From positions 52,929,878 through 52,993,877 of the forward strand of contig NC_057926.1 in assembly GCF_018873765.1 (NCBI RefSeq): a stretch of DNA of 64,000 nucleotides. Reading direction: 5' to 3'. Every line of letters begins with the position of its first letter. Position 1 is the stretch's first letter. Of this stretch, positions 1-64,000 are shown piece by piece. This DNA comes from Telopea speciosissima. Its lineage: Eukaryota; Streptophyta; Magnoliopsida; Proteales; Proteaceae. Both the position numbers and the translations under genes were made by a program. The notes beneath the pieces were generated by a model. The model saw only the letters and a list, made by a program, of their open reading frames with translations. It made no database searches and was not told where the DNA came from.

Positions 1-215
1 CTAACCGGACCTTACTAGTTATATAAAACCGGTACCAAACCGAATCCAAACCGATATCAAACCGTTATCATAAATCGAAATCGACACGAAACCAAACCGC
101 ACCGAAACCGAACATTTCTTAATGGTTTGGTTTCAATTTCTATAAAAGTCACACCGAAACCGAAAAGCCCGAACCAAAACCGGCCCAAACCGGCCCATTG
201 ACACCCTTAATCAAT
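1..215. repeat. CCGAAACCG-rich dispersed repeat end
   Basis: The stretch is dominated by permuted ACCGAAACC/AAACCGGCC words and closes with a TTGACACCCTTAA motif. The same ending style recurs elsewhere in the window (near 15020, 15485, 19728), as in the ends of non-autonomous hAT-like plant elements that begin AGGGTGTCAA. Only part of the element lies in the window. From here to 666 nothing gene-like is seen. Confidence 0.4.
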
Positions 216-678
216 GTATGCATCAACCTTTGGCACACAAATATGCACAAGATGCAAGATTCTTGTTACTTACTACAACTGACACAGAGCGGAGAATCTT
301 GTTACTTAATACAACTGGTTTTAGTCCATAAAAGATTCTTAAATGATCCAGTTTGATACATATACAATATGAAGACTAATGTCGATATTCTTGATTCACA
401 TTTCGAGAAATATCAACGTAACAACCATATAATCACAATGTCCAATTCTATCCATAGTTGCAAACACTTCAAGGTATGTAACCTTGGGACAATATATCGC
501 ATAAAAAAATGATAATGTAAATTAATTTAAATTTAATCTCCTTAAATTGGGTTTGATGGACACATTTATCTAACAAAAAGATAGCATCGCAAAGGAGAAA
601 AGAAAATTAACCCCCAAATCTCATCCCTACCTCAGTAATCTCTATAAAACATTTAATCCTATTACTAGGCCAACATAA

Positions 679-2055
679 AGGACGGGCTTTGGCCCAACGA
701 TAAGGTTGCTCTATTGCGACCTAGTGGTCATAGGTTCGAGTTAGGAAACAGCCTCTCCGCAAAGCAAGGGTAAGGCTGCGTATAATTATGACCCTCCCTA
801 ATGTAGTCCTACATTGGAAGGGATCCAACTAAAAGCCAATAACCAGGATCTCATCTGAAGAGGTAGTTTGGTTAGGTCAAAAATAAGTATTTTGGTTAAA
901 TTTGGGTTAGGGTTTACTGGGACCTAAGGTTTGGTAATAGGGTTACGTCAAGTTGATGTAGGGGAGTCTATTAGTGAAGGTTTCGTTAAGTTTTAACAAG
1001 TCTAGGCCTTTTAATTAGAATCGACAGCAAGGTTAGGGTTAGGGTTTCAGGTTTTTGAAAAGAGAAAAAGATGGATTTTTATGGTTTATGATGGTCTGAT
1101 GAGGGAGCAACTTGGATCGAGTTTTCACTAGTACGACAGGATAATTCGATCAAAGTTTGGAGTAATTTGGCTGGCTGGTTTGGTCTGGGCAGAATTTCGG
1201 TTATGGGATTGATGTTTAGAGATAGAGGGGATGTTAGGGTTTGGTGGTTTAGAGGATTAGAAGAAGAAAGGTTAAAGTTGGGATGAATCAAACTCACTAT
1301 TGTTGCATAATTCCCTTGGCAGCAGCTTGTTTGATTAAGAAACTTGAATTAAAATTGACTCTTTAACTAGAACTTGAAGGAGAGATTCAAAAGAACCACC
1401 CGGGCTTCACACCACAATGTATCGATTGGATTAAACACCAATCCCACCAACGAACCACCCGAGCTTCCCACCGCAAGGTGTCAATTGGATCAAACACCGC
1501 TCCCACCAGCCTTGATCAAACACAAGACAAAATATTCAGTGGAGAAGAAGAGCAGCAAAAGCTTTTCATTAATATCAAAATTTGTGTCCAATACTTGCCC
1601 CCCTTACAACCTTATATAAAGACTCAAAAATAGACTCACACTAAAAAGGAAAGGTTTAACCCAATCGTTAGCCTATTAGGTAACTTAAACTAACTAGGAA
1701 ACTGAAATAGACTCAAATAGTCCTAGTCCAGCCCCACTAAACACTTAAAAGAAAACTGCTAAAATCACTTAAATTGAACCATTGGTTGAACCGTTTCAAT
1801 TTATGAACAAAAACACCAAAATAAAACTTAGTGTGAAACTAAAACGACTAATCCTATATGCAACCTAATTACCCATATTTTAGGCTCATAAAAGTGGTCT
1901 ATTACATAAAAAAACCATGGGATCAAAGGTCCAACATATATATAACCCAACCCTAGACTTATTCCTAATAAAACAAGCCTAGTTTGGTGATAAATCTGCA
2001 TTACTCCCAAAACCCCAGAATGGCAGGAGCCTTGTGCACTGAGTACACCCTTACC
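679..2055 (+). mobile_element. tRNA-derived SINE (Au-type) split by a 1.2-kb insertion
   Basis: A 5' part (about 679-798) has a tRNA-like head: GGCTTTGGCCCAACGATAAG as an A-box region and GGTTCGAGTT as a B-box. It is followed by the AACAGCCTCT...GCAAGGGTAAGGCTGCGTA body typical of Au-type plant SINEs. The 3' part (2004-2055) carries the GGAGCCTTGTGCACTG end. Perfect 12-bp target duplications (AGGCCAACATAA) flank the whole at 667-678 and 2056-2067, so the two halves are one insertion later broken by another element. Confidence 0.75.
799..2003. mobile_element. unclassified 1.2-kb insertion inside the SINE
   Basis: The insert starts TAATGTAG, ends CTGCATTA and is flanked by CTCCC on both sides (794-798, 2004-2008), which reads as a 5-bp target duplication. 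Removing it restores the SINE body. The interior has no convincing coding region. It holds a two-unit tandem repeat of 59 bp (1393-1451, 1452-1510) whose units share GAACCACCC and ATTGGAT. The family is not recognised. Confidence 0.5.
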
Positions 2056-2069
2056 AGGCCAACATAATA

Positions 2070-2580
2070 AAGAAGACTATTACCATCAGCCGACAACTAC
2101 ACCAACCAACAGCAGCAAAACTTCTAGAAACAACTAGAGGAAGGAAAATTGGAAATAAGAAAGAACAACGACAACAAAAAGGATGAGGTTAACAACCCCC
2201 TAATTATGGAGATATTGGGACAACAAGGTTTAAGAATGGATAAAAATGGAAAGAGGTTAAAAAAGATTCATGTACCAGTCAGATTAAGAAGGCTATCTTG
2301 ATTGGAGAATAGAACAATTTTATGAAAAACCCTAATGTAACAAATGTGAAATTTCATTTCATCGCCCATATACAGCCCAGAAACCCCCCCCAAGTAATAG
2401 TAGATTTTGTTGGCTAAAGCCCTGAAAATTTTGGTTGAATAATCCTGAAGTTTTCAAAGGAATATAGTGTATCCTCTTGAGTGTCTTACATCAACCATTA
2501 AAGGGAAAAACTTGTATCTACAGGCTTTTCAACGAAAGATGAACCACTACCATTTAATATTATATGTATTGGTGGTGGTG
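2070..2580. other. intergenic, nothing identified
   Basis: AT-rich sequence without an open frame, repeat structure or RNA fold that I can support. Confidence 0.5.
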
Positions 2581-3283
2581 TTATCCAAGATTTGGGAGTG
2601 GAGCAACGACAGCAAGAGGAGCATAATCTAACTTGTCTACATATTGCAGACACACCAGTAAACAGGACAGTCTACAAGTTCGAAAAGAAAACTAAAATAC
2701 CAAATATCCTCAAACGAAAATAGAGAACAATAAAAGATATACAAAGAAAAGAAATCTTTGAGTGTGCAATAACTCCAATCAAAAAATACCCAAGAGAAAA
2801 AGTCTAAACCGCAAAAGCAGCCCACGCAATAATTCATCGAAAGTCAATACTATTATGAAATTAAAACTACCGGTCCCTACATCCATTAGATGTACGATAA
2901 TTAACCTATAAAATGAACGTAGTGGTCACCAAAATAGCATTTTTCTGATAAATTGGAAAATTTTCAATCTTGCCAGATACTCCACAGTACTATGAGTAAG
3001 TCCCAATAATTTAAAAACATTCAAAACTCGTTTTGGATTGATTTCAAGCAACTGCTCTTCCGGATCCTTGATTCTCGGAGAAGAAACAAAATGAACAACA
3101 TTTGCACAGTGATAAGACAGAACTATAACCCGATAGACTAAACGAAACGGGGAATTTCCTTCGTTAAGCTTAAAATGCAGGATCATATAGGGAAACAGAA
3201 AAGTAACAACCAAACTCACCCGCGAGAGAGAGGTGAAGTTGTGCAATAAAGCACAAGAGAACATAAACAAGCTTGGCGGCCAT
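2581..3283 (-). CDS. possible two-exon small secreted peptide gene (weak)
   Basis: On the minus strand an ATG at 3281-3283 in good context (CGCCATGGCC) opens 21 codons reading MAAKLVYVLLCF then IAQLHLSLA, a convincing signal peptide. It runs into a donor-like G|GTGAGT at 3219/3220. If that intron ends at TAG|ACAAG (acceptor before 2636), exon 2 (2581-2636) adds DKLDYAPLAVVAPLPNLG and a TAA stop, with phase preserved. The mature part would be 18 residues and contains an acidic DY pair. No family is recognised. The leader exon is the stronger half; the acceptor choice is inference and other exons could exist. An upstream G-box palindrome near 3500 is consistent with a promoter. Confidence 0.25.
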
Positions 3284-3496
3284 GGCGACGATAAGATAAA
3301 ATCAAAGGAGAAGCTTGGACAGCTATACCATGGTCCTGTCACAGCCTTTCCTCTCCCTCTCCCTCTCGCCTTTTTGAAAAGAACGATTTTAATTTTAAAG
3401 TTGATTGACCTACGAGGAGGGTATGATTATATGAATGCCCTTTCAAATGAGAACTGAGAATCTGAGCTGAGATGCTCTCTCCCTTCTCTCTCTCCC

Positions 3497-3508
3497 GCGC
3501 ACGTGCGC
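3497..3508. promoter_or_regulatory. G-box palindrome
   Basis: GCGCACGTGCGC is a perfect 12-bp palindrome around the CACGTG G-box core bound by plant bZIP/bHLH factors. It lies about 215 bp upstream of the minus-strand ATG at 3283, in a short locally GC-rich, CT-rich patch. It may be a promoter element of that weak gene, or chance. Confidence 0.3.
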
Positions 3509-3660
3509 TCTGGGCCTTAATGTCCTCAATTTCAGGCCTGGCCCAATGTGCATATAGACTTTAGACCCTAATATTCTATTAGGCAAAAGGGAAAAGTTTT
3601 TTTTTTGGGGTGTGGGGAAAGTGAAAGTTTTCCTCGACTGTGCGGTGAAGTGAAGGGATG

Positions 3661-4949
3661 GTACAACTATCATGCACGTTGTTGCATGACATCATTTAGA
3701 AACCAATCAAAGGCCTTGGTTAAGGGATTATCCCTTGAGCATGGCTGAAGAAAAACTTGGTCCATGTCCTGGAAGACCCGAAACCCACCTCATCAGTGAA
3801 GTTTTAGTGTCAAATAAAAAAAGAAAAGTTCTTAGAAAATTAGTTCAAGTAGCAAAAATTGCATACACAACACTACATTTTCTAATAGTAAAATAATATT
3901 CTTGTAATTTTGAAGAATTTTAACATGTTTTTTTACGAATTCTCATGCTTGTTTCAACTTTCAAGTTGAAATTTGACTATTGAATGTATATAAGGTTCTT
4001 TATCACATAGATCCACCAATATTTTTCTATGTATACATTTGAGAAATGATAATAAAATTTATATGTCACTATAGTTGGTGACACCTATATTTTCACTTTT
4101 TTATGCTAGGCAAAGATACAATGATGCTAGAATGGCCGAACACGTTCATGTAAAAAAATTTTTGTTACTTTTTTTCCTATAAACACCAAAGGAAAAGGTT
4201 CCCTGAGCTATAAGGGGAGGGTATGTTGATACCTCTCTCTCTATCTCTCTCTCCTCCTCGTATGATGTAATGTTATTGTCCTCCTATGTATGAAACAGTT
4301 CTATCTCACCTTATTAGTGTGTTCCCCTATGTTGTGTGATCAAAGAACCTTCTTCTAAACATTAATTTTGCATAAATGAAAGAGGTCATATGTCATGCAC
4401 GAATTGTGTTATTTATGATTGTGCAATTCAACTCAATTGTGTCTCACAAGTGTCGTGCTAGCGTTAATTTTAGTTCATATAAAAAACATTAAAACTATCA
4501 GAAGCAAGCTCAATCCTTGTGTCAATTTGAAAACATTTGTCTTGTAAAATATATCACCCTTTTTATAGGACAATGTTATTATATAAATGAGATTGATATC
4601 CATGTCTGGCTATACTATAGCGTGCACTAGTGCCTCTCTCTCTCTCTCTCTCTCCCACTCTCCCGCTCTCCCTCCCCATAATAGGGGATAAATATATCAT
4701 TTCTCTGATACCAATTGGGGCATGAGATCGTACAACTAGGATACATGTGAAAAACATAGAAGATAATAAGAGATTATGAAAACAAAAATATAGAATCTAT
4801 TGTTTTATTGTAGAAAACACTCTTGGAAACCACTTAACATAAAAGTCTTACAATAAAATTTTAAAGTACAAATTACCAATAAAACGAAGTATAAGGACTA
4901 AAAATTACAAAAGCCAAATATCTTAATATAAAAGAGTGTTGGTATATCA
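3661..4949. other. intergenic, low complexity
   Basis: AT-rich with a short (TC)n run at about 4632-4653 and related CT-rich tracts near 4233-4257. No gene seen. Confidence 0.5.
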
Positions 4950-5189
4950 AAGGATGGAAGAAGAGTATGGTTCTCTACAGAACACTCACTCACTCAATGC
5001 TACTACAAATAAAACACTTACAGGAAAAACACTTATAAAGCATAAAAGATGTCACAAAAAAATAACACAAAGGAAAGAAGAAGATTATGGTTATCTATAA
5101 AACACACACTCACTTAATGGTACTATAAACAAGAAACTCAAAGGAAAAACACTCACAAAGCATGAAAACTACTACAAAAGAAGTAACAG
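4950..5189. repeat. tandem repeat, 2 x 120 bp
   Basis: Two diverged units with a period of 120 bp. Both contain GGAAGAAGA.TATGGTT (variants), CACTCACT and CAGGAAAAACACT/AAGGAAAAACACT words in the same order. No coding potential. Confidence 0.6.
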
Positions 5190-5366
5190 ATGAAACTTTG
5201 TTAAAGAGAGGAGTAAAAAAGGAAATGTTGTTAAAGATGGCAGACTAGAAGAACTTTGCTTCAACTCTATTTTTATCTTTCTATTTTGTGATTAACTTGT
5301 GATCTCTATCTTATGATCTATTAACTTGTGATTTACTTAAGGAAGAGCTTTTTATTTGTAAACTTT

Positions 5367-5690
5367 TGGGTCCTGTTTGTTTGATGGGGACTGAAGTGGA
5401 GTGGAAAAGTGTTGATGTGACACTTTAAAATCTCACTCCAATGTTGGTTGTTTAACGTAGGATTGTGAACTTACAAAAGCTCAGGGAATAACATTAAATG
5501 CTTTGTCTACTGACGTGGCACTTGAAATCTCACCCTTATGTTGTCCAAAGTCTCACAAAAAACAAAGGACTTTGGTTACTGTTCATGGGAAAAGTAAAAA
5601 TCCCACTCATGTTCCCCAACCCACTACACTATGGGATCTAGTCCCACAACGTTCCCACCCCATCATCCCCGTCAAACAAAAATGGCCTTG
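5367..5690. mobile_element. MITE-like element with CCTGTTTGTTTGA ends
   Basis: The left end reads GGGTCCTGTTTGTTTGATGG. The right end, read on the minus strand, is GGCCATTTTTGTTTGACGGG. These form imperfect inverted ends around an interior that also pairs loosely (CACTCC and CCCAC blocks). This fits a short non-autonomous DNA transposon; no clear target duplication was found. Confidence 0.4.
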
Positions 5691-5717
5691 AGAGAGCTTT
5701 AATGTTCTACCAAAAAA

Positions 5718-8700
5718 AAAAAAAAAGATAGCTTGTATGCTTGAAGTAGGAAGTGGACAAGCCATTATGTGAACGGAGGGTCATTTTTTGTGAAGAATTG
5801 ACAACTCATTTCTCGATGGTGCACAACTCACTTGTTTGAGTGTAATACTTCATTTGTTGAACAACTTACTTGTTTGAGTGAAGAACACTTCATTTGATTG
5901 AATATTTTTTTTTTGTAAGAATTTGATTGAGATGTTGACACTTGGCTGGTAGTGTGATAAAAAAAACCAACCAACTTTAAAAGGGTGTAAGGAAAAAGCC
6001 ATCCAACTTTAGAAAGAAATATGTATGTGAAATTGAACGGTGAAAACACTTGATTCTTTTGTGAAAAATCTTTGTTATTGTCACTGATTATGTGATGTGA
6101 AGACATGCGCTAGTATGCGATTAGTGATAAATGGGTGTCTTTTCTTTTATTTTTCTTTTTCTTTGTACATGTACAAGTACAAGACAAGTTTACTTGTCTT
6201 CAAGGCCATGGCCTTGAAGTATCGGTCAATCTCAGAAGATGAAGCCAAGTATCATATACTTCATCAATGTTAGGATTGGATAGAGGTGATTGAGTTCTTA
6301 AGAAATTGAAATTATGTTGTAGAAATTTCTCAATGAAAGGGAAGGGGTGACTAAGGTCACGAAGATTGTCAGAAAACCAATTTTGAATTCCACATATTGG
6401 AGAATGGATAAGATACTTTCATCAAAGAAGATGATAGGTTTTTTTTTTGTACGAAAGAAGATGATAGGTTACAAGTATGATGCAAGATAAGAGGGGATTA
6501 TGTAAAGTAATAATTGTATAGGCATGAGAAGAAATTCCGATTGTTGAAGAGATTTGTACCATGTGAAGAAATTATATTTTCTAACTTCCTATTATGTTAT
6601 TCATTCCAAAAATCTCGAATTTGTCTTTGTTTTTTACCTATATAATTTTTCAAAAGTCATTTTCTATTTTATCTATTATGGGGAGGTAACATATATTTTC
6701 TATGAAATTCTTTATCTATTTTAAAATCTATTTCTATCATATTAATTTCAAAATTAATTTTTGAACTAAGAGGTTGTTTGTAGGTAAGATGGATGATTTT
6801 TGTAGGTTTTATATTTTCAAAAAGGGAAAAGGTTGTGTACAATGCCAGCTCAAAAATGAAATTGCACACCCCTTCACATATAGTGTTCATGTGAGGGGGT
6901 GATATGTCATAAAAGCTCCTATCCATTTAGTTAGATTCCAAAGAAAGTTCATTATTCACCCAAAACTGCAGTCAGGAAGTGTATGGAACACTCTCCCTTT
7001 CAAGAATTCTAATACTTGAACTTTCATTTCTAAGATTTGTGGTTGAGGGAACTGTACCTCACAACAAATTAGTTTTAGGATGACGGTTACAATTTCAACT
7101 ATTGGATAAAGAGTTCAAGATCTGAATTGGCTACATATCAAATTCCAATGTATATCCATGTATCTCCTCATAGTCCCGTGGACCCTCTTCTTAGTTTTGC
7201 ATTTCTATAGTGGTAGGCTGTTTTAGATAGGCTGAAACTAGACATGCGGACAAAAGACCTGGGTTAAATTGTATTGGAGCTACCATGTGCATGAGATTTG
7301 ATATCAAATGTGATTTCACGAATCACCTATTGTATTTTAATAGAAATGAAGTGATGTTAGAGGATCAAAAGAATTATTGTAGTCTTTGTTTGGTTGCAAG
7401 GGAAATTAGAAGGACGAGACATGAATTTTTAAACCTAAAAAAGAAACTTTTAAAATCATTATGCCTCATGATTATATCGTTAATTCCAAGTCATTCCATA
7501 TTTGGTTATTAAATTCACTTTACTTTGAATCTAAATCCAAAGGCTTCGAATGATTGCAAGGAAATTTTCAAACCTCAAAAACTAACTTTTGTATGGGAAC
7601 CTGCACTTCTACCAAAAAAAAAAAAAAAAAGGTATGGGAACATGGACATTGGAGTTTTTTATTTACTATTCTCTGGGACATTAAGTCTGTAATTAAGCTA
7701 TTTTCTAAAGTATCAATGGTTAAACATATTAAGGATCAGATAGGTACAACTCATGCTATGGCTCGCAAGAGTAGAAAATCTTAATACTTGTGTTTTAGAC
7801 AATTTTGTATCTTTTATCTTTTCTTAATAAAATTCATCTTCACAAAAACAAAGAAAAAAAAATTAATGTGGTGTAACAAAATGAGGTTACGTGGGTTGGG
7901 TCTTATTTTTTTGGTCCAGGATAGATTTGGGTCCATTACTATTTTATTGTTAACAGGCTGGGCTGGGCTGGGCTTCATTTAAATTTAAAAGACATCTTTT
8001 AGTAATAGTAATATTCTTTTAAGAAGACACAACTCTTACATAGAGATGTGGTGAAAACACTTGATTTGGAATCTCTTTAAGAGATTGAATCTATGCAGTT
8101 GAGAACCAAAGGTTAATCCATTTCAGAAGGCCACTTTGAAAGGTACATGTCCTTTATAAATAGAGGAGGCTGGTAGCCATTTTAATATATTTTAGTACAC
8201 ACATAGAACTTGTGCTCTCCTTCTCCACCGTGTACAAGTGTGTGCATGCTTAATTGTTGATTTCCGTCGTTTGATCGATTGAAATATTGTTTGAATTTGA
8301 ATTGTCTGAGTATTATTCCGAAGTTTTTGAAGGGGTTTGTAGTAGCAGAGTGCACTGTTATTATTAGAAGCAAACAAAATTGTTGTATTTTCTTCCCTTC
8401 CCAACCCGAGGTGCTTGGCCATTAGTGTGATTTAAGAAATTGTTGTACTTATCGAGGCAAACTCAAAATGTAATATATAAAAGGTTAGATGATAGACATG
8501 CGTAAGAGATGTTGTAAAGGATATCTAAGGGTGTATGTGGTTTTTTTCTTCATAAAAAAAACAAAAAAAAATAAATTGTTGTATTTAGAGGCCTACTCGC
8601 AGTAGGGGGGGGGTGTTTAAATTCTTATGGAGAGTGCCTATTGGTATGTCTAAGCATTCTCTCTCATCTTACTCAAGATTTTGGGTTTTCACACTCCAAA

Positions 8701-8990
8701 AGACGATTACATCTCTCATCGTTGCCTTGTTTACATATCATTTGGTGCTACAATACTACTACCAAACACTATATTAGTTAGGGAGTGGTATGAGGGTTGA
8801 ACACGCCACCAATTCTGAACCTAAACCAAAACTCAACTGATTAATAGCCAACAAGTGTGCTACAACACAGGCTTCGATTATTAAATAATCAAAATCTTCT
8901 CTTTTCCTACCTTCTCACTAGAGTACAAATCTGAATTCTGAATTGCCAATAATCAATCTTAAAAGTGTAAAATATTATTTAATATAGGTA
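5718..8990. other. intergenic with small retro-insertions
   Basis: No gene found. It contains two very short poly-A-tailed insertions with duplicated targets. At 6424-6471 an AGAAGATGATAGG repeat flanks TTTTTTTTTTGTACG. At 7591-7641 GTATGGGAAC repeats flank a short TCTACC-polyA insert (7601-7631). At 6820-6985 lies a diverged copy of the repeat that also occurs at 22270-22410 (shared GATATGTCATAAA and AAAACTGCAG words). The rest is unassigned AT-rich sequence. Confidence 0.5.
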
Positions 8991-9021
8991 AATATGTTTT
9001 GTAAATAACTTTGGTTATCAA

Positions 9022-9092
9022 GCGCAACTGGTGTAGTGGTATCATAGAACCCACCCACAGTACTGATCAGGGTTCGATTATCCGGACGCGCA
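9022..9092 (+). pseudogene. degenerate tRNA-Gly(CCC)-like sequence
   Basis: 71 nt with the order of a plant glycine tRNA: 5' GCGCAACTGGTGTAGTGGTA (acceptor and D-arm), an anticodon loop CACCCAC giving anticodon CCC, then GGGTTCGATT as T-loop/B-box. The fold is damaged. The anticodon stem has about two mispairs, the T-stem is disturbed around TATCCGG, and only the outer acceptor pairs (GCGC/GCGC) hold. No T-rich terminator follows at once. Probably a tRNA pseudogene or the head of a decayed SINE, not a working tRNA. Confidence 0.55.
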
Positions 9093-9276
9093 TTTCAAAT
9101 CTATTATTTTATAAGTTTTGCTATTTAATTATGCTGGTAACCGCGTTAGTGGGTAGAGAACTTTCGTAGGCACTAGAATGGATCTTAATTCAAGGAGTGG
9201 AATATGATTATTTTATTGTACATGCAATTGATAGGGTCTTCGATGTTGGGAGGGGGGACGGACGGTTATTATTTAA

Positions 9277-9528
9277 TTCATTTTTATGAATAAAATGGAT
9301 TAAATAGTCGATTCGAATCCTCTTCAAATCTTCCCAATCGTTGAATAGGTGGTTACAAAGAAATTGGGATCAGAGTTGGCCTCGATCTTTTTCCCACTAA
9401 AATTCATTTTTATGAATAAAATGGATTAAATAGTTGACTCGAATCCTCTCCAAATCTTCCCAACCGTTGAATAGGTGGTTACAAAGACATTGGGATTAGA
9501 GTTGGCCTGGATCTTTTTCCCACTAATT
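9277..9528. repeat. tandem repeat, 2 x 126 bp
   Basis: Two adjacent units of 126 bp (9277-9402, 9403-9528) with only a handful of differences, each starting TTCATTTTTATGAATAAAAT and ending near TTTTTCCCACTAA. The first 17 bp hold a small palindrome (TTCATTTTTATGAA). The high identity suggests a recent duplication. Confidence 0.85.
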
Positions 9529-11200
9529 GTTATTCACAATGAACAACTTTTGCTATAAAGAGCATTAAAGGTGCTTGCTTAACATGAAAATTGTCATAAC
9601 TCATAACACAATTCTCAAACATAATTATAAATCTATAATTAATGAGGTTTCCAAAATTCTTATACAATTATAAACTTTTATTGATATTTTTTTTTGGTGC
9701 TGTTCTTTATGCCGCGGTACAAACTGTGCCCAAGCACATGGGGTGAGCAGCGCAATGACATTCTCCCTTTTCTTTTTATGGTAAAAACCTTTATTGACAT
9801 TTCAACTTACCACGTATACTAACAAGGACAAGGGATCAAGACCTCCAAATCCTCCAATCCATATCACCATATGTGTGGTCCATCAAGGAAAGAGTACAAG
9901 TAATGCTTTAATCCCCACCAGACATTAACCTAACCCATAGGCTAATATCACCATAATTACGAGCAACTTGGCTTTAGAGTGTGATGTGTACTCAATATAT
10001 ACTCACGTTCATGCATCTGTCCCTAGTGTCACATTAACTCATTAAACGTGGATGTGGATCTGTTGCCTCACCTTGTGAACTTGTCCTACCTCACCTTCCT
10101 TAGTTCCCACCACTAGGTTGTTTTTTCTAAAGCTTATCCACTTCATTGCTGGCTTGACAAAAGCTGGAAACAACCCCACTATATTATATTCCATTAAAAC
10201 TAAGCCGGGTTTAACCAAATCAAACCAACCTGCTCTCAAACCAACAAGGGTTCAAATATGATTTTTCTTGTTAAACCACATAGAATCATGTTTGGAAAAT
10301 CAGGTTTTACAACTCGATTTGTCATTTTCAAAACCTGATGAGTTAGACGTGTTAAATCTAGTCTAGGCAAATCATGTTTGTAATTATTATTATTATTATT
10401 TTTCTTATCCTTCTTTGAGTGAGGAGGGATTGAGGTTACAGATACTTTACACAATGAGAAGACAACAAAGGAAAAAAAATAAAAATTCTAGAGTTTTAGT
10501 TAATTGTAAACCAAACTTGTGGTCTACAAATAGTATATGACTATGAAAAAAAAAAAGAAAAAAGGATTCGGAGAATTTCACATGAGTCATGTAAAACACC
10601 GAACCAATAAAAACTCGAACTGATTTCTTAAACTTGGGTGAGTGTTCATTACTCTTAATCAGATTTCATGTGTGTGTGTGTGTGTGTGTGTGTGGTGTTA
10701 GAAACGATTGGTTTGGTTGATTGATGATTACGAATTGAACGGTTTGATTTGCTGAGTGGTCTGGTTTTAAATGCATGTTCAATCCCGATCAGACGATCCA
10801 GTCCGCATGATTTGATGACTTTTCTATAGTCTGTTACAAAATGGAATGTAAAATGTCAACGGATAAACATGATAACAGCCAATGAAGATACCTTGTTTAG
10901 GAATCTTTGTATAACTTTTCTTCCTAAAAGTAGGCCTGCAAAATGCTGTATTTAGGAATCTTCTTGTAACTTTCCATCCTAATAAAATATACTATGGTGC
11001 CTTCCAAGTTTGGAAGTTGGTACTTGGAAGACACACCGTACAAGACAAAGCTGAAAGCTGGCTTCACTCGAGATCATTTCATGGAAATTGCTTTTACTTC
11101 AGGTATTGGAGCACGTTGCCCATGCACGTGGTTACATTTAACTTGGATTTTGCATCTAATACAAAATGTCAAAAATACCCTCATCATCCGCTGACATAGA
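9529..11200. other. intergenic, (TG)n microsatellite
   Basis: No gene identified. Contains a (TG)n run at about 10672-10696. At 10885-10985 there are two related stretches sharing TTTAGGAATCTT and TAACTTT.CATCCT-like words, a small local duplication. Confidence 0.5.
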
Positions 11201-11205
11201 TTTAC

Positions 11206-11525
11206 TAGAACGCGTTGCAACTATAAGGCGCTTTCAGCGTACCCAGTGCACAGGGCTCTCACTACTGGTTAGATTGACAAAAACTCGTTGCAACTATAAG
11301 CGCTTTCAGTGTACCCAGTGCACAGGACTCTCGCCACAGGTCTAAGAAGGGTCTTAATTTATGCAACTATTATCACTGTTTTTGTAATAACACTATTTTT
11401 ATAATCAGACCCATGAGGAAGGTCACAATGTCCGCAACCTTACTCTTGTTTTCACAAAGAGATTGTTTGCAAACTCGAACCCATGACCACCTTATATCAT
11501 TGCACCAAGGCCCGCCCTTAAAAGA
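11206..11525 (-). mobile_element. Au-type SINE with internally duplicated 3' end
   Basis: Read on the minus strand, the head (about 11525-11440) contains GGTCATGGGTTCGAGTTTGC and the CAATCTCTTTGTGAAAACAA body. The tail block GTGCACTGGGTACACTGAAA occurs twice, at about 11281-11350 and again at 11206-11280, as a roughly 77-bp tandem copy sharing GCAACTATAA. About 70 bp of foreign AT-rich sequence separates body and tail. Confidence 0.6.
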
Positions 11526-11533
11526 TACTTTGG

Positions 11534-11640
11534 ATGGGTCTTTATCCCCTCCAGTTCCCTGCCCAGCCCAGTTTCCGAATTCCTCTAACAAGGGGGATGG
11601 AATGACCATCGGGCTGGGAATGGGAGGAGATAATTTTTCC
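11534..11640. mobile_element. hairpin MITE of the TTTATCC family (short copy)
   Basis: Left arm GGGTCTTTATCCCCTCCAGT, right arm ending GGAGATAATTTTTCC. It matches the element at 13966-14145 along the left arm (CTCTAACAAGG, CCAGTT) but has a much shorter right arm, so it looks internally deleted. Confidence 0.5.
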
Positions 11641-11764
11641 ACTTCTGATTGGACGATTTTGCCCCTAATTTTTTTTTTACAGTTTTACCCTCTATACCGT
11701 TCCACCAATGCCTGAATCTTAACTATTACGTCATTGGTCATTGGTCAGGTCGCCGGAAGAAGTC

Positions 11765-11914
11765 ATGCCGGAAGTCGACGGCAGGTCAGTGCCGCAGTAC
11801 CACGATCTACTTAGATTCAGGGAACTTTTTGAGCGTCTGATTAGGATCCAGTACAGTGTGATACCAATCCCATGGTTAATAAGCAACAAAAAAAAATTGG
11901 CACAAAATATATGA
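11765..11914 (+). other. 49-codon open frame, unidentified
   Basis: An ATG opens MPEVDGRSVPQYHDLLRFRE followed by LFERLIRIQYSVIPIPWLIS and a short lysine-rich tail before TGA. The first half is charged and amphipathic like a real protein fragment, and the local composition (GCCGGAAG, GTCGACGGC) is less AT-rich than its surroundings. No family recognised. It converges on the MKK gene with about 180 bp between stops. It may be an exon relic or chance. Confidence 0.2.
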
Positions 11915-12095
11915 AAGAATAAATTTAGTTAATTTTTGCTAATCTCTTTGTTATTGGCCGAAAAAGGAAATGAAAACTGTACACAAAATTCCTATCCAGA
12001 AAGAATAAAAAAGAAAAGATCCCCATTTAGTATGTACAGGTACCGTCGCCGGAGATTTCAAAAATCGATTACGATTACGAGGATTTAATTTCTGA

Positions 12096-13088
12096 TTAAT
12101 TTTCAGATTTTTGATCTTTGACGACAAAGGGGTGTGATAAGAGTTCTGAAACAGTCCATCTCTTCCTCGAATCCTTCTGCAAACAACACTTGATGAAGTT
12201 CTGAAATTCCTCCGAAGCACTTTCCGGCAAACTTGGTGGTTCTCCGAAACATATGGCACACATTAGCGTAGCCCAATAGGGTTTCTGCTCTGGAGTCAAG
12301 AAGGGGAAATGACCCACATAGAGCTCAAATAGCGTAAGCCCCAAACTCCAGATATCCGCAGCGTAACCGTCGTAATTCGAACCGTAGGTGTCTGGATCGA
12401 ACCTCTCAGGGCTCATGTAAGCACAGGTACCCACATAAGAATCGCAGGGTTCGAGCATACGGCACATGATCTTGCTGACTCCAAAATCTGCAATTTTGAC
12501 TTCCATCTTCTGATTCACAAGCAGATTTGCAGGTTTGATGTCTCTGTGAACGATTTTCTGAGAGTGTAAGTAATTAAGACCGTTAAGGACTTGTCGAGCA
12601 ATGCTGGAGAGTGAGAGTTCGGAGAGGGTTCCGTTGGATTTGAGGAGGGTATCAAGTGTATCGGCATCCATGTACTCCATGAGGATTGCGATGTCGCCTG
12701 ACGGTTTTTCGAAAATTCCGTGGCATCTGACGGTGAAGGGGGAGTCGGTACGGCGGAGGATCTCTATCTCACGTAAGATCTGACGGCGGACGGTGGTGTC
12801 GCAATCGCCTCGGACAACTTTGAGTGCGTAGATGGCGGAGGTGCGCTTGTGGCGGACTTGGTAGACTGTGCCACCGTTGCCGTGGCCGAGGACTTTGAGT
12901 TTCTCGAGATCGGAGAGGCGGTCGACTTCTTGTGATATGGTGGTGGTGGAGGGGGCGACGCCGGCGGATATGATGGCGGAGGAGAGTGAAGTAGGAGGGA
13001 GTTGGAGGGTGAAGCGAGGGCGGTAGTCGGCGGAGTCCTGCAAGGGGAGGCGGAGGTTGAGGTTACGGCGTTGTCTAACAAGTGCCAT
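12096..13088 (-). CDS. MKK9: MAP kinase kinase, group D (MKK7/MKK9-like)
   Basis: A 330-residue dual-specificity protein kinase that in plants phosphorylates MAP kinases (MPK3/MPK6 for Arabidopsis MKK9) in stress, ethylene and senescence signalling. It is encoded without introns, as is usual for group D. The N-terminus MALVRQRRNLNLRLPL is the basic-hydrophobic MAPK docking site of this group. The glycine loop is G68-x-G70-x-x-G73, the ATP lysine K90, HRD 181-183, DFG 201-203 and SPERF 226-230. Length and start match the family, and the ATG lies about 45 bp below the expected cap site. Oddity: the plant activation motif S/T-x5-S/T reads M211-LEPCD-S217, so the first phosphoacceptor is missing (ATG codon at 12456-12458) while S217 is kept. 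Otherwise the kinase looks whole. Confidence 0.93.
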   Translation of the reverse strand: MALVRQRRNLNLRLPLQDSADYRPRFTLQLPPTSLSSAIISAGVAPSTTTISQEVDRLSDLEKLKVLGHGNGGTVYQVRHKRTSAIYALKVVRGDCDTTVRRQILREIEILRRTDSPFTVRCHGIFEKPSGDIAILMEYMDADTLDTLLKSNGTLSELSLSSIARQVLNGLNYLHSQKIVHRDIKPANLLVNQKMEVKIADFGVSKIMCRMLEPCDSYVGTCAYMSPERFDPDTYGSNYDGYAADIWSLGLTLFELYVGHFPFLTPEQKPYWATLMCAICFGEPPSLPESASEEFQNFIKCCLQKDSRKRWTVSELLSHPFVVKDQKSEN

Positions 13089-13160
13089 CTTGTGCTGGTG
13101 GTGACTGGTGAGAGAGTGGTGGAAGCTTTTTCGGGAAGACAGGTGGGAGTGGGAAGGAGT

Positions 13161-13167
13161 TTATATA
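13161..13167 (-). promoter_or_regulatory. TATA box of the MKK gene
   Basis: TATATAA on the minus strand, 73-79 bp upstream of the ATG at 13088. A start site about 30 bp downstream would give a 5' leader of roughly 45 nt. The upstream stretch to 13570 shows nothing else I can name. Confidence 0.6.
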
Positions 13168-13590
13168 GGCATGGATTTCCACCGATGGATTGAAAACGTG
13201 GGAAAGAACTAGGAAAGCAGGAGTTCGTTGGGTGTAAAATAGGAATATCGTATACGATTAGGATTGAGTTGAGTTCCCCTGCACGGAGGATTTTTTTTAT
13301 TTGTTTTTGGGTAAAGAGACCCTGCACGGAGGATCAGAGGATTAAAAATGTCCCATTGAAATGCGTAGAAGGGTATTTATGGAAGAAAGTTTTTTGAGAA
13401 GTTTTTGAACTAAGCTCGTATCGATCATTGGATGGCATTATGGCAATGACGTCACATGTGAATATGAGAGACTGAGAGTGATAGTCTTTTTTAGTGGAAA
13501 AATATATTAATTAGGGAATGAAAAAAGTTTGTACATTGTCTTCCTTTGCAAGTAAAGTTTCCTATAAGTGGCACATTTGTAATTATCACT

Positions 13591-13746
13591 AAAAAAACAG
13601 GTCGTACCCAGTGCACAAGGCTCCCGCATTTAGCAAGGTTTGGGGAGGGTCAGATGTATGCAGTCTTACCCCTATTTCCAGAGAAACTGTTTCCAGGACT
13701 TGAACCCGTGACCAAGCGTTTAGCAAGAGTCAGACAGCGATAATTA
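13591..13746 (-). mobile_element. full-length Au-type SINE with 20-bp target duplication
   Basis: On the minus strand it carries GGTCACGGGTTCAAGTCCTG (B-box region), an AAACAGTTTCTCTGGAAATA body, CTGACCCTCCCC, and a GGGAGCCTTGTGCACTGGGT 3' end followed by a short T-run (A-run on the plus strand at 13591). Direct repeats GCACATTTGTAA(T/C)TATCACT at 13571-13590 and 13747-13766 (19 of 20 identical) mark the insertion. This is the cleanest SINE in the window. Confidence 0.85.
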
Positions 13747-13965
13747 GCACATTTGTAACTATCACTCTCGTCAATATATTAATTTTTTCTTTTTCCAAAA
13801 AAAAAAAATAGAGAGTTTTTTCTTTAGTGCGAATGTAAGGGAGAAGTATATACCTACTTCCTATTTACGAGAGTTCGGATCATCTTGGTGTACATCCAGA
13901 GTAATTAACATGACATACAATGGTAGATACATGTCTTAATAAATACTTATTTCGAAGGAGAGGGA

Positions 13966-14145
13966 GAGGATCTTTATCCCCTCCAGTTCTCTGCCCGACC
14001 TAGTTCCCCAGTGCCTCTAACAAGGTTTGGGGGTGCAATGACCACCCTACCCTTGCCCAAACACTTTGCCCGGGTTGGGTCCACCCCCCTTATTAGAGGC
14101 ACTGGGGAACTGGGTCGAGCAAGGAACTGCAGGGGATAATTTTTC
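13966..14145. mobile_element. hairpin MITE of the TTTATCC family
   Basis: Ends GAGGATCTTTATCCCCTCC and GGGGATAATTTTTC, with long pairing arms (AGTTCCCCAGTGCCTCTAA on the left, its complement on the right). Flanks GGAGAGGGA and GGAGAGGGT (8 of 9) look like a 9-bp target duplication, as made by Mutator-type transposases. Confidence 0.7.
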
Positions 14146-16371
14146 GGAGAGGGTTAGCAATATTTTTTTAAATTTAAACTTTTTCTATTTTTATGTGAGC
14201 ATAAATTCTGGCTCGCTTGTTAAACTCATTCATCTTTCTCCTTTGTTTTCTGAACATAAAACTTGCTTCATCTTTCGACTCTCTCAATTTCGGGCTAGGC
14301 CTGGTAGAACCGACCGAGCTTGCCCGACTAAATCCTGGTCCAACCCGGTTTGTTTACTTAAGCCCGACACATTTAGTAATTGGGCGGTCCCAGTGTGGGG
14401 TCCTAGCCCATCGGGCCTGTCGGGCGCCCGACCGACCAGACCCTTTGTCTTTTTTTAATTCATTCTCAAAGGTGCATGAACCCAACCATCAAGTTCAGAA
14501 AGGCAAACATTGCTTGTTCCAACATGATTCATCCCATGAAATCCTATTTTTGATTTTCATCATACCGTTAAACCCATCTGTTGTTTTAATCCATTTACCA
14601 ACCATTCATGAATTAATATCAACCAAACATAAAAAAAATAAAAACTCGTGGAACATCCATATTTTAGTTCTTATATACCCCAAATTTATTGGTAGTCATT
14701 CAAACATAGATCCATCTTCTATGATACTTCTCTGAATGCATTTTTTTTCATTCATTTCTATTCTTGCATCTCAGAGAAATTTTTATTCATAATTATTAAG
14801 GTTGTGCCGTTTAAAGCCTGTTTAAATTTAACCAGGCTCATAGCTCAGTTTAACAGCGTTTAAGGTCCAATTACACTAGACCGATTATAGCCCGAAGCCC
14901 AACCTAGCCTGATCGGGCCCGACCAGGCCCGACCTGAATACTTAAACGGACGATCACGGTGCAGTCTTTAAGGACCGTGAGGCCCGATCGAACCCGACCG
15001 AGCCCGACTGGTTGACACCCATATACTGTTCTTCGATACCCTCCACACACCATGTGAAGGCCTCAAAATTCCTTAACTATGTCTGAAAGAAAACCACCCC
15101 TTTCTTTTTGTACCATTGGTCACATATTGATATCAGAGACGTATTATCTAAGGAAACTTAAGTGCCAAGGGTAAAAGTAATGTTTTACTCCTCCTCGAGT
15201 TGGGATCAGCTCCCCACATGGGGTGCCACCCCACATGGATCTCATCATATCAATTTCAGAATCTTTATAATGTAGCTTCCTTTAGGTTAGATTTGGATGC
15301 TTAGAATGAAAAATAAGACAAAAATCATGATGGTGCAATGATTGATTTATGTATCTATCTCTCTTCAAGTTCTTTTCTTTTTTGAAAATTTCTTTCCTCT
15401 TCTTGGTATCCAAAGATTCCAAACATAGCTTGAAAAATCTGGAATAGATGGATGATTTCTTTCTATCAAAGAACGATACCTAAATGTAAGGGTGTCAATC
15501 GATTCAGTTTTGATTCGATTCAAGATACAAAATGCATAAACAAAATCGAATTGAACTGACTGTAGGAACACATTTAAAAAAAACCGGATCAATTCAATTT
15601 TGTTTTTTTATTAGTGTTTTGTATTTGGTTCCTTATTTGATTTGAATTCAGTTTCATAGCCGGTTTAGTTCCTATTTTAGCATTCATGAATCATCCACAA
15701 ATATAATTCACCAATAAATTATGTAGAGTATTAAGCCTCCAACTGTTAATACAGATTCTGTTTTTGGCTTTCATGAAAAACCCCATAAAGACATTTTACT
15801 AATAAATATTATCTGATACTAAGCCTCCAACTATTAATATAGATTATGATTTAGGTAAACTTGTTAAATGTTAGTACTTGAATCAATTATAAATTGTACC
15901 CAAAAAAGAATAAAAAAAACTAAGATCTAGGGAAATGAACCATTCTATTTTATGCTTCAACGGGTATTCTTTCACAATCTTATATGTTATAATCTTATTC
16001 TACTGTAAGCATGTTTCCTTGAAATTTTATGATCATTTGTGAATATCATCTTATTCGGTTCTAAATGAACGGTTTTGGGGCCTGAGCGTTTAGCTTAGAT
16101 GGTGCTGTCAGTGTTAGGTCTGGTCGGAAGACGCTGGAGGTTAGGTGAAGAAAAAAATTCAACGGTTTCATCCTTGAAATCAAAGCGAATCAAACTGAGA
16201 AATGTTTCTTATGCTGTCAAGTGCAGATTCAAATCTAAGTCCTCTAACATAATGAGCCGTGGGATCCACATTAACATTCTCTCTCATAGTTTGACCATGT
16301 GAATCCCATGTAGATGATACCATTCTCTAAAATCTCATTGGTGTGGTGTGGAGCTTCCTTCTTACACTACC
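14146..16371. other. intergenic with family-name repeats
   Basis: No gene seen. Stretches at about 14285-14445 and 14815-15025 are GC-rich and full of GCCCGACC/CGGGCC words, the second ending GGTTGACACCC. 15483-15700 begins AGGGTGTCAATCGATTC. All resemble degenerate hAT-like non-autonomous elements. At 15700-15855 a roughly 100-bp segment with AAGCCTCCAACT and TTAATA.AGATT words occurs twice in tandem. Confidence 0.45.
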
Positions 16372-17225
16372 TGTTGCGTCAAGAAATCGTCGAGCGGTCC
16401 TGCGAGTGCCGTCACCTGCAAGTGGACCAAAGGGGTCAATCAGAGAGAACCGGTGTGGTCCCGGCCTAGGGCTCTCCGATGCCAAAGTTAGATCTCCTGG
16501 CGCAAATAGATGAATAGTGATTATTCAGTATGAGTTTAGCTGTCCCCTGATGGGGTTGCGTACCTTGCCTTTTATAGTAGCATATGGCGGTGTATGGCGG
16601 TGTGGAGAGTCCCCGTTTGAGGGCGATTGTGCTGTTGAGTGGATAGAGGCCCTGGGTAACGGGACTCTATCCTGATTGGCCATCTCCCCGTGAGAGGGAG
16701 TGTCCGGGTGGCATCAGGATCCTTGGTGGATAGATACCCGCGTGTGGTGATAACGTCCTCGGTGCTTGAATCCGTCTAGATGACGTGACCTCTAAGCGGC
16801 GGTCTAGAGTCCTGGTAGTGACGTGAGTCTTAGTGATACGAAGGGTCGTAGATGGGTGGCCCCCACCTCACGTGCCCACGATGCTTGCTTGGGTGCAGGC
16901 CGCGCCTGGGTGAGGCCGCGCCTGGATGTGTGGCTGCGCTGAGGCCGCGCCCTGGTGAGGAGGCCGGGCCTGGGTGAGGCCGCTCCCTGGTGAGGAGGCT
17001 GCGCCTGGGTGAGGCCGCGCCCTGGTGAGGAGGCCGCGCCTGGGTGAGTGAGGAGTGAGGAGGCCGCGCCTGGGTGAGGCCGCGCCCTGATGCGGGGCCG
17101 CGCCCGAGTGGTGGCCGCGCCCCCGAGTGGTGCTGGGACCCCGGTTCGTTCCCCTTAGCTATGGAGCGGGTCGTCCTGTGACACGTGGCGGTCGTTGATT
17201 GGCCCGGTGAATATTGGATGTATCA
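16372..17225 (-). mobile_element. solo LTR of an LTR retrotransposon
   Basis: An 854-bp element that begins TGTTGCGTCAAG and ends GGATGTATCA (TG...CA). It is flanked by perfect 5-bp target repeats CTACC at 16367-16371 and 17226-17230. Read on the minus strand it has a U3 part, a TATAAAAGG promoter near 16569-16577, and an R-U5 part ending CTTGACGCAACA. It is a single LTR with no internal region. Family Gypsy is likely from the style of the 3' end, but this is not proven. Perfect target repeats suggest a moderately recent insertion. It is an abrupt GC-rich island in AT-rich DNA. Confidence 0.85.
16890..17130. repeat. GC-rich minisatellite within the solo LTR
   Basis: Several tandem units of roughly 18 and 35 bp built from GGCCGCGCCTGGGTGAGG and GCCCTGGTGAGGA words, inside the presumed U3 part of the LTR. 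Confidence 0.75.
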
Positions 17226-17230
17226 CTACC

Positions 17231-18916
17231 CTTGTGAGAAACCCTCTCCTTTTGCTATTATATTTTTCAATCTTTCTAAAAATTATAAGGCAATGACTAA
17301 AAGCAAGTTCTTGTACATTTCAACTGTCTAATTAATCATTATTGTAACGTTTAATCCTAATCATTTGTTTAACCACTAAATTCACAATTTCATGACAAAT
17401 GATAAGAGATAACACAATAGATAACAATTCATACTGTAGGATATTTAGAAGTTATATATAAGACAACACAAATGTTCCATTTATTTTAAATGTTTAATTA
17501 TATTTAGGATAAATGGAGAAAACTCTTTTGCTTTTGAGTGTAATTAATTAGTTCATGCCTAATTTATTTGGGATTTGTTGAGATAAGGAATTTTCGATTT
17601 TAACAAATGGCCTTTAAAAAGCGTATCAATTAAGCTAGTGGAGTGCCATGACCACTTGCTCTCTCTTTCCCTCTCTTTTACTTATTATTATTTTTTTTGG
17701 AAGAGGAAGGGTGGAGAGATTTATACATTGCCTTTAAGTGTAGGCACCTCTCACTTTAAGTCAATAAACGTATGAAAAACAAAAATCTCACGATCCGTAT
17801 ACAAGAGGTCCACGTATTCAAAAAGAAAAAAAATCAAAGGACTGTACCCTATTGACAATGTGTTTATTATTATTACCTTCTTTCACCAACCATTAAAAGG
17901 TATTAGGTTTACGAGGCGTACAAATAAAGTAGACTGAGAATCCTCAATCCATTCGATGTTCAAACAACAAAGTAGCTGTCCACTTTGCTCAAATTGAGTA
18001 GTCCATTATATTTAAAGGGTATAGCCGAATAGGATAGTTGTTCAAAAAAAAAAAAAAAATCCCAAATTGAAATGTTTTCAAAATATAAAATAGGGGGAGG
18101 GTTTCCCAAGATGCCAGTATAAGAAGAATGGTATACTTCATATGAGGCTCACATGGGGCTCGTAAGTCAAAATAAGAGAGAGCATCAGTTTGAATCCCAT
18201 TGTTTATGAAGTGAGAGACGTATACTGAATCTACAAAGGGAGGGGCCACATGTTTCCTTTTCCTACAAAGCAATAAAAACTTTCTATAATAGCTGTGTTG
18301 ATATAATCCTACCTTTTTGAATCATCAGACGAATTGTTGATAGAAGAGGTTCACCCTTGGAATAATCACATGCCAAATTTTAAGTTTTTTTTTTTTTTTG
18401 GGTAAACGCTCAAATTTTAAGTTTCACTTACTTAAATAACATAACATACTATGTTTTTTTTTTCTTCTCCTAAAAAAACACAACATATTAGAACTTTTAT
18501 CTTTTTGTTTATGGGTTCTTCTAGGCATTGTTATGCATAGTGAAGTATAATGCTTCATTATTTATCACTTGGCAGTACATAGGTTAGTCCATATGATAGA
18601 GGACCTCACATACATCTCAATGACCTAATTTTAATCCAAAATAACTTAGGAAAGTTGTTCAAATTCTAATTCATAGTCTTAATAAAATTAACAAAATGCC
18701 ATCCGATGGAGATAAATATAAAATACAAAATGACATCTTTTGTAACTTTAACTACTTCCTCTACTCATTTTAAGCTGAATTGTAGTAATTAGATTTTTCT
18801 CTGGTCTTCTATCACATGGAATAAACCATGTACTCCCATGCAACAAATAGTAAAACTTTATACTTCACTAGTCATAGTGACAGGAAAGAAAACCCTTTAT
18901 TATTATTTTTTTAATA
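17231..18916. other. intergenic, nothing identified
   Basis: AT-rich with T and A runs (for example 18041-18059, 18387-18400). No gene or clear repeat structure. Confidence 0.5.
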
Positions 18917-19049
18917 GTCGAAATGAAGTTACTCCAATCTACCGACCTTAACATTCAACCAAGTTTCATACTTTCAGATTGTAGATGATGAAGTATGAGA
19001 ATTTGTTGAATTTTAAGGTTGGTAGATTTGGAGTAACTACATTTCGACC
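18917..19049. mobile_element. hairpin MITE
   Basis: GTCGAAATGAAGTTACTCCA at the left pairs with TGGAGTAACTACATTTCGAC at the right. The pairing continues inward through ATCTACCGACCTTAA and ATACTT. Arms of about 60 bp meet almost without a loop. Flanks are AT-rich with no certain target duplication. Confidence 0.6.
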
Positions 19050-19589
19050 AATTTAATTTCGTACTTTCATAGACTGAAGATGATGAAGTAGCTAGCCATT
19101 GCCTAATGTAGTGGAATTGCGTTGCTCATCGAAACAGTTGTAAAGTGGCACATCTCGTGTTTGAAATCCTTCCCATTATGAAATTTAAGATTGTGGTTAG
19201 TATGCATTTTCGGAATACATTATTATGAGTTTAGAACGCATTATGAAGCCCGATTCTTCTCTATTTTCTTGCATTCTAAACCTACGTCTTCTTTAATTTA
19301 TATCTTTGAAATTTGTTCGACATCCAAAATCTATTCCAAGATACATACCAAACACAACCTAAATGTCAATGAAACTACCAATGACAGATAATGACTTTTG
19401 TGTAGAGGCCTATTAACATGGGGATTTATACACATGTTTTCCCCATTAAAATTTCGGGTTATGTTTTCTTTACTTACATTTCATCTTTTTATCAATAAAA
19501 ATGTGACACAAACTGAAAAGAGCCCTCACCCCTTAGCAGCCAAATGCCTAATTCCAGGTTTGACTACTTGCAGCTAAACCTTGCGTTGA

Positions 19590-19665
19590 CAAGAGTTTTT
19601 TTTTTTTTTTTTTTTTTTTGATGAAATTGTAATCACACAAACCACACACCAATCTCAAAAGGCAA
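19590..19665 (-). repeat. poly-A-tailed retroelement 3' end (family of three)
   Basis: A T-run of about 26 precedes GAAATTGTAATCACACAAAC and CACACACCAATC. The same block behind a T-run occurs at 43528-43595 and 43820-43895. Read on the minus strand these are short 3' ends followed by poly-A, as left by LINE- or SINE-type retroposition. Confidence 0.5.
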
Positions 19666-19726
19666 GAGTTTATGTTTGACACACATTTATCTTAAGAAAT
19701 GATATGAAATTAAAGATGGATAATTA

Positions 19727-20098
19727 AGGGTGTCAATCAGTCTGGTTTCAATCGTCTAGTATCTATTTCGGCCCGTTATTGGGCCAACTTGAGACCAAAA
19801 CGTTAAAGAATTTTCAGTTTAGACCGATCCATTTTTTGGTTTACATGTATATATAATTTTTTTTTTGGGATAATCTTAGGTTTTTGGTTTCTTATCTGGT
19901 CTCAATTTTTATTAGGTTCAGTTTGATTTTCAATTTCAGTCAATACATTTGATTGGTCCGATTTAGTTTCAATTTCTACTAGTTTTATAAAACCCAACCC
20001 AAAACCAACCGTTTAGAGTTTGATTTGACTCATATCTGGGATGGAACGATTGGTTTCAATTGATCCCACCAGTTCGAGCTGAACTTTGACTCCCTAGA
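19727..20098. mobile_element. hAT-like non-autonomous element (probable)
   Basis: Begins AGGGTGTCAATC and ends TTTGACTCCCTAG, giving imperfect inverted ends AGGGTGTCAA/AGGGAGTCAA. The interior is rich in GGTTT/AACC words. No coding region. Confidence 0.4.
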
Positions 20099-20219
20099 TG
20101 GATTAGTGAAGAGACCTGAAGTCAAAACAATCCGTATAGTGAAAACATCCCTGAGCGTGGGATACTTGTGACAATTTATTAAAAGGGAAGGGGTAGCATG
20201 GGTAGTTCAGATTACCCAC

Positions 20220-20304
20220 AATCTTGGCTAAAAAACTAAATTTGCCTAAGCAGTGATGTCTAAATCTTGGCTAAAAAGCTAAATTTGCTAAAGCAGTGAC
20301 GTCC
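20220..20304. repeat. tandem repeat, 2 x about 43 bp
   Basis: Two units with AATCTTGGCTAAAAA, CTAAATTTGC and AAGCAGTGA in the same order. Confidence 0.7.
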
Positions 20305-20650
20305 ACGAAAGTGACGGAAAAAAGCGGTCGTGAGGAATGACGTTAATTTGCAAGTCCAGAAGAGCGATAGGAAACAGCAGAGTGATGGTATCAGCAGAAC
20401 GTTGTCATTAAAGAGGTAAGAGTTTCTAACCATTAATTAATTAGTTAATTAAAGGGATTTTTTGTTTGGTAGACGTTAACCAAAGGGATTAATTAAATGG
20501 AAAAGTCAAAATCAAAATCAAGATATTGCGCTTTTCATGCAAGTGATACTTCCTTCGTGTTGTCTTCCTCGGAGAGTTGGAGTCTACTCGAAGGCTGGTG
20601 ATGGGGAGATAGGATTGCTCTTAAGTCTTGTGGATCCCCCCACCTTTACC

Positions 20651-20838
20651 GAGAAGGATTCTGTTCAGCACCTTGCTCGGGCTGCATGTGCAGTGCTAGA
20701 CTTGGTGAGGCATGAAAAGACCATCTCACCCCTGCTCGGCAAGGCGCTCGGACAGGGATGAGGCAGTCTTTTCATGCCTCACTGTGTCCGATGCTGCACG
20801 TACAGCCCGGGCAGTTGGGTGTTGGACAAGAGCCGAGT
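20651..20838. mobile_element. hairpin MITE flanked by 12-bp direct repeats
   Basis: Arms pair through GCTCGGGCTGCATGTGCAG and GAGGCATGAAAAGAC with their complements around a loop near 20730-20760. CCCACCTTTACC occurs exactly 200 bp apart at 20639-20650 and 20839-20850, consistent with a target duplication of 9 bases or more. Inverted ends are imperfect (GAGAAGGATTCTGTT against ACTCGGCTCTTGTCC). Confidence 0.65.
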
Positions 20839-20890
20839 CCCACCTTTACCAATGAGCATACGCTGAGTATTCTTTATGGGTCGACATTCT

Positions 20891-21062
20891 CTGTGGGGAA
20901 GTGTGACTCCTGTACTAGTGTGGGGGCCAATGAGACTGCATGCATTTGCATCATGGGGGTGGAGCTGTCATTTTTCACCTCCTGTGTTTACTGTTTAGGT
21001 GTAAACGATACACTCTCATATATAGAACTTTTCTCCATTCTTTATACATTGGTTGAGAGGTG
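20891..21062. repeat. dispersed repeat family R1, copy 1
   Basis: GTGGGGAAGTGTGACTCCTG, then GGGCCAATGAGA, ATCATGGGGGTGGAGCTGTC and GTGTAAACGATACACTC. Relatives lie at 22045-22200, 23005-23215, 42428-42556 and 47405-47605. Confidence 0.55.
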
Positions 21063-21148
21063 ACTGAGATCAGCAATTTCAACAAATTTAAAACCAATCC
21101 ATAAAAAGAAGACAAAATATTCTTTTCACGGCTGAGAGGGCGGAGGTC

Positions 21149-21289
21149 GGATCGTATCCTTGTACAAGTACTATCCAATGCCCTCTAGGGCCAGCCATAT
21201 GGAATACATTGTGGGATCCATAGTGGGAGTGGATTCCATGTGACTGGCCCTAAAGGGCATTAGACGGTACTTGTACAAGGACATGATCC
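21149..21289. mobile_element. hairpin MITE, GGATCGTATCC ends
   Basis: GGATCGTATCCTTGTACAAG at the left pairs with CTTGTACAAGGACATGATCC at the right. Pairing continues through CAATGCCCTCTAGGGCCAG almost to the centre. Ends resemble the TTTATCC hairpin family, but the stem is different. No clear target duplication. Confidence 0.65.
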
Positions 21290-22044
21290 GTGCTCGGGAG
21301 GGCTTCCTATATGGTCCCCATTATTTTGCCACGTAAAAGATGATGTGATAATTGGATTTTATATCTAAAATTAATCTCACAAGTTCTCTCAATATACATT
21401 TGCATCACTCTTTAGCTAATGCTACTTTGCTACCCTTTGTTTTCAGTTTTTTTTTTTCCCGCTTTTCTTTCATTATTTTATTTTTAATTAATTTCCAAAG
21501 ATTGATATTTTATGTTTCCAGTTCCGTTTATGATTTAATAAGACAATTATTATCTTAATCCCTAAGCAAAAGTCACTTATAGAGGAGATGAGATGAGTAT
21601 ATTAATTTAGGTCTATTAGTCTTTGCTCACAGATATGTAAAATAATTGCTAAATGCTTGATAAATAGATTAAAACCATCTCTTAATAGTCTTATTAGTCC
21701 TTAAAAGTGCTTTTTTAGTTACTCGAGCAATTTCTGATAACATTTTTATGGTGCATGAGATTTTATATTAGATGTGTCATAGTAAAAGTAAAAGTGGTCT
21801 GCTGATGCTTAAGCTTGATCTCAATAAGACTTATGAAGAGCCTAACCTAAAGGCTCTTTAAACGTTAATGGGTAAAAATATGTAAAAGGAAAAAAGTTCT
21901 ACTATGCCATAAAAAAAAATAAAAAAGGCCGGAACCTAACTAAAAGCTGCTTATAAAGAGCAGAACAGTGCCCTTTCCTATTTTGATATCAATTTTTCTC
22001 TTCCTTCATGTGTTCGAATCATTTTAAAACAATGTTGGCTTTTT
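21290..22044. other. intergenic, nothing identified
   Basis: AT-rich, no gene or recognisable repeat. Confidence 0.5.
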
Positions 22045-22200
22045 CAGTGGGGAAGTGTAACCCTTACGTGTGCACAGGGGACAATGAGAGCGGACACATT
22101 AGCATCATGGGTGCAGGATTTCCACCTTTCATAGAAACGAAGAGGTCATTTTGCCCCCTCAGTGTCTGGGCGTGAACAATACAATCCTGCATAGCTCCTT
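22045..22200. repeat. dispersed repeat family R1, copy 2
   Basis: GTGGGGAAGTGTAACCC, GACAATGAGAG, ATCATGGGTGCAGG and GGGCGTGAACAATACAATCC match the copy at 20891-21062. It lies just outside the left edge of the large duplication. Confidence 0.5.
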
Positions 22201-22451
22201 TAAAAAAATAAAGAAAAGAACTACGGTGAAATCATTTTCTATAGAAAAAGTTTGATACAATGTCAATTCAAAAGGGAAAGTGTACATTTTCCTAAATATC
22301 TTTGTTCATGAGAGAGATATGTCATAAATGCCCCTCTCTTTTTGTTAGTTTCCAAATGAAATTTTCTTATTGGTCTAAAACTGCAGTTGGGCAGTGTAGG
22401 GAACTCTATCCCTATTTCCTATAAAACTAAAATCATAGACAGCTCTCCAAT

Positions 22452-22620
22452 GGATCCGGCTCCTCTCCACGGAGTTCAGTGCCTAGGGCACGCCCAAGGG
22501 GCATCCAAGGATTGAACTGTGCCACACACATCTCGACGCACACCTAGAGATGTATGCGACATAACCCAACGACTGGATGCCCCATGGGCATATTGGGCTC
22601 TTGGAGAGGAGCACAATCCC
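22452..22620. mobile_element. hairpin MITE, GGATCCGGCTCCTCTCC family (in duplication A)
   Basis: Left GGATCCGGCTCCTCTCCACG, right GGAGAGGAGCACAATCCC on the plus strand, giving inverted ends, with an inner pair around CACACATCTCGA/TAGAGATGTATGCG. Its duplicate is at 46850-47019 and an independent relative is at 38861-39025. Confidence 0.6.
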
Positions 22621-24629
22621 TCTCCAACATGGGGAATCTTGTCAGTTTAGCACTTTAAGAGCATGACCATGGCATGGATATATGTATTCCTTATGCTATA
22701 CAATATAAATATTTATCACATGAACTTCACTTTCTTTGTCTTTAGTACCCAAAACGCAAATCCACACCAACCTTATTAAAGTTATGAGTGGATTCAATGT
22801 ACTCTTATTGTTTACATGTTCTTAACAATTCACATTGATTCTTGTTTTTATTTTATCTTATCAATGATGTATATCTGTCTGAATCTTCTAACAACTCCTA
22901 CTCTTAGGCTATGTTTGGAATGCAAGAAATTGATTAAAAAAAAAAAAATAAATCATATGAAGACAGTCCATGATGAAGTTTGATGGTTGTTGATATTAAA
23001 TGTATGGGCAAGAGATCATTATTTGGGTTTGTAGCGCTTGCACCAACACATGGGCCAATGAGAGCGCATGCAAAGCCATGAACATATGCCATTTTTTGTT
23101 TTCATGGGAAGAGGGGGGGGTAAGATGGTACTTTCACACGCTCCTATGTGCATCTGTGTTTAAGTGCAAAGTCAAACGATTAGGTAACGTTCTTTTTCCC
23201 CAAATTTATTTTCCCTTCTGAGATTTTTTTTCTTCTTCATATCTATTTTGTCATGTGGATAGCTTGGTTTGGTCGTTATGACTGTTCGATAAATGGTTTT
23301 TTTTTTGGGATTCACCAATAGTCAAATTTGATGACCTATCACCCATCTGCTCCTTTCCTCACTCGGCAAAAGTTTGAGTAGTTTCAAACACCAGTCCCCA
23401 AACTGGTCATTTAAACCGAGTTGATTGGAACCGTCGACCTCGGTTCAAAAAGAACCAATTCATTGAAATTGATTGAATTTGCTTGAAATAGGCATCAACA
23501 AGAGAAAACCAATCGATTTTAATGAAATCAAAACCATATAATTGAATCTTGTTTTTTTCGATTTATGCGTTTATGGGAATAAACAGCAGGTTGGGTTGGG
23601 TGGGCCCAAATTGGCCCATTTAGAGGTTTGGTGCCCGATCCAGCACAAGAGTATGGGCTTTAGCACTCCCTAGTGCCCACAGGATGTTAAGTTAGGGGTT
23701 TACATCATGTTATTGGTGAAGCCTGATCTTAGTTTTAATCTGGAAAATATTATTGATTTTTTGACGAATTATTTCATCTTCAAAACACGTGTGATCGACC
23801 AAAACGTGCATACGTCAGTCCCGAAGACACTGACTCCTGAAGAGTTGTTTTCTAGACCAGATTTGATAATACAATTCTGACTATAACAATTCATATTCAT
23901 TTTCCATAATGCCTTGCTCTGAACCTTATCCTGTTGGCTCATAATGAAGATGGTATCATAATCGACTCAAATACCCCAAACATTTCCCTGACCCAACCTT
24001 TGCTTTTTTCAAACTTACTAACTCTATACAAACTGTATGGCAAGCAACAACCACCATTTGCTATTCTAAGAGTACAGTGTCTAAATTACCATATTACCCA
24101 TTACTCTGCTTTTCCAATGTAGCCAAATGTGAATACCTATTGATGAATTTTCAATTCCTTTTTGGTGTCAAATTCAACTGGAAGTGCTTTTTCTTAATAA
24201 AATACTTGAAAGATAATTGCTTTAAGCCCTTGTTTGGTTTGATGTGATCCAAGAACAATGAAATGGTAAACTCAAAAAATATTAAATACAGAAACTAAAA
24301 TTTGCTTTCCACGATAAGTTACAAAAAAATCATTTGAGGTGGCATGACCAAGTTCAATATAGGACTTCGGATGCTCCAGTATCTGTCATAGTCTATAATT
24401 TTGATCCACAACATCAACTTCCTTTCGTACTGTGGAATTGGTCATGTGTAGTAGGGGTGCAATAGGGTTGGATTGGGCCGGATTTTATATTGAAACTTGA
24501 AATAGATAATAAACAAACCAAAATAGGTCATTATTTGTCCTTCAAATAACAAAACCAGAAAGCAATATGCTTTGAAACCAGTAATACATACAAGAGAACT
24601 GGAAGATGATTTCAGATCCCCAATATTGC
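22621..24629. other. intergenic within duplication A
   Basis: Holds a third R1 repeat (about 23005-23215) and otherwise unassigned AT-rich DNA that is conserved in copy B (47031-48760). No gene found on either strand. Confidence 0.55.
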
Positions 24630-25761
24630 TCAAGCTTGAGTCTTTGTCCAAACCAATCCATTCTCATTTATCCAATGACAAACTTCTATTAGGCCTGGGT
24701 CAGAACCCAACAACTTAAAAGCAATATGGTTTGGATTCCAAGTTGATGTGTCATAATGGCATGCCATGATCACATGATTCACTTTCTTCTGAGCATGTAT
24801 ATCAATTACATATACTTTTACTTTCTGTAAAATATGGCAATAATAGACTTGAAATGGGAATGGCTGACTATGACATAATACTGGCGGTTCAAAGAGGTTT
24901 CCATATATGAGTTTTATGGCTCCAATTGTGACATTCTCATAAGATCCTTCAATGCTCTCAGTACTCCATACACATACATGGTGCCCTAATTTTTCGACAA
25001 TAAAATCGATGAGATCTTCACCGGAAGTCATGCAGGTGCTCTGCTCATCTCGAATGGGACTCTTGTCACATATCTTGATGGTGTCTTCAATATACCCATC
25101 CATGTTTGATTGATCCACCACACCAAACATTTTCTTCAATTCCTCAATCTTTCCAAAGGAAAATGGGAGTTTTGATGCGAGAGATCGCGGTAAGAATGAT
25201 TTATATGACATTAGGTCCCTTAGATCAGGGATAGACATGAAACCTCCCTCTTTAACCATTGACTCGCGAAAAAATGGCAATCCTCCTTGGCTAGCAGCTG
25301 ACATGGGTGTTTCATTTGGAAGGTGTTCATAAACCACTTTGATAGCACTCCACTGAGCAATTGGTGGCAGGGTTGTGTCATCCATTGTCTTCTTTACCAA
25401 CGCATTTGTAGAACAAGCAATATTAGCCTGTTTACAGAATGAACGCAAGTGTGAAGCCAATTCATTTTCTTTCATAAGTTTCATAAACATTGTTGCCTGA
25501 TGGAGGGTTAATGGAGAAGCCTTTGCAACTAACCAATGTGGAGGGTGTGAAAGACCAATATGCTCTTTCCAATACTGTGAGAAGGCATTTTCAGCTTGAA
25601 AACCCTGCAATTTCATGGGAGAAAATTAACAACCAAGTAAGAGATAAAATAGGAACAAATCACAACCACTTTGAAATGAATGGATAATGGAAAAACATCA
25701 TTTTTCTTACACTAAAGTATGCTACTATCAGAATTCCAAGCAACAAAATGTGATATGTCAT
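24630..25761 (-). CDS. BURP-domain protein, PG1-beta (polygalacturonase non-catalytic subunit) type, without the FxxY repeats
   Basis: Two exons, 25711-25761 and 24630-25604, with a 106-bp intron (GTAAGA...TTGCAG), give 341 residues. Exon 1 is a signal peptide (MTYHILLLGILIVAYFS). Exon 2 continues GFQAENAFSQYWKEHI and LVAKASPL, the N-terminal signature of tomato PG1-beta-like wall proteins. The BURP domain starts at FFRESM (residue 128) and ends with the spaced pairs CH261-x10-CH273-x24-CH299-x25-CH326. PG1-beta proteins act in the cell wall on pectin and polygalacturonase. Odd: the long array of FxxYGxxG-like units between the N-terminal region and the BURP domain is replaced by about 48 residues, so the protein is little more than half the usual length. 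An ATG at 25616 inside the intron is not used in this model. This is the only intact copy; its duplicate is 49565-50696. Confidence 0.9.
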
Positions 25762-26344
25762 GGTGGAACTGAAACAGGGAACCAAATGAATTGCAAAGAT
25801 GGGTATGTTGCATGGAGAGAGGGTGTTTGATTTTACATAGAGGGTAATTTTGGTTAGGTGATGGTAGAAGTGAAGGAAGGGGGATGGGGGAGAGGGTGGA
25901 AGAAGAACTGGGATAAGGGGTAATTTTGGTATTAAAAGCATGAGAGGAGTAATGGAGATAATTTAAGGAGGCTATGGTTTAAGACATAAGGGACTTCTCC
26001 CTCTATCTTTGGGTTAATTGTTGTGATTTAGTTAATCTCACTTTCACAAACAATTTTCGAAGTACTAATAGCACACAAGAAAAAACAAATTGGTCTAAAT
26101 CAGTTAACTTTACTGTATAAAAGAATTCTATATAACTGAACTAATTTTTGCCCGATGGAGCTGTGAGGTGGTGTTTCTAACGATTGCATAACGAAATACA
26201 ATTTAGATAGACCACTTATCAAATTTCGAAGTCACATTTATTGCTTACACCCCCTTTATTGGCATTTCCCTTCTGTTTTTAGCTATCCTTTTGTTTTAAC
26301 TATTTCCACAAAAGTTTGACTTTCTAGTTATTCCTTAGGAGTTC

Positions 26345-26706
26345 ATGCAACGCTGGTGGGCGACTGACAGTTATCTAAGGTTCATACAGTAACGCATCAC
26401 CCACTGTTACAGAGAGGGTAATATCCTAGCAGATGCTCTTGTGAATCGAGCAGCCCGCCTTAAAATTTCAGAGAAGTGGAATGACTCTCCAAATTTCATA
26501 GCCCATACAACTTCTTGGGAAGCTCTAGGAAGACCATATTACCGCTTCTTTTGATCTGTTGTGAGGGTTTCATACCCGAACTTTTTTGTTTGTAATTGGC
26601 TGAAAATACTTTTGAGTTTGAGCATCTGATTTTATTCTCTTTTTGTATCTTTCTTTATACCATCAATATATACTTGCTGATCTTCTAGCAAAAAAAAAAA
26701 ATAAAA
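26345..26706 (+). mobile_element. L1-type LINE 3' end, 5'-truncated
   Basis: Codons from 26402 read HCYREGNILADALVNRAAR and on to a stop at 26552-26554, the end of the RNase H domain of plant L1 ORF2 (YREGN.xADALA motif). A 3' UTR follows, ending TCTTCTAGC and an A-run (26690-26701). Only the last part of ORF2 remains. The matching place in duplication B lacks it, so it inserted after the duplication. Confidence 0.8.
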
Positions 26707-26937
26707 AATTTAAATCATAATTTGAGGAATCCCAATTCCTATTGATTTCTACAACCCTCTTTTGTATTGCACTGGTTTTATGTTTGATATTAATTTTTAA
26801 TCATTGTTTCCTTATTTTAGTCAATAAATTTGTAAAACAAAATCAATGAAATTTACTTTTGGTAGCGAGATCTCCAAGTTTATTGAATAAAAAATTCCAA
26901 ACTCATAGATTTAGAGATATCTTAATTTGCTGCTTCT

Positions 26938-26954
26938 ATTATCAAAAAAAAAAA
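26938..26954 (+). mobile_element. 17-bp poly-A-tailed micro-insertion
   Basis: ATTATC followed by an A-run is flanked by ATTTGC(T/C)GCTTCT at 26925-26937 and 26955-26967. Duplication B at about 53925 has the site once and without the A-run, so this is a datable insertion with a 13-bp target duplication. Confidence 0.7.
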
Positions 26955-27284
26955 ATTTGCCGCTTCTTGATTCCAAACCGCTATTAACCGAGTCATGTAG
27001 GAACCGATCCGATCTCCGATTCCATTCTCTTGAACTATATTTTAAAGCTGTATTTTGCCACGTGGTCAAGTCCAATAGGCACTAAACTTAACATTTAAGT
27101 AGGGTACCTTGAGCCCTTCCCTTACCTGATTTACCACATGATAGATATTAGGGAAATGGAGGGAACTATTGCACTAACTAGGCAGCTTAGTTAGAACTTC
27201 AGATTTGTGGAATTGATCTAAGTCACTAAAATTTGTTCATAACTTAACTTGACAGACCTAGCCAACCATTAAAAATGCAAGGAT

Positions 27285-27412
27285 AGGCTCTTCTAAGTCT
27301 ATCTCTTTCCTCTCCATATGAAAAGACACATATGTCTCCTTATTTTGAGGAGGAGAGAGATAGACATATGAGAGTGTTGGCGTAGGCCACACTGCTCGAT
27401 AGAAAACTTCTT
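27285..27412. mobile_element. hairpin element, GTCTATCTCTYTCCTC family
   Basis: GTCTATCTCTTTCCTCTCC pairs with GGAGGAGAGAGATAGAC, followed by GTAGGCCACACTGCTCGA and GAAAAC. A relative with the same layout is at 46572-46708, at the edge of duplication B and not at the equivalent place, so this is a mobile family. Confidence 0.55.
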
Positions 27413-28732
27413 CCCCATAGCACCCACGAAATGACATTTACTATCCAAAAATGTTGCTAATATATACATATAAAAAAATCATTAAAATTCAATTTTAGAA
27501 TTACACTTTACGTACACCCACTAACATAATGGCATATGACATACCCAATTCAAAATGTTGTAAACTCAACAAGTATTTTCCATTTAAAAAGGTAACTGCA
27601 AACAAAAACAAGAAAAGACAACTAAGAATAGTGTGTTCAATGAAGGGGACCCAGACCTTCCCCTTCCAAAAGGTTATATTGGTCCCAAACTTAATACCTC
27701 TAAGATTCCTAACTCACCAAAACTCAAGATGTTAGAAATTTGCTGAAATGAAAACTCATCAATGAAAAAGTTGATGTCTTGAAGTTTTAATTGATTAAGA
27801 AGATAAAGATTTTGTGAAGAACCTAAGCCATACATTTTTTAAGTAAAAAAAAACCACCCATATGGTTGGTTCTGGGAACAATTCAAATTGCTACTCTAGT
27901 AACAAATTTTAGGACTTTCGGGTCAAAATGCATGAACGTGGATTTTTGGAATTTGTGAGAGGATGCAAACGAAATTTAAAAATAGAAAGAATTGATAAGA
28001 ACAATTTAGGTGTAAAAAAATAATACAATTGGTATTCAAAGAAAATTTGGCAGTAGATAATTAAGATATGCTTAACATAGCAACAAGCCGAATTTTCTGT
28101 TTTAGAATTTTTATGGCAATTTCTTCTTTTTGCTAGCAGGCTTTAAAGAGCAATTTTAGAGATGCAACCAGTTTTGCAACATGGAAGTGTGATGTGAAAA
28201 TTTTACCGTATTAATAGTTAGAAAACAATCTAGAGTTGGTCTCGTATCAAATTTTGGATTCAGATTTAAGCATATACCCTCATGTATGGGCAGATTCACT
28301 TTTCATCTATCCATTTCTTGTTTAAAAATTACAATTTTCACTGGATTTAAAAAAAATTATTATGCCCCTTGAACAATCCCATTTGGCTAAAAATTGAAAT
28401 GTGAGTAGGGAACTTGGACTCTATTTATCCACAAAATCACAGCTCTATACAATGTGCCATGTGGTAGATACTTGTGGCAATCTACAAATACTAAATGACT
28501 ACTAAAACTTATCCCAAAGTTTATAGACATGCATGAAGAAAAATATTACTTCCCCCTCTCTCATCTTCTTTTCTATCCCCAATACTCACTAATGCCAATG
28601 CCAACTCAAATCATCACAGGCTTCCTCGATCTCTCAAAAAATTCTTGTCATATTCAAAATAGTAATGCACCGTAGTCTAATGAAGCCAAATAACTTGAAC
28701 ATTCAAAACTCACTTATTTAGCCTTTTAAATA

Positions 28733-31700
28733 TTAAGAATCAGATCTTCGAGTATACTCCTTAACAAGCTTTGCAAATGACGACGACTTGTTCTCTAGCA
28801 AATTGGTTGGAGAATCATATTCCAATATAAGACCTGCTTAAGACAAGAAAACATGTCAATCTGAGTAGGCAAGCGCCAGAAGGATGAGAAGATGTATCAT
28901 CAAATTCAATTGAATTTTTTTGATTGTGTTATACTATTTACTAGCTACTAACCATTATCGATAAGCATGACCATATCGATATCAAGAATTGATGTTATCC
29001 TATGTGCAATTGTGATGACAGTAGATTCTGAAAAATGTTGAAGAAGTGTTTGTTGAATTAGATTGTCAGTTGCAGTATCCACTGATGCAGTAGCTTCATC
29101 AAGAACTACTACTTTGTTCCTCTTGAGTAATACCCGCCCTAAACAAACTAGTTGCCTTTGACCCATGCTCCAATTCTCTCCATTTTCAGTCACTATAAAA
29201 GCCACCATGTGAAAATGGGTTAGCTATTCTTTTCTTGAACTTTTCTTCATCTACTTGTTGCCGGAAAAGGGATTGGGGGCTAGGGGTTTAGGGTGTGCAA
29301 TGAAAGTTAGATATATCATACAATAATGTACTCATGTATGGATAAATTGATGTTGAGCAACTTTGGTATAAAACAATTATGAGAAAAGACCAACCTGCAA
29401 AATCAAGGTTCCCTTCTTTCTTTCTAACTTCATCACCAAGTTGACATCTATCTAAAGCCTAAGACAAAAAAAAGTTCATGTCAACTTACCACCTTGCTTG
29501 ATTATTTAAGATAATATAAGTGTCGTTAAAGATTAGCTAAACAAAAGATGAAATAAATAAGCAAAGGGGAGCCAAGTGGAAATGAAAAACAACCAAGTAA
29601 AAGTAGTGCACTTCTCAAGTCCCAACTAAGAGAATATCTTAAGACAAATTTTGCCCAAAGATGATCCAAAGCATCCACTGAAATGATTCAATACCGTAGT
29701 TGAAAGGATTTCAAAAATTACAAAAAGAAAAAGATCACAAGAAAGGAGTTTATTGAGATACATCTCCCAACCAATCAATTGTGATGTGGTTTGTGTGTGT
29801 GTGAATTATTAGTAAATTGTTTACCAAAAAAAAAAATCATGAGTAAATTGAAGATATTTCCATCCTATCTTTGTCACTCATTAAAGATTATTCATCAAAT
29901 GAAAAAATCTCACCTCCCAAATCTGTTCATCAGTGTATTCTTCAAGTGGGTCAAGATTACTTCTTAAAGTACCCTCAAACATTGTGGGGTCTTGCGGAAT
30001 GATGCTTAATCTTGACCGTAAGTCATGAAGACCAATCTTGGAGATGTTTATACCATCTATCCAGATCTGACCGGCTGCAGGCTCAATCATGCGAAAGAGA
30101 GCCTGTATGAGAGTTGATTTACCACTTCCCGTTCGTCCAACAATGCCAATCTTCATCCTTCCATGGAAAGTACATGTAAGACCTCGTAAGATAAGAGGAA
30201 GTTGTGGCGCATACCGGACCTACATACATATTAAATAACCAATTCATGAAGATTAATAGATGCTATAACAGCAACAAGAATTGTTCAGCAACATTAGGCT
30301 TTAGAGTGTCTATTCCATAAAGCCTTAAGGAATCTAGATTGGGCATTACATCAAGATTAACAATATCTATTTTTCCTTGTGATGGCCATTCATAACCTGG
30401 CCTATTTTCTTCTACTAACAGAGGGGGTTCATTAGGGATGCATACATACTGTAGTATTCTCTCAATGGATATGATTTGGTTTTCAAGAGCAGTAAGATCC
30501 CATATAACCCCATACACACTGAAACCAAGCCCATATGTGACTGCTAAACCCGCAACACCTTCAAGAGAGAAAAGAAAAGAAAACAAAATCACAATTAATC
30601 TTTCATGTGAGAAATCAGTTATGATTTCCCTAGAGGATGAATTTATAAGATCTCAAATTCAAGATTTTACCAGGACTGAGGAATCCCTTCGGCATTGAAA
30701 TCAAGAAAACCAAAGAGATGGCATATGTGATGGATGCCAACATTTCCATGCGGAAGCATAACCACTCTATCGCACCTGAGAAAAAAAATTTGGGTCGAGA
30801 ATACCCATCCACTAGCTTGAAGTTTGTATCCATAAACTTTTCTTCTTGATCAAAACACCTGATTATGGTTGAACCTAAACTAGATTCAGCATAATGTTGT
30901 ATGATTGGAGCATGGCATACTCCGCCCAAACGTGATAGTTCTCATGCTGCAGATACGTAGTATTTCTACAAGATGAGATTCATTAAAAAAAAAAAAAAAT
31001 TAGCTATAATATAATAAATATATAACTAATGTATAATTAGTGAGAAAATGATATGAATTTTTTTATGAGGAAATTCTTAATGTGAGTTGCTCATTTAGAT
31101 GGTTGTTAGTGACACCATTGTCATGGATGAAGTTAGAAGCAGTAGGAAAATATTTCATTCTATTTTAACAATCTAATCAACTATTCTCTATTGAATGGTT
31201 TTATTTTCTATTATTATTATTAGTAAATTTTGAAAAAATTATATACATTACTAGTATATTGATAGTACTATATCCTGAAATTTCTATCCCCAAATTCTTA
31301 AATAAAATGTTTACTGAACATGGACGCAAATATGTCCAAAAGTATGTGGTATTCGTTAAATTTTTTTGTCAAAAGTATTTTGTCAACTTTCAAATTCAAT
31401 TGATAACCGCCTCTATCATATCCAATTTTTTTTCAATTCTAAATTTGCTTATGATGGATAGAACAATATGACCTTATTTAATACTTAATATTTAGTTATT
31501 GAGAATTATATTAATTTACTAATTTAGAATTGCTTACCAATTTATCATTGTAAAGTTGTCGACTAATTTTTTTTCACAATTATAATTGATATAATACTTA
31601 GATAGTACATATTAGAAATTATTTCTTAAGTTATTATCTGTTAAGTTTTGTTAATTATTATATTATATTTAGTATGAGCAGAGCTAATAGGCCATATTAT

Positions 31701-34700
31701 ATTTTTATCCAAACACATCTGATATATTTTATATATATCAAAAGCATATCCATGTCCCTTTGGTGAACTTTGCACTTTGATAACATTGGCTTTGTTTGGT
31801 CCTTTCTTCTCAAATAATTTTAGTAAGCAAAAGGTTACAGTTTTATTTTAATTTATATTAAAATGTGTGATTGGGAAAATGTATTTTTATAAATTCAAGA
31901 AGTATATTAAGATTCAAATAACAACTTTCAAACCCAAGAATATAGGCATCCATCATGAGACCAATTTTTGTGCAAACAAAGCAAAATTAGAATTCACTAA
32001 TTAAACAAAGCTTGAATCAACTTGAATTACAACTTGTTAACCATAGGAAAAATATGGCTAAGCTTAATTTAAAATTTTAATCATGAGAAGTGGAAGTGAC
32101 AATAGAATTACCTGGTACCAGATGCATGTCAGAGTCATTAGAATAAAAACTATTAACATTTGCCATGCAATTTGTGACATTACTGCAGTAGTTCCCAAGA
32201 ATCCTATGATTGACACAAGAAATTCTTCCATTTGAAGTGGAATAGATGTATCAACTACATTTTGATCTATGGAAGCCTGCATACAAAAATAGACTTTATT
32301 TAAATTTATAATTATATTAATTTTTATGGTGATCAAACAAGTTTGTTTGGATCCTCAAAGCATATCTACAAACCCGATTTAGAATCCTTCCACTCGGAGT
32401 AGAATCAAAAAATGATATGGGAGCATGGAAAATGCACAAATGCATTTTGTTGAAGAACAGAGTGGCTGTCTTGTATCCAACAGTTACAATGAGCATGGAC
32501 CTTATAAGTACACAAAGAGAGCTTCCAAGGGTCAAAGCAACATAAACAAACATGAGATTGGATCCCTTAATATAAGGTCCCATATCTGCTAAAACAGGAG
32601 TAGCCAACACCATCCAGTAGTTACTGCCTATTAGGAGAAGCTGAAAAAGAATTTGAGTAAGCAATATCAATGGTACAAAAGCACCTTTATGTGTTGCAGT
32701 AAGATACTTCCAGTAGACAGAAAGGCTAATTCCACCCTTCTCTCTCTTTTCTTCCTGGACAAGTTGTCCTTCTGATCCAACCATTTTTTCTATTTTGTGG
32801 TATTTAGGTTCCCTTTCTTCATTATCTTGATTAGACTTCTCGATACATATATTACCATCTTCTTCACTATGAATTAAGTTATCTAAAGCAACCCCATGTC
32901 CGATAGAATTTAAGTCTGCCAAAGCTTTCTTATGTGCCCCCACTAATTCTATAAAGTCAGTTCCTGAACAAAGAATTTCATCATACTTTCCTGCTTGAGT
33001 AATCCTTCCATCTCTCATAACCTGCCAAACAAGAGAAGGTAAGTAATTACTTTCAAACTAGGTTGGGGGATTTGAAGTCTAGAAAGAACGATGACACATT
33101 CTCACCAGGATAAGATCAGCATAATGTAAAAACTCTACTTGGTGGGTAACATAAATTACGGTTTTTGAACTCAAAAGTCCCAACAAACACTCCTGTCACA
33201 AATGTTTAAATATTCACATTTAGACACTCAAAAGAATATTTGGTTAATTATAAGAGACAACTAGTTATACCTACTAATAATATATTTTTTTATATAATAA
33301 TGAGTAACATCAAACCGTAAGTTTATACAAAAACATGTATCCCTCCATAGATATCATGTTTCTGTATATCTTGTTTGATTAACCAACCATGGTTGGATTC
33401 TTCTTAGATCAATTGTTAGACCAAACTTAATTTCTATTCTGGTGAACAAAATTGTGATGTAAGTGATTAGATGTATAGCTTCAAACTAATTTAGGTAGCG
33501 TTCATAGTGTAACTACCTTAAATAGATGAGTTCCTGTATGAGCATCCACAGCACTGAAAGGATCATCAAATAGATAAATATCTGCATCATGGTATAAAGC
33601 ACGTGCAATCTGGATTCTTTGCTTCAGCCCACCACTCAAGTTGATCCCTCTATCTCCTATGATAGTTTGATCCCCAAAGGCACACAATTCTAGGTCCTTC
33701 TTTAATGAACATGCTTCAAGGATAATCTCATACTTTTCCTTATCCATCTTCTTACCAAACAATATATTGTCTATTATCTTGCCACTCTGTATCCAAGGTG
33801 ATTGTGCAACATAGGCTTTTGTCCCATTCAACTTAACAACTCCAGATACCTTCGGAACTTCCCCCAATATGCATGAAAGTAGGCTTGACTTTCCTGACCC
33901 AACAGAACCACAAATAGCCACTCTCATTCCATGACACACTCGGAAATTAAGATCTTTTAAGGTGAGATTAGGCGAATGAATGTCCCAAGAAAAATTCCCC
34001 TTGACAATCTCAACTGCAACCTCGGTATCATCTCTTGGAAGCTTTTGTACTATATTCGAATGAAGATCGTCAAGACAGAGGAATGAAGCTATCCTATCGA
34101 GGGAAATTTTAGTTTGAACTACCATAGAGATTGTGTCTGGGAGAACACAGATGGGCACTTGCAATATCTCAAATACTGCAAATGCAGATAGAATCTTCCC
34201 CGACTCTAGTGGAATTCCCATAAGCATACAAAACCCAAAAGTAGCCATGGATACAAACATGGGACCAGACAAGAAGACAAAGGAAATCGTAGCTGATGAA
34301 TAAAGTAACTTTTTTAACCATCTTGTTTCAATATTCCTGAGCTCAACTATCTTAGCTAAGAACTTCATCTCCCAGCCCTGGAGTTTGAGAATCCTCATAT
34401 TCCTCAGAGCCTCGGATGTTAACTTCATCCGTCGATCCTTTGAATCCATCAATCCTTCCTGAAATTTCTCCTGTAGTTTTCCCAATGGCCCATTTGCTAG
34501 CAACAAAATCATTATAGCAATAAAAGCTCCAATTGAAGCGAGCCCAAAGCTCTTGTACAAGATCAACAATGCTAGAACAAATTGAACAGGCACTCTCCAT
34601 ACATTGTGCAAGTACCAACTAAAAACGCTGATCCTCTCAACATCAACACTCATCAAATTAATGTTCTCTCCACTAGTGTGGCCCTGCTTTGATTGACTTG

Positions 34701-35901
34701 AAAGTCTGAGACTCTTTTTATAGATTATTGAGAACAATGCAGCACGGACCTTGATTGCCATCTTTCGCAATTGAAAGAACATATGCCTCTCAGAGAGGCA
34801 TCTTATGAGCTTTGAAAGAAAGAATGTAAGCACTAGCGCGTATCCTTTATATATTAGTTGCGGAGAACTATTGAGATATTTAACAAAGGCATCAATAAGA
34901 TAAGGTCCAACATAAGAAGCCAATGTGCATAAAATGGAGAATAGAGTCGTCCATAGAATTTCTTTCCATATTGAGTGAATCAGTGCCTTGACCAACATGA
35001 GTGTGCTTACCTGAGTATCATTACCACTGCCATTACTATCCGATTCAAGTTTATTTCTAAAGCAAGCAAAGACCACCTTGGCACTATCACAAGTGGCAAG
35101 TTGAGGAATGTCTTCAAGGTCTAGTGTCTTTTTATACCCGAGTGCAAGCAAAGGGCCCATCCAAGAGAAAATAAAAATATTAAGAAGATTGGCATTTGCA
35201 TAAGGAGTGACACTATCTGCATTGACTCTTGATCCATGTCTATCATCATCATTGCTTTGACTAGAACTAATTTTCAAAAGAGGCTCCAAAATATGGGGAT
35301 TTTCATCTTCTCGCCCCTTACCAAATAACCCAACATAACTAAAGAACAAACCAGCAATAATGGATGTAGCATCGGAGATCCATATTACAAATGGTATGGA
35401 AAAATGCTTCCAATACAAACCAAAATGTATAACAAGATAGGTAAACGACATTAGGAAGTAGAAGACCCACCAAATCCTTAGTATAATGGGGAACTTGTGC
35501 TCAGTTGAATGAGAAAACTGGATATGCAAGTAAGTAGAGATTACAAACCAAGTGAGCATTTTGAATGCAAAATCCAATTCTGAAAAAAGCTTTAGATCAG
35601 GCCAACCATGTCCATACCCAGAGAAGTAGTTTACCACGCATAGAAAAAGATTACAGAAAGACAAGCCCATACAAGATATAAGGGCTAACCAATGGTATAA
35701 AAAGTATGTATTCTTCAGCATTGGTTCTGAATTTTCGAGGGTAGGCATTGTGCGGCTCTTGCAAGCCCAGGAAATGAATAAAACTAATAACAAAATGAGT
35801 TGTGAAGAAGCAGAAACCCCGTGCAGGAAAATGGTTGTAGAAGAATGTGAAAAAAAAACCCAGATATTCATATCATTATTTGATTCTTCGAAAACACCCA
35901 T
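28733..35901 (-). pseudogene. ABCC (MRP-type) transporter gene, copy A, with an in-frame stop
   Basis: Ten exons on the minus strand, all with GT-AG borders and matching phases: 33517-35901, 33106-33192, 32374-33021, 32112-32276, 30671-30965, 30350-30558, 29914-30219, 29395-29458, 28953-29192, 28733-28833 (4500 nt, 1500 codons). The layout is TMD0-TMD1-NBD1-TMD2-NBD2, as in plant clade-II ABCC proteins (AtABCC3 relatives), which move glutathione conjugates and similar anions across the tonoplast. NBD1 has Walker A GSVGSGKS (665-672), Q699 and Walker B IYLFDD (775-780). NBD2 has [16 protein letters not shown] and [12 protein letters not shown]. Two oddities: the NBD1 signature is LSGGL (L759) rather than LSGGQ, and codon 1103 in exon 5 is TGA (30942-30944) where copy B has CGA. 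The stop would remove most of TMD2 and all of NBD2. Everything else is open, so the loss is recent. Confidence 0.88.
29820..29836 (+). mobile_element. micro-insertion, TTTACC plus poly-A, in ABCC copy A intron 7
   Basis: TTTACC and an A-run sit between two AGTAAATTG repeats (29811-29819, 29842-29850). Copy B at about 57585 has one uninterrupted TAATAAATTG. It lies in the intron between exons 7 and 8. Confidence 0.65.
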
Positions 35902-36480
35902 GTTTACAAATTTTCTTTTCTTCTATTTATAATTTGGTGGCTTATCTCAGACAGATCCAATACAAATCCTATCAACTTTACCAAATCTTGAATTGATGCA
36001 GGCCCATTTGTAAAATGTTGTGGAAACTTCCGCATCTAAATACCAACAACCATTTCCACCCTATGTGTTCCACAAAAACTTAGATCGATATTGAAGTCTC
36101 AAGATCACCCTTAAATGTAGCTGAACCTGTTAATTAACCAACATAATAAAAACCATTGAAAAAATTATAAAGAGAAAGAGAGTTCGCAAATTTTTATAAA
36201 AAAAATTAAAAATGGAAGAAGCTATATATATGATTTAGTCCATGTTCAATAAAGAACATCAATAAAGAGAATAGAAACAAAGTAATTTGAAATGAAATAA
36301 ACCAACAAATATTTTCAAGTCAACTCATTGAGCAAAATGGTAAGACAGAGAATTTCATATCATATGAACACCAAGTGATGCATTGCATATATTTCTATAG
36401 TGAAATATAAAACAAAAATAAAAACTGAAAAATACCAAATCCATATACGAAGTTCCAAACAATGAAATCATAGAAACAAC

Positions 36481-36974
36481 ATTAGCAATATAACTAACAT
36501 GGGAATAGAACTATTAAATATTGATTTACAGTAGCCTTTGCAAGAACTTTACCAAACTATTGATGGCAACTTGAAGATCGAGTGTGAGTGGGAAAATCCT
36601 AAGGACACAACATTGCAACTAACCATATTTTTAAATAGTCACATTCTTGACTGCTACGTACACATACACCACTCTTATTTATGACTATACAAGATGACTA
36701 TTAGAACTCTGCTGCAAATATATTTTTTAGCTAGCCCTAGCAACAGAATTGAATAAAGTCTATTCGATCACATCAGACGACAATGGAAGCCATGAGATAT
36801 GACAACTTTGGATAAACCACCTAAAGTCTATAGGTTGTAGGTCCAAAATTGTCAAAATGGTTTCTAGCAGCCATCACAATTCAGATATTAATCCAGAAAA
36901 ACAAATATGGTACAACATAACCAATAATAAAATCAAAAGTCAATTATGGCTAATATTATCAAGCCAGAAAATTT
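36481..36974. other. intergenic, nothing identified
   Basis: AT-rich sequence upstream of ABCC copy A. The duplicate of this part would lie beyond the window end. Confidence 0.5.
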
Positions 36975-37340
36975 TCTTAACTTGAAGTTGATTAGATCGG
37001 TCCTTCAATCCATTAATATTTATTGGTCTCGCATTTTTTATTTGCCCTAGGCTGTTGTTACAAAGGTTGAAGCTTGTATCACGTATGTGCTGTTTTCTTT
37101 GGAAATGACTCGATTACTCCAGATTTCTTCACCCCATCTTTTGGGCCTCTGTTTGTCTCCTTAAAGAAGAGGGAGTCTTGGGCTTAGGCGCATTAAAGAG
37201 GTTAACTTTGATGGTATCCTCAAGTTGATTTGGAAGATAGGCCAAGAAGAAAAGTATTTGGGTTGACTGTTAGGTCTACTCTAGGCTCCTCCACAATGAC
37301 TCTATTTGGATGACTCTCCTCACTTCTGATGCTTCCTGGA
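36975..37340 (+). mobile_element. L1-type LINE ORF2 fragment
   Basis: One frame reads LKLIRSVLQSINIYWSRIF then YLP, a stop, and AVVTKVEACITYVLFSLEM. Further on come EEGVLGLGALKR-like words. The order matches the C-terminal side of plant L1 reverse transcriptase (xLIxSVLxSIPxYW...LP...V..xE) before the GGLG motif. It is decayed, with at least one stop, and no tail is visible. Confidence 0.55.
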
Positions 37341-38190
37341 TTTGAAGAAAGGTGAAGGAAGAATTCCTTTATCATGGTCATTGTTACAATGGGATACCTA
37401 GCTAAGAGGAGGGGTAGTTTCGAACCCAAACAATAGGAAATCGGAGTTTATAGATGGGTTTTTTTTTTTTTTTTTTTTTTCCGATTTTGATGAATGACAG
37501 TACAAGACTTCCATCCCATGGTCATACCACCAATGGTGAGGAGATTCTTCCTTCTCCATTGGTGAAGGAAAACTTCTAGTGTTGAAAAGTATAAAATAAG
37601 TTTTATAGAAATAGATAGCCAAAGATAAGTAATAAAAAAAATTGATGAAGATGTGATGGAGCTAGCTCTTTTTGCCTCATTCATAAAGGAAGAAGGATGA
37701 CAAAAAGAACAAGAATTGCATGAGAGAAACGATTCATAGTACATGCCCAAGCCACTTAGAGAACGACAGTTGAAAATGTCACTGATCAATCCTTCCTAGA
37801 AGGGTTTTGTTAGACTGAACTATTCTATGACAAGTTATGATAAATGATACTAAAATATAATTTATGAACATGAAGAAAGAAGGCTAACTGATCGTGCGTC
37901 TTGCGGGGCTCTCAGCAAGGTGGTCATTTTCAGGCACCCAAGGCGGTTTCTGTGTCTAATGTGGATATGGGAGACCCGAAAGATGCACCGAGTAACGTTC
38001 TATTTCCCTTATGAATAATAATAATTCTCTAGAAAATTTATTTTGTTGAAACAGTTGAGCTTAATTAGCTAATTGTCCACCACTACTGATTCATGGTTTC
38101 TCTCTTTCTTTTCTTATGAAGTTTCAACTTTTTTATAGACAACCACCTTGTCTTAAACCTTACACCCAGCTTTTGCAACGTTACAAAAAC
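37341..38190. other. intergenic, poly-T tract
   Basis: A run of about 22 T at 37459-37480 and unassigned sequence. No gene found. Confidence 0.45.
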
Positions 38191-38302
38191 CTCAATCTTG
38201 CTCAACAGAACCTAAGGAAAATAGAAATCCCACATGGGTTCTATAGAGAGCCTCAATCTTCCTCAACAGAACCTAAGGAAAATAGAAATCCCACATGGGT
38301 TC

Positions 38303-38306
<4 letters not shown>
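38191..38306. repeat. tandem repeat, 2 x 61 bp
   Basis: CTCAATCTT(G/C)CTCAACAGA, CCTAAGGAAAATAGAAATCC and CACATGGGTTCTA occur twice, 61 bp apart, with almost no differences. They run directly into the GA tract. Confidence 0.85.

Positions 38307-38347
<41 letters not shown>
38304..38347. repeat. (GA)n microsatellite
   Basis: About 22 uninterrupted AG units at the end of the 61-bp tandem repeat. Confidence 0.9.
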
Positions 38348-38350
<3 letters not shown>

Positions 38351-38860
38351 CTTTATGAAGAAAATTTCTTCTTGCAGTTCTTCAATGAACCAAAAGATTT
38401 CTCCTGTACCTTTTCAGAGAGCTTGGACCGTGGCGTTTGCTGGTAGCTTAATATACTCAACATGGAAGCACCTGGATGAGTACTTATCGTTGAGCAGAGG
38501 GAGCATTTCTGGTTTACGAACGGTATGACTTTGCCACATGACCCCTGACGTCCTGTGAAATAGGAAAATGGTGGGTCCGTATCCTCTATCCTCTGGAACC
38601 AACGGAAAATGTGATCTACCATTCATGGTTGGACGCCGGTTTCAACTTCATATTTTTGGGAGGAGGGTGAATGTTCACGTGCGGTACGTGAACGACTCAC
38701 AGCCTTTCAAATGGAACATTTCCACAAAATAGGGATGAAAGAGAGCAGGGTTGAGACTGGGTATTTTAAGACTCATCAGTCTCCAGCTTAACCCTGAGTC
38801 TTATTAGTTCAGCCATAGCCCAACCCGAGCCCAATCTTGTTGGGCTCTGTCCACTCTAGC

Positions 38861-39025
38861 TTGGCGTCGGGCTCCTCTCTAGGGACCCCAGCACCTAGGG
38901 AGTGCCTAGGGCTGCTGGGCATGTGAGGATGAGTGCCTGGCATGAATCCCGATGCGTTGAACGCTGTTGGATGCCTCCCTAGCCACTCCTTGGGCGCTGG
39001 GCTCCCTGGAGAAGAGCCGGATCCC
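38861..39025. mobile_element. hairpin MITE, GGATCCGGCTC family, independent copy
   Basis: The right end, read on the minus strand, is GGGGATCCGGCTCTTCTCCA followed by GGGAGCCCAGCGCCCAAG, close to the left end of the elements at 22452 and 46850. The left end carries the paired GGGCTCCTCTCTAGGGACCC. It lies outside both duplications, so the family moved on its own. Confidence 0.5.
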
Positions 39026-39759
39026 CTAGCTTGACCTTGATTGATTTTGATCTAGTTGGTCTTGATTTTTGCTAGGGTGGAGTTGTCCCTGATTGACCCT
39101 GGCTATCATCCTAGCAAATGTGCAAAATTTTATAGTCGTCAACTCACAATAAAACTTGAGTCCATGGTGTCCACCCCCTATAAAAGAAAAAATGCAAAAC
39201 AAACTCCAAAATTTTATACTCGCATCATGGCCATGCTTGTTTGACGGAGAAAAATGAAAAAGGTAAAAAGGGGTGCGCAACTTCTTCCTGCAACGTACCA
39301 CAAATATGACTTTATGAGTGTTTGATTAGTTGAGGTGGAAAAATTATCGGACAAGTTCATTAAATGTATTTATTCTTGTGTGGTGATGCGGCAAGTGGCA
39401 ACCTACTTTTTCCCATCCAGTCACTTTCAAAATGGAAAAGTTCATTTTGCCTGCTGTGGCAGTATAAGCTAAAATTTGAGGGATTTTACTCCCTTCCATT
39501 TCCAGATCCATTATTGCTTGTTATTTCCCCCCTCCAAAGTGCGACATGTGACGGTCTTAAATCTAACGGTCCTAAATCATTCTCTTATTTTTAAGTAATG
39601 AGCTAACTATGGTTACTCCAACCCAGAGTCTAACCCGAGTCAAGTTTAACCAAACCAACATTAAACCCATGGTTAACTCAAACCGAAAACCCAACCCTAA
39701 TCTCATCGCCTCTCTCTCCTATTGCCCTCATTGAGAGACGTAGTCACTTGAAGAACTAT

Positions 39760-39945
39760 CGAACGGAGAAGCTGCCGGCTGCAACTTCTCCGTTTTCCGG
39801 CGACAGCCCACCTCTTTGTGCCGTTGCGACTTCAGGCGACGGAGCAACAAACGCTTTTTCAGGCGATGGCACACCTGATTCTTGCCGCTGCAACTTCAGG
39901 CGACGGAGCAACGAACGCGTTTTCGGGCGACGACGCCCAAAAACT
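39760..39945. repeat. 64-bp minisatellite inside the TIR element
   Basis: CTTCAGGCGACGGAGCAAC(A/G)AACGC-type units start near 39829 and 39893, 64 bp apart, with a third more diverged unit before them (CTGCAACTTC, TTTTCCGGCGACAG). GC content is well above the surroundings. It reads openly in several frames, but the repetition explains that. Confidence 0.7.
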
Positions 39946-40356
39946 GGTAGTAGCAAAGAAACATAAGAAACCCAGACATCCAGAAAACGGAGGTTTTGAT
40001 TGCTGATAGAGGGTGAACAATTTACATAACTTTCTCGCATTCTGAAATAAAGATTCCATTCTTTTTTTTTTTTGGTTTGGGGGGTCTGGGTGAAAGGAAA
40101 TGGGGGATGAAGAGATATAGAAACACAACCTGTGATGGATCCAAAACAAATGAACCGAAGAATGACACTGGAATGTACAAGCAGCCTTATTCTGCAATTC
40201 TATCCACCCCGAAGGCCCAAATACAAAGGGGTGAGATCGAGCCTATTAATTAACTTCCCAAATAATCAAATATTGAAAGAGATCAAAAGCTGGATAAGAT
40301 TTTGTATCAAACGAATCAGGTCATTAAACTTTGTTTCAGAAACGACTTTGGTTGCA

Positions 40357-41264
40357 ATGGCGAGCAGCGATGTGCTTCCACAGATTTCTGTACCGGAGAT
40401 GAATGAGTTCTTTGATACTTCGTCACCGGATTCTCAAGAACTACATGTCCTTGCCGTTGACGATAGTCTCGTCGATCGTAAAGTTATCGAACGGTTGCTT
40501 AAGATCTCCTCTTGTAAAGGTCAGTTTCCAATTCTTGTTATTCAAATTAGACTCCTCTTTCTCTCTCTCATTTTTTGTTTCTTCAACATATTCTTCATTT
40601 GTTGTTCTCTGAACCAATGTGGTGGAATTTCTTCAGTGACGGCAGTAGATAGTGGAACCAGAGCTCGAGAAGAACTCTGAGGGATTCAATGTAAGTAAGA
40701 GAAGTTTCATTGATTTTTTTTTTTAAATTTCCAATTTTGATTGATTTACAGATTTTCTTACGGTGACTTGTTTTTCAGAATTTGAAGGTCAATATGATAA
40801 TAACGGATTACAGTATGCCTGGAATGAACGGATGTGAGTTGCTTAAGAAAATCAAGGTTCGATTTTTCTCTCAAAATTTCCAAACATTTCTGATCTCTGA
40901 GATTTTCATTTCTGAGTTTATTTTGACAAATATTTTCCAAATAGGAATCTTCGACAGGTGTTTGGAGGAAAGAGCAGAGGAATTTATTGTGAAACCTATA
41001 AAGCTTTCAGACGTGAAACGATTAAAAAATAGAGTTGGTAGTGGAGGTGAAGCCGATGCGAGATGGATCCAACATAGTCACAAGAGAAAATTGCCAGATG
41101 CCACTACCACAGATCTATCATCATTATCTTCATGTCCTTCATCAGCAAGGAATAAGAAAAACAGAAGATACCACAGTTGCTTCTACTCCTTGAGCTTCTT
41201 CGATCAACATTCGGAGCAGCAGCGATATGGAGACCATCATCGGACAGAACCCAACAAAAACTGA
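40357..41264 (+). pseudogene. type-A response regulator (ARR-like), captured and broken
   Basis: Exon 1 (40357-40519) encodes MASSDVLPQ...ELHVLAVDDSLVDRKVIERL, with the acidic pair of a receiver domain. Exon 2 (40637-40690) has VTAVDSGTRA. Exon 3 (40779-40856) has NMIITDYSMPGMNGCELLKK, with the phosphoacceptor Asp. Exon 4 (from 40945) has CLEERAEEFIVKPIKLSDVK, with the conserved Lys. Type-A regulators are phosphorelay proteins that damp cytokinin signalling. Two internal deletions break it. In exon 2 the stretch after SGTRA is lost and the frame runs to TGA at 40678-40680. In exon 4 about 20 codons after ESS, including the expected PVVIMSSEN strand, are missing, perhaps with an intron. Introns are kept, so genomic DNA was captured, not cDNA. 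No second intact copy is in the window. Confidence 0.82.
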
Positions 41265-41785
41265 AGAAGATGAAAATAACCGATTAGGGTTCGAGAAGTG
41301 AAGCGTAGCCATCTCTGCAACTTGTCTGTCAAACCACAGGTGTTAGAGAAGCAAACAAAGGACTAAACCCAAGCTACCAAGTAATTGAGATGGGAACCAG
41401 CCGTGAGTCACCGCTGTCTTTCCGGCATTTGAGGCCAGCGTTTTGGTCGTTGGAGCCTCACGAGTGTTCGCCGGCAGCTTCTCCGTTCGATAGTTCTTCA
41501 GGTGACTTCGTCTCTCAACGAGGGAAATAGGAGAGAGGCGATGAGATTAGGGTTAGGCTTTCGGTTTGAGTTAATCATGGGTTTAATGTTGATTTAGTTA
41601 AAGTTGACTCGGGTTAGACTCTGGGTTGAGTAACCATAATTAGTTTATTACTTAAAAGTAAGAGAATGATTTAGGACTTTTAGATTTATGATCGCCAGGT
41701 ATCGTACTCTGAAGGGGAAAATAACAAGAAATAATGGATCTGAAAATGAAAAGAAGTAAAATTCAAATTTGAGTGTCAAATACGC

Positions 41786-41967
41786 GGATCTTTATCCTCT
41801 CAATTACACTGCCGGTACTTGACTCAAGTACATCTTACAGAGGAGGCAGAAATGACTATCCTACCCCTTATCCTCTCAATTACACTGCCCGAGGTGGGGT
41901 TCACCTCCCTCTATTAGATGTACTTGACGATCAAGTACGGACAGTGTAATTGAGAGAATAAAAATTC
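41786..41967. mobile_element. 182-bp hairpin MITE nested in the right arm of the TIR element
   Basis: Ends GGATCTTTATCCTCTCAATT and, on the other strand, GAATTTTTATTCTCTCAATT, with a perfect 9-bp target duplication CAAATACGC at 41777-41785 and 41968-41976. Removing it restores the inverted arm of the host element, so it came later. Nine bases indicates a Mutator-type transposase. Confidence 0.9.
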
Positions 41968-42006
41968 CAAATACGCTGTCACATGGCAGTTGTAAACTTT
42001 CCCGTA

Positions 42007-43670
42007 TTGCCTGCTCTAGTGCTCTGGCAGTATAAGCATTCAGCTACCCCCATTTCTAGAGATTATTACCAAAAGATTTAAAATAGACTAGAAAAGGATC
42101 AAGCTCTAATTTTTTCAGTTTAATCACTAATCTTCATTCAAAACCAATTATCCAACCAAACAACAAAAGTGTTGAATCTAACTTGATCAGCCAAGCTAGC
42201 CTGGTCCAGTTTTAGAATCGCGTAGGAAATACAACCCAACAAAAGAAAGTACACAAAATTTGTACAGTTATGGTTCCAAGTGAAATTGTATAATGAATTA
42301 GTAATTTTTTTATTAAAAGACGTTGTAAATTGTTATTTTGGCTTGATTAGAATTTTTTTAATTAAAATCTTTTTTGTCTGGATTTTGTGCACAAGTAGAG
42401 TAAGGGCACTAAAGAGGTTAACTTTAATTAAATAGATCAGGTTGCGTGGTCCCTACATCAGCAAGAGGCCAATGGGAGTGCATGCATAGACATCCATGGG
42501 GAGGGCGGGGTTGTCATTTCACTGCTTCCGGGCACGTTCTTTTTCCCCATTTACTATTAGCCCATTGGGAAAAAAGGTTGGCTGGTCGCAAGAAAATGGC
42601 TAGATTAGGAGGAGAATTATAATTAATGATCTTTTGATCACAATTATACATGATAATTTAGTTTAAGAGGTTGTAAATGGATCTCTAATTTTAAGTTAAT
42701 TTCTTAGATTGCTAGATTGGTTAAACCTAATAATAAACTCATTTTGGATTAGATCAACAATACATAAAAGGTCCTAAACACGCATCATGCTCTAAGCCAA
42801 AAAATTGTTTTTAAATTGATAAATGTTCTCCCTTATCAAAATGAATCAAAGAATGTTATCAACAAATTAATTTGTATTAATATTGACTCTAAAATTAGCC
42901 AGACTCATATTGACTCCGCCAAACTAGATCGGACTTAGGTGGGCGAATTGACTAGCCCGTTTCCCCTGAATGATTAAAATGATCGTCTCATCCCGCCCCA
43001 TGTGTCTAGGCGCAACCTGCGTTGCTATGCACTCTCAGACAAAAACCATCGTCCCATAAATAAATAAACCAAACAATTGTATAATGCTGAGTCACTGTTT
43101 AGTCACTAGTAGCTAGTTAGTTCTAGTTTAGTAAATTAAATCATGGTTTACGAAGAAAACGTGTCCATCTATTATAATAAATATTCAGTTATAAAAAATG
43201 GCAGGGGATACTAATATTTCTTTTTTTTGGTGAAAAGGGGATACTAATATTTCAATCATCCCATCATATGGAGTCTTTTTCATTAATATTAATGAAGATT
43301 AACATCAAGTCGTCAAGTGGCAAACAAAATATTACCATATCAGACTTAAGATGTGACTGATTAAGAAGCTAAATGATGTAGATTATATCACAATTACAAA
43401 TTTTATTACATTATTTGGTTTAATTACCTAATTTAATGTACGATATGGTCCTAATAATGTGGAATGCATGGAAAATGCACGATACATGGCTGACATATTT
43501 TATTAAGAGTTGGGATAAGGCTTAGTTTTTTTTTTGGGTTAATGAAAGTGTAATCACACAAACCACATACCAATCCCAAAAGGTTAATCGACTTTTTTAG
43601 GATTGTGGAATGATAGATATACACAATATACATCATACTCATACACCCGATGTGGGATTAAAGCCACACA
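42007..43670. other. intergenic with one R1 repeat
   Basis: 42428-42556 matches repeat family R1 (GGCCAATGGGAGTGCATGCA, ATGGGGAGGGCGGGGTTGTC). At 43204-43252 GGGGATACTAATATTTC is duplicated around a TTTTTTTTGGTGAAAA insert (a minus-strand poly-A tail). 43528-43595 is the poly-T plus TGTAATCACACAAACCACA block. No gene. Confidence 0.5.
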
Positions 43671-43808
43671 TGAAGTTTTATCTTCTGCTGTTCGTTGCCC
43701 GAACAGCACAGTGTTGTCCCTCCACATGGAGGGCAAAATGACGACTTAACCTCGTTTGAGGGGACAGCAGGTGTTGTTCGGGCAACGAACAACAGAGGAT
43801 AACGATCC
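43671..43808. mobile_element. 138-bp hairpin MITE of the TTTATCC family
   Basis: TGAAGTTTTATCTTCTGCTG at the left and GGATCGTTATCCTCTGTTG (minus strand) at the right. The arms share GTTCGTTGCCCGAACA. A perfect 9-bp target duplication AGCCACACA lies at 43662-43670 and 43809-43817. Confidence 0.9.
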
Positions 43809-44629
43809 AGCCACACACCCTTTTTTTTATTTTATGAAAATGTAATCACACAAACCACACATCAATCCCAAAAGATTAACCGACTTTTTGGGATAAAGCT
43901 TAGTTGAGTTGAATTAAAGTTTTGACTTTTGCTTAAAAGGAGATTTACGAAATGTTTTTGTTGTCTTTTTGAAACTCCAACATTTTTAATAAAGAATCAT
44001 AATAATTTATGAAGGAAGCCCATAGGAAAGAGCCTTTGTAATTTATTAATAAATATATGTCTCCTCTCTTCTTTGTAGCACGTGGATGGATGATGTGGCC
44101 AATTTAAATCCATCCATCCATTGGTAATTAATTCTTTAGCTCGGTGACGTGTTTAATTAATGTCATAATCAAATCACTAATCTTAATACTTATATTGTAT
44201 TGGGTCTTCCCTTATCATAAGTATTTCATCTACTTTTAGAGGTAAAACCAATTCAAACCGACCAATTGACACCCCAAGCTATTTGAGTTCTCATGTGAAG
44301 ATTCAAGAGTTATGACATAATGACTTTTTTTAACCCTAAAAAACAACACAACATGACAAAGAAATAGATGCAACAAACGCCCAACAAAGATACACACACC
44401 CCTAGCTAGGTCCATGCGTGTAACCTAATCTTTGCTATAAATATATTAGCCAAAAATGGGGAAATAAAAACGATGAGTTGGTGCTAGATGTTGATTAACA
44501 CCAGTTGTGTTCTCAACATGGATTAGCCTGGTATATTAATGTTTGACTAAGAAGCTATGACATTAAATTAAGCTGTGTGTTTTGGGAGAAAATTATATTT
44601 TTAGATTAAAAAACAAAACAAAGAACGTA
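43809..44629. other. intergenic, nothing certain
   Basis: Begins with another poly-T plus AATCACACAAACCACACAT block (43820-43895). The rest is AT-rich without a gene. Confidence 0.45.
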
Positions 44630-44727
44630 TTCAATGCACGAGGTTCCCGTCATTTTGGGGTCTGGGGGGATCATGTTGTACGCAACCTTATCCCTTTTCA
44701 CAGCTGTTGCAAGAGACTGTTTCGAGA
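44630..44727 (-). mobile_element. truncated Au-type SINE
   Basis: On the minus strand: GAAACAGTCTCTTGCAACAG, AAGGTTGCGTACAACATGAT, CCCAGACCCC and ACGGGAACCTCGTGCATTGA, the body and 3' end of the SINE. The tRNA-like head is missing. Confidence 0.6.
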
Positions 44728-44930
44728 AACAAAATTAATAATTAAAGGATGGAAGTCCAGTTTGAATACAATACTTATGCAACCATATGAGGTTCTTTTC
44801 TTGGTTTTGTTGGTTAGTGAGGATGATAGGTACAGATTTTATATAAAGGGGTTCTTGATTGTTTTTCGTTTTGGTTTTAGCTTTAGCGGATGCAATTGGA
44901 AACAATAGATATATAATGGTAGTGATATGT

Positions 44931-46391
44931 GGGTAATTTACACATACCACCTCTGAGGTTTGACGAAAGTATAGTTTTACCCCCTCCAGTTTTGGATAAT
45001 TCTACGAATCCATTCCGTCAGTTTATGACTAACAAGTAACAACGTTAAAAATATGACATGAACTGACAAAATTGCCCTTGCCCCCCACCCCCCCCACCCC
45101 AAAAAAAAAAACAAAACCCTGCAACTCATCTTTCCCAAATCCAGCTGCAGGTATGGAACACATACACGTACCTACAGGTGTGGAACACATACCTGCAATC
45201 GGAGGATTAGTCGATCGTTTGGAGAAGGACTAGAACAGACAACAATGGCGATGGCGATGATGCGATCTGGATTTCAAGCATCACTTCGCAGAGGCGCGAG
45301 AATAGCTCCTTCTAAGAGGGGATTTGCTTCCTCTGCTTAGCATGATGATGCTCATGAAGCAGCAAAATGGGAAAAGAAAACATATGCTGGCACAGTATCG
45401 TGCACAATTTTAGCTATTGTCAATTTATCGAAGGGTCATCCCCACACTGAAGAGCCTCCTGCATACCCATATTTGCACATCCGTAACAAGGAGTTTCCAT
45501 GGGGTTCAGATGGCCTTTTCGAGGTGAAGGAACACCATTAATGGGAAGTCATAAGTTGATATTTTTGAAACAGTAAAATCTGTTCGGATATTCCCCTAGC
45601 TTCCTCAAGTAAGGTGATTTTAAACTTTGACTGTGGCTAGTTATGTTGGTTTTTATCTTATTCTGTAGTCCAATAAGAACTCTAATTAGTTTATGGTGCA
45701 ATTTCCCCAATTTGTCATCTTAGTTTCTTGCTTTGACCCTCTCTCGTTAATGGTGTGTTCAAACCCTAAATTGAATTTTTCAACCTCTTCTTCTCAAACC
45801 CTTCTTTTGTTCCATCAAATCATTTTTGGATCTTTGCATCCATCTGGGTTTCCCTCAGATTGCTTTTCCTACGCGGTGGAATCTGAACGTCTTGGTGGGT
45901 TTTTATCTATTTAATCTCTCGTGTACAGCTTCGTTCCACCAAGGTTTTTATTTCTGTTCGTTTCTCCAGCGTTTATCCCTGTAGAGTCACGAGAGTTCTT
46001 ACACAAAATTGGGTTCTTGAAGTTGGGCCTGGATTCCAACAATTTTGCAAGAAAAAAAAACTGCAACGTTAAATTGGATTTTCCCCTCCTTTTGAACTAC
46101 TTTCAAATCTAGTGTTTTGACTTGTTTGGAGATTAGAAGAATTGGAAAATTATAAGTTGTGATTCATGGAGATAAGAAGATGATTTGCAGGTTTTTTGTT
46201 GTTTGGTTTTTTTGTTTTTTTGCAAGGGCAATTTTGTCGGTTCATGTCATATTTTTAACGTTGTTACTAATAAACTAACAGAATGAGTGTAATTGTTAAC
46301 GTTTGTAAACCTCAGGGGGTATGCAGAATTATCCAAAACTAGGGGGCAAAACTATCCTTTCATCAAACCTCCGAGGTGGTATGTGTAAATT

Positions 46392-46395
<4 letters not shown>
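44931..46395 (+). mobile_element. Mutator-like TIR element carrying a COX6A copy (Pack-MULE-like)
   Basis: The left end GGGTAATTTACACATACCAC is mirrored at the right end (minus strand TGATAATTTACACATACCAC). The arms of about 150-190 bp share TGAGGTTTGA, AGTTTTGGATAATTCT, AACGTTAAAAATATGACATG and AAAATTGCCCTT. The right arm has an extra 40 bp. The termini resemble those of the MITEs at 52431 and 54798 (GGGTAAATTACAC), one of which has a perfect 9-bp target duplication, so a Mutator-type origin is likely. A (TA)n tract has grown at the right border and hides any target duplication. Inside are a COX6A copy and a CT-rich stretch (45690-46100) that looks like another gene's 5' region. Confidence 0.8.
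45245..45541 (+). pseudogene. COX6A: COX6A (cytochrome c oxidase subunit 6a) copy, intronless, one stop
   Basis: 98 codons from MAMAMMRSGFQASLRRGARI to FEVKEHH and TAA. The sequence is clearly the small inner-membrane subunit 6a of mitochondrial complex IV: a basic N-terminal targeting region, then HDDAHEAAKWEKKTYAG, a hydrophobic segment, LSKGHPHTEEPPAYPYLHIR and NKEFPWGSDGLFEVK. The start is the first ATG, preceded by a leader-like stretch. A TAG at codon 32 (45338-45340) interrupts it between SSA and HDD, where relatives have Gly. Without that codon the frame is open from end to end and no intron is visible, which suggests the copy came from spliced RNA or from an intronless source. It lies between the arms of a DNA transposon, so it is a captured passenger. 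Confidence 0.88.

Positions 46396-46472
<77 letters not shown>
46395..46472. repeat. (TA)n microsatellite
   Basis: About 39 TA units starting at the right end of the COX6A element. Confidence 0.95.
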
Positions 46473-46476
<4 letters not shown>

Positions 46477-46571
46477 CAGTTTTTCTCCTATCTCTATCTT
46501 GCAATTTAGATTCAAATTTTTGTCTACTTTTCAATAATTAAAAAAAGAAGAAAAAAAATTGTGTCAGGGAA

Positions 46572-46708
46572 TGTAGCCTACGCCCGCACTAAAGTCTATC
46601 TCTCTCCTCCCCCATACGAAAAGACAGCTCTATCCCTTTGTTTTAAGGAGGAGAGAGGTAGACACATGGGAGTGTTGATGTAGGCCACACTCCTTGACAG
46701 AAAACTCC
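46572..46708. mobile_element. hairpin element, GTCTATCTCTYTCCTC family
   Basis: GTCTATCTCTCTCCTCC pairs with GGAGGAGAGAGGTAGAC, followed by GTAGGCCACACTCCTTGACA. Relative of 27285-27412; lies about 65 bp outside the left edge of duplication B. Confidence 0.55.
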
Positions 46709-46849
46709 TTCCCTTAAATAAAGAGGCAACCAACCAACTTAAGGTTTGATTATTGGCACTAATGTGACTGATCCAAAACTGCAGCTGGGCAGTGTAGGGA
46801 ACTCTATCCCCATTTCCTATAAAACTAAAATCATAGACAGCTCTCCAAT

Positions 46850-47019
46850 GGATCCGGCTCCTCTCCAGGGAGTTCAGCGCCCAGGGCACGCCCAGGGGGC
46901 ATCTAAGGGTTGGGCTGTTCCGCACACATCTCGATGCATACCTAAAGATGTGTGCGGCACAGCCCAACAACTGGATACCCTCTGAACATGTTGGGCTCCC
47001 TGGGGAGAAGCTCAATCCC
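46850..47019. mobile_element. hairpin MITE, GGATCCGGCTCCTCTCC family (in duplication B)
   Basis: Duplicate of 22452-22620, with inner pair CACACATCTCGATGCATACC / AAGATGTGTGCGGCAC. Confidence 0.6.
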
Positions 47020-48764
47020 TCTCCAACATGGGGAATCTTGTCAGTTTAGCACTTTAAGAGCATGAGCATAGCGTGGATATATGTATTCCTTATGCTATAC
47101 AATACAAATATTTATCACTTGAACTTCACTTTCTTTGTCTTTAGTACCCAAAACACGAATCCACACCAACCTTACTAAAGTTATGAGTGAATTCAATGTA
47201 CTCTTACTGTGCACATGTTCTGAACAATTCACATTGATTCTTGTTTTTATTTTATCTTTTCAATGATGTATATCTGTCTGAATCTTCTAACAACTCCTAC
47301 TCTTAGGCTATGTTTGGAATGCAAGAAATTGATTAAAAAAAAAAAAAAAAACATATTAAGACAGGCCATAATGAAGTTTGATGGTTGTTGACATTACATT
47401 TATGGGCAAGAGATCATTATCTGGGTCTGTAGCGCTTGCACCAACACATGGGCCACTGAGAGCACACGCAAAGCCATGAACATATGCCGTTTCCAAGGGA
47501 AGGGGGGGGGGGGTAAGGTGGTACTTTCACATGCTTCTATGCGCATCCGTGTTTAGGTGCAAAGTCAAACGACTAGGTAACATTCTTTTTCCCCAAGTTT
47601 ATTTTCCCTTATGAGATTTTTTTTCTTCTTCACATCTATTTTGTCATGTGGATAGCTTGGTTTGGTCGCTATGACTGTTCGATAAATGGTTTTTTTTTTG
47701 GGATTTGCCAATAGTCAAATTTGGTGAACCATCACCCATCTGCTCCTTTTCTCACTCGGCAAAAGTTTGAGTAGTTTCAAACACCAGTTCTCAAACTGGT
47801 CAGTTAAACCAAGTTGATTGGAACCATCGACCTCGGTTCAAAAAGAACCAATTCATTGAAATTGATTGAATTTGCTTGAAATAGGCATAAACAAGAGAAA
47901 ACCAATCGATTTCAATGAAATCAAAACCATATAATTGAATCTTGTTTTTTTCGATTTGTGCGTTTATGGGAATAAACAGCAGGTTGGGTTAGGTGGGCCC
48001 AAATTGGCCCATTTAGAGGTTTGGTGCCTGATCCAGCACAAGAGTATGGGCTTTAGTACTCCCTAGTGCCCACAAGATGTTAAGTTAGAGGTATTATTGG
48101 TGAAGCCTGATCTCAGTTTTAATCTACAAAGTATTCCTGATTTTTCGGCAGATTATTTCACCTTCGAAACACGCGTAATCGAACAAAAAGTGCATACGTC
48201 AGTCCGGAAGACACTGACTCCTGAAGAGTTGTTTTCTAGACCAGATTTGATAATACAATTCTGACTATAACCACTCATATTCATTTTCCATATTGCCTTG
48301 CTCTGAACCTTATCCTGTTGGCTCATAATGAAGATGGTATCATAGTCGACTCAAACACCCCAAACATTTCCCTGACCCAACCTTTGCTTTTCTCAAACTT
48401 ACTAATTATATGTAAAATGTATGGCAAGCAACAACCACCATTTGCTATTCTAAGAGTACATTGTCTAAATTACCATATTACCCATCACTCTGCTTTTCCA
48501 ATGTTGCCAAATGTGAATGCCTATTGATGAATTTTCAATTCCTTTTTGGTGTCAAATTCAACTGGAAGTGCTTTTTCTTATTAAAATTCTTAAAAGATAA
48601 TTTCATTAAGCCCTCGTTTGGTTTGATGTGATCCAAGAACAATTAAATGGTAAACTCAAAAAGTATTAAATACAGAAACTAAAATTTGCTTTCCACGAGA
48701 TAGGTTACGAGAAAGTCATTTAAAGTGGTATGACCATATTTAATATAGGCCTTCGGATGCTATA
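47020..48764. other. intergenic within duplication B
   Basis: Matches 22621-24380. Includes the R1 repeat copy at 47405-47605 with a longer G-run. No gene. Confidence 0.55.
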
Positions 48765-48967
48765 GTAAGGAGTAGTGATTTGATTCAGATTAAAAGAACT
48801 AAAAGAACTAGGGGCAGACCTAAAATACCTTAGGAGAAGTAGTGAAGAAAGACATGCATAGCTTAGACCTTGTATCAATGACCTCGAATAGAATTGATTA
48901 GAGGGCAAAGATCCATGTAGTCGACCCCATTTAATTGGAATAAGACTGTGTTGTTGTTGTTGTTGTT
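48765..48967 (+). mobile_element. RTE-type LINE 3' end, 5'-truncated, with (TTG)n tail
   Basis: Reads GGGGCAGACCTAAAATACCT, GAAAGACATGCATAGCTTAG, CATGTAGTCGACCCCATTTA and ends in GTTGTTGTTGTTGTTGTT. This is the end of the plant RTE reverse transcriptase region (KKDMHSLDL-like and W-x-AKI-x-x-VDP words) with its simple-repeat tail. Duplication A lacks it: the flanking CTTCGGATGCT and TATAATTTTGATCCA are close together at 24366-24410. The next 300 bp to 49300 belong to the same inserted block and are unassigned. Confidence 0.7.
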
Positions 48968-49564
48968 AGTGTTTATTTCCATTCTAACTAAATGGGGCTT
49001 AATGGAGCCAACAAAAAAATAAATCTACATGAAGTGACTCTACGTACAACTTAAAAGAAACAACTCAACTCAACCTTAAACCAACTATATGCGGTCACCT
49101 ACATCAACCTCTTTTCTTCAATCAGCCCTATTCAAAGACAATAATGAATCTATATACATCAAGACATAACTACCGAATGAATCCAAACCCATAGCATTCC
49201 CATATGATCGTAGACTGATTCTTCATGCCGATCGATCTTTCTGCAATTATAATCACGCAACTAAGTTGATTGGTGTGTATGTAATGGTTGCTCTGCAATA
49301 GTATATAATTTTGATCCATAACATCAGCTTCCTTTCGTACTGAAATGGTCATGTGTAGTAGGTGTGCAACAGGATTGGTCCGTGTTTTCTTTTGATTTTA
49401 GGTTGTCATCTATTATGCTACACAGATGAAGAAAAAACTATATGGAAACTTGAAATACATAATAAGCAAGCCAAAATAGGTCATTATTTGTCTTTCAAAT
49501 AACAAAACCAGTAACATATAATGCATACAAGAGAACTTGAAGATGATCTGATCTTCAATATTGC

Positions 49565-50696
49565 TCAAGTTAGAGTCTTTGTCCAAACCAATCCATTCTC
49601 ATTTATCCAATGACAAACTTCTATTAGGCCTGGGCCAAAACCCAATAGCTTAAAAGCAATATGGTTTGGATTCCAAGTCGAAGTGTCATAATGGCATGTC
49701 ATGATCACATGATTCACTTTCTTCCTAGCTTGTATTTCAACTACATAGACTTTTACTTTCGGTAAAATATGGCAATAATAGACTTGAAATGGGAAAGGCT
49801 GGCTATGACATAATGCTGGTGGTTCAGAGAAATTTCCATATATGAGTTTCACAGTTCCAATTGTGACATTCTCATAAGATCCTTCAATGCTCTCAGTACT
49901 CCATACACATACATGATGCCCTAATTTTTCGACAATAAAATCGATGAGATCTTCAGCGGAAGTCACACAAGTGCTTTGTTCATCTCGAATGGGACTTTTC
50001 TCACATATCTTGAGGGTGTCTTGAATATAATCATCCATGTTTGATTCATCCACTACACCAAACATTTTCTTCAATTCCTTAATCTTTGCAAAGGAAAATG
50101 GGATTTCTGATGCCAAAGATCGCGGTAAGAATGATTTATATGACATTAGGTCCCTTAGATCAGGGATAGACATGAAACCTCCCTCTTTCACCATTGACTC
50201 GCGAAAAAATGGCAATTCCGCTTGGCTGGCAGCTGACAAGGGTGTTTCATTTGGAAGATCTTCATAAACAACTTTGATTGCATTCCACTGGGCAATTGGT
50301 GGCAGGGTTGTATCGTCCATTGTCTTCTTCACTAAAGAATTTGTAGAACAAGCAACATTGGCCTATTTACAGAATGAAGGCAAGTGGAAAGCCAATTCAT
50401 TTTCCTCCATGAGTTTCATAAAAAAGGCTGCCTGATGGAGGTTTAATGGAGAAGCCTTTGCAACTAACCAATTTGGAGGGTGTGAAAGACTAATATGCTC
50501 TTCCCAATATTGTGAGAAGGCATTTTTAGCTTGGAAACCCTGCAATTTCATGGGGAAAAATTAACAACCAAAATAAGAAAGATAAAATAGGAATAAACAA
50601 CCACATTGGAATGAATGGATAATGGAAAACCATCATTTTTCTTACTCTAAAATATGCTATTATAAGAAATCCAAGCAAAAAAATGGAATGTGTCAT
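49565..50696 (-). pseudogene. BURP-domain gene, copy B, with one in-frame stop
   Basis: Same structure as 24630-25761: exon 1 50646-50696 (MTHSIFLLGFLIIAYFR), a 106-bp intron, and exon 2 49565-50539 of the same 975-nt length. All four CH pairs are kept at the C-terminus with the same spacing. Codon 76 is TAG (50363-50365) where copy A has CAG (SFCK-Q-AN), so translation would stop after 75 residues, before the BURP domain. Apart from this C-to-T change the frame is fully open. The protein differs from copy A at roughly one residue in ten, many of them non-conservative (for example ASEIPFSF for ASKLPFSF). A recent loss, an allele, or a base error are all possible. Confidence 0.85.
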
Positions 50697-50819
50697 AGTG
50701 GAACTGAAACAAAGAACTGAATGAGTTGCAGAGTTGGGTATGTGCCTTTATGGGAATGAGAATGAGTTGGGTTTGTTGCATGGAGGGGGGGGGGTTGTAT
50801 TTGATTTTATATAGAGGGA

Positions 50820-52060
50820 AAATTTTAAAATACCAATATAAAAAAAAGGGAAGTTTTTGTTAGTACCTTCTTATATGGCTAAATGTATTCTGTAATTTTT
50901 CATTGGGCAAGAGATCTCTACTTGATCGTACAGTCTCTACACAAGCGTTTGGGCCAAGGGTAAGCATGGCTGGGTATTTACTCAGGGACAAAGACGTCAT
51001 CTCATGCTATCCTGTGAGAGGGCATACAAAACACCACCAAGTAGAGATCTTTTCCACTTTCCTATATTACCATATGAAAAAGTGAAAAACTTCTCTTCTA
51101 TGACTACTATTAAAGGTTTAGAAAAACTTCGAACAGCCTTTTGACACTCAAATTTTAAAATACCAAAATAACCCTTTAATGTGTAATTCTTAATTCTTTT
51201 GGGGTAAACTGTAATTCTTAATTGTTGCAGTCTAAGAAAAGCTTTGAGAACTTGACCATTAATGGGATACATGAGTACATGAGCCAAACCCCGGATGTTG
51301 TCAGCATCTAACATGATGATAGGTATTAAAATCCTCTGCAATACCGGCGGGGAGGCAGTGCACATCTGATGGCACAACAGAGGCCATGTGTGCCATGTGT
51401 GCCACTTGGCCTCTGCTGTGCCGTCAGATGTGCATTGTCGCCCCGCCGGTACTACAGAGGATCCTGGTCCAAAATCGAAAAAAGGTCACTAAAGAATTTT
51501 GTTACCTTTCCATTCAAATAATTGGAGAGAAAACCAAAGGGTCGAAGACCTGGAGGAATTTGGCTCATCTTTTGCGTTATCTTTGTTACTGGTGGATCCA
51601 TGCGGATTTGGGGGCACCCGCGGTAACTCAAGGAAATTTTTTATGGTTGTATGGGTATTTTGGTAAATTACTTTTATATAATTTTACTATAAATTTGTAG
51701 TGAGAGATCTTTATCTGAATTCAATCTGTGAGAAGTGTAAGGACAAATGGATGTAACCTTTTTCTCCATTGATAGTGAAGCAGATTCCGTTTCACTGTGG
51801 ACGTAGGCAATCTTGTCAAACCACGTAAATCCTGGTGTTTATTGTGTGATTGGTTGTTTGCGATTTTCATTTTTTTCTACATCGTTTTAAATAATCAATA
51901 TTTCTACACAATTGATTCCCTTTGGTCATGGTTCAACAAGCTGCAATATATAAGTTGTGAGCAAATTAGATTCCCTTTGGTGAAATGTCCATGAAGTGCT
52001 TCAAAGTCGATGCCTGATGATACAAAAATCAGAAGGGACAACGATTTTGTGCCTGCCGAG
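50820..52060. other. 1.2-kb insertion unique to duplication B
   Basis: Copy A goes directly from the region upstream of BURP exon 1 (about 25835) to GGGTAATTTTGG. Copy B has this block between. It holds hairpin arms AGAGATCTCTACTTG (50910) / CAAGTAGAGATCT (51038) and a second hairpin at 51322-51470. Its ends (AAAATTTTAAAATACC, GGTAATTTTGGTATG) share AT-rich words, but no clean inverted ends or target copies were found. Confidence 0.5.
51322..51470. mobile_element. hairpin MITE, ATCCTCTG ends
   Basis: AATCCTCTGCAATACCGGCG at the left and GGATCCTCTGTAGTACCGGC (minus strand) at the right. The arms pair through GCACATCTGA.GGCACA and AGAGGCCA to the centre (GTGTGCCATGTGTGCCA). The outer ends resemble the TTTATCC hairpin family, the stem does not. 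Confidence 0.6.
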
Positions 52061-52167
52061 TTCAAGGGGTAATTTTGGTATGTAAAGCTTGTGGGGAGTA
52101 AAGGAGGTAATTTAAGGTGGCTATGGTTAAGGCATTAGATACATCTCCCCCCTATTCAGCCACCATT

Positions 52168-52302
52168 TGGGCAAAAAATGGCCCCTCTTGGTTGTTGTAG
52201 ATTCCCCTCCCCCTTGCCCGGTAGTGATAGATATTCTTGTAGTTGGTAGCTAAAATCTCATTGGATAGATAGGTAGGAGGACCAAAACAAAAAAAAAAAA
52301 AA
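52168..52302 (+). mobile_element. short poly-A-tailed retroelement with 14-bp target duplication
   Basis: About 135 bp ending GGACCAAAAC and an A-run, flanked by ATTCAGCCACCATT at 52154-52167 and 52303-52316. No tRNA-like boxes are obvious, so a 5'-truncated LINE tail is more likely than a SINE. Absent from duplication A. Confidence 0.7.
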
Positions 52303-52430
52303 ATTCAGCCACCATTATAGGGTTCACAAACCTCTATTAAGTTTTAGTATATTCCTTGAAATGCCCTCCCGATATATCGTGCGCATCTGACTCCGCCACG
52401 ATGAAGGGATTGGTTGTTTGTTTTTATTTA

Positions 52431-52783
52431 GGGTAAATTACACGTCACCCCTTAGTTTTCAAACGAAACTCAAATCACCCCCTGTATTAGACCCCAATAT
52501 GACAAATTAGTCCCTACCGTTAGTTTTATGCTGTTAAGTGATGATGTCAGCTAGTTAAATATTCAATCCCTAAACTACCCTTAACATCCAATCATAGATT
52601 TTGAAGGGTAATATTGTAAATTTAATTCTAATATTTTAATACAAGGATAAAATAGTCATTTCACACCAATAACTAACATCAGACTAACACCGTTACTATA
52701 AGGGTGGACGGATGAATATTTTCCAAAACCAAGGGATGATTTGAGTTTCGTTTGAAAACCAAAGGGTGACGTGTAATTTACCC
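52431..52783. mobile_element. Mutator-type MITE, 353 bp, perfect 9-bp target duplication
   Basis: Starts GGGTAAATTACACGTCACCC and ends with its complement. Inverted arms of about 50 bp include TTTTCAAACGAAACTCAAAT. TTTTATTTA flanks it at 52422-52430 and 52784-52792. It is missing from duplication A, so it inserted after the duplication. Confidence 0.93.
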
Positions 52784-52989
52784 TTTTATTTAATTAACCT
52801 CACACAAACAATTTTCAAAGTAATAATAAATCACAAGGAAAAGTCAGACTCGACTAAAAATCAATTTGCTTTATTGTCAAAAAGAATTCTATGCAGCTCA
52901 ACTAGTTTTTGCCAGATGGAGCTTTGATGTGGTAATTCTAACAATTGCATAATGGAGTAAATTTTGGATATGTGGCTTATCAAATTTCA

Positions 52990-53212
52990 GAGCCATAACC
53001 TCAAGGGGTTAGCGCAGCTGGCTTCGAGGGGACATGAGTCTCTACCTCAGGAAGTGAGGTCTCGTGATCAAACTTTCGCCGCTGCATAATTTCTTGGGGC
53101 CATCCACCTGAGGCTCACTACGGTCCAGAAGCTCCCGATTCGTACATGGCGTGGGAGTCATGTACAAGCCCAGGGGGATTTAGTCGGCCTAAATCTTACA
53201 CCCTCTAATATT
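52990..53212 (+). mobile_element. tRNA-derived SINE-like element
   Basis: GGGGTTAGCGCAGCTGGCTT resembles a tRNA A-box, and GTGATCAAACTTTC stands at B-box distance. A GGCCATCCACC...GTCATGTACAAGCCC body follows. Duplication A has no such sequence between CAAATTTC and the CACAAAAGTTTGAC block. A different SINE family from the Au-type ones; the exact ends are unclear. Confidence 0.55.
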
Positions 53213-53396
53213 TTTAGCCATCAATTTGTTTTAAATATTTTTCACAAAAGTTTGACTTTCTAAATATTTAAATTAGGATTTGACGAATTGAAATCAGATC
53301 TGGTGAATTGCCGGATCCGAATCCGAACCGCCGAGACCAATCCTGATTCTTATTGATTTCTACAATCTTCTTTTGAATTACATTGGTTTCATGTTT

Positions 53397-53418
53397 ACTT
53401 ACCAAAAAAAAAAAAAAA
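53397..53418 (+). mobile_element. 22-bp poly-A-tailed micro-insertion
   Basis: ACTTACC plus an A-run between CA(T/C)TGGTTTCATGTTT at 53381-53396 and 53419-53434. Duplication A near 26770 shows one uninterrupted GCACTGGTTTTATGTTTG. Confidence 0.75.
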
Positions 53419-53434
53419 CACTGGTTTCATGTTT

Positions 53435-54344
53435 GATATTCATTTTCAATCAATCCAAATCACTCGTGAACATAATGCTTGATTGTATTATCTTTTTTTT
53501 TTTTTATGTCGGCCATGGCATACCATGAAAAGATCATCTGCAAAACGTAAGCAAGATAAAGTAGGGGTGCTTACGCTTTTGATATCGACCCAATGGAACT
53601 GTTCGAATCGTACGAACAGAACTTCGATAGGTACGGCCGGCCGGACTCGTTTAGGGCGACCCCCTTTTTACTAAACTACCCAGAACTTCTATTCCATGTT
53701 TTTTTTTGCCCTAAGGTTTTATTCCTTCAAGAACAATATTGCGGTTGCAATGGGGCTCTGGGTGAATATTTTCCACCCGTGTGAGAAAAAATGAATATTT
53801 ACATGCTGGGGTGTTTACTGAAAAACCCACATACTATACTACAACAATTTGAAGATACTTACCTTTTGGTAGCAAGATCTCCAAGTTTATTGAATGAAAA
53901 ACTCCAAAACTCGTTTTAAGAAATATTTGCTGCTTCTTCTCGATTCCGAGCCGCTATCAATTGAGCCATGTACGAATCGATTTGGTCCCTGATTTTGTAC
54001 TCTTAAATTATATTTTAAAGCTTTATTTTGCCATATGATCAACTCCAATAGACACTAAACTTGATATTTAAGTAGGGTTACCTTGAGCCCTTGCCTGCCT
54101 ATCAATTTGGCCCTTACCCATAAAAAATATTAATTTTATTAGGATTGAGTTTCCCTCCACCCACGGTAAATGGGATCCCATTCACCAAGAGGTGGGAGAG
54201 GGTGGGAATAGGAATTGGGAGGGTATTTTGGAATATACAAAAACCCGAGGGGTTTGTGAACCCAAGGATGGTGGAGGAAAACTGTCCATTTCATTAAGGG
54301 CAATTGGGTGTAAATCCATTGGACTTACATTTGTTTTGTATGCA

Positions 54345-54346
<2 letters not shown>
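53435..54346. other. intergenic within duplication B
   Basis: Mostly matches 26780-27150 of copy A. A locally GC-richer piece at 53500-53770 (TACGGCCGGCCGGACTCG) is not in copy A and is unassigned. 54141-54290 has loosely paired ends (GAGTTTCCCTCCACCC / GGTGGAGGAAAACT), possibly a decayed MITE. Confidence 0.4.

Positions 54347-54430
<84 letters not shown>
54347..54430. repeat. (TA)n microsatellite
   Basis: About 42 uninterrupted AT units. Confidence 0.95.
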
Positions 54431-54434
<4 letters not shown>

Positions 54435-54797
54435 GATTAAATTTTTGTATGATACTTCAATCACGTGAGACCTAAATTTTTGTGATTGGTAGGCCTCACT
54501 ATATTGGTATGTAAGGTCTGGTTATGGTTTTGTCCTTTTCCAGCAACACTATGTCATGGGAAGACTATGTGACACTCGCGGGGACTGAATACTTGATTCA
54601 AAGTCATTTTATGTGATGATAGTTGTAACACTGTTAAACAATTTGATGTATCACTTTAACATTTCTAATTCTTATTTAAGTTAAGGCATTTCAACTCTGT
54701 GATTGACTCCAATTAACAACATTCACATTTTACTACGAAATCCCCTATGCACCATTGCACCCAAGAAATGACATTTACAATACCCAAAAAAAAAAGA

Positions 54798-55189
54798 GGA
54801 TAAATTACATGTCACCCCCTGGTTTTCAAAAGAAACTCAGATCACCCCCTGATTTTTGAAAAACCTCAAATCACTTCCTCTATAGGAACGGTGTTAATCT
54901 ACTGTTAGTTATTGGTGTGAAAGGACTATTTTACCCTTGTACTAAAACATTATAATTAAATTCACAATACTACCCTTCCTTCATCTTCAACATTGGTCAA
55001 GGATAGTTTAAGGATTTAAATTTATTTAACAGCCTGACATCATCACTTAACAACATAAGAGTATAAAACTAATAGTAGGGTCTAATTTGTCATATTGGGG
55101 TCTAAACCAGGGGTGATTTGAGTTTTTTCAAAAATCAGGGGGTGATCTGAGTTTCGTTTGAAAACCAAGGGGTGATGTGTAATTTACCC
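54798..55189. mobile_element. Mutator-type MITE, same family as 52431, opposite orientation
   Basis: GGATAAATTACATGTCACCC at the left and GGGTAAATTACACATCACCC (minus strand) at the right, with interior blocks (TTAACAGC.TGACATCATCA, TATTGGGGTCTA) that are the reverse complement of the other copy. Inserted in an A-run. GAAATGACATTTA and CCAAAA-like words occur on both sides (54763-54795, 55202-55225), a longer flank repeat than 9 bp. Absent from duplication A. Confidence 0.85.
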
Positions 55190-56493
55190 AAAAAAAAAAA
55201 AGAAATGACATTTATGATCCAAAATTGTTGCTAAGATATCTAATACCAAAAAAATTACAAAATTTCAAATTTACAATTATACCCACTAAAACAATGGTAT
55301 ATGACATGCACAATCCAAAATGTTGTGAATTTAAACAAGTATTTCCCTTTTAAAAAGGTAATTGCAAACAAAAAGAAGAAAGAGTGACTAAGAAAAGTGT
55401 GTGAAGGGGACCCAGACCTTCCCCTTTTAAAAGGTTAAATAGATCCCAACTTAATACCTTAGAGATTCCAAACTCACAGAAATCAGGATGTTAGAATTTT
55501 TTTGAAAAACAAAGACTCATCAATGAAAAAGTTGATGGCCTGAAGTTTTGATTAATTAAGAAAATAATTTTTTTGTGAAGAACCTAAGCCATACATTTTT
55601 TAGGTAAAAAAACACCACCCATGTGGATGGCTCTAGGAACAATTCAAATTGCCGCTCGAGAAACCCAATTTAAGATTTTCGGGTCAAAATGCATGATCAT
55701 GGAAAGAATTTTTTAGAGGAAAGGAAACAAAATTTAATAATATCAAGAACTGGTAAGAACAATTTAGGCGTAGAAAAATAACACAATTGTTATTTAAGGA
55801 AATTTTGGCAGTGGATAATTAATATACGCTTAATATAGCAACAAGCCAATTTTTTTTTTATAAGCTTTATGGCAAAAGTTTTTTTAGCTAGCAGACTCTA
55901 AAGAGCATTTCTAAAGATGCAATAAGTTTTGCCACATGGAAGAGTGATGTAGAAATTTTACCGTATTAATAATTAGAAAACAATCTACAGTTGGTCTCGT
56001 TTGTTAAATTTTAGATTCAGATTGAAGCATATACCCCTATGTATGGGCCGATTCACTTTTCAACAATCCATTTCTTTTTTAAAAATTACAAATTTTCACC
56101 AAGTTTTAAAAAAAATATTATGTCACTTGGACAATTCATTTTGGCTAAAACTTGACATGTGAGCAGGGGACCTTGGGCTTTACTTATCCACAAAATTGCA
56201 ACTCTATACAATGTGCCATCTGGTAGATACTTGTGGTATTATAAAAATACCGATGGATTAACAAAACTTCTCCCAAAGTTTATAGACATGCATGAAGAAA
56301 AATATTACCTCTCCGCACTCTCATATTCTTTTCTATCCTCAGTACTTCAACTGAATGTCAATGCCAACTCAAATGATTATAGGCAACCTCGATCTCCTTA
56401 CAAAATTTTGTCATACTCAAAATAGCAAATGCACCTTAGTCTAATGCAACCAACTTTGAACATTCAAAACTCACTTATTTATCCTTTTATATA
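55190..56493. other. 3' flank of ABCC copy B
   Basis: Matches 27430-28732 of copy A without large changes; no gene found. Confidence 0.6.
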
Positions 56494-59400
56494 TTAGGAA
56501 CCACATCTTCGAGTATACTCCTTTACAAGCTTTGCAAATGACGACGACTTGTTCTCTAGCAAATTGGCTGGGGAATCATATTCTAGTACAAGGCCTGCTT
56601 AAGACAAGAAAACATGTCAATCTGAGTAGGCAAACACTAGAAAAGGATGAGAAGTTGTATCATCGTATTCAACAGAATTTCTTTGATTGTGATGTATTAT
56701 TTACTAGCTACTAACCATTATCGAGAAGCATGACCATATCGATATCAAGAATTGATGTTATCCTATGTGCGATTGTGATGACAGTAGACTCTGAAAAATG
56801 TTGAAGAAGTGTTTGCTGAATTAGATAGTCAGTTGCAGTATCCACTGATGCAGTAGCTTCATCAAGTACAACCACTTTGCTCCTCTTAAGTAATACCCGA
56901 CCTAAACAGACTAGCTGCCTTTGACCCATACTCCAATTCTCTCCATTCTCAGTCACTGTAATAACCACCATGTGAAAATGGGTTAGCTATCCATGATCTT
57001 ATTTTTCATCAACTTTTCTTCCCCTACTTCTTACAAGATAGGGATTGGGAGCTGGGGGGGGGGGGGGGGTTAGGTTGTACACTAAAAGTTAAATATATCG
57101 TACAATGATGTACTAGAGCAAGGATAAATCAATGTTGAGTAACTCTGGTATAGAATAAAAATATGAAAAAAAACCAACCTGCAGAATCAAGCTTCCCTTC
57201 TTTCTTTCTAATTACATCACCAAGTTGGCATCTATCTAAAGCCTAAAACAAAAAAAAATCCATGTCAACTTACCACCTTACTTGATTATTCAAGATTACA
57301 GAAGAGGTCGTTAAAGGTGAGCTAAACAAAAGATGAAATGAATAAGGAAAGGGTGCCAAGTGAAAATGGAAAACAACAAAGTAAAAGTAGTGCACTTCTC
57401 AAATCCCAAAGATGATCCAATGAATCTAATGAAATGACTTCAATATCTTAGTTGAAAGGATTTCAAAAATTGCAAAAAAAACAGGGAGGGGGGGGGGGGG
57501 GAGGGGAACCACAAGAAAGGAGTTTATAGAGATACATCTCCCAACCAATCAATTATGATGTATTTTTTTGTGTGTGTATGTGACTCATTAATAAATTGAA
57601 TATATTTCCATCATATCTTTGTCACTCATTAAATATTATTCATCAGATGAAAAAAAAGATTCCCACCTCCCAGATTTGTTCGTCAGTGTATTCTTTAAGC
57701 GGGTCAAGATTGCTTCTTAAAGTACCCTCAAACATTGTAGGGTCTTGTGGAATGATGCTTAATTTTGACCGCAAATCATGAAGACCAATTTGGGAGATAT
57801 TAATGCCATCTATCCAAATCTGACCAGCTGCAGGTTCTATCATACGAAAGAGAGCATGTATGAGAGTTGATTTACCACTTCCCGTTCTCCCCACAATGCC
57901 AATTTTCATCCCTCCATGGAAAGTGCATGTGAGACCTCGCAAGACAAGAGGAAACTGTGGGGCATATCGAACCTAGATACATATTAAATAGTTGAATCAT
58001 GAAGATTAGAAAATTCCATAAGAGCTAGAAAAATTGTTCAACAACATTAGGCTTTAGAGGACATAATCCATAAAAAAAAAAAAATTAGAAAATAAGAAAG
58101 GATATAAAGACTTAAAGGAATCTGATTTGGCATTACTTGGAGATCAACAATATCAACTTTTCCTTGTGATGGCCATTCATGACCTGGCCTATGTTCTTCT
58201 ACCAACAAAGGGGGTTCACTAGGGATGCATGAATACTGCAGTATTCTCTCAATAGATATGATTTTATTCTCAAGTGTTCTAATATCCCATAAAACCCCAT
58301 ACATACTGAAACCAAGCCCATATGTGACTGCTAAACCCGCAACACCTTCAAGAAAGAAAAGAAAACAAATCAAATTCAAAATTATGCTTTAATATGAGGA
58401 AGTAGTCATTGTTTTCTCTAAAGGATGAATTTATAAAATCTCAAATTTAAAATTTTACCAGGACTGAGTAATCCCTTCGGCATTGAGATCAAGAAAATCA
58501 AAGAGACGGCATATGTGATGGATGCCAACATATCCATACGGAAGCATAACCACTCCATCGCACCTGAGAAATGAAATTTGGGTCGGGAATACCCATCCAC
58601 CAGCTTGAGGTTTGTGTCCATAAACCTCTCTTCTTGATCAAAACACCTAATTGTGGATGAACCTAAACTAGATTCAGCATAGTGTTGTATAATTGGAGCA
58701 TGGCATACTCCGCCCAACCGTGCTAGTTCTCGTGATGCACATATGTAGTATTTCTATAAGATGAGGTTCACAAAAAACGAAATTAGATACAATATAAAAA
58801 AATGTGAAATGAATGTATAGTTAGTGAGAAAATGTTATGGGTTTTTTTTATGAGAAGTTTCATAATGTGAGCTGTGTATATTTAGATGGTTGATAAGTGA
58901 CACCATTGCCATTAATGAAACTTTTGTAAAATATTTCATTCTCCGCTGAATGGTACTATCTATTATTAAATGTTGATAAAATTATATATGTTACTTGTAT
59001 GTTGACTATCTTGAAATTTCTATCCCCAAATTCTTAATAAAAAGTTTACCAAACATGGACGTAATTGTGTGGTATCTATTAATTTTTTTTACTAAAAGTT
59101 AATCATGTTTTATCAACTTTTAAATTCAATTAATAACCACATTTGCCAATCCATATTTTTTTTTCAAATCTAAGTTTTCTTATGATGGGTTTGACAATAT
59201 GATTTTATTTATAATCATCAAAAGCACATGAATATGCAATTTAGCATAAAAAAATGCAGTCTAGAGCAACTTAAGTACCTTTCTTAGCCTAAGTGCAATG
59301 ATTTTGCATGCTTACCATAAATTGTAGCACACACACTTCATTGAAGAAAGAAAGGTGATTGTGAAGAAAAGATGGGAAAAAGAAGGGAAGTTAAAAAGTG

Positions 59401-62400
59401 AGGAAAGAAATATATTTCTTGTATATATTATTTATACATTCAAGAAGAATATTAGGGTTTAAATTACAACTTCCACACCCAAGTATATATACATCCATTA
59501 CTAAATTTTTGTGTAAACAAAGAAAATTTTGAATTCACTGATCAAACAAAGTTAGAACCATGCAACTTTTATTATGGCCAGTTAACCATAAGAAAAATAT
59601 GGTTGAGTGAAATTTCAATCATGAGAATTAAGTAGAAGTGACAATAGAATTACCTGGTACCAGATGCATGTCAGAGTCATTGGAATAAAAACTATTAACA
59701 TTTTCCATGCAACTTGTAACATTACTGCAGCAGTTCCCAGGAATCCTATGCTTGACACAAGAAGTTCTTCCATTTGAAGTGGAATAGAGGTATCAACTAC
59801 ATTTTGATCCATGGAAGCCTATAAACAAAAATAGAGTTTATTTAAAATTTATAATTATATTAAATTTTATGGTGATCAAACAAGATTGTTTGGATCCCCA
59901 AGAGTAAATAAACATATTTACGAACCCGATTTAGAATCCTTCCACTCGGAGTAGAATCAAAAAATGATTGGGGAGCGTGGAAAATGCACAAATGCATTTT
60001 GTTGAAGAACACAGTGGCTGTCTTGTATCCAACAGTTACAATGAGCATGGACCTTATAAGTACACAAAGAGAGCTTCCAGGGGTCAAAGCAACATAAACA
60101 TACATGAGAGTAAATCTCCTAACACGAGGTCCCGTATCCGCTAAAACAGGAGTACCCAACACCATCCAATAGCTACTGACTATTAAGAGAAGTTGAAAAA
60201 GCATTTGTGTCAGTAATATCAATGGCACAAAAGCCCCTTTATGTGTTGTAGTAAGATACTTCCAATAGACTGAAAGGCTAACTCCGCCCTTTTCTCTCTT
60301 TTCTTTCTGGACAAGTTGCCCTTCTGGTTCAACTGGTTTTTCTGTTTTGTAGTTTTTGGGATCCTTTTTTTCATCATCATGAGCATACTCCTCGCTACAT
60401 ATATTACCATCTTTTTCACCATTAGATAAATTATCCAAAGAAGGCCCATGTTCGGTAGAAATTAAGTCTACTAAAGCTTTTTATGTGCACCCACTAACTC
60501 TATAAAGTCAGTTCCTGAATTAAGAATTTCGTCATACTTTCCTGCTTGAGTAATCCTGCCATTTCTCATAACCTGTCAAACAAGAAAAGGTAAATAATCT
60601 CTCAAACCAGGTTGGGGGACTTGAAGTCTAAAAAGAATGATAACACATTCTCACCAGGATAAGATCAGCAGAATGTAAAAACTCTATTTGATGAGTAACA
60701 TAAATTACAGTTTTTGAACTCAAAATTCCCAGCAAACACTCCTGTCACCAAAAAGTTTAGATGTTCACATTTAGACACTCAAGAAAGATTCTTGGTTACT
60801 TAAAAGTACCAAATAGTTATATGTTCTAATATAATTTTTTTTTTCAAATAATGAGTAACATCAAACCATAGTTTTATGCAAAAACTTGTATCACTCAATA
60901 TCATGTTTTTGTATATCTTGTTTGTTTAGACAACTATGGTTTCATTTTCTTAGATTAATTTTTAGATCAAACTCAATTTTTGGTGAACAAAATTATGATG
61001 TAAGTAATGAGATGTATAGCTTCAAAACTAATTTATGACTACCTTAAATAGATGAGTTCCTGTATGAGCATCCACAGCACTAAAGGGATCATCGAACAGA
61101 TAAATATCTGCATCATGGTACAAAGCACGCGCAATCTGGATTCTTTGTTTCTGCCCACCACTTAGGTTGATCCCTCTGTCCCCTATGATAGTTTGGTCTC
61201 CAAATGCACACAATTCTAGGTCCTTCTTCAATGAACATGCTTCAAGGATCATGTCATACTTTTCCTTATTCATACCCTTACCAAACAATATATTGTCTAC
61301 TATCTTACCATTTTGTATCCAAGGTGATTGTGCAACATAAGCCTTCGTCCCATTCAACTTAACGACTCCAGATATCTTCGGAACTTCTCCCAATATGCAT
61401 GAAAGTAGGGTTGACTTGCCTGATCCAACAGAACCACAAACAGCTACTCTCATACCATGACATACTCGAAAATTAAGATTTTTTAAGGTGAGATTAGGCG
61501 AATGAAGGTCCCAAGAGAAATTCCCATTGACAATCTCAACCGCAATCTCAGTACCATCTCTTGGAAGCTTTTGTACTATATTCGGATGAAGATCATCAAG
61601 ACAGAGGAATGAGGCTATCCTGTCAAGGGAAACTTTAGTTTGAACTACCATGGAGATTGTATCTGGGAGAACACAAATGGGCACTTGCAATATCTCAAAC
61701 GTTGCAAGTGCAGATAGAATCTTCCCTGACTCTAGTGGAATTCCTATTAGCATACAAAACCCAAAAGTAGCCATGGATACAAACATGGGACCAGACAAGT
61801 AGACAAAGGAAATCATAGTTGATGAATAAAGTAACTTTTTTAACCATCTTGTTTCAGCATTCCTAAGCTCAATTATTTTATCCAAGAACTTTATCTCCCA
61901 GCCTTGGAGCTTGAGAATCCGCATATTCCTCAGAGCCTCAGATGTCACCTTCATTCGTTGATCCTTTGAATTCATCAATTCTCCCTGATATTTCTCTTGT
62001 AGTTTTCCCAGAGGACCATTTGCTAATGATAAGATCATTATGACAATAAAAGCTCCAAGTGAAGCGAGCCCAAAGCTCTTGTACAAGATCAACAATGCTA
62101 GAACTAACTGAATAGGCACTCTCCATACATTGTGCAAGTACCAACTAAAAACGCTAATCCTCTCAACATCAACACTCATCAAATTAATGTTCTCCCCGCT
62201 AGTGTGACCCTGCTTTGATTGGCTTGAAAGTTTGAGAGCCTTCTTATAGATTATCAAGAACAATGCAGCACGAACCTTAATTGCCATCTTTCGCAATTGA
62301 AAGAACAAATGCCTCTCTGAGAGTCCCCTTATGAGCTTTGAAAGAAAGAAGGTAAACACTAGAGTATAGCCTTTATATTTTAGTTGTTGAGAGCTATTGA

Positions 62401-63418
62401 GATATTTAACAAAAGCATCAATAAGATAAGGTCCAACATACGAAGCCAATGTGCATACAATGGAGAATAGAGTCGTCAATAGAATTTCTTTCCACGTTGA
62501 CAGAATCAGTGCTTTAACCAGCTTGATTGTGCTTACCTGACCACCATTATTATCTGATTCAAGTTTATTTTGGAAGCAAGCAAAGACCACCTTGGCGCTA
62601 TCACAATTGGAAAGTTGAGGAACATCTTCAAGGTCTAGTGCTTTTTTATACCCGAGTGCTAGCAAAGGGCCCATCCAAGAGAAAGTAAAAGTACTAAAAA
62701 GATTGGCATTTGCATAAGGAGTGACACTACTATCTCCACTGACACTTAATCCTTGTTTATCATCATCCTTGCTTCGTGTAGAACTGCTTTTCAAAAGAGG
62801 CTCCAAAAGATGGGGATTTTCATCTTCTCGTTCCATACCATATAACCCAACATAACTACAGAACAAACTAGCAATAGTGGAGATAGCATCGGAGACCCAT
62901 ATCACGAATGGTATGGAAAAATGCTTCGAATACAAACCAAAATGTATCATAAGATAGGTAGAAGACATTAGGCAGTAAAAGACCCACCAAATCCTTAGTA
63001 GAATGGGGAACCTGTGTTCACTTGAATGAGAAAACTGGATGTGCAAGTAAGCAGAGATTACAAACCAAGTGAGAGTTTTGAATGCAAAATCCAATTCGAA
63101 AAAAAACTTTAGATCAGACCAACCATGTCCATGCCCAGAGATGTAGTTTAATACACATAGAAAAAGATTACAGAAAGACAAACCCATACAAGATACAAGG
63201 GCTGACCAATAGTATAGAAAGTATGTATTCTTCAACATTGGTTTTGAATTTTCAAGGGTAGGCATTGTGGGCTTCTTGCAAACCCAGGAAATGAATAACA
63301 CTAATAATAAAATGAGGTGTGAAGAAGCAGAAAACCCATGCAGGAAAATGGTTGTAGAAGATTCCGAAGAAAATATCCACATATTCATACCCTTCTTTGA
63401 TTCTTCAAAAACTTCCAT
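56494..63418 (-). pseudogene. ABCC (MRP-type) transporter gene, copy B, with a 1-base frameshift
   Basis: Ten exons in the same places as copy A: 61043-63418, 60655-60741, 59926-60572, 59654-59818, 58459-58753, 58137-58345, 57667-57972, 57179-57242, 56716-56955, 56494-56594. All borders are GT-AG. NBD1 has an intact LSGGQ signature, and NBD2 has GRTGSGKST and [12 protein letters not shown]. Exon 5 has CGA where copy A has a stop. However, exon 3 is 647 nt against 648 in copy A: around 60480 one base is missing (CTTTTTA for CTTTCTTA on the plus strand). After AHKK the frame reads L and a stop, about residue 855, just past NBD1. The frame resumes downstream (MDNLSNGEKDG...). It is either a very young pseudogene or a sequence error in a T-run. 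Exon 1 is three codons shorter than in copy A, mainly near the NGSGNDT loop. Confidence 0.85.
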
Positions 63419-64000
63419 GTTTGCAATTTTTTTTCCTTCTATTTATAATTTGGTGGTTTAACTTAGATAGATCCAATGCCAATCCTATCAGCTTTACCAC
63501 ATTTTGAATCGACGCAAGCCCATTTGTAAAATGTTGTGGAAACTCTAGCATCTAAATACAAACCATTTTCACCTTAATTGTCCCAGAAAGGCTTAGATCG
63601 ATATTGGAGTCTCAACATCACCCTTAGATATAGTTGAACCTGCTAATGAACCAACAAAAAAAAACTATTGGAAAAAAAATATAAAAAGCTGGAGAGTTGG
63701 AAAATTTTATAGAAATATAAAAAATGGAAGTAGCCATAGATGTATATGATTTAGTCCATTTTCAATTAAGAACATCAATAGAGAGAATAAAAACTAAGTA
63801 ATTTGAGATGAAATAGCCCAACAAATATTTTAGAAATCAACAAATTGGAGCAAAATACAAGGTATAGAATTTTGTATCATAAGAATACCAAGTGATGCAT
63901 TGCATATATTTCTATAGTGAAATAAAAAGAAAATAAAATTGAACTTTCAAAATAACAAATCCATAAATGAAGTTCCAAATAATGTAATCATAGAAACAAC
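63419..64000. other. upstream region of ABCC copy B
   Basis: Matches 35902-36480. TATTTATA on the plus strand (TATAAATA on the gene strand) lies about 25 bp above both ATGs (35924-35931 in copy A), conserved but close for a TATA box. No other gene. Confidence 0.5.

Follow-up and report, generated by a model that had tools for sequence, protein, structure and literature searches.

The window, i.e. the whole stretch of 64,000 nucleotides that was analysed, corresponds to C11:52929878-52993877 of an 823-Mb plant assembly and contains ABC transporter, BURP-domain and protein-kinase frames. The original prediction placed six hairpin elements with like ends in it, at 11534, 13966, 21149, 41786, 43671 and 51322. 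Inverted-repeat elements were detected at all six coordinates, to within a few bases. The boundaries, strands and affiliations of the hairpins (the subfamilies A to F are those of the main family) resulted to be the following:

11536..11640, + strand: main-family member, subfamily C, right arm shortened, ends match; target copy at 11527-11535 / 11641-11649, 7 of 9 positions identical (ACTTTGGAT/ACTTCTGAT).
13966..14145, + strand: main-family member assigned to subfamily C, with its GGATC end at 13968 and the loop motif CAATGACCACCCTACCCT at 14036-14053; target copy at 13957-13965 / 14146-14154, 8 of 9 (GGAGAGGGA/GGAGAGGGT).
20651..20841, + strand: hairpin absent from the original prediction, placed in the main cluster by a best score of 57.5 (the threshold being 50.0); it carries the loop motif, in which 2 positions differ, and is flanked by an 11-bp repeat, CCACCTTTACC.
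21143..21295 (earlier 21149), + strand: unrelated high-copy MITE family, ends GAG..CGGATC, 415 first-look candidates.
22452..22619, + strand: different hairpin MITE bounded by GGATCCGGCTCCTCTC, its target copy agreeing at 8 of 9 positions; unlinked to the main cluster.
38864..39024, + strand: hairpin akin to 46850 and 22452, a singleton at a stricter clustering threshold.
41786..41967, + strand: main-family member, subfamily A, loop motif at 41850-41867; target copy at 41777-41785 / 41968-41976, exact over 9 bp (CAAATACGC).
43671..43808, - strand: main-family member, subfamily B, loop partly missing; target copy at 43662-43670 / 43809-43817, exact (AGCCACACA), with an empty site in locus L018.
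46850..47018, + strand: duplicate of 22452-22619, located in the second half of a segmental duplication; both have an identical target copy.
51322..51470, + strand: separate high-copy MITE family, ends GG..ATCCTCTG, 755 first-look candidates.

Four of the six predicted elements (13966, 21149, 41786 and 51322) passed the hairpin scan, which two order-1 random sequences never did. The scan gave arm lengths of 52 bp in 13966 and 56 bp in 41786. The element at 43671 was visible as a self-palindrome in the self-comparison, and 11536 was not picked up by the hairpin scan of the window. The four main-family members span 105-182 bp. The interior of 38864 was compared with that of 46850, where none of 200 shuffles reached the score, and with that of 22452, where the similarity was weaker (2 of 200 shuffles); 46850-47018 was not entered in the interior clustering of genome copies.

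The end GGATCNTTATCCYCT, allowing at most one mismatch, occurred 7,623 times genome-wide compared with 982 occurrences of the reversed pattern, so the ends are commoner than chance. The window itself held 25 end-like sites with up to 3 mismatches, while 100 shuffles resulted in a mean of 10.7 and a maximum of 18. One hundred exact-end loci, taken in listing order from the initial 28 Mb of a single contig, were examined; in all of them the search seed dictated the left end. A hairpin or a partner end was present in 84, and the other 16 were excluded from the interior clustering. The expected excess of the shared ends was thus found both in the window and in the genome, but two of the six elements do not carry them: 21149 has other ends, and those of 51322 are related but different.

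The true bounds of the former element are 21143-21295, with the ends GAGGTCGGATCG and GAGCACGGATCA and a target copy of 7 of 9 positions. In two copies of its family (L139 and L140) an exact target copy was seen by eye. Membership of 21149 in the main family was rejected, as the copies and the target duplications set its ends 6 bp further outward, in other sequence. The ends of 51322 are GGTATTAAAATCC and GGACCAGGATCC, and its flanks yielded no target copy. The 39 other scored copies of its family (best 40 of 755) were 88-93% identical, and every one of the 40 covered at least positions 7-147 of 149. The element at 51322 is a full-length member of a separate family.

Mobility of the main-family hairpins was evident from their flanks. 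Among 90 end-seeded loci, 40 had both a partner end and a target copy of 9 bp in which at most one position differed, and 19 of these copies were exact. In five controls in which the flanks were exchanged among loci, the corresponding counts were 0, 0, 2, 0, 2 within one mismatch and 0, 0, 0, 0, 2 for exact copies. Target copies within one mismatch were also found in 5 of 10 extra subfamily-B copies. The predicted target copies in the window, two perfect (41786 and 43671) and a third of 8 of 9 (13966), were confirmed. The joined flanks of 43671 matched L018 across the junction over 152 bp with 80% identity, one side of the match being 28 bp since the L018 locus ends there. A second empty site was provided by L041, which is nested in another family member and whose joined flanks align to L051 (178 bp, 83%). 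The main family therefore shows the features of a MITE: short elements, high copy number, terminal inverted repeats, target copies and empty sites. It is a large and old family with elements mostly of about 130-190 bp.

The original prediction held the stems to be unrelated apart from 11534 and 13966. With 17 bp trimmed from each end, however, the interiors of 13968 and 41786 aligned end to end with z=18 (reached in 0 of 200 shuffles). Within the window alone, the interiors of 43671, 21149 and 51322 had no significant link to the others. For the genome copies, 16 bases were removed from each end, and the threshold score of 50.04 corresponded to p of about 1e-5 per pair with single-base shuffles. 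Under these conditions 76 of the 84 usable loci formed one linked cluster together with 11536, 13966, 41786, 43671 and 20651. The element at 43671 entered it once the genome copies were included, as scores of up to 125 connect subfamily B with E-type copies. For 11536, 13966, 41786 and 43671 the premise of unrelated stems is refuted: with the help of intermediate copies their stems can be aligned, which is the outcome that the original prediction itself had named as its refutation. Its two readings, a family that keeps acquiring new DNA in fold-back form and a transposase moving any hairpin with these ends, both depend on this premise. These four elements are almost certainly copies of one large hairpin-MITE family with subfamilies.

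Eight of the 84 loci stayed outside the main cluster, L002, L026 and L129 as singletons. Group G consists of two copies (L086, L126) that combine the main ends with a different loop, and its link to 51322 is weak (score 50.5 vs the threshold of 50.04). Group H consists of three (L052, L121, L128), which have both the left and the right ends of subfamily A. Their stem and loop gave no alignment to the main family in the interior clustering of the 84 loci. A third kind of end was found in 22452/38864. Among L121-L130, the loci that played no part in defining the subfamilies, six scored at least 169 against some subfamily, and L121, L126, L128 and L129 scored 49 or lower.

About six subfamilies, named by eye, were distinguished: A (41786), B (43671), C (11536, 13966), D, E and F; as their member copies are related, the counts given here do not represent independent events. 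A common layout was found in all: the end TTATCCYCT is followed, some 24 bases inward, by an anchor near CTGCCCG, and further by an inner block and a loop. The inner block is TCTAATAG or TCTCATAG, and in B CTCACATG. Each of the six has a more or less altered version of a loop close to AAATGACYAYCCTACCCCTGCCCGAACACACTGCCCG. The outermost bases are unequal, the left tip being GGATC(T/G/A) and the right mostly GGAAAA or GAATTT, so that the ends are not simple inverted copies. The right side of E and B carries an inverted copy of the left loop sequence (GTTAAGTCGTCATTT or close), and at that position A, C, D and F mostly have GGTCCACC. The inner arms of F are unlike, with the TCTCATA type on the left and the TCTAATA type on the right; in E both sides are of the left type, in C both are of the right type, and in B both are of a type of its own. 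Short repeated motifs were noticed by eye in some D and C arms.

The consensus arms, compared without 15 end bases and against single-base shuffles, form a chain: A-D with z 6-8, D-C with z 5-6, C-F with z 5-11 and F-E with z 6.5 and 3.8. For E-B, z was 4.8 on the left and 0.2 on the right, the latter value resulting from a shortened consensus. The arms of the B consensus are weakly linked to the other subfamilies, except to the left arm of E.

The two arms of an element change in step, and the tips remain unequal. In 44 chosen copies, realigned pairwise over about 44 sites, the differences between the two arms of the same subfamily (mismatches plus gaps) were 1 in A, 3 in D, 4 in B, 4 in E, 5 in C and 10 in F. 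The same-side arms of different subfamilies differed at 7 to 24 sites. Thus in five of six subfamilies the own arms were more alike than the same-side arms of any pair of subfamilies compared. The exception was F, whose own arms differed at 10 sites while its nearest same-side comparisons gave 7, 8 and 10. The left arm of F was nearest to the arms of E (7 and 7) and its right arm to those of C (7 and 8), i.e. the F arms are farther from each other than from those E and C arms. An earlier multiple alignment placed the same-side right arms of C-F, C-E and F-E close to the own-arm values.

A first alignment of 39 rows was prepared without E11, L001, L038, L078, L082 and five other-family hairpins, and alignment A1 retained 34 of these rows, excluding L040, L073, L074, L086 and L087. 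In the 34-sequence alignment, 240 stem cells were changed on both sides, compared with 108 after shuffling (0 of 500 shuffles reached the value) and at most 74 after sliding; these change counts are rough, as some stem blocks are out of register between subfamilies. Stem cells paired in 83.6% vs 69.1%. By two weak covariation measures, pairs with change on both sides numbered 31 vs 28.2 (reached in 62 of 500 shuffles) and further pair types 76 vs 68.7 (8 of 500). No doubly changed cell was found in the outer 6-bp tips of this alignment, the fifth base of the tip paired in 0 of 34 sequences, and the unseeded right end was a copy of the left end in 0 of 34; the constancy of the left end says little, being seeded.

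A similar boundary was seen in the self-matches of copies retrieved with whole elements as seeds. In subfamily B, the reverse-strand self-match covered exactly 7-180 of 187 in 28 of the 40 best-scored copies, and in ten other scored copies it extended into one or both tips. The corresponding range in the 51322 family was 10-141 of 149, in 35 of 39 scored copies. The 21149 family was mixed, with many self-matches reaching into the last bases. Both inner arms could be typed in 60 of 90 loci, the 30 with at least one untyped arm being excluded. The left/right types were rr in 35, lr in 12, ll in 7, bb in 3, and rl, lb and br in 1 each, and the l/r table gave a Fisher p of 0.0016. The drift of inserted copies from the consensus was 0.08-0.11 in the stem blocks and 0.11 in the loop. 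A several-fold faster change of the stem blocks than of the loop and the ends had been considered and was rejected, as the alignment concerned had the stems of C and D in different registers.

We estimate at roughly 75% the probability of the whole explanation, namely one MITE family, probably moved by a Mutator-like transposase, whose stems are renewed by arm-to-arm rewriting. The different stems would then be subfamilies derived from a single ancestral stem. In a copy that later amplifies, one arm would be rewritten from the other, which would keep the inverted repeat near-perfect. Hairpin-templated repair, template switching or gene conversion at a break may each serve as the route, and the data do not tell them apart. 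The outermost 6 bp or so would lie beyond the rewritten stretch and the ends would remain different. A state like that of F could be made symmetric either way by copying one arm onto the other, and in E and B the copied stretch would take in part of the loop. The direction of these changes is deduced from unrooted comparisons. Copying between arms within an element is somewhat favoured as the actual process. Lagging-strand hairpins with template switching have been proposed as a process at palindromes, according to the available passages of PMC7999016.

Selection on the hairpin, as DNA or RNA, by which compensatory mutation would keep the arms complementary without any copying between them, agrees with the strong covariation along the stem and is nevertheless unlikely. 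Copies with unlike inner arms occur (the 12 lr loci), the mirrored block of E and B includes loop sequence and is hard to reach via single compensating changes, and stem and loop drift from the consensus alike. It is also conceivable, though doubtful, that only the unequal tips of about 6 bp and TTATCCYCT are fixed, the stem being self-renewed by fold-back and occasionally switched to an unrelated palindrome. Such a move may be seen in H and G, which have main ends with other stems and loops, and these minority groups lend some support to the predicted transposase that moves any hairpin with such ends. The hairpin would then be needed as a shape and not as a sequence.

Repeated capture, in which the ends take up unrelated DNA that is copied fold-back into new stems, could likewise account for the subfamily-A ends of H on an unalignable stem and loop and for the different loop of G. 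In the first alignment the stem blocks also seemed almost unrelated between subfamilies, with a transition/transversion ratio of 0.44. However, reading this ratio as that of unrelated DNA was rejected: it results at least partly from the out-of-register alignment, and the pairwise-realigned arms are much more similar, significantly so for most subfamily pairs, although the A-D differences are mostly transversions. CTGCCC is still present in the arms of H (the right arm of L121 and both arms of L128). Matches on both strands, i.e. hairpin copies, made up 40 of the 40 best-scored copies, queries included, for B (query L058), 40 of 40 for 21149 and 39 of 40 for 51322, out of 495, 415 and 755 candidates, respectively. 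No outside or single-arm source of the stem was among them, one copy lacking a reported reverse match; this is a weak test, and a single-arm source would rank lower. Capture is quite improbable, and the predicted fold-back uptake is supported in a narrower sense, the DNA copied probably being the element's own other arm. Convergence of several unrelated hairpin families on the short binding site of one transposase is very unlikely. In its favour are the separate families of 51322 and 21149 and the third type of end in 22452/38864, but for the main cluster it is refuted by the interiors, which link 76 of 84 end-seeded loci after end trimming, and by the recurring loop of all six subfamilies; it may still apply to H and G.

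Stem renewal by arm-to-arm rewriting is thus preferred. Because of the 9-bp target copies the main family is filed, probably correctly, as Mutator-like, with a putative transposase of that kind; a target-site duplication of about 9 bp is a feature of the Mutator-like superfamily in the available part of PMC3169594. Matches to the MULE domain are abundant (150 scored of 827 candidates). The 30 best of the 150 scored matches had no family end at a distance of up to about 1.5 kb, and none of four scored matches on C1 below 28.2 Mb lay, by eye, within 60 kb of a listed exact end. No coding member of the main family was found.

Among the known systems, Tm1 of root-knot nematodes (Mutator/Foldback; PMC3169594, available passages) resembles the main family in its 9-bp target copies, its MITE-like members and the asymmetric 7-bp outer-end motifs on otherwise inverted arms. 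In contrast, the Tm1 arms contain a variable number of 13-15-bp repeats, and a transposase-coding member is known. The asymmetric tips and symmetric inner arms of such elements were found in the main family, but tandem-repeat arms were not: Tandem Repeats Finder (score 30) reported no repeats inside three elements (41786-41967, 43671-43808 and that of L047). For Galileo of Drosophila, the portions available of PMC3573991 propose that recombination or conversion between the inverted repeats yields new subfamilies, besides TIR extension by recruitment of internal sequence and chimeras. Galileo differs in belonging to the P superfamily and in having inverted repeats of at least 600 bp. Taken together, Galileo and Tm1 foreshadow most of the present case, the former in subfamilies arising by arm conversion and the latter in unequal tips outside matching arms.

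The Mutator-derived MITEs of plants (PMC12595863) are small and non-autonomous, Mutator being among the named parent superfamilies, and the passages available do not describe fixed unequal tips combined with arms that change jointly. MULEs with multiple long TIRs (PMC3310237, in the part available) are plant elements with remodelled inverted ends in which acquired sequence can enter the extended TIRs; they differ in that the TIRs are duplicated and the stem change is not mirrored. The GTAG/CGTC-tagged REPs of bacteria (PMC3733652, as far as its available text describes them) likewise have a constant unpaired end tag and alternative complementary stem residues by subfamily. They differ in being bacterial and 20-40 bp long. 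In a literature search of partial coverage (titles and abstract openings), neither the family nor a mirrored stem change in plant MITEs was found reported, an absence that means little.

The main family is a large MITE family of the ordinary kind, in which the way the stems change is instructive, and no established view is overturned by it. The results are of use to transposon annotators, with the caution that hairpin MITEs with like ends may look unrelated when few copies are compared. With thousands of end matches and at least six subfamilies, the family offers a natural data set on how arms stay alike despite sequence change and on which parts of the element the transposase needs.

The window contains a segmental duplication, an inverted repeat pair and a direct repeat, which are presented here together with MITEs distinct from the main hairpin family and an internal motif.

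22371-36480 and 46769-64000: segmental duplication, two copies
39469-39779 and 41470-41773: inverted repeat pair, about 305-311 bp, 87% alike
43529-43597 and 43821-43889: direct repeat, 69 bp, 87%
52431-52783 and 54798-55189: MITEs of another family, ends near GGGTAAATTACACGTCACCCC
14036, 20715, 41850, 43736, 52644 and 54920: motif near AAATGACYAYYYTACCCY, within hairpins that belong to several families

ABC transporter and BURP-like frames were present in both copies of the segmental duplication, as was the hairpin MITE 22452/46850, and the segment holding MITE 52431-52783 was missing from the first copy. Between the inverted repeats is a frame (40767-41264) whose response-regulator receiver domain is partial, and the pair with the enclosed frame is possibly a gene-carrying element with long TIRs or an inverted duplication. 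Directly outside this pair is hairpin 41786. The 69-bp direct repeat brackets hairpin 43671.

Elsewhere in the assembly, a main-family member (L041) was detected in the loop of a second member, with the target copy ACCCTACCC derived from the loop of the recipient. At another locus, L026, a 708-bp stretch carried both main-family ends but no long stem, and a shorter 291-bp part of it entered the interior clustering; its target copy, TATTTAATA, was exact but AT-rich, and the locus is possibly a nested insertion.

MITE 52431-52783, with the exact target copy TTTTATTTA, contains AAATGACTATTTTATCC, which resembles the motif in main-family loops. For the motif near AAATGACYAYYYTACCCY, itself derived from the hairpins listed above, 12 window matches were determined at ≤3 mismatches (four of them being two duplicated pairs), compared with a shuffle mean of 1.6 and a largest shuffle of 6. 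This motif is common to hairpin families with different ends.
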